Source: Azadirachta indica | Taxonomy: Eukaryota > Streptophyta > Magnoliopsida > Sapindales > Meliaceae | Reading direction: 5' to 3' | DNA length: 64,000 nucleotides | Assembly (NCBI GenBank): GCA_022749755.1 | Contig: CM040444.1 | Span: 1,371,026 to 1,435,025 of the forward strand | Shown: piece after piece, positions 1 through 64,000 of the stretch | Layout of the letters: every line of letters begins with the position of its first letter | Position numbering within the stretch: the first letter of the stretch is position 1 | Notes under the pieces: generated by a model | The model's input: the letters and a program-made list of their open reading frames with translations, nothing else | What the model was told of the DNA's origin: nothing | Databases searched by the model: none | Translations under genes and position numbers: made by a program

Positions 1-1212
1 ACCAAAGAGATATTGAAACATCATCTGTGAGTATTTTTTGCAAATTTATTCTTCTAGTAGTCCTAAATAAGAAGACGTTGCCGCGGCTTTAATGGCAATG
101 TAAAAGAAAATTAATAGACAACTGTTCCAAAAATTAGAAGAGAGGTTCACCAAAGAAGAGATTCAGACACCTTATTTCAAATGAATCTTGCAAAGGCCTT
201 GCGACCAGATGGCTTCCCAGCTTTTTTCTATCAACGACACTGGGGATTAGTTAAAGAGGTGATTTAGGTAGTTTGCAATCAAATTCTAAATGATGGGGGA
301 GATATCTCGCAAATAAATCATGCATGTATCACCTTAATTCCTAAGGTTAATTAGCCAAGGAGGGTAGGCGATTATAGACCTATAAGCCTCTGCAATGTGA
401 TATACAAAGTTATCTCTAAAGTACTTGCCAACAGACTGAAGCCCCTACTTGATTGAGCGACTTCACCCTACCAAAGTGCTTTGATTCATAATCATTTAAT
501 CACTGACTGTTATGAATGTCTACACAAAATTAGATGTAAGAAGAAGGGGAGATTTGTGACTGTGGCACTTAAATTGGATATAAGCAAAGCCTACGACAGA
601 GTAGAGTGGTGCTTCTTAGAGTAGGTGCTACTAAAACTGGGTTTTCCCACTAAATTTATAAAGCTTATCATGAGCTGTGTTATGACTCCAACCTTTTTAA
701 TTCTCATTAGTGGAGAGGTACGAGGTCTTATACATCCCTAAAGAGGGTTTTCGATAGGGTTGTTCACTTTCCCCTTATTTATTATTTGTGTGGAAGCTCT
801 GTCTGCTTTGTTGTGGAAAGCAGATAAGGCAAAAATATTTTATGGCATTCGCTTTAATAATAAGTTAACGGTGTCCCATCCCTTATTTGTAGATGATAGT
901 CTCATTTTTGTTAGGGCTATGGAGCAGGATTGCTTAAATCTTAAAAGCATCTTCAGCTACAATATGGCAGCCTCGGGGCAGATATTTGATCATGAAAAAT
1001 CCTCAGCGCTACTAAGGCCAAATATCCACCAACAAGCCAAGGAAAAACTCTATGATATCTTTAATCTGAGGGCCGTATCACTCCATTAGAAGTACTTAGG
1101 GCTTCCTCCCATGGTTGGCAGAAACAAAAAAGCCTATTTCAACACTCTCAAGGTCAAAATTATGAGCAAAATTCACATTTGGAAATCAAAATTATTGGCC
1201 TATTTCTACACT
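1..1212 (+). pseudogene. LINE (L1-type non-LTR) reverse transcriptase fragment
   Basis: Translating the plus strand across three frames gives the reverse transcriptase of a plant L1-like LINE. From about 180 there is a PDGFPAFF-like block, then [13 protein letters not shown] near 370-410, KLDISKAYDRVEW near 570-610, and the catalytic block FVDDSLIF at about 886-910 (the usual form is FADD). A KYLGLPP block follows at about 1090-1107. Several in-frame stops (for example TAG near 353 and TAG near 1087) and frame changes show that it is dead. The conserved endonuclease would lie left of the window. On the right it stops abruptly at about 1,200-1,212, where resistance-gene LRR sequence begins; there is no poly(A) tail or 3' UTR, so the 3' end is also lost. 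Confidence 0.85.
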
Positions 1213-1446
1213 CTTAACAGCAGGGTGTTTCATGTGTTTCCTCAATTAATCGATTTGGACCTGCGAGAATTACCAAAACTCAAAAGTAGATATCAAGGAA
1301 TGCACATTTTAGAATGGTCGACATTAAAAGCTTTTAAAGTATATGGATTCCACGAAGTGAAGATATTATTTGGTTATTTTGAATCAAAATTATTGAGTCA
1401 AAAAATAGAGAGACAACAACTCGTGTTATTGGTTGATCCTCGTAAG
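1213..1446 (+). pseudogene. NLR leucine-rich-repeat exon fragment (outer paralogue, exon A)
   Basis: This stretch encodes the LRR segment containing RVFHVFPQL, LPKLKS and LLVDPRK and ends at a donor-like AAG|GTATGA. It is a close paralogue of the 3' part of the exon at 51,634-52,164 (by eye roughly 85-90% at DNA level). Its 5' half is missing, because LINE reverse transcriptase sequence runs straight into it at about 1,200-1,212. The open frame 1,111-1,452 is a chimera of LINE and LRR residues. No NB-ARC coding sequence lies upstream in the window, so this is an exon relic and not a working gene. Confidence 0.85.
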
Positions 1447-1546
1447 GTATGAAATTAAATAAGTTATTTAGCACTACACCATTACCAAATCATTTTACTT
1501 TTTTTTTTTTTGAACTTTTTAAAAAGAAATCCCCTTCAAATCAATT

Positions 1547-2393
1547 TTAGGGATACTATACTTTACCTTCTAAATTTAAAAAAAAAAGTTAATATACCCC
1601 CACAAATTTTGAAAAAGATAAAATATCTCTTTTATTTTAGAGAAAGTTAAGATATCCCTAAAATTAATATTTATATTTTAATTTGACTTTTTTATCTCTC
1701 TATAATTAAAAAATATATAAAATAATTATATTATTTTATTTTTTTTACTTTATAATAATTAATATAATTTCATTGTCACATTTAAAATTTAAAAATTATA
1801 ATAATATTTTAACCCTTAATTATTTGTTTTCTTCAAAATTTATAATCAAATATTTATAATACCTAATTATATATAATTCTTAAATATATCATATTATTAA
1901 AATAATTTATTTAAAAAATTATGTATAATTAATTGTAGAAGTTTTCATAATATAAAATTTGTTGTCAAAATTTCATAAATGTTTACACAATTATACATAA
2001 TTTTGACAATATTAATTATACATAATTTTTAAAATAAACTATTTTAAGAATGCGATATATTTTAGAAATATATATAATTAAATATTATATAAATTTGATA
2101 ATAGATTTAGAAAGAAACAAATAATTAAGAGTCAAAATATTAATATAACTTTTAAATTTAAATGTCAAAATAAGATTATATTTGCTATTATAAAATAAAA
2201 AAATATAAAAAATATAATTATTTAAAATATTTTTGATAGTGAAGAGATAAAATAGTTAAATTAAGATACAAATGGTAATTATAAGGGGTATCTTGATTTT
2301 ATTCAAAATCGAAAGAACCTTACCTTTATCAAAAACTCAAAAGGTATATCAGTTTTCCTCAAAAATTAACCAAGGATAAAGTATAATATCCCT
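1547..2393. mobile_element. 847-bp MITE with long terminal inverted repeats
   Basis: The left end AGGGATACTATACTTTACC matches the reverse complement of the right end, AGGGATATTATACTTTATCC, and similarity continues imperfectly for about 110 bp. The interior is AT-rich and non-coding. CAATT (possibly TCAATT) flanks both ends. The paralogous intron at about 52,240-52,280 lacks the whole element and reads straight through a single copy of the flank, which gives a natural empty site. The superfamily is not certain: long inverted repeats suggest a Mutator-like MITE, but the 5-6 bp duplication is shorter than the usual nine. Confidence 0.8.
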
Positions 2394-2583
2394 CAATTAT
2401 ATTGATGTTAACACAGAAATGGACAATGGTGGAAAGGCAAATTAATGACCGACCTCTAACAATTAGCCCATAAACTTTTCCCATTTTTTTCTTAAGTTTG
2501 ATGAAAGGGACGACCTTTATTCATATATTTCTTCTCTTTCATTGGCTCCCTTTTCTTAATTTCCTTTGAATTCTTTACTTCAG

Positions 2584-3069
2584 GTACGATTTTCCAGTTT
2601 CGAGGTATTAACAATTTCTGAAATGGATATCTCGAGAAAAATTTAGGACCACAACCTTGATGAGTTGGGTTCTTTCGAAAATTTAAAAAGCTTATATGTA
2701 CAGAGTTGTGGTAAACTAGTGAGTGTTTTTCCATTGAATTTGATAGTAAGACTCGAGAGACTAGATGATATGTATCTACAAGAGTCTGATTCAATAGAAG
2801 AGATAATTGAAGAAGAATCGACCTCATCTAATTGCATGATGGAGGGGTTTCTTAGCAGGTTTCACGTGTTTCCTCAATTAACCAAGCTGGAACTGTGGAG
2901 ATTACCAAAACTCAAAGGTATATATCAAGACAACGCACATTTTAGAATGGCCAGCATTAAAATATTTTGTAGTATTTGAATGTCGTGAAGATTTTATTTG
3001 GTTCTTCAAAATTATGGAGTTGTGAAAAGAAGAGCCGACAACACAATATTTTTGGTTGATCATCGTAAA
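2584..3069 (+). pseudogene. NLR LRR exon fragment (outer paralogue, exon B)
   Basis: Paralogue of the exon at 52,453-52,941, preceded by the same polypyrimidine-CAG acceptor. It encodes recognisable LRR blocks (FPLNLIVRLERLD, EIIEEES, FPQLTKLELW). A TGG-to-TAG change gives a stop near 2,643, and an indel near 2,935-2,980 breaks the frame after LPKLKGIYQ. The donor site reads AAA|GTATG. This exon has clearly decayed more than the copy inside the CACTA block. Confidence 0.85.
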
Positions 3070-3565
3070 GTATGAAATCAAATTAATTTTAATTAATTAG
3101 TTAATAGTCTATATATTTATTTTTTATTTTTCTATATAAATGATAGCTAGCAATCTGAGTAAAAAAACTAATAACATTTCATCGCGCAAATTTCAAGGCT
3201 AATAATGTTACACTTTGGTTAAAAAGAAACATCTTGAAATATTTTTTCCACTTTTCCAAAAATACCGAGTAAATGCATCTCTAAAATATGGAGGCTGGTA
3301 TTTTTCTTTTTCTTCTTTTTTTTTTTTTGAATTTTAAAATTGATTATTCCAATGACATATCATTCATTGGTGGATCGAGTTTTGTTGATTTAAAATTTTC
3401 ACTGAAAATAGTAAAACAAAATTTAATTAATTATCTAATTATTAAAAATTTGTATCTCAACTTAACTAAAAGAAAACCTATATATAGCAACAAGTATAAT
3501 TTAAACCAACTTTCAATCTGACTGGATATTGAGTTTTTTCTATTTTGTTTTATTAATATTATTAG

Positions 3566-3989
3566 ATTGTATTCTCCAATCTAACGAATCTAGAAGTATC
3601 GAAATGTGTTAAGATTTTTGGCAACACTTTGAACAACTGAAAGTGTGGTGAAACTTATAAACATGCAGATAAATAATTGTGAAATGATTAAAAAAATTAT
3701 AGGGATGTAAGATGGAGAAGTGAAGGAGGATCCTTTTTTTTTGGGCCAACTGGAATATTTGAGCTTTAGAAAGTCTATCAAGACTTGAAAGCTTTTGTTC
3801 GGAGAATTACACTTTTGAGTTCCCGTTCTTGAAACAAGTAATGGTGAGATGGTGCCCAAACATGAAGATTTTTTCTCAAGGGGTCATATGCACACAATAC
3901 TACATAAAGTGGAATCGACACTTAGAAAGAATGACTGGTGTCAGGAAGGCAACTTGAACTCCACTATACAAAAAATGTTCGAAGAAATG
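3566..3989 (+). pseudogene. NLR LRR exon fragment (outer paralogue, exon C)
   Basis: Paralogue of the exon at 53,233-53,665. Similarity starts after the acceptor ATTATTAG and ends at GAAGAAATG|GTATG. Stops and indels occur (for example TGTAAGATGG near 3,705 in place of an open codon string), so it is not translatable as a whole. It keeps the ancestral frame at about 3,770-3,785 (AGTCTATCAAG) and an open GAAGAAATG end. At both places the copy inside the CACTA block is damaged (insertion near 53,450, stop near 53,659). The two copies therefore decayed independently. Confidence 0.8.
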
Positions 3990-5460
3990 GTATGTATTTT
4001 ACTAATTTACCCAAAAAAATTTATATATTTATTTATTTACTTTACTTTACTTTACTTTACCTTCTTTTATCTTGAGGAGCTGTTTTAGCGTCACAAACAA
4101 CCAGCACACCTTTTATTTGAGAAGTTATCTAGTAAGAAGGCAAAGAAATTACAGGTTCCCAAGATTTAGTTTATTAGATTAATAATCCTAATAATTTTAA
4201 AAATATTCATATCCCAATTTATTGAAAGTAACGATTATGCCCTATCAATATTAGTAATATGACAAAATAACTATTGAATTAGAATTTGAAAAAATATAAT
4301 ATATTTATCAAAAATAGGTCAATAAAATAAATCATAATATGTTTTCTAGTAAATTAATAATATAAAATTTATTAATATACTATAGATTTTCTATAATTTA
4401 TAAATAATATATTTTATTCTTATTATACTTTATATATTTTAGTTATACATAAATATAAATAATAATATAATTACAAGTTTTGTATTATAATATACTATTT
4501 ACAATTTATTTTATTTATTTTCTAGTATGTAATTAATGTTGAATTGTTAATATATTATTACTATTAAAAATCAATATGCTAGAAACTAATATTTATTATT
4601 ATTTTAATATTTATTTTAGAATTTGAAACTAATTTGTTTAGTCAACTACCATTAAATAAGAGTACAATTGTCATTTTTAATAAACTTAGACCTTCATGAT
4701 ATTTTAAAACCATTAGAACTAATCAATCCTATGAACCATACCTTAAGGACTTATATGTCTTTTTTAATTTTATTAAAATATTGCATTGCTGAAAACTTAA
4801 AATATTAGAAATTGCTTGAATACATATTCAAGAACAAAAAATAGTGAAAATGAGTTTTTAAAGTTAATTAAACTACTTTTCTTAAAATAATTAATCTACT
4901 TAATTTTAAAAATAATAGCAAGACGTTCTTGATATTTTAATTCTAAAAAAAATTCTTGACAAACACAAATATTTTGTTGTTCTTAAAAGTATCATTTTTA
5001 TTATTTTCAAAATATTTTTAAATTATTAACAAATGTACACTTATTGTTTTTAAATATCTCTTTTTTCTGTAGAAAAAACCATAAATTAAAGTTATGCTTC
5101 AGTTTAGCTAATGGTCTCTTTCAATAACTTACGTTCAAAATGAATTGGATATATTGCAACTCGAGGGAGGCTATGATAGGCTTGGTATTTAATAGTGGAG
5201 GATTTTGACTTTAAAATCATAATTTTTATGAGATTGAAGTAGAGGTTATAAGTCTTGGGTTCAATTTTTATATACGATTTGAAATTTGATTTTGAAAGTT
5301 GGTTCTATGCATTTCTTCTTGTTTTAATTTGAATTTTAAAATAGAATTTAAGTTATCAAACCTTGAATTTGAAAGCTAATTTAGTGCTTGTGTCATTAGT
5401 GCCTTTTTTTTTAATACTTGGTTCAATATTTCTTCTCATTAATACTTTAATTTAATTCAC
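3990..5460. other. AT-rich flank homologous to NLR intron and 3' flank
   Basis: No gene is seen. Bases about 4,140-5,215 match the NLR intron at about 53,820-54,870 block by block (for example the CGATTATGCCCTATCAAT and GTTATGCTTCAGTTTAGCT blocks). From about 5,280 the match jumps to 56,930-57,100, beyond the end of the inner NLR. The outer copy therefore lacks the equivalent of about 54,870-56,930, which holds the last LRR exons. Confidence 0.7.
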
Positions 5461-6780
5461 ATATTATATTTTATTGTGATACTATTTTATCACAAAATAA
5501 TTATATAGATTTAGGTAGCATTTTTTTGTTTGAAATCTGAATAAAATTAAAATTTGAATTAAATTGAAAGCTGAATTTAAATGATATATTTATTTTTTTA
5601 TTTTAAATATTTGAATATAAATGTTAAGTTGTTTCCTTTTTAAAAAAATAAAAAATTTAAAACTAATATGTTAACATATATGTTCTAAAAAAATCTCAAA
5701 CAAATATATTAAATTCTTGACATATATAAATATTAAATAATAAATTAATTGTATTATTAATAAATAAAATATTTAAACTATTTAGACATTTATTGATATA
5801 GGTTTAAGTCAAAATTTTCAGCTTAACTATATTCAAATGTTTTTAACAAATATTCAAATATAAATTAAAAAAATAAATGATTTTTACACATCTGAATAAT
5901 TATTTTTAAACTTCAATTAAAAATGTAAATAAGCTCTTACTCCACTTATTATTAGCATTTTAAGTTGGTAAAATGATATTCCTGTATGTTCGTCGACTTT
6001 TGAGAAAATTTAGATCCTTTACTTAAATAAAATACTAACACGAGTTAAAAAAAATCTAAATAATTATTTTATGACAAGAAAATTATGGATAATAAATTAT
6101 AACATGTGAATTAAATTTAGTTTTGTATCAATATAATTGATATTGTATATACTTTTAAAATCTTATATAACAGTTTAATTTAATTTTGATTAAAATAATT
6201 TTAAATTTTTTTTTGAATATTTATATTTGTAATAAATATTATTTATATTTTTTAATTTATATTAAATATATAATTGAAAATTTTAGGAAAATACAATGAA
6301 AGTAATACAATTTTAAATGTATATTAAATAAAATATATACATATTTGTATATAAAAATTTTGATTATCAATACATATTATTTTGTCTAAATTTGTTTTAG
6401 CATTTTAATTTAAATATATATTTTTTTCAAAAGTAAATTTTAAAAAATAAAATAAAATAAAATAATTTAAATTTAATATTTTAATCCCTAATATTAATAT
6501 ATTATAAATACTAGGGACTTAATTGTTGATTATAAGAAAATATATCTTCTTGCATTATTTTACCAAAGTAAAAAAATTAAAATAATAATATGTTAATAGA
6601 TCAAACTAACTCAAGATAAGTTAAAGGGTATTTTTCTATTTCTCAAAATTTAGGGTAATTCAATACACTATACAACTTTAGGATATTCAACCTTTTTCAA
6701 AAGTTTAGATAAATAAAAATATTCTTTTATATTTTTAGTTTAAATTCTAAATATTTCCTTCTATAACTGATTTTTTTTTG
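5461..6780. other. AT-rich non-coding DNA
   Basis: Long A/T runs with no extended reading frame and no similarity I recognise. No repeat structure was clear enough to call. Confidence 0.5.
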
Positions 6781-7250
6781 TTTCATTATATACGTATGTA
6801 GTGGTTAGTAAAAAAATTGGAGCAAATTGGACTAGAATTTATGGGTTCGGTCTACTATTTTATGCAATTCGGTTCAGTTTTAATTCTTAAAATCAAAAAA
6901 CTTAAAATTTTAGTCTGGTTCTAGTTTCGCTCCAAAAAATTCGGACCAAATCAGATATATTATATTTTAATATTTTTTTTATTTAAACAATGTCATTTTA
7001 CTGTATTTTCATAAAACGATATCATTTGATACATTAAAAATTTTTTAAAAAATAATAAATTTATTCAAAAATCGAATCGACCAAAAAACCGAAACGATCG
7101 ATCTGGTTTTAATATATAATTGGTCCAATGCGGTTTGATTTTTTCTTTCTATTCAGTTCGGTCCTGTTCGTTCTAAAAAATTTGAGACTCAAAATTTTTA
7201 TGTCTTGTTCAGTTTTTCAAAAATTTAGACCAACCCGAACCATGCCCACC
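6780..7250. repeat. GGTTCGGTTT-rich repeat, possible non-autonomous hAT remnant
   Basis: The stretch is rich in degenerate GGTTCGGT and CAATTCGGTTC words. It ends CCGAACCATGCCCACCCCT, whose complement starts AGGGGTGGGCATGG, a common form for hAT-type plant MITE ends. I could not find a matching left inverted repeat or a target duplication, so the class is a guess. Confidence 0.3.
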
Positions 7251-7251
7251 C

Positions 7252-7266
7252 CTATATGTATGTATG

Positions 7267-7297
<31 letters not shown>

Positions 7298-7320
7298 ATT
7301 CGTATGTACATATGTACGTT
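7252..7320. repeat. (ATGT)n microsatellite
   Basis: Interrupted run of TATG/TATA tetranucleotides. Frames through it (MYVYMYVCMYV) are artefacts of the repeat. Confidence 0.9.
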
Positions 7321-7362
7321 ATCTAATCATATTGGAAATATTTTATGTTAAACTATGATAGG

Positions 7363-7842
7363 CAACATTTTAAATTCAAAAATTATTTGAATTCATATAT
7401 AAATGGTATTGGGTCCCACTTATGTTATTAGGCTTGTAAGTTAAATCTACTGTAAATTAGATTCGTCATATTTAAAAAAACATGTTTTCGAGCCCATTAA
7501 AGTTAATCTAGTATAAAGATGGCCCCCTTTCATCCATGCCTTAATTTTGAGGTAAGATCAAGATTTTTTTTTAAGTATAAGTTCTTTAAGTCTATTTCAT
7601 TTTAAATCCAAGAATTATTTGAATTCATATATAAATGGTGTTGGATTTCACTTATGTGATTAGGCTCCTAAGCCAGTTCCACTGTAAATTGGATTCGTCA
7701 TATTTAAAGATATATGTATTCAGGCCCATTAAAATTAGTCTAGTATAAAGATGGCCCTTGTTTTATCTTTACCCCTCTTTACCCCAATTTTAAAGTAAGG
7801 CCAAGATCTTTTTTGAGTATAAATTCTTTAGGTCTATTTCAT
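7363..7842. repeat. Tandem duplication, two units of about 240 bp
   Basis: Unit 1 (about 7,363-7,603) and unit 2 (about 7,604-7,842) share in order TTATTTGAATTCATATATAA, GATTCGTCATATTTAAA, AGTATAAAGATGGCCC, and TCTTTAAGTCTATTTCAT / TCTTTAGGTCTATTTCAT. The second unit has a short extra ACCCCTCTTTACCCC stretch. Non-coding. Confidence 0.85.
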
Positions 7843-9160
7843 AAAACCTTTGATGAAAACCCAATTCTCGTTAAGCCCTTTCTTTAGATCATAAAAGTCG
7901 GTTCTAGTATAACAAAAGGACTTCTTGATAATTGGGCTTGTTCCAAATCAAAAGAAAACATATTAAGACCCCATTTTTATTATTTCATGTAGTCATAATT
8001 CTACTAGAATTACAATGGTGAAAGACCTTAAGGCACAAGGAATTAAAGATATAAAACTTAAAATAGTGTCCTGAAAAGGAGAAATTTTTATTAAATACAA
8101 ACAAATTCACTAGTTGATATTTTTGTATCAATACATGAAAGAGTTGATTTAAAGAAAATGGAGGCGTAATTAACTGAAAAGTAGAATTCAACGAATAGAA
8201 AGTAAACTTAATGGAAGTATGATAATAAAGAATGAAAGCGACATGTTCAAGAAAACGACATCGCACCCCTGACTATTCATTAGACCAAAGAGATAAACAG
8301 GCATTGTAGAGAGACAGATGGGGGCAGAAATTAAAGTTATTTGGAATGCTACACATTAATTGGTAACAATTAATACAAAAAGCCAAATGTATTAAGAATT
8401 TAAATTTAATTAGAGTGGAGTGAGAGAGATCACTAAAAGCACACACACAAACAAGGTTAATTAATAAAATATCAGAGAGAGAGATGTCATAATTACTTTC
8501 CTAATCAAATAAAAGATAATTTCAATCATACTAATCAATTTATTGACACATATTAAATATGGTAATTTTTTATTAAAATCTTCACTCTACTTTTAAACAA
8601 TAGTAAAATAATTACCTTATTTTAGTTAAAAGATATTAATAAATACTTTCCTAAATTTAAATAAATAACTAATACTTCTCTACAATATGAAGAAACGACA
8701 TATACCTCCTAGAGTTGTTGTACAATTATATAAAATAAATATCTTACCTTTATATATTTAAAAGGTATATAAATTTATTATTTTAATCTTATTACTTCTA
8801 CATAATAACCAATATAATCATATAATTTATTTTTAATAATTATATTCAATATTTTTGATAATTAATTTCTAAAACATTATTAATATTTTAAATAATTTTA
8901 TTTTAATTACATTAATTTATGACAAAAAAATTATAATAGATTGCATATGATATTTGAATTATATGAATTATATTAGTTATAATTTGAAAATTATGTTTGT
9001 ATATATCAAAAATTTAATAATACAATTTATGTAATCCAAATATTTAGGATACATAATTGATTTTATAATTTATAATTTTGAGAATATTTATATAATCTAT
9101 AAATATTATTAATTTATAAATAAAATAATTTATGTAATTTATAACTATAACATCTAAAAA
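7843..9160. other. AT-rich non-coding DNA
   Basis: No supported gene. A 93-codon minus-strand frame at 7,985-8,266 has no recognisable domain and sits in low-complexity sequence. A short GAGAGAGAGA tract lies at about 8,473-8,483. Confidence 0.5.
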
Positions 9161-9176
9161 ATATCTTGGGGTTTGG

Positions 9177-9985
9177 CCTTAGAAGATTATCAAGCATGGG
9201 TTAGGGGCAATCAGGTATGTCGCAATGCCATTTTGAATACCATTTCCCACCACCAAATGCTGCCTTAGAAGATTATCAAGTATGGGTTAAGGGCAACAAG
9301 GTATGTCGCAATGCCATTTTGAATACCATTTCTAACGAGTTATATGATGTTTATTCTCTTTATGATAAAGCACAAGAAATTTGGGCATCTTTGGAGAAAA
9401 AATATATCATTGAAGATGCAGGTGCCCAAAAATATGTTATACCTAACTTCTTGGATTTCAAGATGGTAGAAGACAAGCCTATCACCACTCAAATACATGA
9501 TAACCATTTGCTGATCAATGATTTAAAGAATGAGCAAATTACTTTTCCTGAATCATTCCTTATTAGATGCTTGATTGAGAAATTGCCTGACTCTTGGAAA
9601 GATTACAAGAAGAGTAATAAACATAAGAAGAAGCAAATAACATTGGAGAATCTAATTGTTCACATTCGAGTTGAAGAAAAGAATAGGTTGAGCAACAAGA
9701 TAAGGCTAAGGAAATTTGTTCCAAGGCTAACGTTGTTCAAGATGCTACACCTCTTGTCAAGAGGCAAAAAATGGACGATAAAAAATCTATAAACAAAATG
9801 AAACCAACATTTAAGAAAAAAGGAAATTGTTTTATGTGTGGCAAGCATGGTCATTATGCTATTGAATGTAGGTTCAGAAAGGGCGATAAAAAATCTTCTA
9901 AGGCCAATGTGGTTGAAGGAGAAGATGTGGTCGCTGCTGTTGTGGTTTCTCAAGCAAACATGGTTGCTAGTAAGAAACAAGATTG
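9177..9985 (+). pseudogene. Copia 1 gag (with CCHC zinc knuckle)
   Basis: Encodes the copia Gag region, normally the capsid and RNA-packaging protein. One frame, 9,217-9,792, holds the central gag (NAILNTISNELYDVY, EIWASLEKKY, LIEKLPDSWKDYK). The next frame, 9,771-9,986, holds a CCHC knuckle, CFMCGKHGHYAIEC, near 9,828-9,870. A frameshift at about 9,700-9,790 separates them. The start is damaged: an 86-bp stretch covering LEDYQxWVxGNxVCRNAILNT is present twice in tandem (from 9,177 and from 9,263). The true initiator is not identifiable. Confidence 0.85.
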
Positions 9986-11010
9986 AATTATTGATTTTGG
10001 TGCTTCCAAGCACATATGTGGGAATCGAAGCTCATTTTTTTATTACACTTCATTGGGTGAAGGAGAAGAACAAGTTTTCCTTGGAGATTCTCATTCTGCT
10101 CCAGTTGTTGGAAAAAGAAAAGTTCTTCTTAAATTAACTTTTGGAAAAATTCTTTCCTTAAATAATGTGCTTCATGTTCCAAATATAAGATACAATTTAG
10201 TGTCTGTGTATATTCTTGAAAAGTCAAATGTTAAGATCTTTTTTGAGGGAGATAAAGTTATAATGTCCAAGAATGGCATGTTCATTGGCAAAGGGTATTG
10301 TTCCAATGATTTGTTCAAGCTTAATGTACTTGACACAATTATTAATAAAAATGCTTCTACTTCTACTTATATTGTTGCTTCTTTTGATTTATGGCATGGT
10401 CAGTTAGGCCATGTAAAATTTTCTTATGTAAAGAAAATGAAAAGAAATGGTCTAATAAATATTGACGTTACAAACATCAATAAATGTGATACTTGTATTG
10501 AAACAAAATTCATCAAGAAAACGAATAAATCTATTATGAATAGAGAAACTGAATTACTCAGTTTAATTTATAGTGATCTTAGTGATTTTAAACAGACAAT
10601 AACAAGAGGAGGCAAAAAGTTTTATATAAACTTTATTGATGATTTCTCAAGATATACAAAATTATATTTATTGAGAAATAAAGATGAAGCATTTGAAAAA
10701 TTCTTAGTTTATAAGAATGAAGTTGAAATCAACTTGGAAGAAAAATCAAAAGATTGCTATCCGATAGAGGTGGTGAATATGAGTCTAATATGCTTAATGA
10801 ATTTTGTGAAAATCATGGCATAATATTAAAATTACACCTTCTTATCTCCAGAGTCAAATAGAGTAGTTGAAAGGAAAAATAGAACTTTGAAAAAGATGAT
10901 GAATTCTCTATTAGTAAGTTCTGGAGCACCGTGGAATTTATGGGGGGAGACAATTTTAACTGCCTGCTATCTACAAAATAGAATACCATATAAACAAATA
11001 GGAAAGACAC
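9986..11010 (+). pseudogene. Copia 1 protease and integrase region
   Basis: After a stop at about 9,984-9,986 the retropepsin motif appears as IDFGASKHICG (D-S/F-G-A). The copia post-protease block VLHVPNIRYNLVSV lies near 10,165-10,205. Integrase begins with an HHCC-type region, LWHGQLGH...CDTCIETK (about 10,390-10,510), and the core block YINFIDDFSRYTKLYLL (about 10,625-10,670). Frames break near 10,745-10,860. The later integrase part, SRVVERKNRTL...NRIPYK, resumes at about 10,850-10,995. Confidence 0.85.
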
Positions 11011-12970
11011 CTTATGAGTTATGGAAAGGTCATAAGTTTAATCTAACATACCTCAAAGTGTGGGGGTGTTTAACAAAGGTTCTAATTTCAGAACCTAAAA
11101 GGAGTAGAATAGGACCTAAAACTATTGATTGTATGTTAATAGGGTATACTCAAAATAATGCAGCATACAGATTTTTTATTCTTGAAGATAAAGGAAATAT
11201 ATTTGATGCAAATACTATTATAAAATTTAAAGCTATAGAATTTTTCGAGAATATTTTTCCTAGGAAAAATCCTGTCGATTCTCAAAATTATTATCAAATA
11301 ATCCAAAAATATTTTCAAAGAGATTCTCTTGAGAGCTTAGATGTTGAATTAAGGAGAAGTAAGAGAATAAGAAAGACTACTAGTTTTAGTAGTGATTTCT
11401 ATGTCTTTATGACTGAAAATGACCCTCAAATATATGAAGAAGTTATGACTTCTCTTGATGCTCCATTTTGGAAGGAAGCAATCAACAATGAGTTAGACTC
11501 AATTATGAGTAATAATGTTTGGAAACTTGTTGATTTACCTCTTGATACTGAACCAATTGGTTGTAAATGGATTTTCAAGAGAAAACTAAAAGCTGATGGG
11601 TCCATTGATAAGTATAAGGCAAGATTAGTTGCCAAAGGTTTTACTCAGAAGAAAGACATAGATTATTTTAATACTTATGCACCTGTAACTAGAATTGCAT
11701 CCATCAGAATTCTAATCACTATAGCATCGGCGTATAATTTATTTATACATCAAATGGATGTGAAAATTGCATTTTTGAATGGTGACTTGGAAGAAGAAAT
11801 GTATATAACACAACCAAAAGATTGTATAGTTTCAGGTTCTGAGCATAAGGTTTGTAAGCTTATGAAATCTTTATATGAATTAAAATAAGCACCAAAACAA
11901 TGGCATGAAAAATTTGATTAGGTTTTAGTATCAAATGGATATCTGATAAATGATTCAGATAAGTGTGTTTATTTTAAATCTTTTGATACTAATAATTTTG
12001 TGATAATTTGTTTGTATGTTGATGACATGCTTATTTTCAATTCTAGCATGGAAGTGATAAATAAGATTAAAAATTTTCTTGCTTCCAATTTTAATATGAA
12101 AGATATGGGAGAAGTAAGTGTTATTCTTGGCATCAAGATAATAAAAAAAATATAACGATCTTATGTTATCACAAGAATACTATGTAAATAATTTTTAAAG
12201 AAGTTTGGATATTATGAGTGTAAGCCAGTGTTAACTCCATACGATGCACATATCCAACTTAAGAAAAATTATGAACATAGTGTTAATCAAACAAGATATG
12301 CCCAAATAATTGGTAGTCTTATGTACTTGATGAATAGTACAAGACCAAATATTGCGTATGTTGTTGGAAGATTGAGCAGATATACTCAAAATCCTAACAA
12401 GGATCATTGGGTTGATTTAGAAAGACTTGCAAGATACTTAAAAGGTACATCAAATTTTGAGCTTTCGTTTGCTAGAGATCCACCAGTGTTAGAAGGTTTT
12501 TCTAATGCTAATTAGATATTTGAATCCAATGAAATTAAATCCACTAGTGGGTATATTTTTGTACTTGGTAGAGGAGCAGTCTCATGAAAATTTTCCAAAT
12601 AAACTTGTATAGCTCGTTCAACCATGGAGTCTAAGCTAATCGCCTTAGAGAAGGCGTGTACAAAAGTTGAGTGGTTAAGAAACTTCTTAATTGATCTTTC
12701 CATTCGTGATCATTCTCTTACATCTATCTCAATAAATTGTGATTGTCAAACTGTTATAGCTAAGGCTAAAAGCAAGATATATAATGGAAAAAGTAGACAC
12801 ATACGTTTGAAACATAGTATTATTAAGTAGCTGCTAGAATCTGGTGTTATAAGCCTAGATTTTGTAAAGTCAAAGATGAATTTGGCCGATCCTCTGACTA
12901 AACCACTGAACAAGAGGTTAGTGGAACGAATATCGAGGGGGATAAGACTTCTGCCTAGAACATAAGGCAA
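11011..12970 (+). pseudogene. Copia 1 integrase C-end, reverse transcriptase and RNase H
   Basis: Frame 10,887-11,888 carries the integrase tail (KTPYELWKGHK) and the RT fingers (WKEAINNELDSI, GCKWIFKRKLKADG, YKARLVAKGFTQ, QMDVKIAFLNGDLEEEMY). A stop at 11,886-11,888 falls where the family reads YGLKQAP. The YVDD box, CLYVDDMLIF, lies at about 12,010-12,035. RNase H follows at 12,228-12,970 (QIIGSLMYLMNSTRPNIAYVVG, LADPLTKPL), with further stops near 12,513 and 12,828. Catalytic residues are recognisable, but the frame is broken at least four times. Confidence 0.85.
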
Positions 12971-13546
12971 AAATAATAGGAACCCCACCTATGTGATTGG
13001 AGATTTCATGAAGTAGGTTCATAGGGGTAACAACAAGTCACTTGTTGTCTTGAGTTACTATTATTCAATATATTTGAGTCCTCCCTATGACTAGATAGTA
13101 AATATGACAGTGAAAAGGATAAGCTTTTATGATTTTAATGAACTCCATAGCCCAAAAATTGGATGGTGACATGTTTAACTGTAAGATATGCTTGATGGAG
13201 GATTCATAAAATGAGTATGGAATTAGGTCAATATCTATTAGAGTTAGGCAGATATCTTTAAAGCACTCATGATTACCAAGATAACGCAAAGCCATGAAAG
13301 CGCAAAACCGCAGAACAACAAAAGGAATAAGATTAAACTTAATGTGAGCTATTAATTCACTCTTCACATCAAAAGAGTTATGGTTCATAAAATTAGTTAT
13401 ATTTCACCTAATTCTTGTGAGACACAATTAATATGCTCAATGACTAGTTCATAACATGATAAACACCAGTTCATTTGCATTAAGTTTGTTATCAAATAGT
13501 GATGTATTAAAGAGTAAAATTTAGTATTTTGAAATATGTGGGGAAT

Positions 13547-14250
13547 TGTTATAACTTTATGTAGTATTTTAAAATACTAGAATCTCACATTGGCTAATTG
13601 TAAGACTTTTAAAGAATTTATATATGAAAACAAAATTGGAGTAAGTTAACAAGCCAACTAATGGGATTCCCTCACGCACAAGGTAGGTCGGCCAAAACCC
13701 AATTTTGGGGTTTGGTCCAGAAAGCGTTTAATGCACGTCGTCGTGTGCAGGCGGACACCAGCACCCCACCTCAACCCACCCCCCGCCCCCCACGAATGTG
13801 CATACGATGGGTTTTGTTTTACACTTTTATTTTTTTGTGCTTAATTATTTAAATTTTTAAATGCCGTTAATGATAGTTTTGGTGGTTGAGTAGTAGTTGA
13901 CGATGAAACAGTGAAAAGACATGAAACAAGTATTAACGGTTAAGTGGCGGGTATTTAAATAGTTGCCACTTGCCTATAAATACATACCTAATCTAACATA
14001 TTTTTCATTCGTTTTCCATTCTTCCCCCTTGCTCTCAAATTCTGCCAGAACAAAGCACTACCGTGCAATATCTTCTTCCTTCTTTCGCGTTGTTCTACAC
14101 TCGTTGTATTTGATTTGCAAGCTTACAACGAGTCCTGTCATTGTATTTTGGGGCTATATTACTGTCAGACCTTCCTGCAGTAGGATACTATCCTAAAAGG
14201 GGAAAAAATAGCTTTTGAGGACAGTGCTTCTGCACGCCTTGACGATTACA
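13547..14250 (+). repeat. Copia 1 3' LTR (right edge tentative)
   Basis: A purine-rich GTGGGGAA at 13,538-13,545 precedes TGTTATAACTTT, the usual copia order of polypurine tract and LTR start. CTCACATTGGCTAATTG near 13,585 is a form often seen at such LTR starts. A TATAAA box lies at 13,975-13,980. The right end is not fixed, since there is no second LTR; a TTACA at about 14,246-14,250 is my best guess. Confidence 0.65.
13975..13980 (+). promoter_or_regulatory. TATA box of the copia 1 LTR
   Basis: TATAAA followed by a pyrimidine-rich leader, about 430 bp into the LTR, in the position expected for the U3/R boundary. Confidence 0.5.
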
Positions 14251-15441
14251 ATTCCTATTTTATCCAACGTTCAGTACTTTGAACCAATTAGTTTAAGTGT
14301 CAATTTTTTTTTAGCTTGGATGGTCATTGGGGGTTGAGTTAAAACGTAGTTTTTATTTTTGCCACCAGATTTGATGTTTTAATTTGTTTTATAAAATTAT
14401 TTTTTTATTTATCTTTCTGAAAAAACATTAATTTTTTAACTATTTTATAAAGAAATTAACTTTTATAAGTATTTCCAAAAAATTATTTTTTATAAATCAA
14501 TGGAGTAATAATGATTTTATTTTCTTCATGTATAATTACAACATGCAACTCAATGAAATTAATTTTTTTTTTCAATAATCAAGGGTAATAATGTAATTTT
14601 TATCCTTTTGAATAGCTATTTGTACAAAATTTTGGCACAACTAAAAGGAAAACTCTGTAAATGCCTAAAAAGCAACAGAAATTAGTAATAAATATAATAT
14701 TAAGGAGTGATGAAGTGTTTGTAAAAGTTTAGGAGGGTAATGAGATAGTAAAGGTATCGAGCATTCTCCCTCATTAAATTCATTATCTTTATTAGAAAGA
14801 ATGATAGTTGGACCTTTATTTTAAAAATAAATGTCAAGTTTCGAAAAAAAATATTTGTGAGTGATAACCCTTTCGTTAAAACTTTTCATCTCTATTATTG
14901 TAAAAATTGATATAATAAATAGTCATTGTAATTTAAAATTAAAATTAAAAATTAAAAATATCATTATTTTTTATATTTGAGGATAAAATGTTTACTGTGA
15001 TTTAAAAAGAAATATAAAAAATAAATTATATTTAATCAAAATAATTATATGATAAAAAAAACACAGAACCCTAAACTCTATCTTTTTTTCACCTTCTTTT
15101 CATATTTTTCTTTCTTTGCTCTTTCTCTTTTGGTCTTCTTCTTCTTTCCTGCATGCCAAACGCATAATAGAATTAAATCAAGATTGAAGTAGTGTTAAGG
15201 AGTAAAGTTTCATTCATTGATAATTTGATTGACTAGTTAAAATTGATTGATAATTATTTGGTTTATTGATTGATTACATTAGGGCATGGATTAGGGATTT
15301 TGGGCTTATTTGATTTATATTAAAAGTTTATTTTATACTTTTAATTGTTTTTTTAAATTACAATTAACAAATCAAATATATTAATTTTTTTTATTTTTAT
15401 TTATTGTGCATATATTTTTTTTGAAGTCATAAAATTATATT
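14251..15441. other. AT-rich non-coding DNA
   Basis: No gene or defined repeat found. There are short pyrimidine runs near 15,080-15,150 and simple AAATTAAA runs near 14,935-14,955. Confidence 0.5.
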
Positions 15442-15707
15442 GGGAGAACACCCATTACCCCTCTGTTTTTTCAGCTAACACCCCATTATCCCCCTATATT
15501 TTTTGTAATACCCTATCATTCTCCTGATTCGTTATTTTTTTCAATTTTATCTTTCAGTTCAATTGGCTTATAAGATGGTAAAATAAAAAATATTTGAAAT
15601 GTTGAAGGGCAAAATTGAAATTTAAAGGGATAATGATATATTAAAAAAAATATAAGGAGATAATTGAATATTAACTAAAAAAACATGGCGTTAATGGGTA
15701 TTCTCCC
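15442..15707. mobile_element. 266-bp MITE, Mutator-like, with 9-bp target duplication
   Basis: The left end GGGAGAACACCCATTACCCC matches the reverse complement of the right end, GGGAGAATACCCATTAACGC, and similarity continues for about 90 bp inward. AATTATATT stands at 15,433-15,441 and again at 15,708-15,716, a perfect 9-bp target-site duplication. Nine bases plus long inverted repeats fits the Mutator-like superfamily. There is no coding capacity. Confidence 0.85.
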
Positions 15708-16289
15708 AATTATATTTTTGTTCTTACAATGTATAGTGGTATCAACATAGTCAATGAGGATATATTGGTCATTGTATCTCTACTTATGGCTTGCAGGAAC
15801 CAGGTCATTGTATAAAAAAAAATGGTATTTATGTAATTACAACAATAAAAAAATAGCTAGACCGTAAGGGAGATGAAAATTAAAATTCTAATAGAACAAG
15901 TCTAACTGACAAATATTTTCATTTCGGATGGCTACCTGACATTTATCTTTTAAAATATGATCGAATTGTTGTTCTCCCTTTTTATCGCTATTTAAAAAAA
16001 ATTCTCTTAATCAATAGATTTATCGAGTATGCCAAATTTTCTCTTGCCATTCATCTCCTACACATATTTATTGACGGTTATATTTTTAAATGAGTAGAAA
16101 ATATTTTGAAGGATCAAAGCACAACACCAAATGAGCAATAATACATTGACATTTTTTCCATCGTGAATGCATCATCATAGCTTGTCCTGATTGTCTAACG
16201 CTTGTGTAGATAGCCTATCAACTTTACTTTCAATAATATGTTTTTCAATTTGAATTTGATCCTTTTATTTCTATACTAATCTCATTTCA

Positions 16290-16740
16290 GGCACCAACAC
16301 TTCTATATGCAAAATAGGCATTCTCAGTTTCAGCCACATCTGGACTTTCACATTGCCTCATCTACATTCTTGCATCAACAATACTTATCACAAGATTGAA
16401 CACAAGAAACCCAGGACCATCTAATGCTGAGATGATTTTTGGATTAGGTTTGAGACCCAGATACAACCAAGCAACGCTAGCAAATAGACAAGACGCTTCT
16501 AAACCAGAACGATTTGAAAATGACAATCTAGACAAAGTTTCTAATCCTTGGAGAATCCAAGACAACCAAACATTTGGCAAGCTGAAACAGGACCTAACCC
16601 TAGGAACATGAATTCATTTAGTTCACTGTTGTTGTGGATCCTTAGAGGTGCTTCTTCTAAAGGCCTAAACTCATTTCTTTCCATGTTTAGAGATGTAAGA
16701 GAGCAAGGACAAGTTTATGCAGATTCTCCACGATAGGAAA
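16290..16740 (+). pseudogene. Unidentified host-gene fragment
   Basis: The base composition is less AT-rich than its surroundings and reads like coding sequence in two overlapping frames: 16,396-16,611 (SNAEMIFGLGLRPRYNQ) and 16,548-16,736 (NSFLSMFRDVREQGQVYADS). An upstream frame gives SVSATSGLSHCLIYILAS near 16,325-16,380. The overlap suggests one ancestral frame split by an indel near 16,550-16,600. I do not recognise the family. It ends in a stop at about 16,734, about 165 bp before the 5' LTR of copia 2. Confidence 0.4.
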
Positions 16741-16898
16741 ATCGCAGAACTGCTGTGCAATAGTTGTGGCTATTTTACATTAAAAGGTGACTGTGAATTA
16801 CAGTTAGTTGACAATTGTGTTCATGTATCCAATGTAAAATTCTACACACATACATGCATACACACACTCATATATAGCTTCTGTATAGAAATTATTAA

Positions 16899-17064
16899 TG
16901 TGTTGAATAAATTTAGTATAGTTAGGTGGTAGAATATAGATGGTAGAATGTAGTTTAGATGTTAGTAGTTATTAGTGTAATATTCACCATTTTATGCCTA
17001 TACATAGTTATGTATTATAACAATTGAAATTCAAGAAATATAATTTATTTCTTCAAATTCAACA
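16899..17064 (+). repeat. Copia 2 5' LTR (166 bp)
   Basis: Starts TGTGTTGAATAAATTTAG and ends CAAATTCAACA. It matches 61,407-61,566 along its length with about a dozen substitutions and small indels. It is followed directly by a methionine-tRNA primer-binding site. No exact 5-bp target duplication was found outside the two LTRs. Confidence 0.85.
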
Positions 17065-17076
17065 TGGTATCAGAAC
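17065..17076 (+). other. Copia 2 primer-binding site (tRNA-iMet)
   Basis: TGGTATCAGAAC directly abuts the LTR. It differs from the canonical initiator-Met complement TGGTATCAGAGC by one base. Confidence 0.85.
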
Positions 17077-18663
17077 CATGAAACTCTGAATTTTTTGGCC
17101 TACCTTCTCTATTTTTCCAGTATCTCCTTCGACAAAATTCTTTTTTCGATATCCTCTTTGATGCATGAAGTGCACGTGCCACAGTCGACAACCGCGTGTG
17201 AAGAACACACACCATGGCGGCCAACTCCTATTGCAACACCACCGACTGATCTGTGCTCACCAGATTAATGTACGCGCCATCTTCCATCTACTTATTACTC
17301 TATTCCTCAATCTATCGCTTCCATAACTTCTGCCTCATATTTGAGTCTTTGGCATCCTCAACTACAATATATATCACTTAGTCGTCTTCGATCACTAATG
17401 TCTAGTGGTGTTCTGGGTACTGTTTCTCAAGACAATGTTGATTTTGTATCATGTCATTTAGTAAAACATATCGCTTTTCTTTTAATAACAGTGACTCCAT
17501 CTTTCATGCTCTATTTGATTTAATTTTGAATTTACCTTATGAAAAACTCATTTTGAATTTCCTAAAATTTATCGTGATTTTGCTAAAATGATTCAAACAC
17601 AATTTTTCTCTTTTATTAAAGTTTTTCACTCTAATAATGCTATAGAGTACAGGGATTATATGTTTCTTAATCTTCTTCAGATTAATGGTACTATTTGTCA
17701 TCGTCCCTGTCCTGACACGTCCCAACAAAATGTTAGGGTTGAAAGAAAACACAGACATATTCTTGAAATAGTTCATTCTCTTGTTATCTCTACTTCGTGT
17801 CTAGAATATTTCTAGGGAGAAGCTACTCTTATGACTGTTTATATTATCAACCAAATTGCTTCTATAATTATTGTTAATCAACATCTTATGAACATTTGTA
17901 TGGTAGTCCTCCAAATTATAACCTTCTTAAAGTTTTTAGTTGTGCATGTTTTGTTCTTCTTCAACCTTATGAAACACCAAATTAGAACCAAAGCACATCT
18001 ATGTTGCTTTTTGGGGTATCGAATTGAACATAAAAGTTATAAATGTTGAGATTTTGTATCAAATAGACTCCGTATCTCTCAATATGTGGTCTTGTAGGAA
18101 CATAATATATTTTCATCCATCTCCAAATTTATTTATGATCTTATTTAGCTTCTTTCTTTACTAACAACTTTATAGAAGTATTTCTTAATGATTCAAATGC
18201 AAGTTCTTTTGATGAGCACTCAATAGATTTGTCCAATATATCATTGTCTACTCTCGAAGCACCGACTATTTCCTTTGGATCCATATCTGACAACTCAATC
18301 GTTCCTAACTCTTCATCTTCTAATGTACTTCTTCACTATCCACTTGTGTAAGAGAGTTTTCTGTTAGACTTAGAGATTTTCTCTTCCACAATAGTTTAAA
18401 ATGAAAGATCTAGACCATTTTACATATTTTCTTGATATTGAGGTGTTCTCTGCTTTTAACAGATATTACCTTTCACAAGCCAAATATGCATATGATCTTT
18501 TTGCTCGAGCTGGTTTAACTGATAGTAAAACTATCTCTACTCCACTATAACCTAATACCAAATTTACACCAGTCAAAGGAACTATACTCTCTAATGTTAT
18601 GCTTTATAGATAATTGGTTGGTAGTTTGATTTATTTGATAGTCACTCGACTTAATATTTTTCA
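17077..18663 (+). pseudogene. Copia 2 left half: leader, integrase relic and RT C-end
   Basis: The leader (17,077-17,330) is followed by an integrase relic: LWHPQLQYISLSRLRSL (about 17,347-17,400), NAIEYRDYMF and TSQQNVRVERKHR (about 17,630-17,760), and LGYRIEHKSYKC near 18,010-18,048. Gag, protease and the catalytic RT core are missing. The next recognisable block is the end of RT, FTYFLDIEVF and YLSQAKYAYDLF (about 18,417-18,505), then LVGSLIYL and TRLNIF at 18,615-18,661, where it is interrupted. Many stops. The interruption falls inside a codon and the frame resumes at 60,840. Confidence 0.85.
18661..18663. repeat. TCA target-site duplication, left copy
   Basis: TCA immediately left of the CACTA-type terminus; the matching TCA is at 60,837-60,839. 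Three-base duplications are the rule for CACTA elements. Counting only one copy restores the copia 2 frame. Confidence 0.8.
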
Positions 18664-18695
18664 CGCTACTGGACTATTATACATTTAAAACTGTT
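18664..18695 (+). repeat. CACTA left terminal inverted repeat
   Basis: CGCTACTGGA pairs with CACTACTAGA of the other end in 8 of 10 bases. Similarity fades after that, though both continue into AAAC(T/G)GTTT-type words. Confidence 0.75.
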
Positions 18696-18814
18696 ATAAA
18701 ACGTTTTAAAAACTCTTTTAGAACGTATTACAAACCGTTTTCTTTTGACGTGTTTTAAAATATCAAAAACTGTTCTCTTTTGTTATGATAAAAAGACTTT
18801 TTTTATTAGTTTTT

Positions 18815-18990
18815 AAATTTATAAGAAAAGAATTTTAAATAGTATTCAAATTTATAAGAGAACATTTTATAACAGTACTTAAATTTATAAGAGGATGATA
18901 ATTAACAGTTGTTAAAATTTTATAAGAAATTTACTTTTAATAATATTTAGATATATAAGAAGACAATTTTTAATAGTTATTAAAATTTTT
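18815..18990 (+). repeat. CACTA left subterminal repeats
   Basis: Five units begin at about 18,815, 18,848, 18,881, 18,914 and 18,959. Each has AAATTTATAAGA followed by TTTTAATAGTATT-like sequence, with a spacing of 33-45 bp. Short subterminal repeats near the ends are typical CACTA transposase-binding regions. Confidence 0.65.
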
Positions 18991-21000
18991 TAAATTATAA
19001 TTCTTAAAAATAACAATAAAAATAGTTATTATAACAACATTCAATTAAATAAAAATTAATTTATCAAAAAAAAAATATACATATACATATATGTATATGT
19101 GTATATATATATAATATATGCAGAGGACAGTAATATCACTCAATAGTTCATACATATGTGTATCTTATTAATTGTTTAAAAATATATTAAACATTGATTA
19201 AAAAAAAAGTCTAAATTAAAAGTCTATATCATTACAAATTGCAAATATAAACAGTAGCACAACAGCAGCAGATCATGAATTAGAAACAGCAGCAAGCTGA
19301 TGTTAGATATCACATACATAGCTGTTTTATCCACTAATTATTATAAAATTAAAAATAACAACTGTAAAAGAAACAAGTATCTCCCAACAACAATATTAAT
19401 TTATAGCAGTATATATTTATAACTTTATCAATAGTTAGCTAAAACAACAATAAGTTATAGCAGAAACAACTATAACAAAGTAACATTAGGAGAAGAAAAT
19501 GGCAGAAAAATAAAAAGCACAGCTAATAACAAGCAGAACCGACAACAAGTAGTCAAGCAGTAGGGAGCTTGGTAATTAACAAGTAGCAACCTTATCTTTC
19601 GTAGTCTTTGCCATAGTTTTAAGTCAATGCACTTATCAATTAATTTATGACTTAATAAATTGAATAAAAGTAGATCAATGGACCTATAACCAAATATATC
19701 CATCAAAATTTGTTGGGTAAAACTTAAAAATATAACTAAAACAAAAGAATAAAAAAATACAATTATTTTAATTACAAAATTGATAAAACAAATTCAGCTC
19801 AATCTTTTCTCATCTCATCTATCTCTTCTTGTTTGTATGAGCATTTTTTTTTTAACTGCACATAATATTATACATAAAGAAATTAAAATAAAATAACATT
19901 AGAAGTCATGCATGTTATAAACAATTAATAAAATAAGTGAAATAATTACAAAGTTATAATTCTAACCTTTTGTTGGATGGAAGTATTTGGATCTTCAATA
20001 ATATCTTTCATATACTTCATTACATAATACTCACACTCTGAATTTATGGGTTGTTTAAGACACTACCAAAAATTTAAAAAAAAAATAATAAAATCAAATA
20101 TATTTTAATTAACATAAAACAATGAAAAAAATTGTTCAAATAATAAAAATCTAAATTATTTTCCTTCGGAAAGTCATATGAAGATGGTGTGTATATATAT
20201 AGTATATTAGCATATTAGTTAGTAAAAGTTGTACCAGCAGATCAATAACCAAATATATATATATATAATGTGATCGTATATATATACCGCGTATTATTTT
20301 TTTTCTTTTCAATGTGTAAGTACTAATTTGACTGATATATGAAACGAAAAGATTCAAAGTATTTACAAATTATAATTATATCATTCATTGAATTATTCTT
20401 AAAGATGATTTGAATGATTGATGGGTTACTTCAATTTTGGACCTAACTCTAGTTTTAAAGAATTCCTAGTTTTCAATTTTATTCATTTAATATTTCATGC
20501 TAATTTAAATTGATCAATAGTCAATAATTTTTTTTTTGAGACATTTGCAATAACCAATGATAGACCATTGTTTACCAACTGATATTTATGTTATTAATGT
20601 ATATTTTCAATGTTGTCAAACATGTATGCTCTCAGAAAGTAAATAAAATATTGGAGAAAATGAAAGAAATTATGGTATCTATCTAAATAAAGAAAAAGGA
20701 TTGAAAATAGTTGATGGTTAATTTTTTATATCCCACTTTACTTATACAGACATTAGAAAATGTTGGTATATATAGTAGCAGGTTATTGGCCCATAAAAAA
20801 TATCCTACACCAACTCCTCCCCCTCCCTTAGAAATAAAATAAAAAAAAGAAGCTAAATCATTATTAAGCTTTTCTTAAAAATATTTATTAGGTTAAGTTT
20901 TGATGCATTGACAAATTATTTGTTCTAATATTAGAATTGGCAACCATAATTTAAAGATTGGTTATCTTTGTCATTTATAAATCAAAGAAAAAAATTTCTA
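18991..21000. other. CACTA interior, no gene recognised
   Basis: AT-rich, with an AGCAGCA-rich tract at about 19,250-19,560 of the kind seen again at 30.2-30.5, 30.9-31.05 and 34.35-34.7 kb. Probably the 3' flank of the minus-strand second transposon gene. TATATA runs lie at about 19,080-19,115 and 20,180-20,290. Confidence 0.45.
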
Positions 21001-22527
21001 AAAAATAGTCAATAATATAATTTTTATGTACTTACATTGATTTTCTTTCAAATCAGTGTCTTTCTTCCAATTCTTTGTGATCGAACAATGAACATCTTCA
21101 TGGCTCTTTTTTTCAAAAAGAAAAAACAAAGAAATGATAGGAAAAGGAAAAAGAATATCATAAATTATGTTAAATGAACCGAAAAATTATATCTTAATGC
21201 AAATAAATGTATTACAAATTATACTTACTTATTAACAACTTGCTTGATGTTAAAGACAATTTCATTTTGAAATGGATCCAAAAAATATGTGATGTCATTA
21301 TATGGATCAATAATGACCAACATCCAGTGAAATCTATATTGATGGTAATATATATATATATATATATATATAATAAATGCATTAATTGAAATAAATTATA
21401 CTCAACAATTAATAATTAAATATATAATCATATAACATAATGAAAATACATACTCATGATAATATGGAGCAAAAAATATCTGATTCATCTTTGCATGTCT
21501 TATCCTTTCTGCGATTGAACGTACTCTATCAGCTTCTATTTTCCTACCGATTGAAGAATATCATTTGGATTCACAAATCCAATCATGTTAACCAAATTTC
21601 TCTCTTTGATGTAATTGTATAAGTGCCTAACAATAAAGTAAAAACTGTTGTTATTATAACAATAAATCTATACCTTTATCCTCAATAAATAAGTTAAAAT
21701 GATACACATTCATCCGGAAAATGTTAAATTACCTTATATACACTACTATACAAGTGATTTATATGAGGTCTATGCTTAAAAACTCTTGGATTATACTTTG
21801 AGTAACATTCTCAACAAATTCTTACCCAAAAATATTTTTTTCTATACTTCCTTCAATGGTGTCACTTGGAAGCATAGCTTTATTGGCATATACACCAATA
21901 GATTTCATAGAACAATATAACTAAGTTGACCATTGAACTTTTGGGTTTATGATTGGCTCCACTGATTTTGAGCTTAAATTGTTGAGTTGTTTGCTTGATT
22001 CCTAAATTGATGAAGCAAAATATTAAGAAAAAAAACTATTATAAATAAATAATTGAGAGAAAATTACAAATTAAAAAGTAAATTACCTTATTAGTCAATG
22101 GTATAATAAGATCTCTAGACCATGCGACAAATGATCCAATAGCATTTTGTATGGTTTCAAATTCACCAAAAACATGAATTGGTAAAGAGGCTAATGGAAT
22201 TATTGCCATATGAATAGATACACGTATATTTCATTTAATGGAATTCGGTGTATAGTGGCTTTTGGATCATTTGTTGGCATAATTGTACAATGAGTTACTA
22301 TATTCTCTCTATTGCTAATAGCAAGCTTGCATAATTTTTCCTCTCAAATGTCACATTCATTTCATTAAAAAGATGTTATACAATAAGATACAAATATTAT
22401 ATATATATATATATATAGTGAATAAGTAAAAATTTATTACCTTTATAGTTATATCACCATTAGCTTGATATTGTACTTTTGTGTTTGTCTCATGACTAGT
22501 CACCTTGACGGTTGTATCACAATTGGC

Positions 22528-23990
22528 TTAATTAGAACTCGTGGCTTTTGGGTTACTTGTTTTTAATGCTTCTAATTCACTTTGTAATGACTTCAACTTT
22601 TCTTGCATTTGTTGATTTTCCTCCAACATCCTTTTATTTTGTTCAATCAATAAATGCTGATGCTCTTGCATCATCTTTTGTTGCTCCTCAAAATAATGAT
22701 TACGTTTAGACATGTGAAAATAACTAGATGGAGTGATGGAATGACAACTCCTCTAACACTTCCTGAATGCTCAGGAGTTTGTAATGCCATTGTAAGAATG
22801 TCATTGTTGCCATCAACGCAAACATTCCTCAATTTAACTTATTTCGTAATTTTTTCCTATCAAAAGTATAGACAAATAGTTTTTTTTTTTAAAAAAAGAA
22901 TTAAGATGAAAGCCAATATAAATAAAAACTTTTAATAAAAATTAAATACTTTTTATTTAATTATTAATATAAATTATATATAAATAAGTGCAACATTAAT
23001 AACAAACTTACAATTCTTTCTACACATAATTTGACATTCTCGTTATCATATTTTATTTTCTTATTTTGATGAGCAAGCATCCAAATAACGGAACGGTCAA
23101 TTTGTTCATCTGTTTCAAGTTCACGTATCTGTAGACATTCAAATCCAAATTTATAAAATACTTTACATTAAATAAATTGATCAATAATTTAAACACTAAC
23201 CAATTCATCTTTCTTATTTGCATATCCAAGACATGAAAGTCGATATCTATATTTGTTTTGTCTCTGCCTCTCTTGTTGAACTTTTCTATGGCTCTATATA
23301 TATCATTACAACAATATAGTAAGAATTTTAAGTTTAAATTAAATTAAATTAAATATAAAAAAATTTAAATTACCTCACAAGAAAATCTTCTGCCAATCTA
23401 CTCTTTACAAATGATTGCCAATGTGATTATTTAATAAATTTTTAGTGTGTCGGTGGTTTTTTCAAACTAGCAGGGTTATTTCTGTGTGGCAATATATATT
23501 TCGATGTAAGACGATTTTTAAAAACTTTCCATCTTTCTGCTACTCTAGATAAAGCCTTTTTCTTATAAGCTTTATCAATATCACATGCCATCTACAAACA
23601 ATAGCATGAAATAAAAATTTAAAATAAATTAATTATTATAAAAATAATAAAACAATGATAATTAAGAATTGACATATGTTAAACCTCAATGCAACTCCAT
23701 ATATTTTCTTTAAATTCTTTTGGCATCCTGAACCATGTGCAATATGTGATTAGAACTATTGTATGTGCCAATATACCAATTAAGCTTCCCAACTTTTTTG
23801 ATGTTTTACCTATTGGTTGACTTTTCTTATTAAATACAATAAGTATCCTATAGCCATCACTTTTTTCTTTCGTAAGCTCTGGCAAAGTCGTTTGATTTCT
23901 GTCATTTCTTTTCCTCAAAAAATTTTCTGGAGAAGTTCCTACATCATCATGGTTGTCTTCCTGGAAAAAGGTCATGATACTAAAAACAGA
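22528..23990 (-). pseudogene. CACTA second gene, Ptta/En/Spm-type (Transposase_24-like)
   Basis: On the minus strand the pieces read, in order: a segment with GYRILIVFN...GKTSKKLGSLIG and FKENIWSCIEV (24,008-23,679); a segment with RWKVFKNRLTSKYI and PHRNNPASLKKPP (about 23,595-23,430); short pieces near 23,290 and 23,130 (DEQIDRSVIWMLAHQ); and a glutamine-rich coiled coil with EEQQKMMQEHQHLL ending at 22,528. This order and wording match the plant Ptta/En/Spm transposase family that accompanies TNP2 in CACTA elements, probably a DNA-binding protein acting at the element ends. Introns separate the pieces. Stops (for example TGA near 23,681 and after the PP block) and missing start context make it a pseudogene. 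Further decayed coding-like sequence may continue to about 21,700. Confidence 0.7.
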
Positions 23991-24574
23991 AAAATAAAAA
24001 AAAAACATGTGAGTGATACTAGTAAAAATATAATTAATTCAGCACTTTAAGATAAAATAAATCTTACGTACTAAATAAAATTTAGGATATGTTAATTACT
24101 AATGAATAAAATTTAGAATATCTTAATTACTAAGGTAATGTCTATAAAACTTAAAAAATAATTTATATAAATATATTCAAGTTGTAACCAACAGATATAT
24201 ATTTATATTACTAACAGTTATTTTAATAATCAACAATATAATTATATCATTAATTGTATTAAGCGAGTAATATCAATTACTATTAACCTACCAATAAATG
24301 ACTCAAAAAAATGAGAATATTAACTAAATTAAACTAAATTAAGGTTCTCACCACTGCATTATGAGTTTTTAAGAATGTAAAAAATAAAGCAAGAGGTTTA
24401 CTTTATAATTTACAAATAAAAATAAAGTAAATTGTTGTTTCTTCATTCACAGCCAGCAAAAAACTTAGCAGTAAGGTTACAAAAGTAATTGCAAACAATG
24501 TTAAATTTAAAAAATAGTAGCATTTAAAGCCGGTAACATACATCAATATTTACTATAAAAAGCTGAAAAATCTG

Positions 24575-24579
24575 TAAAA
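24575..24579. repeat. TAAAA target duplication of copia 3, left
   Basis: TAAAA directly before the 5' LTR; repeated at 29,820-29,824 after the 3' LTR. Confidence 0.9.
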
Positions 24580-24804
24580 TGTTAGAATGTACAGCTATTA
24601 TAATCTCAGATTATTAGGAATGAATTAATGTGTGTATAATTTAAGTAGAAAAGAGATTCAAATCTTTTCAATTATAGGATTGATTACGGTAGATAGCTTC
24701 CTTTTTAATTCCTAGAGAATTCTTTTTATAGTCCCTTAAGGCTGTGTACATGGAAGTGTTTTTCAGATCTAATAAAATTATCTTTTTCCTCCTATTTTTC
24801 AACA
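24580..24804 (+). repeat. Copia 3 5' LTR
   Basis: TGTTAGAATGTACAGC...TTCAACA, 225 bp, matching the 3' LTR apart from about seven substitutions and a 4-bp extra AATG-type stretch near 24,630. Confidence 0.95.
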
Positions 24805-24816
24805 TGGTATCAGAGC
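24805..24816 (+). other. Copia 3 primer-binding site (tRNA-iMet)
   Basis: TGGTATCAGAGC, the exact initiator-Met tRNA complement, directly after the LTR. Confidence 0.95.
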
Positions 24817-24975
24817 TCTAGGCTATTTTTTTTCTGGTTTCATTCGTTTTCTTTTTGTTCCAGCCTTCATTGCTGTGTTTTCATAACTGGCCTTTATTGC
24901 CAAAGTTTAATCTCTTAAGTTCTTCTCTTCTGATTAAAAGCCTAGTTTCTCTCTTATTTCCCATTCCGAAACATC

Positions 24976-25898
24976 ATGTCTGCCTCTGAGATTACAAATG
25001 CTTCTGTCCAATCTGACGAAGTTAATTCAAGACAAGCGATAGGCAATCTACAGAATGTTCGAGCAACATATAGGCTAAATGGTAAGAATTATTTAAAATG
25101 GTCCCAATTTGTTCGGACTTATTTAAAGGGCAAAGAAAGGCTCAGCCATCTTCTAGGAACAGGACCAAAGAAAGGAGACCCGGGATTTGATGCATGGGAT
25201 GAGACAGATTCTATGATTGTATCTTGGCTATGGGATTCAATGGATCCTGAGATCAGTGATACCTGCATGTTTTTGACTACTGCAAAAGAGATCTGTGACT
25301 TAATTCAACAGACTTATTCAAAAGCCCGAGATGCTGCCCAAGTGTATGAGATTAAAGTCAAGATGGGTGCAACCAAACAAGGAAGCAAATCAGTAACTGA
25401 GTATGCAAATTCTCTGAAAAATCTATGGCAGGAACTAGATCATTATCGGGTGATAGATGTGAAATGCGCAGAAGATGCTGCAACTTTGAAAATTTTCATT
25501 GAGAAAGATCAAGTCTATGATTTACTAGCTGGACTTAATCTTGAATTTGATCAGGTGAGGGTTCAGATTCTTGGCAAAGGAGAGACGCCATCGTTGGAGG
25601 AGACAATTCTCTAATTCGAGGAAAGGAAAGTCGAAGGGGTGTTATGCTTGAACCTCAAGTCCTCGAAGGATTAGCCTTGGTTACTAAAACTGAACAACAG
25701 CAAACACAAGAAAGTGGAAAAGCAGACCTGCCCAAATTTTCAGGAAAAGACAACAAAGATAACCGAGACAACCTTTGGTGTACCTACTGCAAGAAACCAA
25801 GGCATACTAAAGAACGTTGCTGGAAATTGAATGGCAAGCCATCGACTTCAAGCAAAGAATGGGGTTATCGAGGAGGGCAGCAAAGATTTCACAACTAA
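24976..25898 (+). pseudogene. Copia 3 gag with CCHC knuckle, frameshifted
   Basis: ATG at 24,976 opens a 212-codon frame with the gag N-terminal blocks YRLNGKNYLKWSQFVRTYLKG and DSMIVSWLWDSM, then the retrotransposon gag domain (TYSKARDAAQVYEI, SVTEYANSLKNLW). It ends at a stop at 25,612-25,614. The protein continues in another frame from about 25,615, giving VMLEP and the knuckle CTYCKKPRHTKERC near 25,778-25,820. It ends at TAA 25,896-25,898, itself an in-frame lesion because the same frame continues into the protease. One indel near 25,610 thus cuts gag. Confidence 0.9.
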
Positions 25899-27455
25899 GC
25901 TCATCTAACAGAGCAATTAAGTCAAGGTGACAAACAAAAGCAAGAAGGATTCAGCAGTGAGGAAATTGAAAAACTCAGAAACTTGATAGGATCTTTAAGA
26001 AATCCTTCTAGCACATGTTCATTGGCACTCTCTGGTAAGTCCCCATTCTCCTCTGGATTTCATGTCTCAGAAAAGTGTTTTGACAACTCCTGGATAATTG
26101 ATTCGGGCGCTATTGACCACATGACCTATTCTTCACAATATTTTAGTACCTATAAACCATGTCCAAGCAGTAGGAAAATTGTTGTAGCAAATGGTTCTCT
26201 TGCTACTATTGCAGGTTTTGGGGATATTTGTGTCACACCTTCTATTATTCTAAAAGATGTCCTTCATGTGCCAAAGTTGTCTGCCAATCTTGTTTCAATT
26301 CAAAAACTTACAAAAGACCTAAGATGTCATGCAAATTTCTGTCCGTCTTATTGTGTTTTTCAGGACCAGGATTCGGGGAGGAGGATTGGACTTGCTAAGA
26401 AGAAGAATGGACTATACTATCTCAAAACACCCAGTCCCTCAAAGAAAAACATGAATAAATTGTTCGTTTCCCTACTTAGTTCCTCAAATAAAGACACCAT
26501 TTGGCTTTATCACTTTCATCTTGGTCATCCGTCATTTAAAGTTTTAAAAGTTTTGTTTCCTACTTTGTTTAAGGGATTAGATCTTACAAATTTTCATTGT
26601 GATGTTTGTGAGCTTGCAAAACATACTCGTGTATCTTTTCCTATTAGTAATGATAGATGTTCTCATCCTTTTGATTTGATTCACGGTGATATTTGATTCA
26701 CGGTGATTTGTTTCTCTAATTGATGATTGTACTCGTGTCACCTGGATTTTTTTGCTCAAACATAAATCTGATGTAGGTAGTGTTGTTTCTAATTTCCATT
26801 CAATGGTTCAAAATCAATTTGGGGTAAAAATTAAAAGATTTAGGTCTGACAATGCACGAGATTTTTTTTATCAAGTTTTATCTTCCTACTTTCAAAAGGA
26901 GGGAATCATTCATGAGTCATCATGCATAAACACACCACAGCAAAACAGAGTTGCAGAAAGGAAAAATGGCCATTTACTTAACACCACTCGAGCATTATTA
27001 TTTCATGGGAATGTTCCGAAAAACTATTGGGGGAAGCTGTCCTTACTGCCACACACATAATTAATAGACTACCCTCAACAGTATTAGATTTTAGAACTCC
27101 CGTGGAAGTCCTTTCTAACTTTTATTCACACTTCAAAACTTCAAATGGTCTTATACCTAAAGTCTTTGGGTGTACTTTTTTTGTTCACCTTCATAGTCAC
27201 AACAGAGGAAAATTAGATCCTAGAGCAATCAAATGTGTGTTTATTGGCTATTCATCTACACAAAAGGGATACAAATGTTATCACCCTTCTTCAAGAAAGT
27301 TTTACATATCTGCAAATGTTACCTTTGTTGAAAACAAACCTTTTTTCACACACTCTAATCTTCAAGGGGAGATTTCACTAATAGAAGATAAAAACTTTGA
27401 CTTTGGCTCTCTTGATCTATCATCGGCTCCATTTAATTCTCAAGATCCTCACTAA
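25899..27455 (+). pseudogene. Copia 3 protease and integrase, broken
   Basis: The protease motif IDSGAIDHMT (D-S-G-A) lies near 26,097-26,126. The post-protease DVLHVPKLSANLVSI block and an integrase HHCC region (HFHLGHPSFKVLK, CDVCELAKH) follow. At about 26,675-26,720 the 13-bp GATTCACGGTGAT is doubled and the DIWGP-to-FIDD region is lost, shifting the frame. The core resumes at 26,752 with RSDNARDF and NTPQQNRVAERK. A one-base loss in a G run near 27,030 shifts it again into 27,027-27,455 (HIINRLPS, VFIGYSSTQKGYKCY). Confidence 0.9.
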
Positions 27456-27620
27456 AATGTCATAGTTGAGTCCACTAAACCTGTATCTGTCCAACCTGTG
27501 TCAGAGTTAGTCCCAAAATTTACTGAACCTCTATCTACCCAATCTTTGCTAGGGTCAATCCCAGAATCTGTCCCTACTTAAGTTTCTATACCTATTTATG
27601 ATTCTTATAGATTTCCACAG

Positions 27621-29591
27621 ATGTTTTCAAGAAGAACAAGTGTTCCTGATCCAATACAAGTCCAAGATTCCAATCCGAGCTCTCCTAAGGAAAATACAAT
27701 AAGTTCTGACTCAACTTTGCATACACAACCTGCTGAACCACACACAATAGAGTCTGATTTGCCTACTTTGCATGCACAACCTACTGAACCACACACAACA
27801 GGGTGTGATTTGCCTACTTCACATATACAACCTGCTGCACCACACACAAAAGGGTCTAATTTGCCTACTTCGCATGCACAACCTGTTGAACCACACACAA
27901 TAAATTCAAATTCTGATTTGCCTATTGCTATAATAAAGGGCATCAGAGAATGCACAAAAAGGCCTTTATACCCATTATCTCACTATGTGTCTCTTAAACA
28001 TCTTTCACCATCCTATAGGAATTTTATCATGAGTCTACATACTATATCTGTCCCTAACACTTTATCTGAGGCATTATCCAAAAAGGAATGGAGGAATGCT
28101 ATGAGAGAAGAGATGGATGCGTTGGAAAAAAACAAGACATGGGAGATCGTTAATCAACCAAAAGCGAAACTTTTGGTAGGATGTAAGTGGGTGTTCACTT
28201 TGAAATACAAGGCTGACGGTTTACTTGAAAGATATAAAGTGAGGTTGGTTGCAAAGGGCTACACTCAAACATATGGCGTTGATTATCAAGAGACATTTGC
28301 TCCCGTAGCTAAGATGAATACAGTGAGGATTTTACTATCATTGGCAGCCCATTTTAATTGGCAACTCCAACAGTATGATGTGAAGAACGCCTTTTTACAC
28401 GGAGATTTAGAAGAAGAAGTATATATGAGCATACCGCCAGGCTTTGGAGGAGAGGAAACCACTAATAAGGTGTGTAGACTACGAAAGGCTCTATATGGAC
28501 TCAAGCAATCTCCTAGAGCTCGGTTTGGGAGATTTGCTAAAGTAATGAAATCCACAGGTTTTAAACAAAGTCAAGGAGATCACAAATTGTTCATCAAGCA
28601 CTCTAACTCAGGGGGAGTTACAGTTCTTTTGGTATATGTTGATGATATAATTGTTACTGGAAATGATGAGAAAGAGAAACAAGTTCTGAAAGAGTGTTTA
28701 ATGAAGGAATTTGAGATAAAAGAGCTTGGTAGATTAAAATATTTTCTTGAGATTAAGGTTGCATATTCAAGAGAGGGCATCTTTATTTCACAACAAAAGT
28801 ATGTGACAGACCTATTAAAGGAAACAGGAAAGCTTGCTTGTAAACTAGTAGCTACTCCTATTGAGCCTAACCATAAACTTGGGGAATCAAAAGAAGATAC
28901 AACTGTAGATAAAGAAATGTATCAAAAGTTGGTAGGGAAGCTTATCTATCTTGCTCATACCCGACCAGACATAGCATATTCAGTAAGTGTGATTAGTCAG
29001 TTTATGCATGATCCAAGGGAGGTACATTTGCAAGCTGCCTATCGAATACTTCATTACTTGAAAGACAGCCCAGGTAAAGGAATTTTGTTCAAAAGAAAAG
29101 CTGAACTGACTCTAGAAGTCTATACAGATGCTGATTATGCAGGATCATCCATGGATAGGAGGTCTACTTTTGGCTATTGCATGTTTCTTGGGGGTAATTT
29201 GGTAACATGGAGAAGTAAAAAACAAAATGTTGTGGCAAGGTCTAGCGTAGAATCAGAGTTCAGAGCAATGGCTCAAGGCGTGTATGAATTATTATGGTTG
29301 AAAATCATCCTAGATGATTTAAAGATCAAGTGGGAAAGATCTATGAAGCTTTATTGTGATAACAAGTCAGCAATAAACATTGTTCATAATCCTGTTCAAC
29401 ATGACAGGACAAAACACATTGAGATAGACCGACATTTCATCAAGGAAAAGTTAGAATGTGGCCTGATCTGTATGTCGTATGTACCTTCTCGAAATCAATT
29501 GGCAGATGTCTTGACCAAAGGACTCAACAGTGCAAATTTTCATGAGATTATTTCCAAGTTGGGAATGGAAGATATCTATTCTCCAGCTTGA
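27621..29591 (+). CDS. Copia 3 reverse transcriptase-RNase H, intact 656-codon frame
   Basis: An uninterrupted frame covers the integrase C-tail, RT and RNase H. RT blocks are WRNAMREEMDALEKNKTW, GCKWVFTLKYKADG, YKVRLVAKGYTQ, DVKNAFLHGDLEEEVYM, the catalytic LLVYVDDIIVTGND (about 28,625-28,670) and YFLEIKVAYSREG. RNase H carries YTDADYAGS, SSVESEFRAMA and the end block HFIKEKLE...QLADVLTKGL, with the expected D-E-D acidic residues visible. The N-terminal 100 codons contain four copies of a 17-residue repeat (27,720-27,923). In a live copia this is the 3' part of one gag-pol polyprotein, so the assigned start is only the start of the surviving frame. Expression would depend on the upstream broken frames. 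Confidence 0.9.
   Translation: MFSRRTSVPDPIQVQDSNPSSPKENTISSDSTLHTQPAEPHTIESDLPTLHAQPTEPHTTGCDLPTSHIQPAAPHTKGSNLPTSHAQPVEPHTINSNSDLPIAIIKGIRECTKRPLYPLSHYVSLKHLSPSYRNFIMSLHTISVPNTLSEALSKKEWRNAMREEMDALEKNKTWEIVNQPKAKLLVGCKWVFTLKYKADGLLERYKVRLVAKGYTQTYGVDYQETFAPVAKMNTVRILLSLAAHFNWQLQQYDVKNAFLHGDLEEEVYMSIPPGFGGEETTNKVCRLRKALYGLKQSPRARFGRFAKVMKSTGFKQSQGDHKLFIKHSNSGGVTVLLVYVDDIIVTGNDEKEKQVLKECLMKEFEIKELGRLKYFLEIKVAYSREGIFISQQKYVTDLLKETGKLACKLVATPIEPNHKLGESKEDTTVDKEMYQKLVGKLIYLAHTRPDIAYSVSVISQFMHDPREVHLQAAYRILHYLKDSPGKGILFKRKAELTLEVYTDADYAGSSMDRRSTFGYCMFLGGNLVTWRSKKQNVVARSSVESEFRAMAQGVYELLWLKIILDDLKIKWERSMKLYCDNKSAINIVHNPVQHDRTKHIEIDRHFIKEKLECGLICMSYVPSRNQLADVLTKGLNSANFHEIISKLGMEDIYSPA
27720..27923 (+). 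repeat. Four tandem 51-bp units in copia 3 pol
   Basis: Units begin at 27,720, 27,771, 27,822 and 27,873. Each encodes a variant of HxQPxEPHTxxSDLPTS. The period is a multiple of three, so the frame is kept. Confidence 0.9.
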
Positions 29592-29598
29592 GGGGGAG
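29590..29598 (+). other. Copia 3 polypurine tract
   Basis: GAGGGGGAG immediately before the 3' LTR, just after the pol stop codon. Confidence 0.85.
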
Positions 29599-29819
29599 TG
29601 TTAGAATGTACAGCTATTATAATCCCAGATTATTAGGAATGAATTTGTGTATAATTTAAGTAGGAAAGAGATTCAAATCTTTTCAATTATAGGATTGATT
29701 ATGGTAGATAGTTTCCTTTTTAATTCCTAGAGAATTCTTTGTATAGTCCCTTAAGGCTGTGTACATGGAAATGTTTTTCAGATCTAATAAAATTATCTTT
29801 TTCCTCCTATTTTTTAACA
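29599..29819 (+). repeat. Copia 3 3' LTR
   Basis: TGTTAGAATGTACAGC...TTTTAACA, 221 bp, followed by the TAAAA target duplication at 29,820-29,824. Confidence 0.95.
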
Positions 29820-29824
29820 TAAAA

Positions 29825-30890
29825 ACAATTTCAAAACTTACATAGAAGACCAAGTTGCTGTCGTAGTTCTAGAGACTAGTGATGAGAAGCTTATGTGCCT
29901 TTTTCCTCCTTTTGCGTAATTCTTGGCGAAATCTCAATGTTCTCAATATTTTGGATTATGAGCTTTCTAAGAATCTAAATCCTCTAATCGGTGAAGCTGA
30001 AGGCAGAAAAAATAAAATTAAAACAAGAGAAAGATTGAGTAGCAAGCAGTAAGCTGTATAGTAGTACTTTCTGTCAGTGAGCACAATTGTAAGCATTAAA
30101 GAGAGTAGTAAAAGCGTTGAAACAAGGTAGCAGTATAGAAAGAAGTTGAAAAATCCGCAAAAATATATATATATTTTAAATAATCAAAATAATATATTAT
30201 TAAATAATAAGGAAGCCTAGGAAAGACACAAAGAAGTTATAAAGCAATTGCAGAAGCAGCATTGAAAGATGCAACAGCCACAAATTAAAAGAAAAAAAAT
30301 GCGAAAACCACTAGCAACAGCATCAGTATCAGCAACCAACAGGAGAAGGGAAGAATAAAATGCCAGTACTAGTAGCAGGAATGGCACTTGAAATTGAATT
30401 CATCAGCAGGAAACCAAAAACGGAAAGCAAACTCCAAAAAAACAACCCAAGCAATGGAGCAGCAGATCAATAACAAGGTAAAAGCAATAAGTTGTAGAGG
30501 AGAAAGATTGATTCCAGCAATAGTACATAACTTTATTTATATTAATCTTATAATAATTTTATTTATATTAACTACCTTTAATAATTTTGTTTCTAACTCT
30601 TTATTATCTTTCAATAATTTTTAATAATTATGTTTCTAACTTTTTTTGTTTAATTACTATTTATATTCAAATCTAGATCTCGGTTTTCAATGTGTAATTT
30701 AGATTTTTTTTTATTTTCATGATCAATTTAATTGTTGTGATTATCTTTTCAATTTTTTTTTTAATTTTGGTATTTCTACGTTATGAGCTTGTATTTAACA
30801 TCAAGGCCTTTTAAACTTCTTATTCATTTTTTTATTTCATCACTTTAATCAATTGCTTAGAGATTTATTTAAAAAAAAATGTATTGACTA
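29825..30890 (-). promoter_or_regulatory. Probable 5' region of CACTA second gene, duplicated upstream segment
   Basis: Before copia 3 inserted, this stretch lay directly upstream of the minus-strand second CACTA gene. Two parts match the sequence upstream of TNP2. Bases 29,835-29,900 match 34,262-34,330 (CTTACA..GAAGACCAA, AGTGATGAGAAGCTTA). Bases about 30,505-30,660 match 34,355-34,880 in blocks (CAGCAATAGTA, TATTAACTACCTTTAATAAT). Both contain irregular AGCAGCAA-rich tracts. A shared leader or promoter is an inference. Confidence 0.45.
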
Positions 30891-31279
30891 ATAATTTTAA
30901 TCAAAACAAAGCAGCAACAAAAGAACACCAGAATAGCATGAAGCTAACAAATATATACTAAACAACCGCTCCAACAAAATTCAAGCTCTATCAGAAGATC
31001 AACATATGACTATAGCACAGCCCAACAACAGTGAAGTGTATCCATAATAATCTAAAACCAATTCCTCTTTTGAAGAACTTTTCTATATCATTTTGGTTGA
31101 CTCCATGGAAAAAAGCCATGATACTGCAAACAATTTTTTAAAAAAAAAAGGTTAGCCATGCTATTTAAAATATATAATTTATTCAACACTTCAAAGTAAA
31201 ATAATATAAATGAATAAAATTTATGATATCTTAATAAAAAAATGCTTAAAAACAAAATGAAGAAAAAAAATATAAAAAC

Positions 31280-34180
31280 ATGCCTATTTGCTCATAATAT
31301 TTTCAATCCAAGTGCCCTCACAATCTGTACGAGCATAGGTTGCATCATTCTCACTGAATTAATCAATTAATTCTAAATTTGGTAATGAAGGAGTTAAACA
31401 TTGATGCTCCATGATAGTGTCACCTAGCTCATCATTGTCATAGTCATAATCCTTCTGAGGGGGTACTTGTACAATTGACCATCTCAGATCAACTAGATCT
31501 TATATATAAAATATTTGCTTTGCTTGTGATGCCAAAATAAATTGGTCAGATTTATGCCTAATCTTATTAAGGTCAACAATACAAAGCCTAATTCATCTAC
31601 TTTGGTCCCATTACCACTATTCACCCAATCGCACTTAAATATTGGAATTTTAAACTTGTTATAATTTAAATCCCAAATTTCTTGAATAACTTCATAAAAA
31701 GACATATTCGAAATAGTTGGATTTTTATCTTTAGAGCTTGCAATTTGCATAATATTCGCAATTATGCTTACTCCACTATTTTGATGTATACGCTGAGCAT
31801 CTCTTCCTTTTACATGGTAACAACATTTATTGACATCATAACCTTGATATTTTATAACTTCAAATCGTGGTTCATGTGCTATCCACCGTAAGTTCTCCAA
31901 TATATGATTATTTGGATAACTTAACTCATAAGCTATCTGCACATATATAAGCATTATAAAAAATGGTTAATTTTGTATAGATGATTTATTTCGGTGCCTT
32001 AATTTAATAATAAATGTTAACTAGCACTTACTTTATCATGTAACCAATAAATAAACGTGCGGTTGTGCTCATCTGGTAACCATTCCTTTCCTTTAGATTT
32101 TTTTCGATGCTCTACCCTTAATAGCACCATATGTTCCCTAACATATAAAATAAAAGGTAATGTTATATATATAGCTTTAGACCTAGATAATTAATTTTCA
32201 AATAACAAATGAATGAAATTTTACAACTTACTCAATATACGGTTAAACTTCATTTGTGTTTTCTAATACATATCGATGAATTTGCTCCCATTGAATAAGA
32301 TCAATAGTCTCTACCTTACCTCCTGATAGTGGCTTACCAACAGAATCACTTTCGTAAGCTTGACCAGATAGGATTCCAATTACATCTACATTAGATAAGT
32401 ATTATGTGCAAAACTCAATAGCTTCTTCTGCAATGTAACATTCTACAATATATCCTTCTGGACGATTACGATTCCTTACATAATCTTTCAAAACTTTCAT
32501 TAATCGTTCAAATGGGTACATCTATCACAAATAAACTGGTCTGCATAGTTTAACTTCTCTAACAAGATGCACTATTACATGAACCATTATATCGAAAAAT
32601 GACAAAGGAAAATATTTTTCAAGTATACATAAGATCAACATAATATTAGTTTGCATCTCATCAACTTTTTCCACATCCACTGCTTTTTTACATAACATAC
32701 TAAAAAAGAAGCAAAATCTAGTAATTGTAAACCTGACATGCTTAGGTAACACAGAGCGGATTGCCACAGGCAATAATTGTTGCATCAATGTATGACAGTC
32801 GTGATACTTTAGACCATAGAGCTTACAATCTTTCATTGAAACAACATTTCTAAAATTTGATGAGTATCCTTCTAGAACCTTTGCATTAAATAACGTCTTA
32901 AAAATCTTCTTTTTTCATCTGTAGACGTTGTATAACATACTGGAGGTAAAAGTATCCCTTTTGCTGTCTTTGTAGGAGCCAACTCATTCCTTAACCCCAT
33001 CTTTTTAAGATCTAATCGAGATGCAAGTCCATCTTTAGTTTTACCTAAAATGTTCAATAGTGTACCAACTATGTTATCGCATACATTTTTCTCAATATGT
33101 ATAACATCTAAAAGATGTCGAATATGAAAAGATTTCCAATATTCTAACTGAAAAAAGATTGACTTTTTCTTTCAACAACTTTTAGTACTACCATTAGAAC
33201 TTGTAACATGACGCTTGTGTTTTCCTTGAGAAAAATGTACCCCTGCAATTTTTTTTAATATTTCTTCACTTGTTAATGATTTTGGAGCTTTTCTCAATTC
33301 CTGTTCACCATTAAAAGTCTTCTTTTGCTTCTTATACGAATGATGTGGAGGCAAAAATCTTCTATGACCCATATAAGACATCTTTTTACCATGTTTTAAC
33401 CTGCAACAATCGGATTCTTCATTGCACACTAGACATGCATATCCTTTCACTGTATGCTTGGATAAATTGCCATATGCTGGAAAATCATTTATTGTCTATA
33501 GTAATGTTGCTCTTAACTTGAAGTACTCTTTACGATATGCATCATATGCCGAAATACCTTCCTCCTACAGTTGTTTTAGATCATCAATCAGTGGCTGCAA
33601 ATAAACATCAATGTTGTTTCTGAGTTATTTGGGCCCAGATATCAATAAAGTTAGCATCATAAATTTTCTTTTCATACATAACCATGGTGGAAGATTATAA
33701 GTTATCATCACAATAGGCCAACATCTATACCTATTACTAAGAGAACTATGTGGGTTAATTCCATCAGCTGCAAGTGTAAGTCGAAGGTTTCTTGGATCAA
33801 TAGCAAAATCTGGCCAATAGTCATCAACTAACCTCTATGTTAGGGAATCAGAAGGATGTCGTAGTATACCATCAATTTCCCTCACATTAGCATGCCATAT
33901 CAAATTCTTTACTGTTTCTGCACTTTGAAACATTCTTCTAAATCGAGAGATTGGTGGAAAATACCATAAAATCTTGGCGGGCACACCGTTCTTTGGCTCG
34001 GTTGAATTCTTGTTAAGCTTCCATCTTGACACTCCATATTAAGGACATATAGTTGCATCTTGAAATTGTTTTTTGTACAATATACAATCATTGGGACAAG
34101 CAAATTTTAAAAAATTATTTGCGCCTTCTACAAATACATGTGATCTCTTATCCATAGTCATCCAAGATTTATCCATTCTG
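31280..34180 (-). pseudogene. CACTA TNP2-type transposase
   Basis: Read on the minus strand from about 34,160 down, the order of conserved blocks is that of plant TNP2 transposases. These are a KFACPNDCILY-type block with a PKYG cysteine segment (34,110-34,050), RFRRMF (33,945), DPRNLRLTLAADGINPHSSLS (about 33,800-33,740), and LPPWLCMKRKFMMLTLLISGP (33,690-33,630). They continue with HRRFLPPHH, HIEKNVCDNIVGTLL (33,100-33,060) and GLKYHDCHTLMQQLLPVAIR with FFDIMVHVIVHLVREV (32,820-32,540). YPFERLMKVLKDYVRNRNRPEGYI (about 32,520-32,445) and the C-terminal block with YEVIQEIWDLNY, FKCDWV and VDELGF (31,700-31,570) complete the order. At least five stops or frameshifts are visible (for example near 33,630, 33,570, 33,170, 32,880 and 32,520), so no active transposase is made. 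Confidence 0.9.
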
Positions 34181-34261
34181 AAAATATAACCACTAAAAAG
34201 TGTTAATACCAGTATTTCTAATTTATGACAATATATGTTTATATTAGAGATAATATTAGAG

Positions 34262-34890
34262 ACTTACAGAGAGAACCAAATTGTTGCCGTAGTGCTGAAG
34301 ATCACTAGTGAGAAGCTTAAGTGCTAGAGACCACCAGAGGAGAAAAATTAATTTCAGCAATAGTAAATAAATGTAGCACAACTAGCCAACATCAGTTCCC
34401 AGCAACAGCAAACCAAAAACCAAAACACAGCAGCAGCTACAAACAGCAGAAGCAGTAGTAGCCAAATACATAGTAACCACTAAAAAAAATTGTAAGTCAG
34501 AGAAGCAATTGCATCCTTAGAGAACTGGCTGAAGATATCCAAGAGTAGTAACTCGAGAGAGCAACCAACAAAACATCAACAGAGGAGTAGCAGAACAGCA
34601 AACCAATTACAATAGCAGAAAACGTATCTCAGCAACGAAAAAAGCTCATAACAGAACCAGCAACATACAGTAGCAAGCAACAGTTAGAGCTGGCAAAACT
34701 ATTGCAATAATGACATAGCAAAATCCACCAAAACACAATAATTTTAGTTTTAATTTTCTATTATATTATTAATATTATAATAATTTTATTTATATTAATT
34801 ACCTTTAATAATTTTGTTTCAACTTTTTGTTACCTTTTAATAATTATGCTGCTAACTTTTCTTGTTTAATTACTATTTAATATTCAACAT
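34262..34890 (-). promoter_or_regulatory. Upstream segment of TNP2, homologous to 29.8-30.7 kb
   Basis: This lies just 5' of the transposase and repeats the blocks found upstream of the second CACTA gene. It also carries an AGCAGCAA-rich tract at 34,350-34,720. A common promoter or leader for both genes would explain it, but no transcription start is evident. Confidence 0.45.
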
Positions 34891-34904
34891 TGACTACCGG
34901 ATTT

Positions 34905-36785
34905 TAATGTTTAAGTAAGAATATTTAATCGAAAGGCAGAAAGAGAGAATAGTTTATTTTTCATTGAATTCTAATATATAAACAACAAACATAATCAGAA
35001 CAAAAAAGAAATAAATAATGCCCTACTACTCATTGGCTGTAATCATTAAATTACATAAGAATAAAATAGTGACAATTAATATTTAATGTCTTTTACATGG
35101 TTATATTTTCTTGCAAATGACGACAGAATTAACTATTCAAAGTGAATTTAACTCAAAAAGACTGAATTTGGCTAAAAAATAAAGATGTTCGGGAACTAAA
35201 ACGTAAGAGAAGTACGGACCAAAACGTCAGTCACTAGGAGATCTAAGTGCAAAACTGAGTGGACCTATTTGCAAGGTTTTCTAACCTTGCAGCTCAACTT
35301 TGCATGGCGCGGCTGTGCCAAGTATTAGCGCGCCAATGCCATACATGTTGCACTTGCACTTGTTCAGCATGCATAGCAGAAATGCATGGCGCGGTAGCGC
35401 CATTAACAACGCAGCTGCTCCACCTCTTCAATCATACTCACTCCTCTGCGCAATTTTTGGTGCCCTAGCACCCATTGCAATCAATTAAAAAATAAAATTT
35501 TAATTTATTTTGATGTGCGTATCAAAATAAATTTATCACTCACTCTTTAATTTGATTTGTTTATTTAATTCTCTACAAGTAAATTTAATGTCTTTTGATT
35601 ATATTTTTTGCAGATCACGAGATAATTGGCTATTCATAGGGAATTTAACTCAAAATGATTGAATTTGGCTAAAAAAAAAGGACGTTAAGAAACCAAAATG
35701 TAAGAGAAATACGGACCAAAATATAAGTCACTAAGAGACCTAAGTGCAAAGCTGAGAGGACCTATTTGCAAGATTTTTAAACCATGCAGGTCAGCTTTGC
35801 ATGGCGCGGTTGCGCCAAGTATCAGCTTGGCCGCGCTATGCATTCTGCCACCAGTCTGCACAAGAGCAGGTGGCATGGTGCGATCACGCCACTAGGTGGC
35901 GCGGCGACACCGCACATTATACCACCAGGCAGAATACATGGCGCTGTCAAGCCACCTAATGGCGTGATCACACCATGCCATCTTCTCTTGTGCAGCATGC
36001 ATGGCAGAGAGCATGGCGCAACTGCGCCATTAATACAGCAATAACGCCACCTCTTCAATTGTACTGTACTCACTCTCTCGCGTTGTTTTTGGCGACCCAG
36101 CATCCACTGCAATCAATTGAAAAATAAAAATTTAATTTATTTTGATTAGTGTATCAAAACAAACTTATTATTTACTCTTTAATTTGATTTGTTTATTTAA
36201 TCCTCTGCTAACATCAATATTTAATGTTTTTTTATTGCATTTTTTGCAGATCACGAGAGAATTAGCCATTCATAACAAATTTGATTCGAAATAATTGAAT
36301 TCGACTAGAAAAGGAAGACGTTCGAGAACGAAAACGTAAGAAAATACGGACCCAAACGCAAGTCACCTGCGAACTTAGGTGCAAAGTTGAGTGGATTTAT
36401 TTGTAAGATTTTCAAACCTTTCAAGTCAGCTTTTCAGTGATTGTCTGTTTTTTTTTTTTTTTATGTACGTGGAGAATTTTTGCAAGTTGAAATCCAAACT
36501 AAGGGAGTTAGGGAAAAAGATGAAAAGAGAAAAAAAAAAGAAGGAAGAAAAATTAAAAAAATTAAAAAATGTAAAAATTAAAAAAAAAAACAAAACGGGC
36601 TTGCTTCTTGATTTTAATGTCGAAGCAGGAATATATAATCAAAAGGTAGAAAGAGAGAATAGTTTATTTTTCATTGGATTCCAATATATATACAATAAAC
36701 ATAATCAGAACAAAAAAGAAAGAAACAATGTCCTACTACTCATTAGATATAATCATTAATTTACATAAGAATAAAATATTGACAA
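34905..36785 (+). repeat. LTR-like repeat array with GC-rich palindromes (array A)
   Basis: A 180-bp lead block (34,905-35,085) is followed by three related units: a partial unit to 35,508, a full unit 35,509-36,141 (633 bp), and a unit from 36,142 to about 36,540 ending in a purine run. The lead block then recurs at 36,608-36,785. Full units start TGAT(G/T)..GTATCAAAA and share ACTCTTTAATTTGATTTG, GCAGATCACGAGA, TAAGTGCAAA and GACCTATTTGCAAG. Units 1 and 2 contain GC-rich palindromic words, CATGGCGCGG...GCGCCA. The start and its relation to 58,139 suggest an LTR. Short frames here (for example 35,259-35,488) are not genes. Confidence 0.7.
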
Positions 36786-36959
36786 TCTCTTTGTCCGAAT
36801 CTCCTCTTTCTACAACAAATTTTTTTAATCAAGCCATCAATCTACAATTCCATTTCCAAATCTCAATCCCAAAGCCCGCTTTTATTAGTTGACCAGCTAG
36901 TAAATAATTTCCCTCTTCAAAGACAATTCCCTCAATTCCTCAATCAATCCTTGTTCCTC

Positions 36960-37640
36960 TACTAATTCTTCCCAAGTTGGTGCAGTATGCAGCTGCCTCC
37001 GGTGGGCAAAAGTTACACAACTGTATTAAAAATGCCTGTGCCATAAGAAAAAGTAGGATGGCAGCTGCAGAGTTCGAAACTACTACTATGACAGTTAACA
37101 ATAGGAATGCCTGTAGATGTGCAGAGTTGGGTGGGTTTATGCTTTGGCAGATGAATTGGTATGTTGAACTTGCAATTGGAGGTTTGGATTTGTGCTTTGG
37201 CAAATAAATCCAAATATGTGGTATGTTGAACTTGCAGTTTGAGGTGTAAATTTTTGCTTTAGCAAATGAATCCAGATATGTGGTATGTTGAATTTGTAGT
37301 AGGAGGTAATAAGGTTCATTCTTACTATAATGGCAAGCTCATTTAAGGGCATACACCTTGGGTTAGTGCCCACATTGTTGAAAGGCTGATGAGACCCTTG
37401 CTTCGAGTACTTCAAGGAAAGTTTTGTGTGTTAATTTTAGAGCTCAAAATCAGCTACTTGATATTTTGTGAGATATTTGCTTACTTTCAAATGCATGTGA
37501 TTGGTTGATCTGTTTCAGGGTCTTGATCCAAGAAAAACAGTTAGTATGTTTGCTTATGCAAGCTGCATAGCGGAGAAGCAGATTCATGGTGAGGATTGCT
37601 TCATCCTTAAGTTTTGTGCCGATCCTTCGAAGGCTATTAA
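36960..37640 (+). pseudogene. DUF620-family gene fragment
   Basis: The frame 36,977-37,207 reads VQYAAASGGQKLHN, FETTTMTVNNRNACRCAELGGF and LWQMN, and 37,519-37,640 reads GLDPRKTVSMFAYASCIAEK and GEDCFILKFCADPSKA. Both are conserved parts of the plant DUF620 family (function unknown). Between them the GGFxLWQMNPDMWYVELAVGG segment is repeated three times in tandem (37,135-37,300), with stops and a frameshift. An intron is retained between about 37,405 and 37,518. Its acceptor TTTCAG is intact, but the donor reads AAG|GAAAGT, so the GT is lost. Intron retention means a DNA-level copy, not a processed one. The N- and C-terminal parts of the gene are absent. Confidence 0.8.
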
Positions 37641-38394
37641 TAATAATAAGTTTTATTTTATAACATCTTAATAATTAAATATTTATTAACCTATTATAAA
37701 TAAAATATAATTTATTTATTTTACAATATATTAATAATCCCATATTAATTAGATACCATAGACTAAATAAAATAAATCATAAATAAATATTAATTTATAA
37801 ATAGAATATATTGTAGTATAATCTTATAATTGTATATAATCATAAATATTGTACTACAACATTATAACAACTTAATATTTTTTTATCTTACAAAATAAAT
37901 AAAATAAACTACAAATAAATATATTATTATATAAATAAAAGATATTTTAATTTAGTACTATTTATAATTATTATATTTTATTTATAATGTATTTATAATA
38001 TTTAATTATCTTGTCACTTTCTCTTAAGCAAGAATCATGTTTAAAAAATAATATATTCTTTTAGTTAAAAGAGTAGTATCTAATGATTATAGATTTTCAA
38101 TTTATATCTTTAACTTTTTGATTTTAATTAACTAAAATAAAATATTCCCAAAAAATTATTTTTATGCACGCACCCTATTTTTTTTGACTTGTATTGCTTT
38201 TTTTTTTACTTGTGCTGTCCTTTATTTTTCACTTCACTCATTTCTTTCTTCGTTAAATGAAAAACGACATTTTAGTCTCTGTCTTTCTGCCTTTCCCTCT
38301 TTCAATGCACAAAAAACAATTAGATATGTATTTAATAATATATCTATCTATATTATATATTTTGAATTTTAATTAATGATAATCATATAAAAGT
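37641..38394. other. AT-rich non-coding DNA
   Basis: Very AT-rich, with TTATAAATA-type runs. No gene seen. Confidence 0.5.
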
Positions 38395-39315
38395 AAAAAG
38401 CCATAACTCTAAACTCTCTCACTTTTATTTTCTTTTTCTCTCATCGCCGTCCCCCTTACAACCTCTCTCTCCCACTCCCTTCTTATTTTCTCTCTACACT
38501 CACTTTACTGCTACTACTTACAAGTCAAATTAACAGGTATCATATGTTTAACTATGCAAAATTTGATATTATTTATTTAATTATGTAGTTATTTATTATT
38601 ATTTTTATTTATTTATTATTCTAGATATCATATCCACGTATTTTGTTAGTGATTTTTAATAGATAGATAATAGGATATTTTGATTGGTTTAATTTTTTAT
38701 ATTCATATAATTCCATATCATGTGAGTTTACTAAATTTTTATTTTGAATTTTTTAGTTTCTTCTTAGGAAAGGTGCATTTGATCCAGATATTATTTAAAA
38801 ACAAATATGCCGCCTGAGTTTGAGTTTGTTTGCTAATTTACTGTTTCTTGCTCTTTATATGGCTATTAATTATTGTGATCATGCTGCATTATTCAAGAGG
38901 TAAAATCAATTTACATATTATATATTACTTTGATTATTTTTAAATTTTTTATTTATTTTTTTTATTATTACTAAAGTTCATTTTGTATTTTTTAACATAT
39001 TTTACAGTTTGGGAAAAAATATCCACTTGAGAAGAAACTGATGTGTTGTTCATGTTCAACTATTTTTGAACTTCTTCATTTTATAAGTTAGTGCAAGTAT
39101 GTTCTTACTTTTATAACTTCTACCTTTTTTAAATTATGTTTTTACAATGATTAAAATTATTCTTTTATTTATAAAAAGTAAACAAATAATTGTTATTTTA
39201 AGTTAAAGAATAATAATTTGTAAACATTATTTTTATGTTACGTATATTTTAATTATTTTATTATATCAATCTTTTTCAATTAATTGTAAGGAAAAGAAAA
39301 AATCAGAAACATAAA
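38395..39315 (+). other. Probable 5' leader and intron of the AP2/ERF pseudogene
   Basis: A CTCTCTC-rich stretch (38,410-38,500) looks like a plant 5' UTR and ends AATTAACAG|GTATCATATG, a donor-like site near 38,535. AT-rich, intron-like sequence follows up to the coding region at 39,316. This suggests that the gene copy includes its leader and one or more leader introns. Confidence 0.4.
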
Positions 39316-40032
39316 ATGAACAATAGTGGTATTGGTATAGTTCAAAGAGTTGTAAGGATTTCAACCAATGATCACGACGCGACGGACTCCTCTCGCAATG
39401 AAGATGGAGAGTTCTCCCACCGCCAGAATCCATGGCGCCGCTTTGTGAATAAAACATACATCGAACTCACTCCCAGTAAGAATAGTAACACTGTAGTCCT
39501 CACCAATAACAAGAAGAGAATGTCAACAGATGCTTCAGTATGTCGATGACTAATTAAAAAGCTTCGTGGCATATGGCAGCGACCTTGGGGTAGATGGGCT
39601 ACTGAGATTAAACATAAAGGGGTACAACTATGGATCAGAACTTATGATATAGCTGAAGAAGCCGCAAGAGTTTACGACAATGCAGCTATTAAGCTTAGGG
39701 GTCCTAACACTTTAACAAACTTCTCAACATCGCCCCTTCAATGAAAAAGAGCAAGACCAAAAAATCCAGACAAATCAATAGTACAGGGTGATAAGTCTAA
39801 CAATTTTTCAACTTCAACTTCTATTCTTAATTTTCAGACTCATTCCAGTAAAGAAACGGAAAAAGAAAAAACATTAATAAAACCTGCTAATAAATCAACA
39901 ACAATAGTTCAAGAGTTTTAAGGAGAGACAACAAATTTATCTCAGGATATTTCATTTCTCGAAGAGTATTTCAACAACATTCCCACTCCAAACTTGTCAT
40001 TTTTGGATGACAACATTGATTTTCTAAGATAA
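39316..40032 (+). pseudogene. AP2/ERF transcription factor pseudogene, CRF-like (group VI)
   Basis: One frame from ATG 39,316 to TAA 40,030-40,032 encodes a 239-codon ERF-type protein interrupted by three in-frame stops (TGA 39,547, TGA 39,742, TAA 39,919) without any frameshift. The N-terminus has the CRF-type block VVRISTNDHDATDSS. The AP2 DNA-binding domain runs from about 39,559 to 39,725 ([46 protein letters not shown]). Several usually fixed residues are changed: RGIWQ for RGVRQ and WIRTYD for WLGTYD. The C-terminus is acidic (ISFLEEYFNNIP, LSFLDDNIDFL), as in activators. Intact ERFs of this group bind GCC-box-like DNA and act in cytokinin or ethylene responses. The stops indicate loss of function; the length suggests that a nearly whole gene was copied. 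Confidence 0.85.
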
Positions 40033-40639
40033 TAATTAGTGAAGTACAGATAGTTGTTAACTAATAACACTATCATAGTTATATTTGAATTAGAAATTTG
40101 GTTTATTTGTAATTAATTCTTCATGTCATGAACTATCAGACTATGCTTTGCTGCATTTTGTACTTCTCTAATTCTTGAACTTGGTCCAAGAGATTTTTCA
40201 CAAATTCAGTTTATTATTTACATTCATGTTAATGAAATTTTATCGTAATAATGCTAGTTCACAAGCTATATTTAGTTTTACTCCAGTTCCAAATTTGCAG
40301 CTTATGTCATGAGTAAGGATCTAGATAAACCATTACTTAATCAAAGAGAATTTCAATAATTAGGGAATTTTACAAATAAATTTTAAATTTTAAACATTAA
40401 TTAAAATATAAATATTAACTGAATAATTGTCTTTATTTGCAATATTTCAATATACATGTAGGAATTAGTTATTTGACATTATATTATAGTTATATAAATT
40501 TTATATATAAATATAATATATATGCATTCACTATTCAAAATCTACCATTATAGCATTGGACAAATTAGCAACAAATTAAAAATAAAAGATCATTGTTTAA
40601 AGACTGAACAATATGCTTATAATATTCAATATTCTTATT
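40033..40639. other. 3' flank of the AP2/ERF pseudogene; short repeat shared with 59.9 kb
   Basis: No coding sequence. Bases about 40,515-40,610 (GCATTCACTATTCAAAATCTACCATTATAGCATT) resemble 59,925-60,010 near the right CACTA end. Confidence 0.45.
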
Positions 40640-41850
40640 AACTTTAATGTTTAAGTAAGAATATTCAATCAAAAGGCAAAAGGAGATAATAGTTTATTTT
40701 TCATTGAATTCCAATATATAAACAACAAACATAATCAGAATAAAAAAGAAATAAATAATGTCCTACTACTCATTAGCTATAATCATTAAATTACATAAGA
40801 ATAAAATAATGACAATTAATATTTAATGTCATTTATATGGTTATATTTTTTGTAGATGACAAGAGAATTGGTCATTCAAAGCAAATTTAATTCAAAAAGA
40901 TTAAATTCGGCTCAAAAAGGAACGTTTGGGAACCAAAACGCAAGTCATTAGAGGATCTAAGTGCAAAGTTAATTGAACCTATTTGCAAGGTTTTCAAACC
41001 TTGCAGGTCAAATTTGTAAGGCGCGGTTGCTGCATTTAGTGGAGCTCCAGCACCATGCATGCTGCCAAAGAGCAGGTGGCACGGCGCGGCTGCGCCACGT
41101 CACCTACTCTTGTGTAGTATGCATGGTAGAATGCATGGCGCCGCCGTGCCTCCTAGTGGCGCTACCGCGCCATGCACCTGTTCTTGTGTAGGATGCATGG
41201 CAAAATGCATGGCGCCGCCATGCCACTTGCTCTTTTGCAGCATACATGGCAAAATGCATGGTGCGGCCGCGTCATTAACAGCGCAGCCGCGCCACCTCTT
41301 CAATTGTACTCACTCCCCCCGCATAGTTTTTGGCACCCCAACACCTACTGCAATTAAATAAAAAAATAAAAGTTTAATTTATTTTGATAAGTTTATCAAA
41401 AAAAACTTATCATTTACTCTTTAATTTGATTTGTCTGTTTAATTCTCTGCTTACATTAATATTTCATATTTTTTTGTTGTATTTTTTGCATATCACGAGA
41501 GAATTAGCCATTCAAAATAAATTTGACTCGAAATAATTAAATTCAGCTAAAAAAGGAAGACGTTCGAGGATGAAAACGTAAAGGAAATATGAACCAAAAC
41601 GTAAGTCATCAGGGGACCTAAGTGCAAAAGTGAGGGAACCTATTTGCAAGTTTTTCGAACCTTTTAAGTCAGCTTTTCAATGATTGTGTGTTTTCTTTTT
41701 TTGTAGGTGAAGAATTTTTGCAAGTTTAAATCCAAACTAAGGGAGTTAGGGAAAAAGATGAAGAGAGAAAAAAAAAAGAAAAGAAAAAAGAAAAAAAAAT
41801 GTGAAAATAAAAAAAATGAAAAATGTGAAAATAAAAAAAATGAAAAAATG
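40640..41850 (+). repeat. LTR-like repeat array with GC-rich palindromes (array B)
   Basis: Same lead block as array A (40,640-40,830), then a unit with GC-rich palindromes (CATGGCGCCGCC...GGCGCTACCGCGCCATG, 41,010-41,300). A second unit starting TGATAAGTTTATC at 41,385 ends in AGGGAGTTAGGGAAAAAGATGAAGAG and a purine run, as in array A. The middle unit of array A is absent, so A and B differ by one unit. Confidence 0.7.
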
Positions 41851-41879
41851 TAAATAGCTAATTCATCGACATTGATAAT

Positions 41880-44270
41880 TAGTGATAGAAAGGCAGAGTT
41901 CAGTATTTTTAGAGATTCAGAGCCTATCTCAAATTCAATGAGTTTTGTTGTATTTGATAGCGGTGAGCAACTTCATGTTTGGTTTGGTTTTACAACAAAA
42001 CCAAATAAAACGAATTGAACTTAATTTGTTCTAATTTAATTGAAATACATCGAACCAAATTTAATTGGTTCGAGTTAGTTCGATCCGACTTTAATTTGGT
42101 TGACTTTCATAATTTTTTATTTTTATTTGAAGAAATAATAATTTTATATTTTAATTTTTTAAATAAAAATATTTAAAATTTGCGCTTTTAATATTGTTTA
42201 TTTTTAAATTTTGGTTGGTCTTATATCAATTTTTGGTTTAAAATGAATCGAATATTGTAGATTTATAAAACAAAACAAATCGAGTATAATCCACATGTCG
42301 GTTTTATCGTTAGGCAACTTAGGCTCAAAAATTTTAAAAATTTTAATTTTATATTTATATATTTTAAAAAGTTTAAATTGTAAAAATAGAAAAGGCCTTT
42401 AATATCTTCTTAATTATCACCTACTATCGAAATGCCAATCACTATCTTAATTATTTGTGTTATTGTACTTGGATTGCGCTCTATCGTCAAAAATCTTAAA
42501 ATTAAATTAAATAGAATGAGATGTGGTATCCTTATATAAAAAGTTTGGTAGCCAGTAAATAAAGAAGCTTTATATAACATTATTTAAATATATTTTTTTA
42601 TTTTAGAACAAGTGAATATTGCTTTTTTATTTTAATAAAATAAATTTGGTTTAATATGAATTTTTCAAGTGATTTTATGATTTTTATTTTCAAAATTAAA
42701 TTACAACTTTTTTCATCCAAAATTTTAAGCTCTCTCTTTATTAATCATCAAGAATAAATACATTTTTAAATTAAATCAACTGATTTCTTCCATTTAAACC
42801 TATAGAATTATCCTGCATCCAAGTACGCAAAGAATTTTGGAGTACGCCACAATAAATTATATCTAATTTTTTAGTAAATTTTTAATTGTAATACTAATAT
42901 ATTTTAGTTGTAATACTAGCAGATAGTACTAAAAAAGAAAAAAACAGTATTGGTATTTTCTTAAAAGATTTGTTAAAATATCTGCATCAAGAAATTGATA
43001 ATTACAAGTATTACATCACAAATTGCTCTCTACTTAAAAGTACTTGTCGTATCTTACTTTAATTGATTCGTTTCAGAAAATATCATTTAAAAAGTTAAAA
43101 AAAGAAGGGCGCATAAAACGTGTGGAGCTTAATTTCCACCTAAAATTTAAAAAAAAAAAAAAGAATCAATAAGACCACATTTCTTTTATCCCAATTGCTT
43201 TTAAAAAGAAATAAATTTAATTGGCTTAAAAATAAATGAAAAGTGGTTTTGTGTCTGCCAACACGTGACGACTTCTAACCTTTCATGCAGCACGCGAAGA
43301 AGAAATTTGTTCTAAATTATCAAATAAAAATTTTTTGTATGCTAAAAATTTTTTCTCCTTTTTTTATGTAAACTTGTTATGATTAATATTAAAATTATCT
43401 CAAATTTAATGAATTTCGATGTATTTAAAAGTAATGAGAAGTTTCATGTTTGGTTTGGTTTTATAACAAAACCAAAATAAATCGAAATGAGTTCAATTAT
43501 CCGTGTCATTGTACTTTAAATTTGATTTTTTATCAAAGATCTTAAAATTAAATACAATGATGCGAAATATGGTTACATACTAAGTTTTGTAGTCATTTAA
43601 CAAAGAAGCTTCCTATAATATTAACTAAATATTATTTTTTTAATTTTAGTACAAGAGAATATTTGTTTTTCATTTTAACAAAATAAATTTGATTGAATTG
43701 GGTGAAAATTAATTTGAATTTTCGAGTGATTTTATGATTTTTATTTTTTAAAATAAAATTATAATTTTGCCTATCTAAAATTTTAAGCTCTCTCACTGAT
43801 TTGTTTCATTTAAAACTTAATTTCAAAGTAATAATTACAAAAAGAAAATCTAAAAAATTAATAATTGTATTGGTATATTTTTAAAAGATTTCTTAAAGTA
43901 TCTCCATAAAAATTGATAATTACAAGAATTATATAGCAAGTGCTCTTTAATTAAAAGTAATTGTCACAATCCTGCTTTAATATATTTTTTGCACAAAATA
44001 TCATTTAAAAGTTGAAATATAAGGGGCCTATAAAACGTGTGGGTCTGGAGCTTAATTACTACCTAAACTGAAAAAAAAAAAAAAAGGAGTCAACAAGACC
44101 CCATTTTTTTTTATCTCCAATTGCTTTTAAAAAGAAATCAATTCGGCTTAAAAAATCAAAAGTGGTTTGTATCTGTCAACAAGTGAATGGAAATTTAATT
44201 TTTTAACCTTAAAGATCGATAAAGAAGACTTTCCACGTTGCTCACGAAGAAAAAATCCTAGCATGCAATC
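41880..44270. repeat. Large imperfect tandem duplication
   Basis: About 42,440-43,330 and 43,495-44,260 align over their length. Shared words include TCATGTTTGGTTTGGTTTTA, AGTGATTTTATGATTTTTATTTT, ATTTTAAGCTCTCTC, ATAAAACGTGTGG, and CCAATTGCTTTTAAAAAGAAAT. The first copy has about 430 extra bases at 42,000-42,430, rich in GGTTCG words. A partial third copy lies at 45,820-45,965. Non-coding. Confidence 0.75.
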
Positions 44271-47200
44271 AAATAAATTAAGTTTTAATGATACGCGAGT
44301 CCTTGTTAATCTGATCAGTCTGTGTAGTCTAAAAAATAATAATAAATTTATGAATTTATTAACAAATAATAAATATATCTATATTTAATAGTAATTAAAA
44401 TATTAATAAATATTCCTGATATATGGGGAAACAAATAAACTTTAAGTTTTAAAAAAGGCATATCTCTCTATATATATATACACACATGAAATATGAAAAG
44501 AGACATATATGATATGCCCCTAAATATAATATAATTTTTTATTAGTATGTATTCATAATATATTCTCAATAATTTAAAAAATTTATAGAATTTATAACCA
44601 AATTTCTCAATATTTGGATTATATAAATTATATTATTCATAATTAAAGTTAAGTATCAATAATAAGTGTTCTTGTTGTGTGTCTGTAAAATTCATTAAGT
44701 GTAATACAAATAATATAATAATTAAATAGTATCTAAATATTTATAATTAACACTTGATTAAAAATAAATAACTATACATGTAAAATTCATAAATACACAT
44801 GTTTTTTATGTACGAACACACATAATACTATATTAATTAGTTATCTCTCTGCAACCTTTTAATATTAGTTATTTATAAAATTAATCTACATAATATTATT
44901 TAAAAATAAAGATATTGAAAACCTTAAAATTTATCCAAAAATTAATTTTTTTTATTATTATTATTATCATAATAATCATTCTAGTTTGTATATTCAACTT
45001 TATGTCATGTCACCTTTACTTTTGTTTACAAATTTAATAGAAATTGATTGTAACTATACTTATTATTGTTTTTGTCCTCATTTTTATTTTGTATAAAGAA
45101 TATTTGTTTTACATTTTTAATCTCTATATTAATTTATTAACATATAATTTATTTTATATTTCATGCATATTGTTTATACAAATACTCATATTTATTGATA
45201 ATTTATAATTCTAATTATATGATAATTAATTATTAATGTAATTATTTTACAATTTTTTAGTTTTTATATTGGAAAATGACTAACAAAACCAAAAGAAATT
45301 ACGATAATGGTTCTAAGTGACCAATTTTTTGAAATGCTTACTATAAGATAAATTTACTTTGTACTATGCAAGTTAATTATCTAGGGAAGTATAACTAATT
45401 TTATGGTTAAAATTAAAATCTTTTGTTAGATTTAGTATTTATGAAATATTTTACTATTTTTTTTTGTTATTTTTGTTGTTGAAAATTTTATTTTGTAGCC
45501 ACAAATTAGTTATTACTTTAATATGTTTAAAATTTATAAAATAAATTAAATTATATTCAAAAATAAAATTTATATATCATCAATAATTTCTCGAACGATG
45601 GCCATGCTAACGTCGAATAAGAATTCCATTTTAATTCAAACGGTAGGCAAGAGTAATATGACTGTCAAGAATCTTTTACATTTTACATTTTAATAAGAAT
45701 TCCATTTTACAGTTATATGACTGTCAAGAGTAATGACAGGTAGCAACAAATTGAATTATAACGGTGGGTCAAGTCTGGTCATAATAAATTGGTCATAATA
45801 TTTTACTAAAGACATTTTTATTGCACTAATTATTTGTATTACTGTAACTAAATTCTGTCTGTTGCTAAAAATCTTAAAACTAAATTAAATACAATGACAC
45901 GTGATATCATTATATAAATAGTTCTTCTATAGTCATTCGACAAAGAATCTTTCAAAATATTAACTGTTTGGTTTGAATTTTTTATCAGTTAAAATTTTTT
46001 TTAATGATAAATTTTTTTAAAAATTTTTAAGTGTCATTTAATTATTATCAAAAAAGTGTTTTCATAAATTAATAAAATTATTTTTTTCTATTAAAAAAAC
46101 TCAAAATTTCAAAATTTTTATGATAAAATTTTTCTAATTTTTTTAAAAAGTAGAATTATTTAAAATACACTTATTTTATTTTAAAAAATTATGTTATTTT
46201 TTAAAATATAACATTAACTATTCATTTATTAAAAGTTAAATTTTTTTAAAAGTTATTTGTGACAACTAAATAATTAATAAAATTTTATTAATAATTAATA
46301 ATTAATTTTATATATGATCTATTTTGACATATAATTTAATTTAAGTTTATTTTATTTTATTATTATTAAGAGAAAATTTCAACTTAATTTTAATATATAA
46401 GTAATTTATTTTTCTCAACAAAATATAAATTATTAAGTATATATATAAAGTTAATTTTATTTTTTTATTATTAAGATTATTTTTATCTTCTACACACATA
46501 AATGTTAATCACAGTAAAGATAAATAAATTATTTTATTTTTTGAGACACTGTTGATATATTTAAAAAAAAGTTATTTGAAAATTACTCGATTTTTTTAAT
46601 ATTGATAAAGGCAAGCTTTCAAAGAAATCTACCGACAAAATAAAATCAAGAAAATAGAAAGTGCAATAAAATAAAGGGAAATTAAATATATACATTTACC
46701 ATTTTTATGTTTGAAGAAAAATAAAGATTGATAAATGTAAAGATAATTTTTTTCAATAGTTGGTCATTTAAGTAAATATTATTTTTATCCCTAACCTTTT
46801 TATATATTAATAAATTAAATATAATTATTTATATTATATTAATTTAGTTCACATTTTAATATTTTTTATAATATACTTTTTTTTAATTATAATAATTTAG
46901 TTTCTATTTTAATAATTTTCAGAATATGTTAAAGATTAAATAATTTTTTAATTTATTATTTTCATAAAATTTAAAAAATACTATTACTAAAAAAATTCTA
47001 ACAATAAGTTAGATTAAACTCATGCGTTAAAATAATTTTAATTTTTTTATTTCTCAGTAATAATTTAATATTTAATTATTAAACATATTTTAAATAAAAA
47101 ATTATTTTAATATTTAATTTTTATATATAATATATCTATTTAACAAATTATGTTAACTTTTATTATATTTTCTTCAAAAAATTATGAAATTATAAATAAA

Positions 47201-48060
47201 AATAAAAGAATAAATACATGTTCTGTATATATGTGTGCATGTTCTCTTTTTTTTTTATTACATTTTTATTAAAATAAAGTATATTATTTAACAATAATGT
47301 AAAATATACTTAATTGCTAATTTTATTAACAAATGATATCAAATTCTTCTCTTCTTTTTTATATGTTTTATTTATATTATCATAATAAATATAATGAACT
47401 TAATATAATCATTTAATTGATCAGTGTATATAAAAATAAAAGTAAAAAAATATTTTAAAATTTTTTAAAATGTAATATTAAATTATTATTAAGAAAATAA
47501 ATGAAGAGGGTTAAAAATATCTGAATACATAGATTTAGTGTAGCACGTTATTATAATTTTTTCATAATAATTTTTTACAATTTTTATTAAAATAATAAAT
47601 TAAAAATTTATTTAATTCTTAGTATCTTATTAAAAATATTAAAATAATAATTAAATTGTTATGATTGAGGAATATATTGAAAAATAAAATGAGAACTAAA
47701 TTATTATAATTAAAATAATTATTTTTTAATTTATAATTATTTAAAAATTTATTGTTTAACCAATCAATTAATAAAAATAAAAATTAAGGAAATATTTTTA
47801 TATTTGTCTAAACTTAAGAGAGATATCTATTTTTTTCAAATATTAAAAAATAAGTGTCTATTTTTTTAAATATCGAAAATATATGTCAGTTTTTTTAAAA
47901 TAAATAAATATCTCCGAAAAAGTGCTGACCCTTTTCTTTTGAGATATTCAAATACTGTAGGGATAATGATAACTCCACCCTTGATTTTATGGATTTAAAT
48001 ATATTTCTAAGAATGTATTTATCAAGCGCTTTACTTTGTTATAATTTTTGTTAAATTAGT
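44271..48060. other. AT-rich non-coding DNA upstream of the NLR gene
   Basis: No gene recognised. It contains a repeat at 44,640-44,800 that recurs at 63,840-64,000, a tandem duplication of about 75 bp (AATAAGAATTCCATTTTA at 45,617 and 45,692), and a partial third copy of the 42-44 kb repeat at 45,820-45,965. Confidence 0.5.
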
Positions 48061-48577
48061 AAATTTCGTGGGTTCTCCGTTCTCCCAAGAGTTACAGACA
48101 CAAATTTGAAAGACCGACATACAAGATCATCTTAAAACAAAGAGAAGCAAAACGTTCAAGATCAGATCTTCCGCAGACCCGCAGTCAAGCATCCTTATTT
48201 TTCGTCAGGATCAGGTGCACTTGCTCTAATCAATCAATCAATCTTTACTTTCTGCATTAACACTTGTTTTCTCATTCTGTTGCCTTAAACTGTCTTCCAG
48301 TACTAATAGTGCTATTTTCTACTTGATTTTGTTTTAATTATTCCTAGCTTTGTTTCAGATATTAGTTAATTTATCTGATCCAGCTGTGATCTGTTGCTTA
48401 AAAACTTTGCTGATCATCGTTAACTTATCTGATCTAGTTAACAATTTTATTTCTAGTTTTTATTATTAGTTCTTCTTTTCCTTTTAACCATTCCTTGTGT
48501 GGCTTTACTCGGTTAAACTTCCAAACAGAAAAAAGAAGAAAAAAGCCCTGAAATATTTATTTAATCAGAAACAGGCA
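48061..48577 (+). promoter_or_regulatory. NLR 5' UTR with leader intron
   Basis: The composition rises from very AT-rich to mixed at about 48,065. A donor-like GGATCAG|GTGCAC at 48,215 and an acceptor AAACAG at 48,571-48,574, four bases before the ATG, suggest a 360-bp leader intron, common in NLR genes of this type. No clear TATA box was assigned. Confidence 0.5.
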
Positions 48578-51436
48578 ATGGCAGAAGTAGGTATTGCTGT
48601 TGTTTCCGGTGTTGCATCACCAATTGCAAAGCCATTATTCGGTCGCATTCGACAGGAGATATCTTATGCATTCAAGTACCAGAGCTACGTGAAGAAGCTG
48701 AGGAGTCAACTTGAGGATCTCAAAAACAAACAACAAAGGCTGGAACATGACGTTAGTGATGCTGAAAGACAAGGGGACGAAATTAATTATGATGTGAAGC
48801 AATGGCTGCTTAAGATGGAGGAGTTCGTTTTACGAGCAGAGAAATTAATTGATGAGGATGAAGACAATGCTAAGAACAAGCGTTGTTTTATAGGCTTGTG
48901 TCCCAATCTGATGATTCGTCGTAACCTCAGCAAAGAAGCAGTCAACGCTGCAGAAGATGCCACCGATCTCTTGGCAAAAGGAAACTTCAGTAAGATTTCC
49001 TTCCGTCCTGCTCCAGTGAAGACGGAGTACATGAATATTGGCAGAGGCTACCAGCGATTTGATTCCAGAATGAAGGTTTTCCAGGATGTTATGGAGGCTC
49101 TGAAGGATTCCAAGGTCAACATGATTGGGGTATATGGAATGGGTGGTGTGGGAAAAACCACACTAGTCAAGGAAGTGGCGAAGAAAGTGATGGAAGAGAA
49201 GTTATTTGATAAGGTGGTTATGGTTGAGGTTACACTGAACCCTGATCTGAGAACAATCCAGGACAAAATTGCTTATTATTTAGACCTCATATTTGGCCAG
49301 CATGAGAGTACTGTATATGCGAAAGCTGACAGACTACATCAAAGGTTGAAGAAAGAGAGAAGGGTGCTCGTAATACTTGATAACATTTGGGCAGAACTTA
49401 AATTGGAGGACGTGGGTATTCCTATTGGGGATGATGAGAAAGAATGCTGTGTCCGACAACAAGAAGGTAGTGGCGAAGATAGGGAGGATGATAAGGGGCG
49501 ATGCACAATACTGTTGACATCTAGAAGTCAACATGTGTTACGCAATGATATGAATTCTCAAAAGAATTTCTTGATTGAAGCTTTATCTGATGATGAAGCA
49601 ATGAGTTTGTTTCGGAAGATTGTGGGAGATCATTCAACAGAATCATTTGAATGTGAATCCTTAGCAGTCAAAATTGTTGCAAAATGTGGCGGTTTGCCAA
49701 TTGCAATAGAAACAATTGCAAAAGCACTAAAATTAAAGTCTCTTCTCGTTTGGAAGAATGCCTTGTATCAACTAGAAAATTCCAATCCTAGACAAATCCT
49801 AGGAATGGAAGCAAATGTGTACTCTTCCATGAAATTGAGTTACGACATTTTGCAAAGTGAGGAAGCCAAGTCTTTGTTTCGACTCTGTGCTCTACAAAAA
49901 GATGGTAGTCGGATACCTATTAATGACTTGATGATGTATGGTATGGGTTTGAATTTGTTTGAGAAAGTTTACACATTGGAGCAAGGAAGGAATCAGGTGC
50001 AGGTTTTAATCGATGTTCTCAAATCTTCGTGCTTGTTGCTGGATGGGGACACTGAAGATGATGTTAAAATGCATGATGTTGTTCATGCTGTTGCTGTATC
50101 GATTGCCACAGATGAGCTTATGCTGAATATTTGTAATGTTGCTGAATTGAAGGAAGAGCCAGAACATGGAATACAAAAAGATGCAACTGCTATTTCTCTA
50201 CACTATAAAGATATTTCAGAGCTTCCTGAAACGTTGGACTGTCCCAAACTAAAGTTATTCTTGTTGCTTGAAGGGATAAAACAGCTCAAAGATGCAAACA
50301 ACTCTCAGCGAATCCCAGATCAGTTTTTCGAAGGGATGAAACAACTCAGAGTTTTGGACTTAAGAGAAATTCGTTTCCCTTCATTACCCTATTCACTTCC
50401 TTGTCTAATTAAGCTTCGAACGTTGTCTTTGATCAGTTGCCACTTACTAGGAGATGTGGCAATAGTTGGACAGCTACGGAAGTTAGAGATTCTTAGTTTT
50501 CGAGGTTCCAGTATTAAGCAGTTGCCAGGAGAAATTGGACAATTGACACGGTTAAAACTGCTAGACTTGAGGAATTGTTCAAAACTTGAGGTAATAGCAC
50601 CGAATGTCATCTCAAAGTTGTCTCAGTTAGAAGAACTATATGTGGTTAATAGCTTTACAGAATGGGAGAAGGGTGAAGGAGGAAGTAATGCTAGTCTTAC
50701 AGAGTTGAAGGTATTGTCCAAACTAACCACCTTAGAAATACATATTCCGGATGTTCAAATCATGCCTCATGATTTGTTCTTCGTTAAGCTGCAAAGATGG
50801 AATATGCTGATAGGATATAAACGGTGGTCTGCGGAAGTTTATAGAAAATGCGAAACCTCAAGAACGTTGAAACTCAGTGGGCTAGATAAAAGCATTTACT
50901 CGTGGAATTGGTTGAATGACTTGTTGACAAGAACTGAATATCTCTATCTAGATAACCAGAATGGCTTTCCGAATGTTCATGAATTAAACCTTAGGAATGG
51001 TTTCCCGCAATTAAAGCACTTGGCCATACAAAATAGTTCAGAGATTTTATGTATTGCAAATTCAGTGGGGCTACTCTGTAATGCCTTTCCCTTGCTGGAA
51101 TCCTTGTTTCTTTCTGAATTGATTAACTTGGAGAAGATAAGTCATGGCTATCTCACAGTAGAATGTCAATCTTTCAGGAAATTAAGAATCATTAATGTAA
51201 AACGATGTAATAAGTTAAAGCATCTCTTCTCATTCTTCATGGCTCGAAAACTTTTACGGCTTGAAGAAATAGAAGTGACGCAATGTGAGAACCTAAAAAT
51301 GATTGTCGTTAACGAAAGGGAAAACCATATTGCCCCCGAGGATGAAAGTGTGAACTTCGCTCAAGTGCACTCTCTCACACTACGTGACCTCCCACAGCTT
51401 ACAAGTTCAGGAGTTGACGCTGGGATATCTAGATAA
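48578..51436 (+). CDS. CC-NB-LRR disease resistance protein (RPS2/At4g27190-like), main exon
   Basis: Intracellular immune receptor of the coiled-coil NLR class; such proteins sense pathogen effectors and switch by ADP/ATP exchange. I start at ATG 48,578 (MAEVGIAVVSGVA, 952 codons), since the frame upstream lies in the leader intron. Residues 35-75 are coiled-coil. NB-ARC motifs are P-loop GMGGVGKTT (187-195), kinase-2 VLVILDNIW (263-271), RNBS-B TILLTSR (about 310), GLPI in CGGLPIAIETIA (about 370-381) and MHD in KMHDVVHAVAV (498-500). All are intact. An acidic, cysteine-containing insert (about 284-305) separates kinase-2 from RNBS-B. LRRs run from about 540 to the stop. The stop at 51,434 is premature: the adjacent frame continues with the family's linker to a normal donor at 51,520. 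A 1-base loss near 51,431-51,436 is therefore likely, giving a receptor lacking its C-terminal LRR exons. Confidence 0.93.
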   Translation: MAEVGIAVVSGVASPIAKPLFGRIRQEISYAFKYQSYVKKLRSQLEDLKNKQQRLEHDVSDAERQGDEINYDVKQWLLKMEEFVLRAEKLIDEDEDNAKNKRCFIGLCPNLMIRRNLSKEAVNAAEDATDLLAKGNFSKISFRPAPVKTEYMNIGRGYQRFDSRMKVFQDVMEALKDSKVNMIGVYGMGGVGKTTLVKEVAKKVMEEKLFDKVVMVEVTLNPDLRTIQDKIAYYLDLIFGQHESTVYAKADRLHQRLKKERRVLVILDNIWAELKLEDVGIPIGDDEKECCVRQQEGSGEDREDDKGRCTILLTSRSQHVLRNDMNSQKNFLIEALSDDEAMSLFRKIVGDHSTESFECESLAVKIVAKCGGLPIAIETIAKALKLKSLLVWKNALYQLENSNPRQILGMEANVYSSMKLSYDILQSEEAKSLFRLCALQKDGSRIPINDLMMYGMGLNLFEKVYTLEQGRNQVQVLIDVLKSSCLLLDGDTEDDVKMHDVVHAVAVSIATDELMLNICNVAELKEEPEHGIQKDATAISLHYKDISELPETLDCPKLKLFLLLEGIKQLKDANNSQRIPDQFFEGMKQLRVLDLREIRFPSLPYSLPCLIKLRTLSLISCHLLGDVAIVGQLRKLEILSFRGSSIKQLPGEIGQLTRLKLLDLRNCSKLEVIAPNVISKLSQLEELYVVNSFTEWEKGEGGSNASLTELKVLSKLTTLEIHIPDVQIMPHDLFFVKLQRWNMLIGYKRWSAEVYRKCETSRTLKLSGLDKSIYSWNWLNDLLTRTEYLYLDNQNGFPNVHELNLRNGFPQLKHLAIQNSSEILCIANSVGLLCNAFPLLESLFLSELINLEKISHGYLTVECQSFRKLRIINVKRCNKLKHLFSFFMARKLLRLEEIEVTQCENLKMIVVNERENHIAPEDESVNFAQVHSLTLRDLPQLTSSGVDAGISR

Positions 51437-51519
51437 TATCAGTAACTGCTCCAGCATCCAAGGATATCATCGCAGAGGACGATCATGAGGAACTTATGAA
51501 TGTGCTCTTCAATAATAAG
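51437..51519 (+). pseudogene. NLR exon 1 tail, out of frame
   Basis: From 51,433 the next frame reads VTAPASKDIIAEDDHEELMN and VLFNNK up to donor AAG|GTACGG at 51,520. This linker fits the family and joins in phase 0 to the next exon, so it is the original end of exon 1, cut off by the frameshift. Confidence 0.75.
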
Positions 51520-51633
51520 GTACGGTCTTCCATACATGTATATGTATGTTTGCATTTTTCTGTCTACTTTGTTTTTCAATCATCAGAAATTTATCTACGA
51601 ACAGTTTTTCAAGAAGAATAACTCTTTCTGCAG

Positions 51634-52164
51634 GTCTGTTTTCCAACCCTGAAGAACGTGAGACTGTCATCACTTCATTGCATCGAACAGTTATGGGTTG
51701 ATCAATTTCCGACAATGTTTACATCATCTTTTCAAAATTTAACAACATTGGTGGTGTCCAATTTTAGTCGTCTGAAATTTCTGTTCTCATATTCAATGGT
51801 TAATAGTCTTGTGGGACTCAAAGAACTTGAGATAGGGGATTGCGAGTCAATGGAATGGATAATCGAAGAAGAAACATGCTCTGCCTCTAATTCCAATTCC
51901 TCGATGAAGGTGCAGGAGGAGTTCCGTATGGCTAGCAGTAGGGTGTTTCATGTGTTTCCTCAATTAACCAAGCTAGAACTTTGGGAATTACCGAAACTCA
52001 AAAGTATATATCAAGGAATACATATTCTAGAATTTTCGAACTTAAGAAATATCCAATTAACAAGATGCTGGAATGTGGAAATGCTATTTGGTTCTTCAGA
52101 ATCAAAATTGTTGAGTTGGAAAATAGAGAGCCAACAACACTTGTTCTTGGTTGATCTTCATAAG
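51634..52164 (+). pseudogene. NLR LRR exon 2
   Basis: Acceptor TTTCTGCAG at 51,633 and donor AAG|GTATGA at 52,165 bound an open 177-codon exon in phase 0. LRR blocks include CFPTLKNVRLSSL, LWVDQFP, FQNLTTLVVSNFSRL and HVFPQLTKLELWELPKLKS. The exon itself is open, but it is behind the exon 1 frameshift. Its 3' part is the paralogue of 1,213-1,446. Confidence 0.85.
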
Positions 52165-52452
52165 GTATGAAATTAAATGAAGTTACTCAGCACTGCACCA
52201 TTACCATATTATTTTACTTTTCTTTTAAATTTTTTTCGTTAAAAAGAAATCCCGTCCAAATCAATTATATTAATGTTTGCATAGAAATGCACAACGGTGG
52301 AAAGGAAAATTAATGACCGACCTCTACCAAATAGCCCATAAAATTTCCCCATTAATTTTCTAAAGTTTGATGAAATGGACAACTTTTGTTCATATATTTC
52401 TTTCTCTTTCATTGGCTCCCTTTTCATAATGTCCTTTGAATCTTTATTTCAG

Positions 52453-52941
52453 GTACGATTCCCTAGTTTGGAGGCATTACGAATTACTGGAATGAATAAC
52501 TTGAGAAAAATTTGGGATCACCAGCTTGATGATTTGGGTTCTTTTGGAAATTTAAAGAGCTTGCGTGCATTTTATTGTTGTAAACTGACGAATGTCTTTC
52601 CACTGAATTTAATAGTAAGACTTGAGAGACTGGATTATTTGAACTTAAGATATTGTTATTCAATAAAAGAGATAATTGAAGAAGAATCAAGCTCATCTAA
52701 TTGCATGATGGAGGGGTTTCCTAGCAGGCTTCAGGTGTTTCCTCAATTAACCAAGCTGGAACTGGAGGGACTAAAAAAACTCAAAAGTATATATCAAGGC
52801 ACGCACATTTTAGAATGGCCAGCATTAAAACATTTAGAAATAACGGGATGTGACGAAGTGAAGACTTTATTTGGTTCTTCAAAATTATGGAGTTGTCAAA
52901 AGAAAAGCCAACAACCAATATTTTTGGTTGATCATCATAAG
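52453..52941 (+). pseudogene. NLR LRR exon 3
   Basis: Acceptor TTTCAG|GTACGATT and donor AAG|GTATGA bound an open exon of 163 codons in phase 0 with LRR blocks FPSLEALRI, LGSFGNLKSLRAF, LNLIVRLERLD and FPQLTKLELEGL. Paralogue of 2,584-3,069, which carries stops. Confidence 0.85.
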
Positions 52942-53048
52942 GTATGAAATCAAATTAATTTTAAATAATTAATTGTCTATATATTTATTATTTATTTTTC
53001 TATATAAATGATAGCTAGCAATCTCAGTAAAAAAAAACTAATAAAATT

Positions 53049-53051
<3 letters not shown>

Positions 53052-53099
<48 letters not shown>
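53052..53099. repeat. (TC)n(TA)n microsatellite in NLR intron
   Basis: A run of CT dinucleotides passes into TA dinucleotides. In the outer paralogue the same intron position holds about 230 bp of unrelated sequence (3,180-3,420). Confidence 0.95.
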
Positions 53100-53232
53100 A
53101 TTATCTAATTATTAAAAATTTGTGTCTCATCTTAACTAAAAAGAAAACCTACAGCGATAAGTATAATTTAAACCTACTTTAAATCTAAGTGGATATTGAC
53201 TTTTTTCTATTTTGTTTTCTTAATATTATTAG

Positions 53233-53665
53233 GTTACATTCCCCAATCTGACGATTCTGAAAGTTACGAATTGTCTTGAGTTGAGATTTTTGGCAATATT
53301 TTCAACAGTGGAAAGTCTGGTGAAACTTACAAAAATGGAGATAGATAATTGTGCAATGATTGAAAAAATTATAGACATGGAAGTTGGAGAAGAAGTGAAG
53401 GAGGATCCTATTGTTTTTAGCCAACTGGAATATTTGAGCTTAGAAAGTCTTATCAAGACTTGAAAGCTTTTGTTCGGAGAATTACACTCTTGAGTTCCCG
53501 TTCTTGAAACAAGTAATAGTGAGATCGTGCCCAAACATGAAGATTTTTTCTCAAGGGGTCGTACGCACACCAATACTGCATAAAGTGGAATTGGATTTTA
53601 AAAAGAATGATTGGCGTTGGGAAGGCAACCTTAACTCCACCGTACAACAAATGTTCAAATAAATG
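53233..53665 (+). pseudogene. NLR LRR exon 4, frameshifted
   Basis: The open part reads TFPNLTILKV, TVESLVKLTKMEIDNC and FSQLEYLSLESL and stops at 53,461. One extra T (AGTCTTATCAAG; the outer paralogue has AGTCTATCAAG) near 53,451 shifts the frame. The shifted frame continues the family pattern (ENYTLEFPFLKQVIV, CPNMKIFSQGV) until a second lesion, TAA near 53,659, where the paralogue has GAA. The donor ATG|GTATG at 53,666 is kept. Confidence 0.8.
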
Positions 53666-55099
53666 GTATGTATTTTATTAATTTACCAATAAATTTTATT
53701 TGTTTATTTATTTATTTTATCTTCTTTTATCTCAAGGAGTTGTAACTTATCTCATTATCTCAAACAACTAGGATACCTTCTTTTATCTTAGGAGTTTTCC
53801 TGTAGTAAGGCAAATGACTTATAAATTTCTAAAATTTGTCCTAATTAATCTTAATAATATCAAATATATTTATTGAAGTTTCAGTTTATTGAAAGTGACG
53901 ATTATGCCCTATCAATAATAGTTATTTAACAAAAAAATTATTAGATTAAAATTTGACAAAATATATAATATATTTATCAAAAATAGATTAATAAAATAAA
54001 CCATAATATTATTTTCTAATACATTAATGATATAATATTTATTAATAAACTATAAATTTATATAATTTATAAATAACATATTTTATTCTTATTATATTTT
54101 ATATATTTTAGTGATACATAAATATAAATAATAATATTGAATTAGAATATATAATTTACGATTTATTTTATTTATTTTCAAGTATGTAATTAATGTTTAA
54201 TTGTTAATATAGTATTACTATCAATAATCAATATGTTATAAAATGATATTTATTATTATTTTAATATTTATTTTAGAGTTTGAAAATAATTTGTTTAGTC
54301 AACTACCATTAAACAAGGGTATGATTATTATTTTAATAAATGGGGACCTTCATGGTGTTTTAAAACCATTAGAACTAATTAATCCAATAGACCATATTTT
54401 AGAGACTTATATGTCTTTTGTTCTTTTATTAAGATATTATGTTGCTGAAAACTTAAAATATTAGAGATTGTTTAAATACATGTTCAAGAACAAAATATAG
54501 TGAAGATGAGTTTTTAAAATTAATTAAAATAATTTTCTTAAAATAATTAATCTACTTAATTTTAAAAACAATAGCAAGACATTCTCACTATTTTCATTTA
54601 TAAAAAATTCTTAACAAACACAAATATTTTTTTGTTCTTAAAAGTAGCATTTTTATTCTTTTCAAAAACATCTTTAAAATATTAACAATTAAACAATTAT
54701 TGTTTTTACATATATTATTTTTTTCTATAGAAAAAACTATGAATTAAAGTTATGCTTCAGTTTAGCTCATGTCATTTTCAATAACTTATGCTAAAAATGA
54801 ATTGGATTATAGCTCACGGGAGGATATGACAGGCTTGGTATTTAATATTGGAGTATTTTGACTTTAAAATCACAATTGTAATGGCATAGAAGAACTATAA
54901 GTTAAATATACTTAAAAAGACAAAGGAATGGGTCGCACTAAAAATTGATACTATCACATACTTTGTTAATTAATGAACTTTTAAGGTATAATTAAAAAAC
55001 CACAATCTCAAAGGAAGCCTTATGAGTGAGAAAAGTACATGTTATTATAAGCTTTATTCCACATACTGTGTTTGAACTGGAATGTTTTGATTTTGCTAG
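53666..55099. other. NLR intron 4, AT-rich
   Basis: No coding sequence. It is matched by 4,100-5,215 over most of its length, which shows that the duplication covers introns as well as exons. Confidence 0.6.
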
Positions 55100-55541
55100 G
55101 TTGGGTTTCATTACAGTTATGAATTGAAACTCTCACAATTTCCACATTTGAAAGAATTGTGGCATGACCAAGCTCTTGGCGTCAGCAACTTCAGCAATTT
55201 AGGAAGGCTGGTGGTTGATGATTGCACGCTTATGCCGAGTGCTATTCCAACCAGTCTGTTGCAATTCTTAAACAAGTTGCAAGAGTTGGAAGTAAGGAAT
55301 TGTGATTCAGTAGAAGAGTTATTTCATTTGGAAGAGCTAAATTTTGTTGAAAATTGTGGGACACTATTTCCTACACTTAAAAGGTTGTCTATCATAGATC
55401 TTCCGAAACTCAAAATTCTGCAACTTCAACGGGGATATAATTGAATTGCCAAAGTTATACTCTTTATCGATTGAAAATTGCCCAGATATGGTGACATTCA
55501 TGGCCAATTCCACACCTGTACAACCTCTCTTTAACGAAAAG
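55100..55541 (+). pseudogene. NLR LRR exon 5, frameshifted
   Basis: Acceptor TTTTGCTAG at 55,099; LRR blocks LSQFPHLKELWHDQ, NFSNLGRLVVDDC and LNKLQELEVRNCDSVEELF. The frame stops at about 55,442 after LPKLKI. In another frame the family text resumes (IIELPKLYSLSIENCPDMV) to the donor AAG|GTGATT at 55,542. An indel near 55,424 explains the break. Confidence 0.8.
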
Positions 55542-55857
55542 GTGATTCTCAGTTAATTACTCTATCTACTCAATATTATTTTGTTGTACATTTTTCTTCG
55601 ATGATTTAATGATATTATTAATGTCATTATTATCAACTAATCTTTCACTATGAATTATAAAATAGTCTTCTAATTGCATTTTCTCTTTCCTAAATCAGGT
55701 TGGATTTAGCATCAAATTTGATGGATATTAGAAGATCATTTGATTTAATTCATATTTTCCTGTGGAATTCATATATCTATATATATATATATATATGCAT
55801 GGACGACAATGCAGATTTAGATTATTTTTATTAACACTCAATTTGGTTGACTTTCAG

Positions 55858-56439
55858 TTTGTATTTCCCATTTTGGAGGACTTAAAGCCGTCTAAGCTAC
55901 CCAAATTGTTGCGTTTGTGCGAGGAAAATTCTCATACCAACAATGTTTTCCAAAAGTTGTCAACTCTAGAAGTATTAGAATGTTGCAAGTTAGAAAAACT
56001 TGTGCCTTCTTCGGTGTCTTTCCAGAGTCTAACCAAAATGGACGTATCAAAGTGTGACGGATTGATGAAGTTAATGACACTCTCAACTGCTAAAAGTTTG
56101 GCGAGGCTTCGAACAATGAAGGTAACTAATTGCAAAATGATTGAAGAAATAATGCCTGCGGAAGACAAAGTGAAGGAGGATTGTATTGTTTTCAGCGAAC
56201 TGGAAGTTCTAGAACTTAGCTGTTTGCCAAGCCCTGAAAGCTTTTCTTTGGGGTATTACGCACTTGAATTGCCAAACTTGAAACGAGTAATTGTAAAAGA
56301 GTGTCCAAAGATGGAGATATTTTCTCGAGAAGTTTTAATCACACCGAAGCTGCAAAGATTACACCTAACTGAATTAGAGGACGAAGGCCGATGGGAAGGC
56401 AGCCTTAATTCTACAATACAAAAATTGTTAGAAGAAATG
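55858..56439 (+). pseudogene. NLR LRR exon 6
   Basis: Acceptor GACTTTCAG at 55,857 and donor ATG|GTATGT at 56,440 bound an open 194-codon exon. LRR blocks include FPILEDLKPSKLPKLLRL, FQKLSTLEVLECCKLEKL, SLARLRTMKVTNC and LPNLKRVIVKECPKMEIF, and it ends in NSTIQKLLEEM. Intact in itself but downstream of four lesions. A possible small extra exon at 55,699 (GFSIKFDGY, then stop) was not counted. Confidence 0.8.
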
Positions 56440-56548
56440 GTATGTATATATACACATCTCCCTTGCATTTGCTCAATTTTGTTCTTTTTATTATATTAAC
56501 CTGCCGATTTGTTACATATTCTACTCATACTTGTATATATATTCGCAG

Positions 56549-56644
56549 AACATGCAGAGTTCTAAAGAAATTGAGCGGAAGTCATCCTTCATATGTAATG
56601 AAGCAGAGCAGCTGTGTGCAATCATGCAACCTAGTCTTTTTTAG
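56549..56644 (+). pseudogene. NLR terminal exon
   Basis: After the acceptor ATTCGCAG, a 31-codon frame in phase (MQSSKEIERKSSF) reaches TAG at 56,642-56,644. This is my weakest exon call; it rests on splice signals and on being open. Confidence 0.45.
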
Positions 56645-57178
56645 ACATTTTTTTTATGTTGTATTTGAACTTAATTAAATTATTACAATCATTAAGCTAA
56701 TCATTTATGTTTCCAATACTTGGATTTATGGTCTGTTGTTGAAGATATACTAGTATGGGATAACTAAATAATTACAAGTTAGAACTATTCGAGAATGAAA
56801 GTATATAAACATTTTCAAAAAATGTATTGTGGATTGCATTGTTTTCAAAAAATGAATTTAAAATTTTCGTAACGAATTGATTTAGATAGTTATTAATTTA
56901 AATTTTTTTATTTACGAACTGAAATTTTATTTTAAAGCTTGGTTTTATGGTTTTTCTTGGCTTTAATTTGAATTTTGAAATGGAGTTTAAGTTATTAAAT
57001 CTTTAATTTGGAAGCTAATTTAATGTTATGTCATTAGTGCTTTTTTCTTATAGTTATTGTTTAATATTTCCATATTTCAATATTTCTTGTCATTAATGCC
57101 TCTTTTTTTCCTGGGTCGGAGTGTCTTGCAGTGTAACCTACTCAATAATACAAGCCTTTATTTATGAGATATTCCTAT
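56645..57178. other. NLR 3' flank
   Basis: No gene. Bases 56,930-57,100 match 5,285-5,455 of the outer paralogue (GTTATTAAAT/GTTATCAAAC, GAAGCTAATTTA blocks, TGTCATTAGTGC), marking where the duplication resumes after the missing last exons. Confidence 0.6.
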
Positions 57179-57790
57179 TGTCGCGTATATTATAAACGCA
57201 AGTGCATGTGTCACAAGCAAGCAATATAGTGATGAAAGAATATCGGTTCCATAAGGAAAGTTAAGCCAATAATTACTAAAAATGATTAATTTGTGAATTT
57301 ATTTAAAGAATTCAAAATGGATTGATTGAGAAAATTGAATAAACTAAAATTGATTACTAACCAACTTAAAGGATTCAACTAATGGAAAATAATTAGGGCT
57401 AATGATTTTATCTTATTTGGCCTCATTCAATTTTTTAAAAGATGTTGATCTGATTTAATATCTGTGCTGTTAATTAATTATCCTACTTTATTCAACTGTC
57501 TCTCTCGAGATCAGCCGAACCTACTTCATATTTAATAATTCATTATATCTCTATGTGAATATAATTAAATGGAAGTGTATTACAATTGGTGATAATTTTC
57601 AAAAATTACGTAAACCATATCAGTACATCTCTATCTAATATGCAATTTACGTTATTTATTACTTGATCAAGGATTGCCGATATGTATCAAAAATTATTCA
57701 ACAAGGGCGTGAGATTTCTAACATCCGGTAAGAGCAATTAAGGATGCATCAGTATCAAGTAGACTACTTCAACACTTTGGTTTCATATTT
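57179..57790 (-). repeat. Partial LTR, inverted relative to 58,139-59,208
   Basis: Reading left to right, this stretch is the reverse complement of the LTR end at 58,620-59,208. It starts TGTCGCGTATATTATAAACG (the other arm's complement starts TGTTGCATAAATTACG) and shares CAAGTGCATGT, AACTAATAACACAGGTATTAAATC-type and TCTCTCTCGA(G/A)ATCAG words. Confidence 0.65.
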
Positions 57791-58138
57791 TTAGCAAATA
57801 AATCCCGATATTCAATTTCCACCACTTCTACAATTCCCGCTCACCCAAGCAGATGAAAATAACAATGCACAATGAGAGGTAAGATTCATTAAGTGTGGGG
57901 GAGGAATTTTTAGAAGTGTTTGTTGAACGTAGTGAGTTACTACTAATCACACACGTACATGAAAAAAAAAAAACTATTTTGGTTCAAGTTTAACTTATCA
58001 TGTTCTAGGAGTGTGTTTGTTTGATTTTTTTTCTTTTGTTAATATTATGTTTGTCTGCTTTTAGTCTTTTCCCTTATATCTGGTTCTGTTGGTTTGATTT
58101 GCTTGAGAACAAGCAAACATTCAAGCATGGGGGTATTT
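57791..58138 (+). other. Retroelement internal relic with polypurine tract
   Basis: Non-coding. It ends CAAGCATGGGGGTATT just before TGATAAGTGCG, the form often seen at the 3' LTR junction of some plant gypsy-type elements. AGTGTGGGGGAGG at 57,894 is similar. Confidence 0.45.
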
Positions 58139-59208
58139 GATAAGTGCGTAAAAACACACACTTATCATTTACTCTTTAATTTGAATTGTTTGTTTAATCC
58201 TCTACTTACATTAATATTTAATGTATTTTACTTGTATTTTTTGTAGATCACGAGAATTGGCTATTGCACCATTCATCATTCTCTTGGACATCAAGTTCAA
58301 GTTTTTGGAGAGAACTAAGAGATAGAGAGAGAGGAGATTAGAAGAATTTTTGGGCATCAAGTTCAAGGTTTTCAAAATCAAGGCTCTCCTAATTTAGTTT
58401 TATCTCTTTCCCTTGTCTTTAAACCTTCGTTTTGAATTGAACAATAGTGAAGTTATTGTTTTTTATGTTGTCAATTGTTAAATTTTTTATTGTGGATTTT
58501 GAACTTTATCTGATGTGTAGTTAAACTTATTTTTTAAGACAATGATATAATTTATTTGAAACATTCAATTTCTGTAATTGTGTTAATTGTTTTGATTTAA
58601 TATTTAGTGTTACGTATTCATTATGATGATTAATGCGTTTTAATATTTTACTAGTATTTAAATTATTTATGGATTAATATGAACTGAGAAGTGATTATTA
58701 TTTAAATTAGGTAATGAATACCGTAAATTACATGTTAGACAGAGATGTACTAATATGATTTATGTAGTTAGTTAAGAATTATCACTAAATGTAAGATATT
58801 TTAATTTAATTTAATTCATATAGAGATATAGTGAATTATTTAGGTGTAAAGTAGATTCGACTGATTTCGAGAGAGACTCTCGAATAATTTAGGATAATTA
58901 ACTAATAACACAGGTATTAAATCAGAATAACATTATCTACAGAATTGGATATGAATAAATATAATGAAATCATTAACCCTAAATCTTTCCATCAATTGTA
59001 TTTGTTTTAATTAAATTGTTCAATAGTTTATTTTACTTTATTTTGTTTTAATTTTTCTCAATTAAATTAATTCAATTTTTTCAGATAAATTCATTACTTA
59101 ATTATCTTCGATAATTAATAAATTAACTTTTCTTGTGGGACCAACACTTTTTTACCACTGTATTACTTGTTTGCGATACATGCACTTGTTTTCGTAATTT
59201 ATGCAACA
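58139..59208 (+). repeat. Probable LTR (about 1.07 kb)
   Basis: Begins TGATAAGTGCG with a short inner palindrome, (GTG..TTTTTACAC..)ACTTATC, and ends near TTATGCAACA. Its first 130 bp are the same sequence that starts the units of arrays A and B (35,509, 36,142, 41,385). The element family is not assigned because no coding domain accompanies it. Confidence 0.5.
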
Positions 59209-60378
59209 TATTTTAATTTTTAATTTTTGGTTTTCAAGTATTTATCTTTTTTATTTTTTATTTTTTCTCTAATCGATAATTGAAGTTCATTAAGTGACAA
59301 GAAAAATAGTCAAATAATATAAAAATAATTAAAAACAATGATATTTTTTTATCTAAAATTTTCAACATATATCTTATTTTTTTCAACAAATACCATCATT
59401 TTTAATTATTTTTATTTTGTTTGACTATTTTTTTACATGTAGTGAATTTATGATTATTATTGGTTAATATATTATTGTTATTTTAATTATAGATTAGGGT
59501 TAAAATTCAAAGAAATTTGAATAAAAAAGTAGAAAGTATTTAAATTCAAAAATCAAATAAGAAAAACGAAAATTTTAAAATAAAAATTAAAAAGAAGAAA
59601 AATAAATCAAACTTTTATTTTGTTAATTGAAATTAAATTATTTTCATGTAATTAATTTATTTATATAAAAAATTAATTAAAAATTATTAAAAAAGAGCAT
59701 TTATGTCATTATATTAGTTAAATAAAAGTTAAAGATATTTTTGTTATTAAAGTAATCAACATTGAGTCAACAGTTAATTTTAACAAAAAATTAACGAAAA
59801 GAATGTGTGTTTAATAATTATATATATATAATTTAGAGATTTTATGATTATAAAGTAGATTTCAATTTTGTTAATGTAAAATTGAAAATTGATATATATA
59901 GATATATATATATATATATCTGTGTGTGCATTTATTGTTCAAAGTCTACCATTATACTATTAAGCAAATTAGTAGATTAAAAATAAAAATAAAGTCACTG
60001 TTTAAAAACCCGCCCAATACATAAACAGTATCTCTTAATTACTATTCATTAGCTTTATGTACATATGTATATATATACTCTACCTATATTTTGTTTGATA
60101 TTCTTAATTCAAACACAAACATCTTTAATTACATTTATTAAAATTAAATAAGTAAAATTTTTAATTTTTATATATTTACTATCAAAAAATTTTTGACTAA
60201 ATTAATATTAAAAAAAACTCAATCTCACATGGTATAGTAAATGAAGACAAGATTAAAAATTATTTTTTTTAATTTTTAAATAGAAATCAATTAAATTAAA
60301 ATTATTCTCTAAAAAGAAGAATATTAAAAAAATAATTTTTTATTATTTAAATAAAAGTATATTTTATTATAAGTCTTC
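59209..60378. other. AT-rich non-coding DNA near the right CACTA end
   Basis: No gene. A TATATA run lies at 59,893-59,920. The segment 59,925-60,010 resembles 40,515-40,610. Confidence 0.45.
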
Positions 60379-60800
60379 TAAATATATATTTTAGAAAATG
60401 GTTTGAAAATTATTTTTTATTTTAAAAATCAAGAATAATTTTACTAAAACTGTTATTTAAATATGTGAAAAAAGAAAACGATTTAAAAATTATTTTTATA
60501 TTTTTTTAAAATAAAAATAAGTTTATTAAAACTTCTCTAAACACATATTTTAAAAGACCGTTTATAAAAATCTTTTTTATTTTTTAGAATTAAAGTTGAT
60601 TGTATTAAAACTGTTCTCTAAACATATATTTTAGAAGACGGTTTATAAAAATCGTTTTTATTTTTTAAAATTAAAGTCGGTTTCATTAAAATAGTTCTTA
60701 AAATATATATTTTAGAAAACGGTTTACAAAAATCGTTCTTATTTTTTAGAATTAAAGACAGTTTTTGAATAAACCATCTTAAAAAATAAAAACCGTCTTC
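60379..60800 (-). repeat. CACTA right subterminal repeats
   Basis: About five units with spacing of 75-90 bp begin near 60,379, 60,455, 60,537, 60,622 and 60,699. Each has AAACATATATTTTAGAA, GACGGTTTATAAAAATCG and TTTTTATTTTTTAAAATTAAAG. The ACGGTTT/AAACCGT word also occurs near the left terminus (AAACCGTTTTC at 18,735). Confidence 0.75.
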
Positions 60801-60804
60801 TATT

Positions 60805-60836
60805 TAATGTGCTCTTTTAATTATTTTCTAGTAGTG
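60805..60836 (-). repeat. CACTA right terminal inverted repeat
   Basis: On the minus strand it reads CACTACTAGAAAATAATTAA, a textbook CACTA terminus. Confidence 0.85.
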
Positions 60837-60839
60837 TCA
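60837..60839. repeat. TCA target-site duplication, right copy
   Basis: TCA immediately after the right CACTA end; see 18,661-18,663. Confidence 0.8.
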
Positions 60840-61406
60840 TGCTGTTCATCTTTTTAGTTCGTATATGACTGCTTCTCAATTTATTCATTATGTTGCTATC
60901 ATTTATATTATTCGATATGTCAAAGGCACTCTATTTCTTGGTCTTCACTTTTTAGCACATTTGTCTCTTAAGCTTAATGTTTATTTTGATGCAGAGTGGG
61001 CTAATGATCCTATTGACCATCGATCTACTATTGACTAATGTATCTTTTTGAGAGATTCCCTCATTTATTAGAAGCGTAAGAAACAAACTGTTGTTATACG
61101 TTCTAATATAGAGGCTGAATATTGTCTTCTCGTTGATACTACTCAAGAAGTTATTTGGCTTTATTGGTTATTAACATATACGGGTATTCCTTTTTCCAAG
61201 TCAACACTTCTTTCTATGACAATCATAATGCGATCCAAATTGGACATAATGATGTTTTTCATGAAATGACTAAACATATTGAAGTTGATTGTCATTTTGT
61301 TTGCCAACATGTTATGCATGGGTATATTACACTTCACTCTATATTTTTCTCTGATTAGCCTACTGGTATTTTTACAAAATATTATCCTCTTGGTCGTTTT
61401 TATTAA
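60840..61406 (+). pseudogene. Copia 2 right half: RNase H relic
   Basis: The sequence resumes exactly where 18,663 stopped. After ...TRLNIF the codons HAVHLFSSYMTASQFIHYVA and YVKGTLFLGLHF follow, the expected copia order. RNase H blocks are VYFDAEWANDPIDHRST, KRKKQTVVIRSNIEAEY and NHNAIQI...HEMTKHIEVDCHFV, with the D and E residues recognisable. Stops (61,036, 61,072, 61,357) and a frame change near 61,190 show that it is dead. Confidence 0.88.
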
Positions 61407-61566
61407 TGTATTAAATAAATTTAATATACTTAGGTGGTATAATATAGATGGTAGAATATAGTTTAGATGTTAGTAGTTACTAGTTGTAATAGTCACCATT
61501 TTATGCTCATATATACTTCTAACAATTGAAATTCAAGAAATACAATTTATTTCTCCAAATTTAACA
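61407..61566 (+). repeat. Copia 2 3' LTR (160 bp)
   Basis: Starts TGTATTAAATAAATTTAA and ends CAAATTTAACA. It aligns to 16,899-17,064 with roughly 8% differences by eye. Confidence 0.85.
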
Positions 61567-64000
61567 GAAATGATATGTCATATATATTACAGGTCAACCC
61601 TTTTTTGTTGGCAAAAAACCGTAGTACTTGTAATATTGCAATTATTTTGCTTTTGCTCGGAATAGAAATCTCATCTTACAAGCGATAATTGATTTCAAAC
61701 TCATGTATGTGATAAAAGATGGAGAAAAATTTAAGTGCCCATTTGGCAGTATCAGTGCTTGTAATTGCTAGAGCTTTCTGTTGATTCTATTGTCTTCGAG
61801 ATTTATGAGGTCTTGAAATATGGGCCTAAAATTTTCCTATATCTCAACTTTTGTATTGGGTTTCTTTTTATTTCAAGTTTCTTTGATTGTTATCCTTTAT
61901 TAAGGGAAGTTAAATTTAATGAGCATTTATTTTGTTTTAGAGTTTAATAAGTAATAAAATATCAATTTTTAACTTTTTTTTTTAACTTGAGATATTCGGA
62001 TTGATTTAGCTTCTATTTTGCTTTAGAATTTAACAAAGAATAAAATCTTGTTTATGAATTCTTTCTATTTAAAAAATTCAAATTGATTTAAAATAATAGA
62101 CTATAAAGCAACGGTAGTTGTTGCTAGTCATTCTTTCAATTTTGAATAAAATTTATTTTCATATTTAATTTCTACCAAATTAACGTCGGTATCATGATGA
62201 TAATGATTTTACGAATATTGTTAAAAAATTAGAGGTGCATGGTTTTGATTAAAAGTTACACACTAACACCATGTCATGCTTAGGTAGAACTAATATTTTC
62301 AGCTTTAATTAAATAGGAAGAGAAAAGATTTGCATCTAGAATTAGAGTGCAATTTTCAGTTCCATATATATTAATATTACGATTAAGCAGAATAAAAACA
62401 AATCAAATTAACTTATTACAAATTTTTTACTAAAAAATAATTTACTAATTTATTTATTGATAAATTATATAGAAAGGAAATCTACAATTAGTAGCTTTTT
62501 CTACAGGAGAAATTTTCCTTTCTTTTAAAACAGTCTTCGTAGATTTTTTACTTAATAATGCTTAATTATATATGAGACACATTTTATTAAAGGAACTTAT
62601 TCCATATTTGATTTCGAATAAATTGAATACATACTACTACTAAAATGAGCTACTTGATTCTAAAATAAGAAAAATTTAATTAATAAATAAATTTATTTTC
62701 ATAATGGGAGAAAAGAGAAATACGAGTTTGACAAGGAATAAAATCAAGAAAGATCATAGTTTGCTAATATATTACAATCTTAATACTACTACTACAAATA
62801 AAGAGCAAGACAAAAGTACAAGTTCATTCATAATTAAACAGCTCAAGTTACTTTCTTCCTTACTCAATGCTTAATTACTTTCTTATTATAATTTCTTTTC
62901 CTGCCCCGCCCAATTCATCGATTATGAGTTGCATTTCTCTTTTCTTGATTTTATTCTATTTTATTTTCTAATAAAATTAAAGAAATTATGTGTATAATGT
63001 TAACGAAGGATGATTTCATTACTTTTATTGAGAGTTATTTTCATGCTTGGTCTTCTGCAGTTTCTTGATCAACTATCTGCGGTTTCATGTTCTCTTCTGT
63101 CCGACACTGCTAGTTGCTGCTTCTTTGAAGAGATTGATAGAATAATTACTTTTGTAATTAATAGAGAGGTTCAAAGAATCTGCCAATTTGTTGGGAGAAG
63201 AATTATATGTATTATATTTATGTGCATGTATATTTAGTAAGTATTAATGTATTTTAAATTGCAACTCTCTCTTAATATGCGAAATGTGAGTAATTTCAAT
63301 ATTTTGACATCCCTAAAATGTAAAATAGTGAGGATAAAAATTTTTCAGTTGGAGCATAAAAATTTGATCTGTGAGGCTAATTTTAATAGAAATTATTTAT
63401 TTCAGAATTACGAATTTAAGAGTAGCATCACAACTAAAATTTTAAGGTGAAATTTCTATAAAAATTAAAAAAAAAAAATTACCCATTCTTATTCTGTATG
63501 CAAATTTTTTAGTAAACCAAAAAATCTTAATACATTATTGCTACATTACATTTTGTCAGAAATTCTTAAATTATTCTTAAATTAATTTAGTATGTATTTT
63601 TTGCGACTGTATATAATAAAAATCTTCCTACAATATCAGTAGTACGTTGAATATTTTTTTCCCTTTGAATACTATAATCAAATTAGAATGATATATATGT
63701 TCTCAATTGCATTAATTATTTTCAAATTATTTTTTAGAATAATTAATATTTTATATTTTTTTTATTTAATACTTAGGGTCTTTCTCAGTTCATACCTAAT
63801 TGATTAAATTTTATTCATATTTGTTAATTTTCTTTTACATCCATAAAAATATAATTGAAGTTAAGTATCAGCAATAAATGTTCTTATTGCGCCTCTTTAA
63901 AATTTATTAAGTGTAATCAAATATTATAATAATTAAATAGTATCTAAAAATGTATAACTAACACATGATTGAAAATAAATAATCACATATTCGTAAAATT
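61567..64000. other. AT-rich non-coding DNA
   Basis: No supported gene. Bases 63,840-64,000 match 44,640-44,800 (AAGTTAAGTATCA, AATTAAATAGTATCTAAA), a dispersed repeat present both inside and outside the CACTA block. Confidence 0.5.

Follow-up and report, generated by a model that had tools for sequence, protein, structure and literature searches.

Tandem arrays of NLR genes evolve by unequal exchange (birth and death), and show same-strand paralogues, mosaic similarity, common upstream DNA and truncated remnants. Plant CACTA (En/Spm-type) transposons have CACTA ends, a 3-bp target-site duplication (TSD), subterminal repeats and a tnp2/DUF4218/DUF4216 gene. Pack-CACTA or transduplicating CACTA elements also have the 3-bp TSD, with host gene DNA inside the CACTA ends and truncated left and right parts. 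In the formation model given in two papers, complementary truncated elements enclose host DNA (PMC8903248, PMC13317346); the elements whose sizes are given alongside this model in one of them, a PIF and a Mariner family and not CACTA, average about 0.3-0.5 kb (PMC8903248).

The locus described here lies in a 64,000-nucleotide stretch of the Azadirachta indica genome (the window; positions are those of the window unless a contig such as C5 is named), and it resembles all of these systems. Compared with the 23-24-kb CACTA copies of the same genome, its element is nearly twice as long, with tnp2 broken and most of the second gene gone. Unlike described Pack-CACTA elements, it is a 42-kb unit that holds nearly a whole NLR gene, preceded by 6.6 kb of its upstream DNA, and lies beside the gene's own sister; no sign was found that the unit moved with the NLR. 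It also differs from ordinary NLR tandem arrays, in that one member seems to have come to lie within a transposon that was already resident in a retrotransposon. A search of the open literature by title and start of abstract found no case of an NLR inside a CACTA element, which is not proof of absence.

The CACTA element spans 18664-60836 (42,173 bp), with TCA on its left at 18661-18663 and again on its right at 60837-60839. A preliminary description of this DNA had proposed a CACTA-bounded block with a TCA duplication inside a copia element (copia 2), and this was borne out: both borders are real, and the outer edges agree. The right end, read on the reverse strand, is the canonical CACTACTAG, as expected of the inverted repeats described at first, but the left end reads CGCTACTGG in the window, with two substitutions in 10 bases. 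At C5:7.246 Mb, where the left junction occurs a second time, the left end is the canonical CACTACTAG. Subterminal repeat arrays are indeed present at each end (18683-18988 and 60311-60764), and together with the terminal inverted repeats, the 3-bp TSD and a tnp2-type transposase they place the element in the CACTA superfamily. Eight other copies of the family were read for their ends, and six have a matching 3-bp TSD. These represent five distinct insertions, because two copies on C4 (C4a and C4c) have common flanks; the TSDs of C4a, C6 and C4c, which are off the script boundary by 1-3 bases, were read by eye. No clean 3-bp duplication was found in the other two of the eight, C4b and C3.

Copia 2 carries the same 5-bp duplication, GAAAT, at both outer edges (16888-16892 and 61567-61571). 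It lies on the plus strand, with its 5' LTR at 16893-17066 (right edge approximate; 86% identical to 61400-61566), its left half at 17067-18663, recognised from homologous copia copies, and its right half at 60840-61566, which includes the 3' LTR at 61400-61566 and was delimited by self-comparison, by the sequence and by the right-flank search. The left half is without about 0.6 kb at 18378/18379 relative to the copy at C5:7.246 Mb. The two halves had been said to join in frame; one frame does run on across the join (TRLNIF/HAVHLF), but there are two stops within the 40 codons to its left. The search for an empty copia 2 that had been proposed was made separately with the left and the right flank, 40 candidates being scored for each. 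It returned five copies, 69-77% identical, that are uninterrupted at the insertion point (C14:17.959, C8:10.481, C8:13.383, C3:15.076 and C12:4.818 Mb). The left- and right-flank matches overlap by exactly 3 bp in all five, which is what a 3-bp duplication predicts; among the other copia copies listed, the matches either stop before the junction or are without a listed partner. The paralogous intergenic region C5:7115001-7118000 is an empty site for the copia 2 and CACTA assembly as a whole; in it, window 14737-16855 (in pieces, 78-86%) is followed by 11 bp and then by window 61564-61975 onward; the intergenic flank left of copia 2 (14737-16892) is thus contiguous there with the right flank. 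Because there is one TSD, one copia element and one outer copia TSD, we rejected the idea of two independent CACTA insertions on either side of the NLR, each in a target of its own.

Within the element, the CACTA backbone is composite. Its left part, CACTA-L (18664-41854, plus strand), matches copies on C11, C9, C7 and C4, and its right part, CACTA-R (57669-60836, plus strand), which contains the right subterminal repeats, also matches other copies. Eight other copies of the family were read, the long ones mostly about 23-24 kb, and four long copies were used for comparison. CACTA-L is interrupted by copia 3 (24580-29820, plus strand; LTRs 95% alike, TAAAA on both sides), a later entry that has no counterpart in these four copies or in the copy at C5:7.24 Mb. 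The block does not hold both CACTA genes, as had been thought. Its tnp2 (31496-33495, minus strand) is broken into short frames, with Pfam pieces of Transposase_21, DUF4218 and DUF4216 in three separate frames (the DUF4216 piece scores below the curated cut-off), and only the last ~0.2 kb is kept of the second gene, which in the C11 copy is a Transposase_32 gene of 398 aa.

DUF620, AP2/ERF and NLR sequences had been taken together as unrelated host cargo. The first two are real, but both belong to the family backbone. The DUF620 fragment (37037-37635, plus strand, three frames by Pfam) lies within 37009-37953, a stretch that matches the long CACTA copies. The AP2/ERF gene piece (39253-40026, plus strand, AP2 domain at about 39.56-39.70 kb) has copies with the CACTA family on C11, C7, C4, C9 and C5, which is host DNA mobilised into unrelated flanks in the manner of a Pack-CACTA element; its frame has three in-frame stops in the window, and both the C11 and the C7 copy have it open. 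To call the NLR unrelated cargo is wrong as well, because it is part of the surrounding same-strand array and has its upstream DNA in common with a sister gene. It lies in 15.8 kb that stand in place of 2.0 kb of backbone, including most of the second CACTA gene. Neither the stretch 41855-57178 nor any NLR is present in the eight other CACTA copies read, and the four long ones carry the 2.0 kb of backbone at this place; we therefore rejected the NLR as part of the canonical element.

Three sequences, all on the plus strand, occupy these 15.8 kb: U (41855-48496), 6.6 kb of NLR upstream sequence common to the sister gene NLR2; NLR1 (48497-57178), a CC-NB-ARC-LRR gene with downstream DNA, recognised by Pfam and by its relatives; and T (57178-57668), the terminal part of a dispersed repeat found by a genome search in which 40 of the 559 candidates were scored and three copies had their flanks read. 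Host gene DNA therefore does lie between the CACTA ends, as NLR1 and, in the backbone, as DUF620 and AP2. The CC-NB-ARC part of the NLR1 frame is open, as first described. The first open reading frame ends at 51436 and further LRR frames reach about 56.5 kb; compared with NLR2 and with Melia protein P0001, the frame is broken by 1 base near 51.43 kb, which truncates the LRR part, and NLR1 lacks the uninterrupted coding region with a complete LRR that marks a functional CC-NB-LRR. The best protein matches are from Melia azedarach (77%).

NLR1 is 92% identical to NLR2, which lies 24 kb downstream on the same strand, and U matches the upstream DNA of NLR2, in pieces, from C5:1435539. With NLR0, a 3' LRR remnant of the same family outside the block (1215-5432, plus strand; 74-85% to the NLR1 3' region and NLR2 by self-comparison), all three lie on the plus strand within about 80 kb (C5:1.372-1.451 Mb), the clustered same-strand paralogues of a tandem array. 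NLR2 upstream sequence, here called S (61567-64000, plus strand), adjoins copia 2 and leads beyond the window straight into U and NLR2 (C5:1435539-1451468). A paralogous NLR at C5:7.107 Mb is also preceded by parts of S, with their order kept, so that 3 kb separates the place where the block landed from sequence that it itself contains. Over its 3' half (52.2-56.8 kb) NLR1 differs from NLR2 by 19%, and this half is at best about 82-85% identical to other copies. NLR1 is therefore no simple duplicate of NLR2, which alone cannot be its source. The inner left join (41854|41855) lies in an A-rich stretch and the inner right join (57668|57669) has about 3 shared bases; both are non-homologous, and as read they look like illegitimate joining.

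Other copies of the block were sought in the 280.8-Mb assembly (21 contigs), with up to 40 candidates scored in each search for the NLR-bearing unit. Only one other CACTA/NLR join was found, at C5:7.21-7.27 Mb, where the locus as a whole is present as a large segmental copy in inverted orientation. This copy extends into the flanks (window 1-4992 at 97%, 5957-9164 at 89% and 10357-18674 at 92-96%), and we therefore rejected it as a second transposition. No NLR-bearing unit in different flanks was found among these candidates; the NLR is with CACTA sequence in the window and in the segmental copy, and so does not show the mobilisation seen for AP2. In the 50 kb read there (C5:7206001-7256000) the left join is present, and no CACTA-R, right half of copia 2 or S follows the NLR. 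From about 48.3 kb (in window coordinates) onward, this locus and NLR2 are about 99.8% identical, and in CACTA and the copia flank the locus is about 4% different, a mosaic which shows that exchanges inside the NLR array occur.

Distances were gauged against an old CACTA copy, C4b, and three young copies, C11, C9 and C7. For six CACTA-L pieces, the window's distance to the young copies is 1.1-1.7 times that of C4b, and for CACTA-R the factor is about 1.3. The two parts, truncated and with 2.0 kb missing between them, are broadly similar in age except for one 0.85-kb piece, and their distances are compatible with one old element. CACTA differs by 4.25% between the two loci, and from the young copies by 5.5-5.9% over 20771-34102; U differs by 5.6-7.0% among its three copies. 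Distances along the element vary widely (3.7-9.4%) and do not order the events. The 7.2-Mb copy has no distance for the first piece, where the match is too short, or in CACTA-R. Additional left-end loci (L003-L008) were ignored: L005 is partly comparable, and the other five are badly aligned (mostly 44-61%).

Altogether this suggests that shuffling brought the NLR in from the sister genes arrayed next to the element, and that it was not carried by the transposon. We put the probability at roughly 0.6 that an old CACTA element was inserted in the NLR array and that a neighbouring NLR entered it later by local rearrangement. Copia 2 would already have been in the intergenic DNA between NLR0 and the present NLR2 when it received an ordinary CACTA element, about 23 kb long. 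A later rearrangement would then have placed the neighbouring U, NLR1 and T inside the element, with loss of 2.0 kb, probably by duplication or unequal exchange with a deletion afterwards, or by break repair that used the array as its template; this takes either at least two local events or a single large repair event. Local entry is favoured by the lack of this stretch in the eight other CACTA copies, the similarity of NLR1 to NLR2 with U in common, the single strand of all three genes, the closeness of the block to its own sister's upstream DNA, the illegitimate look of the inner joins, the fit of CACTA-L and CACTA-R to one old element, and the exchanges evident in the mosaic copy. On this reading, the locus resembles a single cargo-bearing transposon because the original, empty insertion supplied the outer ends and the TSD. 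No haplotype with CACTA at this TCA site and without the NLR was found, so we infer the order of events, with the NLR entering after the CACTA insertion.

The main alternative is a giant Pack-CACTA, in which two neighbouring CACTA elements of the same orientation flanked NLR1 elsewhere in the array and a hybrid of about 37 kb (without copia 3) transposed into copia 2. We consider this doubtful, and we are a little more doubtful that such a composite took up a near-complete NLR and the DNA upstream of it from the array, then hopped locally, as a unit, into copia 2. The anatomy does fit the published model, with a left element that lacks its right part, a right element that lacks its left part and host DNA between, and the outer ends and TSD enclose everything; these ends and TSD do not favour transport of the NLR, since they are equally expected if a 23-kb element came first and the NLR later. 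The composite could in principle be moved in trans by a family member such as the C9 copy, which has a long open tnp2 frame (808 aa, with Transpos_assoc, Transposase_21 and DUF4218), and same-orientation local insertions of such elements are reported in one paper (PMC8903248). Two source elements may also be indicated by the 0.85-kb CACTA-R piece at 58790-59640, which is 4.6% from C4b versus 7.0-7.7% from the young copies and so has a nearest copy other than that of CACTA-L, no piece of which is as strongly closer to C4b. From 44.4 to 48.3 kb, the 7.2-Mb copy differs slightly less from NLR1 (225 sites) than from NLR2 (248 sites). In the 2 kb by the left join, however, it agrees with NLR1 at 39 sites and with NLR2 at 62, while NLR1 and NLR2 agree at 36, a pattern that, with three sequences and no outgroup, may run contrary to the shared descent expected after the insertion. 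The giant Pack-CACTA also requires two CACTA insertions, two deletions and one transposition, with a landing 3 kb from the sister's upstream DNA in the same orientation, and a second site of the unit in new flanks was not found among the up to 40 candidates scored per search. That the NLR travelled with the element, as the preliminary description held, is thus not shown, and local entry after insertion is judged likelier.

It is improbable that the arrangement comes from the assembly or from haplotypes, with 57.7-61.6 kb or the order NLR1, CACTA-R, NLR2 mis-joined and the C5:7.2-Mb locus being the other haplotype, misplaced. Among the candidates scored, each of the two right-hand joins, inner and outer, was found once, and the mosaic at 7.2 Mb would also be possible for two haplotypes, but a misjoin is not expected to give a matching TCA, a continuous copia frame and a matching outer GAAAT, and left-flank stretches that differ by 3 and 11% are high for alleles. 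Entry of the NLR segment into CACTA by another mobile element, for example one bounded by repeat T, is very improbable: T, intact on its NLR side, lies exactly at the right inner junction, but it is cut off on the CACTA side, self-comparison finds no T copy at the left junction, and the two joins as read have no evident direct repeat.

The CACTA family of this genome does carry and amplify an AP2/ERF reading frame. If the unit at this locus moved whole, DNA transposons would have a direct route to relocate near-complete immune receptors, and a giant Pack-CACTA, if true, would mean that an immune receptor had been relocated by a DNA transposon inside the receptor's own cluster. If, as we think likelier, the element was already resident when the NLR came in, the locus would be a worked example of how a locus may mimic transposon cargo: perfect ends and a TSD give no date for what lies between them.

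The preliminary description had proposed a block bounded by CACTA ends and a 3-bp TCA duplication, and this is borne out: the element occupies 18664-60836, within copia 2, with TCA flanking each side. Its left terminus reads CGCTACTGG in the window and CACTACTAG at the same left junction in the C5:7.246 Mb copy. Among eight other family copies read for their ends, matching 3-bp duplications were found in six (six rows, five distinct insertions; the boundary was re-read by eye in three of the six) and were absent in two. The copia 2 LTRs (about 16893-17066 and 61400-61566) are 86% identical to each other, and GAAAT lies immediately outside both. The window corresponds to C5:1371026-1435025 of the genome (280.8 Mb, 21 contigs). 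An empty copia 2 was sought in this genome with each half separately, and the best 40 candidates for each half yielded five uninterrupted copia copies in which the two half-matches overlap by exactly 3 bases. At C5:7115-7118 kb, a paralogous intergenic region matches 14737-16855 (in pieces, 78-86%), followed by 11 bases and then DNA from 61564; because the left and right flanks are only 11 bases apart, this is an empty site that lacks copia 2 with all of its contents. About 0.6 kb is missing from the window's copia 2 at 18378/18379; the copy at C5:7.246 Mb has this stretch, as do other copies of the element. The ends and target-site duplication prove that a CACTA element inserted into copia 2.

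The composition of the block was read by Blast of the window against the eight copies with both ends read, a right end at C5:7.154 Mb, and a second locus sharing the left junction at C5:7.21-7.27 Mb (the 7.2-Mb locus). The CACTA backbone comprises 18664-24574, 29823-41854 and about 57666-60836. Copia 3 (24580-29820) inserted into this backbone later; its LTRs share 95% identity, it is flanked by TAAAA on each side, and it was found neither in the long copies compared nor in the 7.2-Mb copy. By end positions, the long family form is about 23-24 kb (C11, C9 and C7), the old copy C4b reaches 33.7 kb and carries one or more further insertions, the short forms are 7-8 kb (C4a, C4c and C3), and C6 is 2.5 kb. 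No counterpart of 41855-57178 was found by Blast in any of the eight family copies compared; the four long copies have 2.0 kb of backbone in its place, and in C11 most of a Transposase_32 gene (398 aa) falls within those 2.0 kb. The tnp2 gene is fragmented in the window and has an open frame of 808 aa in the C9 copy.

DUF620 and AP2 had been described as host sequences in the block; the pieces are real, but they are part of the family backbone. Most of the AP2 frame is present at six places (C11, C7, C4b, C9, the window and the 7.2-Mb locus), and C3 has a piece of 39 residues. The AP2/ERF frame of 267 codons (window 39253-40026; family copies L021 8819-9619 and L034 7510-8310) remains open in C11 and C7; it is interrupted by one stop in C4b and by three in the window, and in C9 it is divided between two frames. 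Its pN/pS among three copies is about 0.35-0.6, which gives no clear sign of selection. The CACTA family itself carries an AP2/ERF reading frame.

The NLR gene within the block, NLR1, has a first ORF ending at 51436, with NB-ARC and RPS2-type LRR domains, and its best protein matches come from Melia azedarach (77%). Its DNA is 93% identical to C5:7217925-7220885 and 92% to C5:1443578-1446543, which is NLR2, a sister gene lying 24 kb further downstream in the same orientation. The 3' part is 19% divergent from NLR2, and the best other copies are at about 82-85%. Compared with NLR2 and the Melia protein, the NLR1 reading frame is broken by 1 base near 51.43 kb; NLR2 has a separate frame break, located further upstream in the gene. 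The upstream sequence of NLR1 (U, 41855-48496) can be aligned piecewise both to the 7.2-Mb locus and to the DNA that precedes NLR2, starting at C5:1435539. The NLR2 upstream DNA continues leftward as sequence S, which adjoins the right LTR of copia 2, so about 3 kb separate the block from the sister sequence of what it carries. These contents derive from the array around the element.

Several repeats and clusters were seen along the way. Within U, 46757-47874 is very A+T-rich (13% GC for 46001-48000), has internal inverted similarity, and matches dozens of genomic places on both strands. The 3' remnant NLR0, outside the block at 1215-5432, holds an inserted dispersed repeat of about 840 bp (1550-2393) that matches itself when inverted. 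NLR clusters at C5:18.43-18.47 Mb and C5:7.10-7.13 Mb have near-identical scores against the window, and on those scores one looks like a recent duplicate of the other; similar pairs with near-equal scores also occur on C14, C9 and C3.

At the left inner join (41854|41855), CACTA sequence passes into U inside an A-rich stretch, and this join is common to the 7.2-Mb locus. On the right, homology with the C5:7.06-Mb paralogue downstream of the NLR stops at 57179, where the dispersed repeat T starts with its own terminus; T is broken off at about 57668, judged against three other T copies, with about three bases in common with the CACTA sequence that follows. By sequence, both inner joins look like illegitimate joins. 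T (57178-57668) has an inverted relative (74%) at 58711-59208, part of the CACTA backbone, and on C6 two pairs of T stand in inverted orientation and span about 1.5 kb.

The 7.2-Mb locus is inverted and matches the window starting at position 1, with 97% identity up to 4992 and 89% over 5957-9164, and continues through copia 1, the left part of copia 2, the left part of the CACTA element (CACTA-L) and U, mostly at 92-96% with part of U at 88-89%. Beyond about 48.3 kb (window coordinates) its identity to NLR2 is about 99.8%, and against C5:1439995-1455025 it is 97.7% identical overall, with the similarity lasting throughout the stretch read. In that stretch, neither the right part of the CACTA element (CACTA-R), nor the right part of copia 2, nor S follows its NLR; the best 40 candidates of the genome search included no second right junction of copia 2, and a separate CACTA right end 50 kb beyond has different flanks. 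When C5:7206001-7270326 was compared with the window and C5:1435026-1455025, it was a mosaic, about 4% different in the CACTA/copia flank and about 0.2% in the NLR2 part. On these comparisons the locus is a large inverted segmental copy or a displaced haplotype which underwent exchange with the NLR2 side. A second transposition is ruled out here, as the window flank was copied along from position 1.

The preliminary description had the NLR travelling with the element. The insertion into copia 2 stands, but the ends and duplication are no proof that the element already contained the NLR at that time. We favor, at a probability of roughly 0.6, an order in which the CACTA element would have inserted into copia 2 first and the NLR would have entered the resident element afterwards through local rearrangement. 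The main rival, which we consider unlikely, is a Pack-CACTA-type hybrid of two neighbouring elements that then moved locally; its anatomy matches Pack-CACTA as described in PMC8903248 and PMC13317346. Measured to the young copies (C11, C9 and C7), the window's distance is 1.1-1.7 times that of C4b in six CACTA-L pieces and about 1.3 times over CACTA-R, ratios that fit one resident element, but one 0.85-kb CACTA-R piece is 4.6% from C4b versus 7.0-7.7% from the young copies, which counts against it. This C4b yardstick leaves the odds of later entry versus the hybrid unchanged. Nor do the distances of U (5.6-7.0%) and CACTA (4.25% between loci, 5.5-5.9% to the young copies) separate the two. The site patterns in U point both ways: beside the left join the 7.2-Mb copy is no nearer NLR1 than NLR2, and at 44.4-48.3 kb it is slightly nearer NLR1.

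CACTA elements with captured gene pieces are already known, as are NLR arrays with unequal exchange. Judged by titles and the beginnings of abstracts, searches of open papers turned up no case of an NLR in a CACTA element. A near-complete NLR inside a 42-kb CACTA element, bounded by a target-site duplication and lying within a copia element, is a notable variant of what is known.
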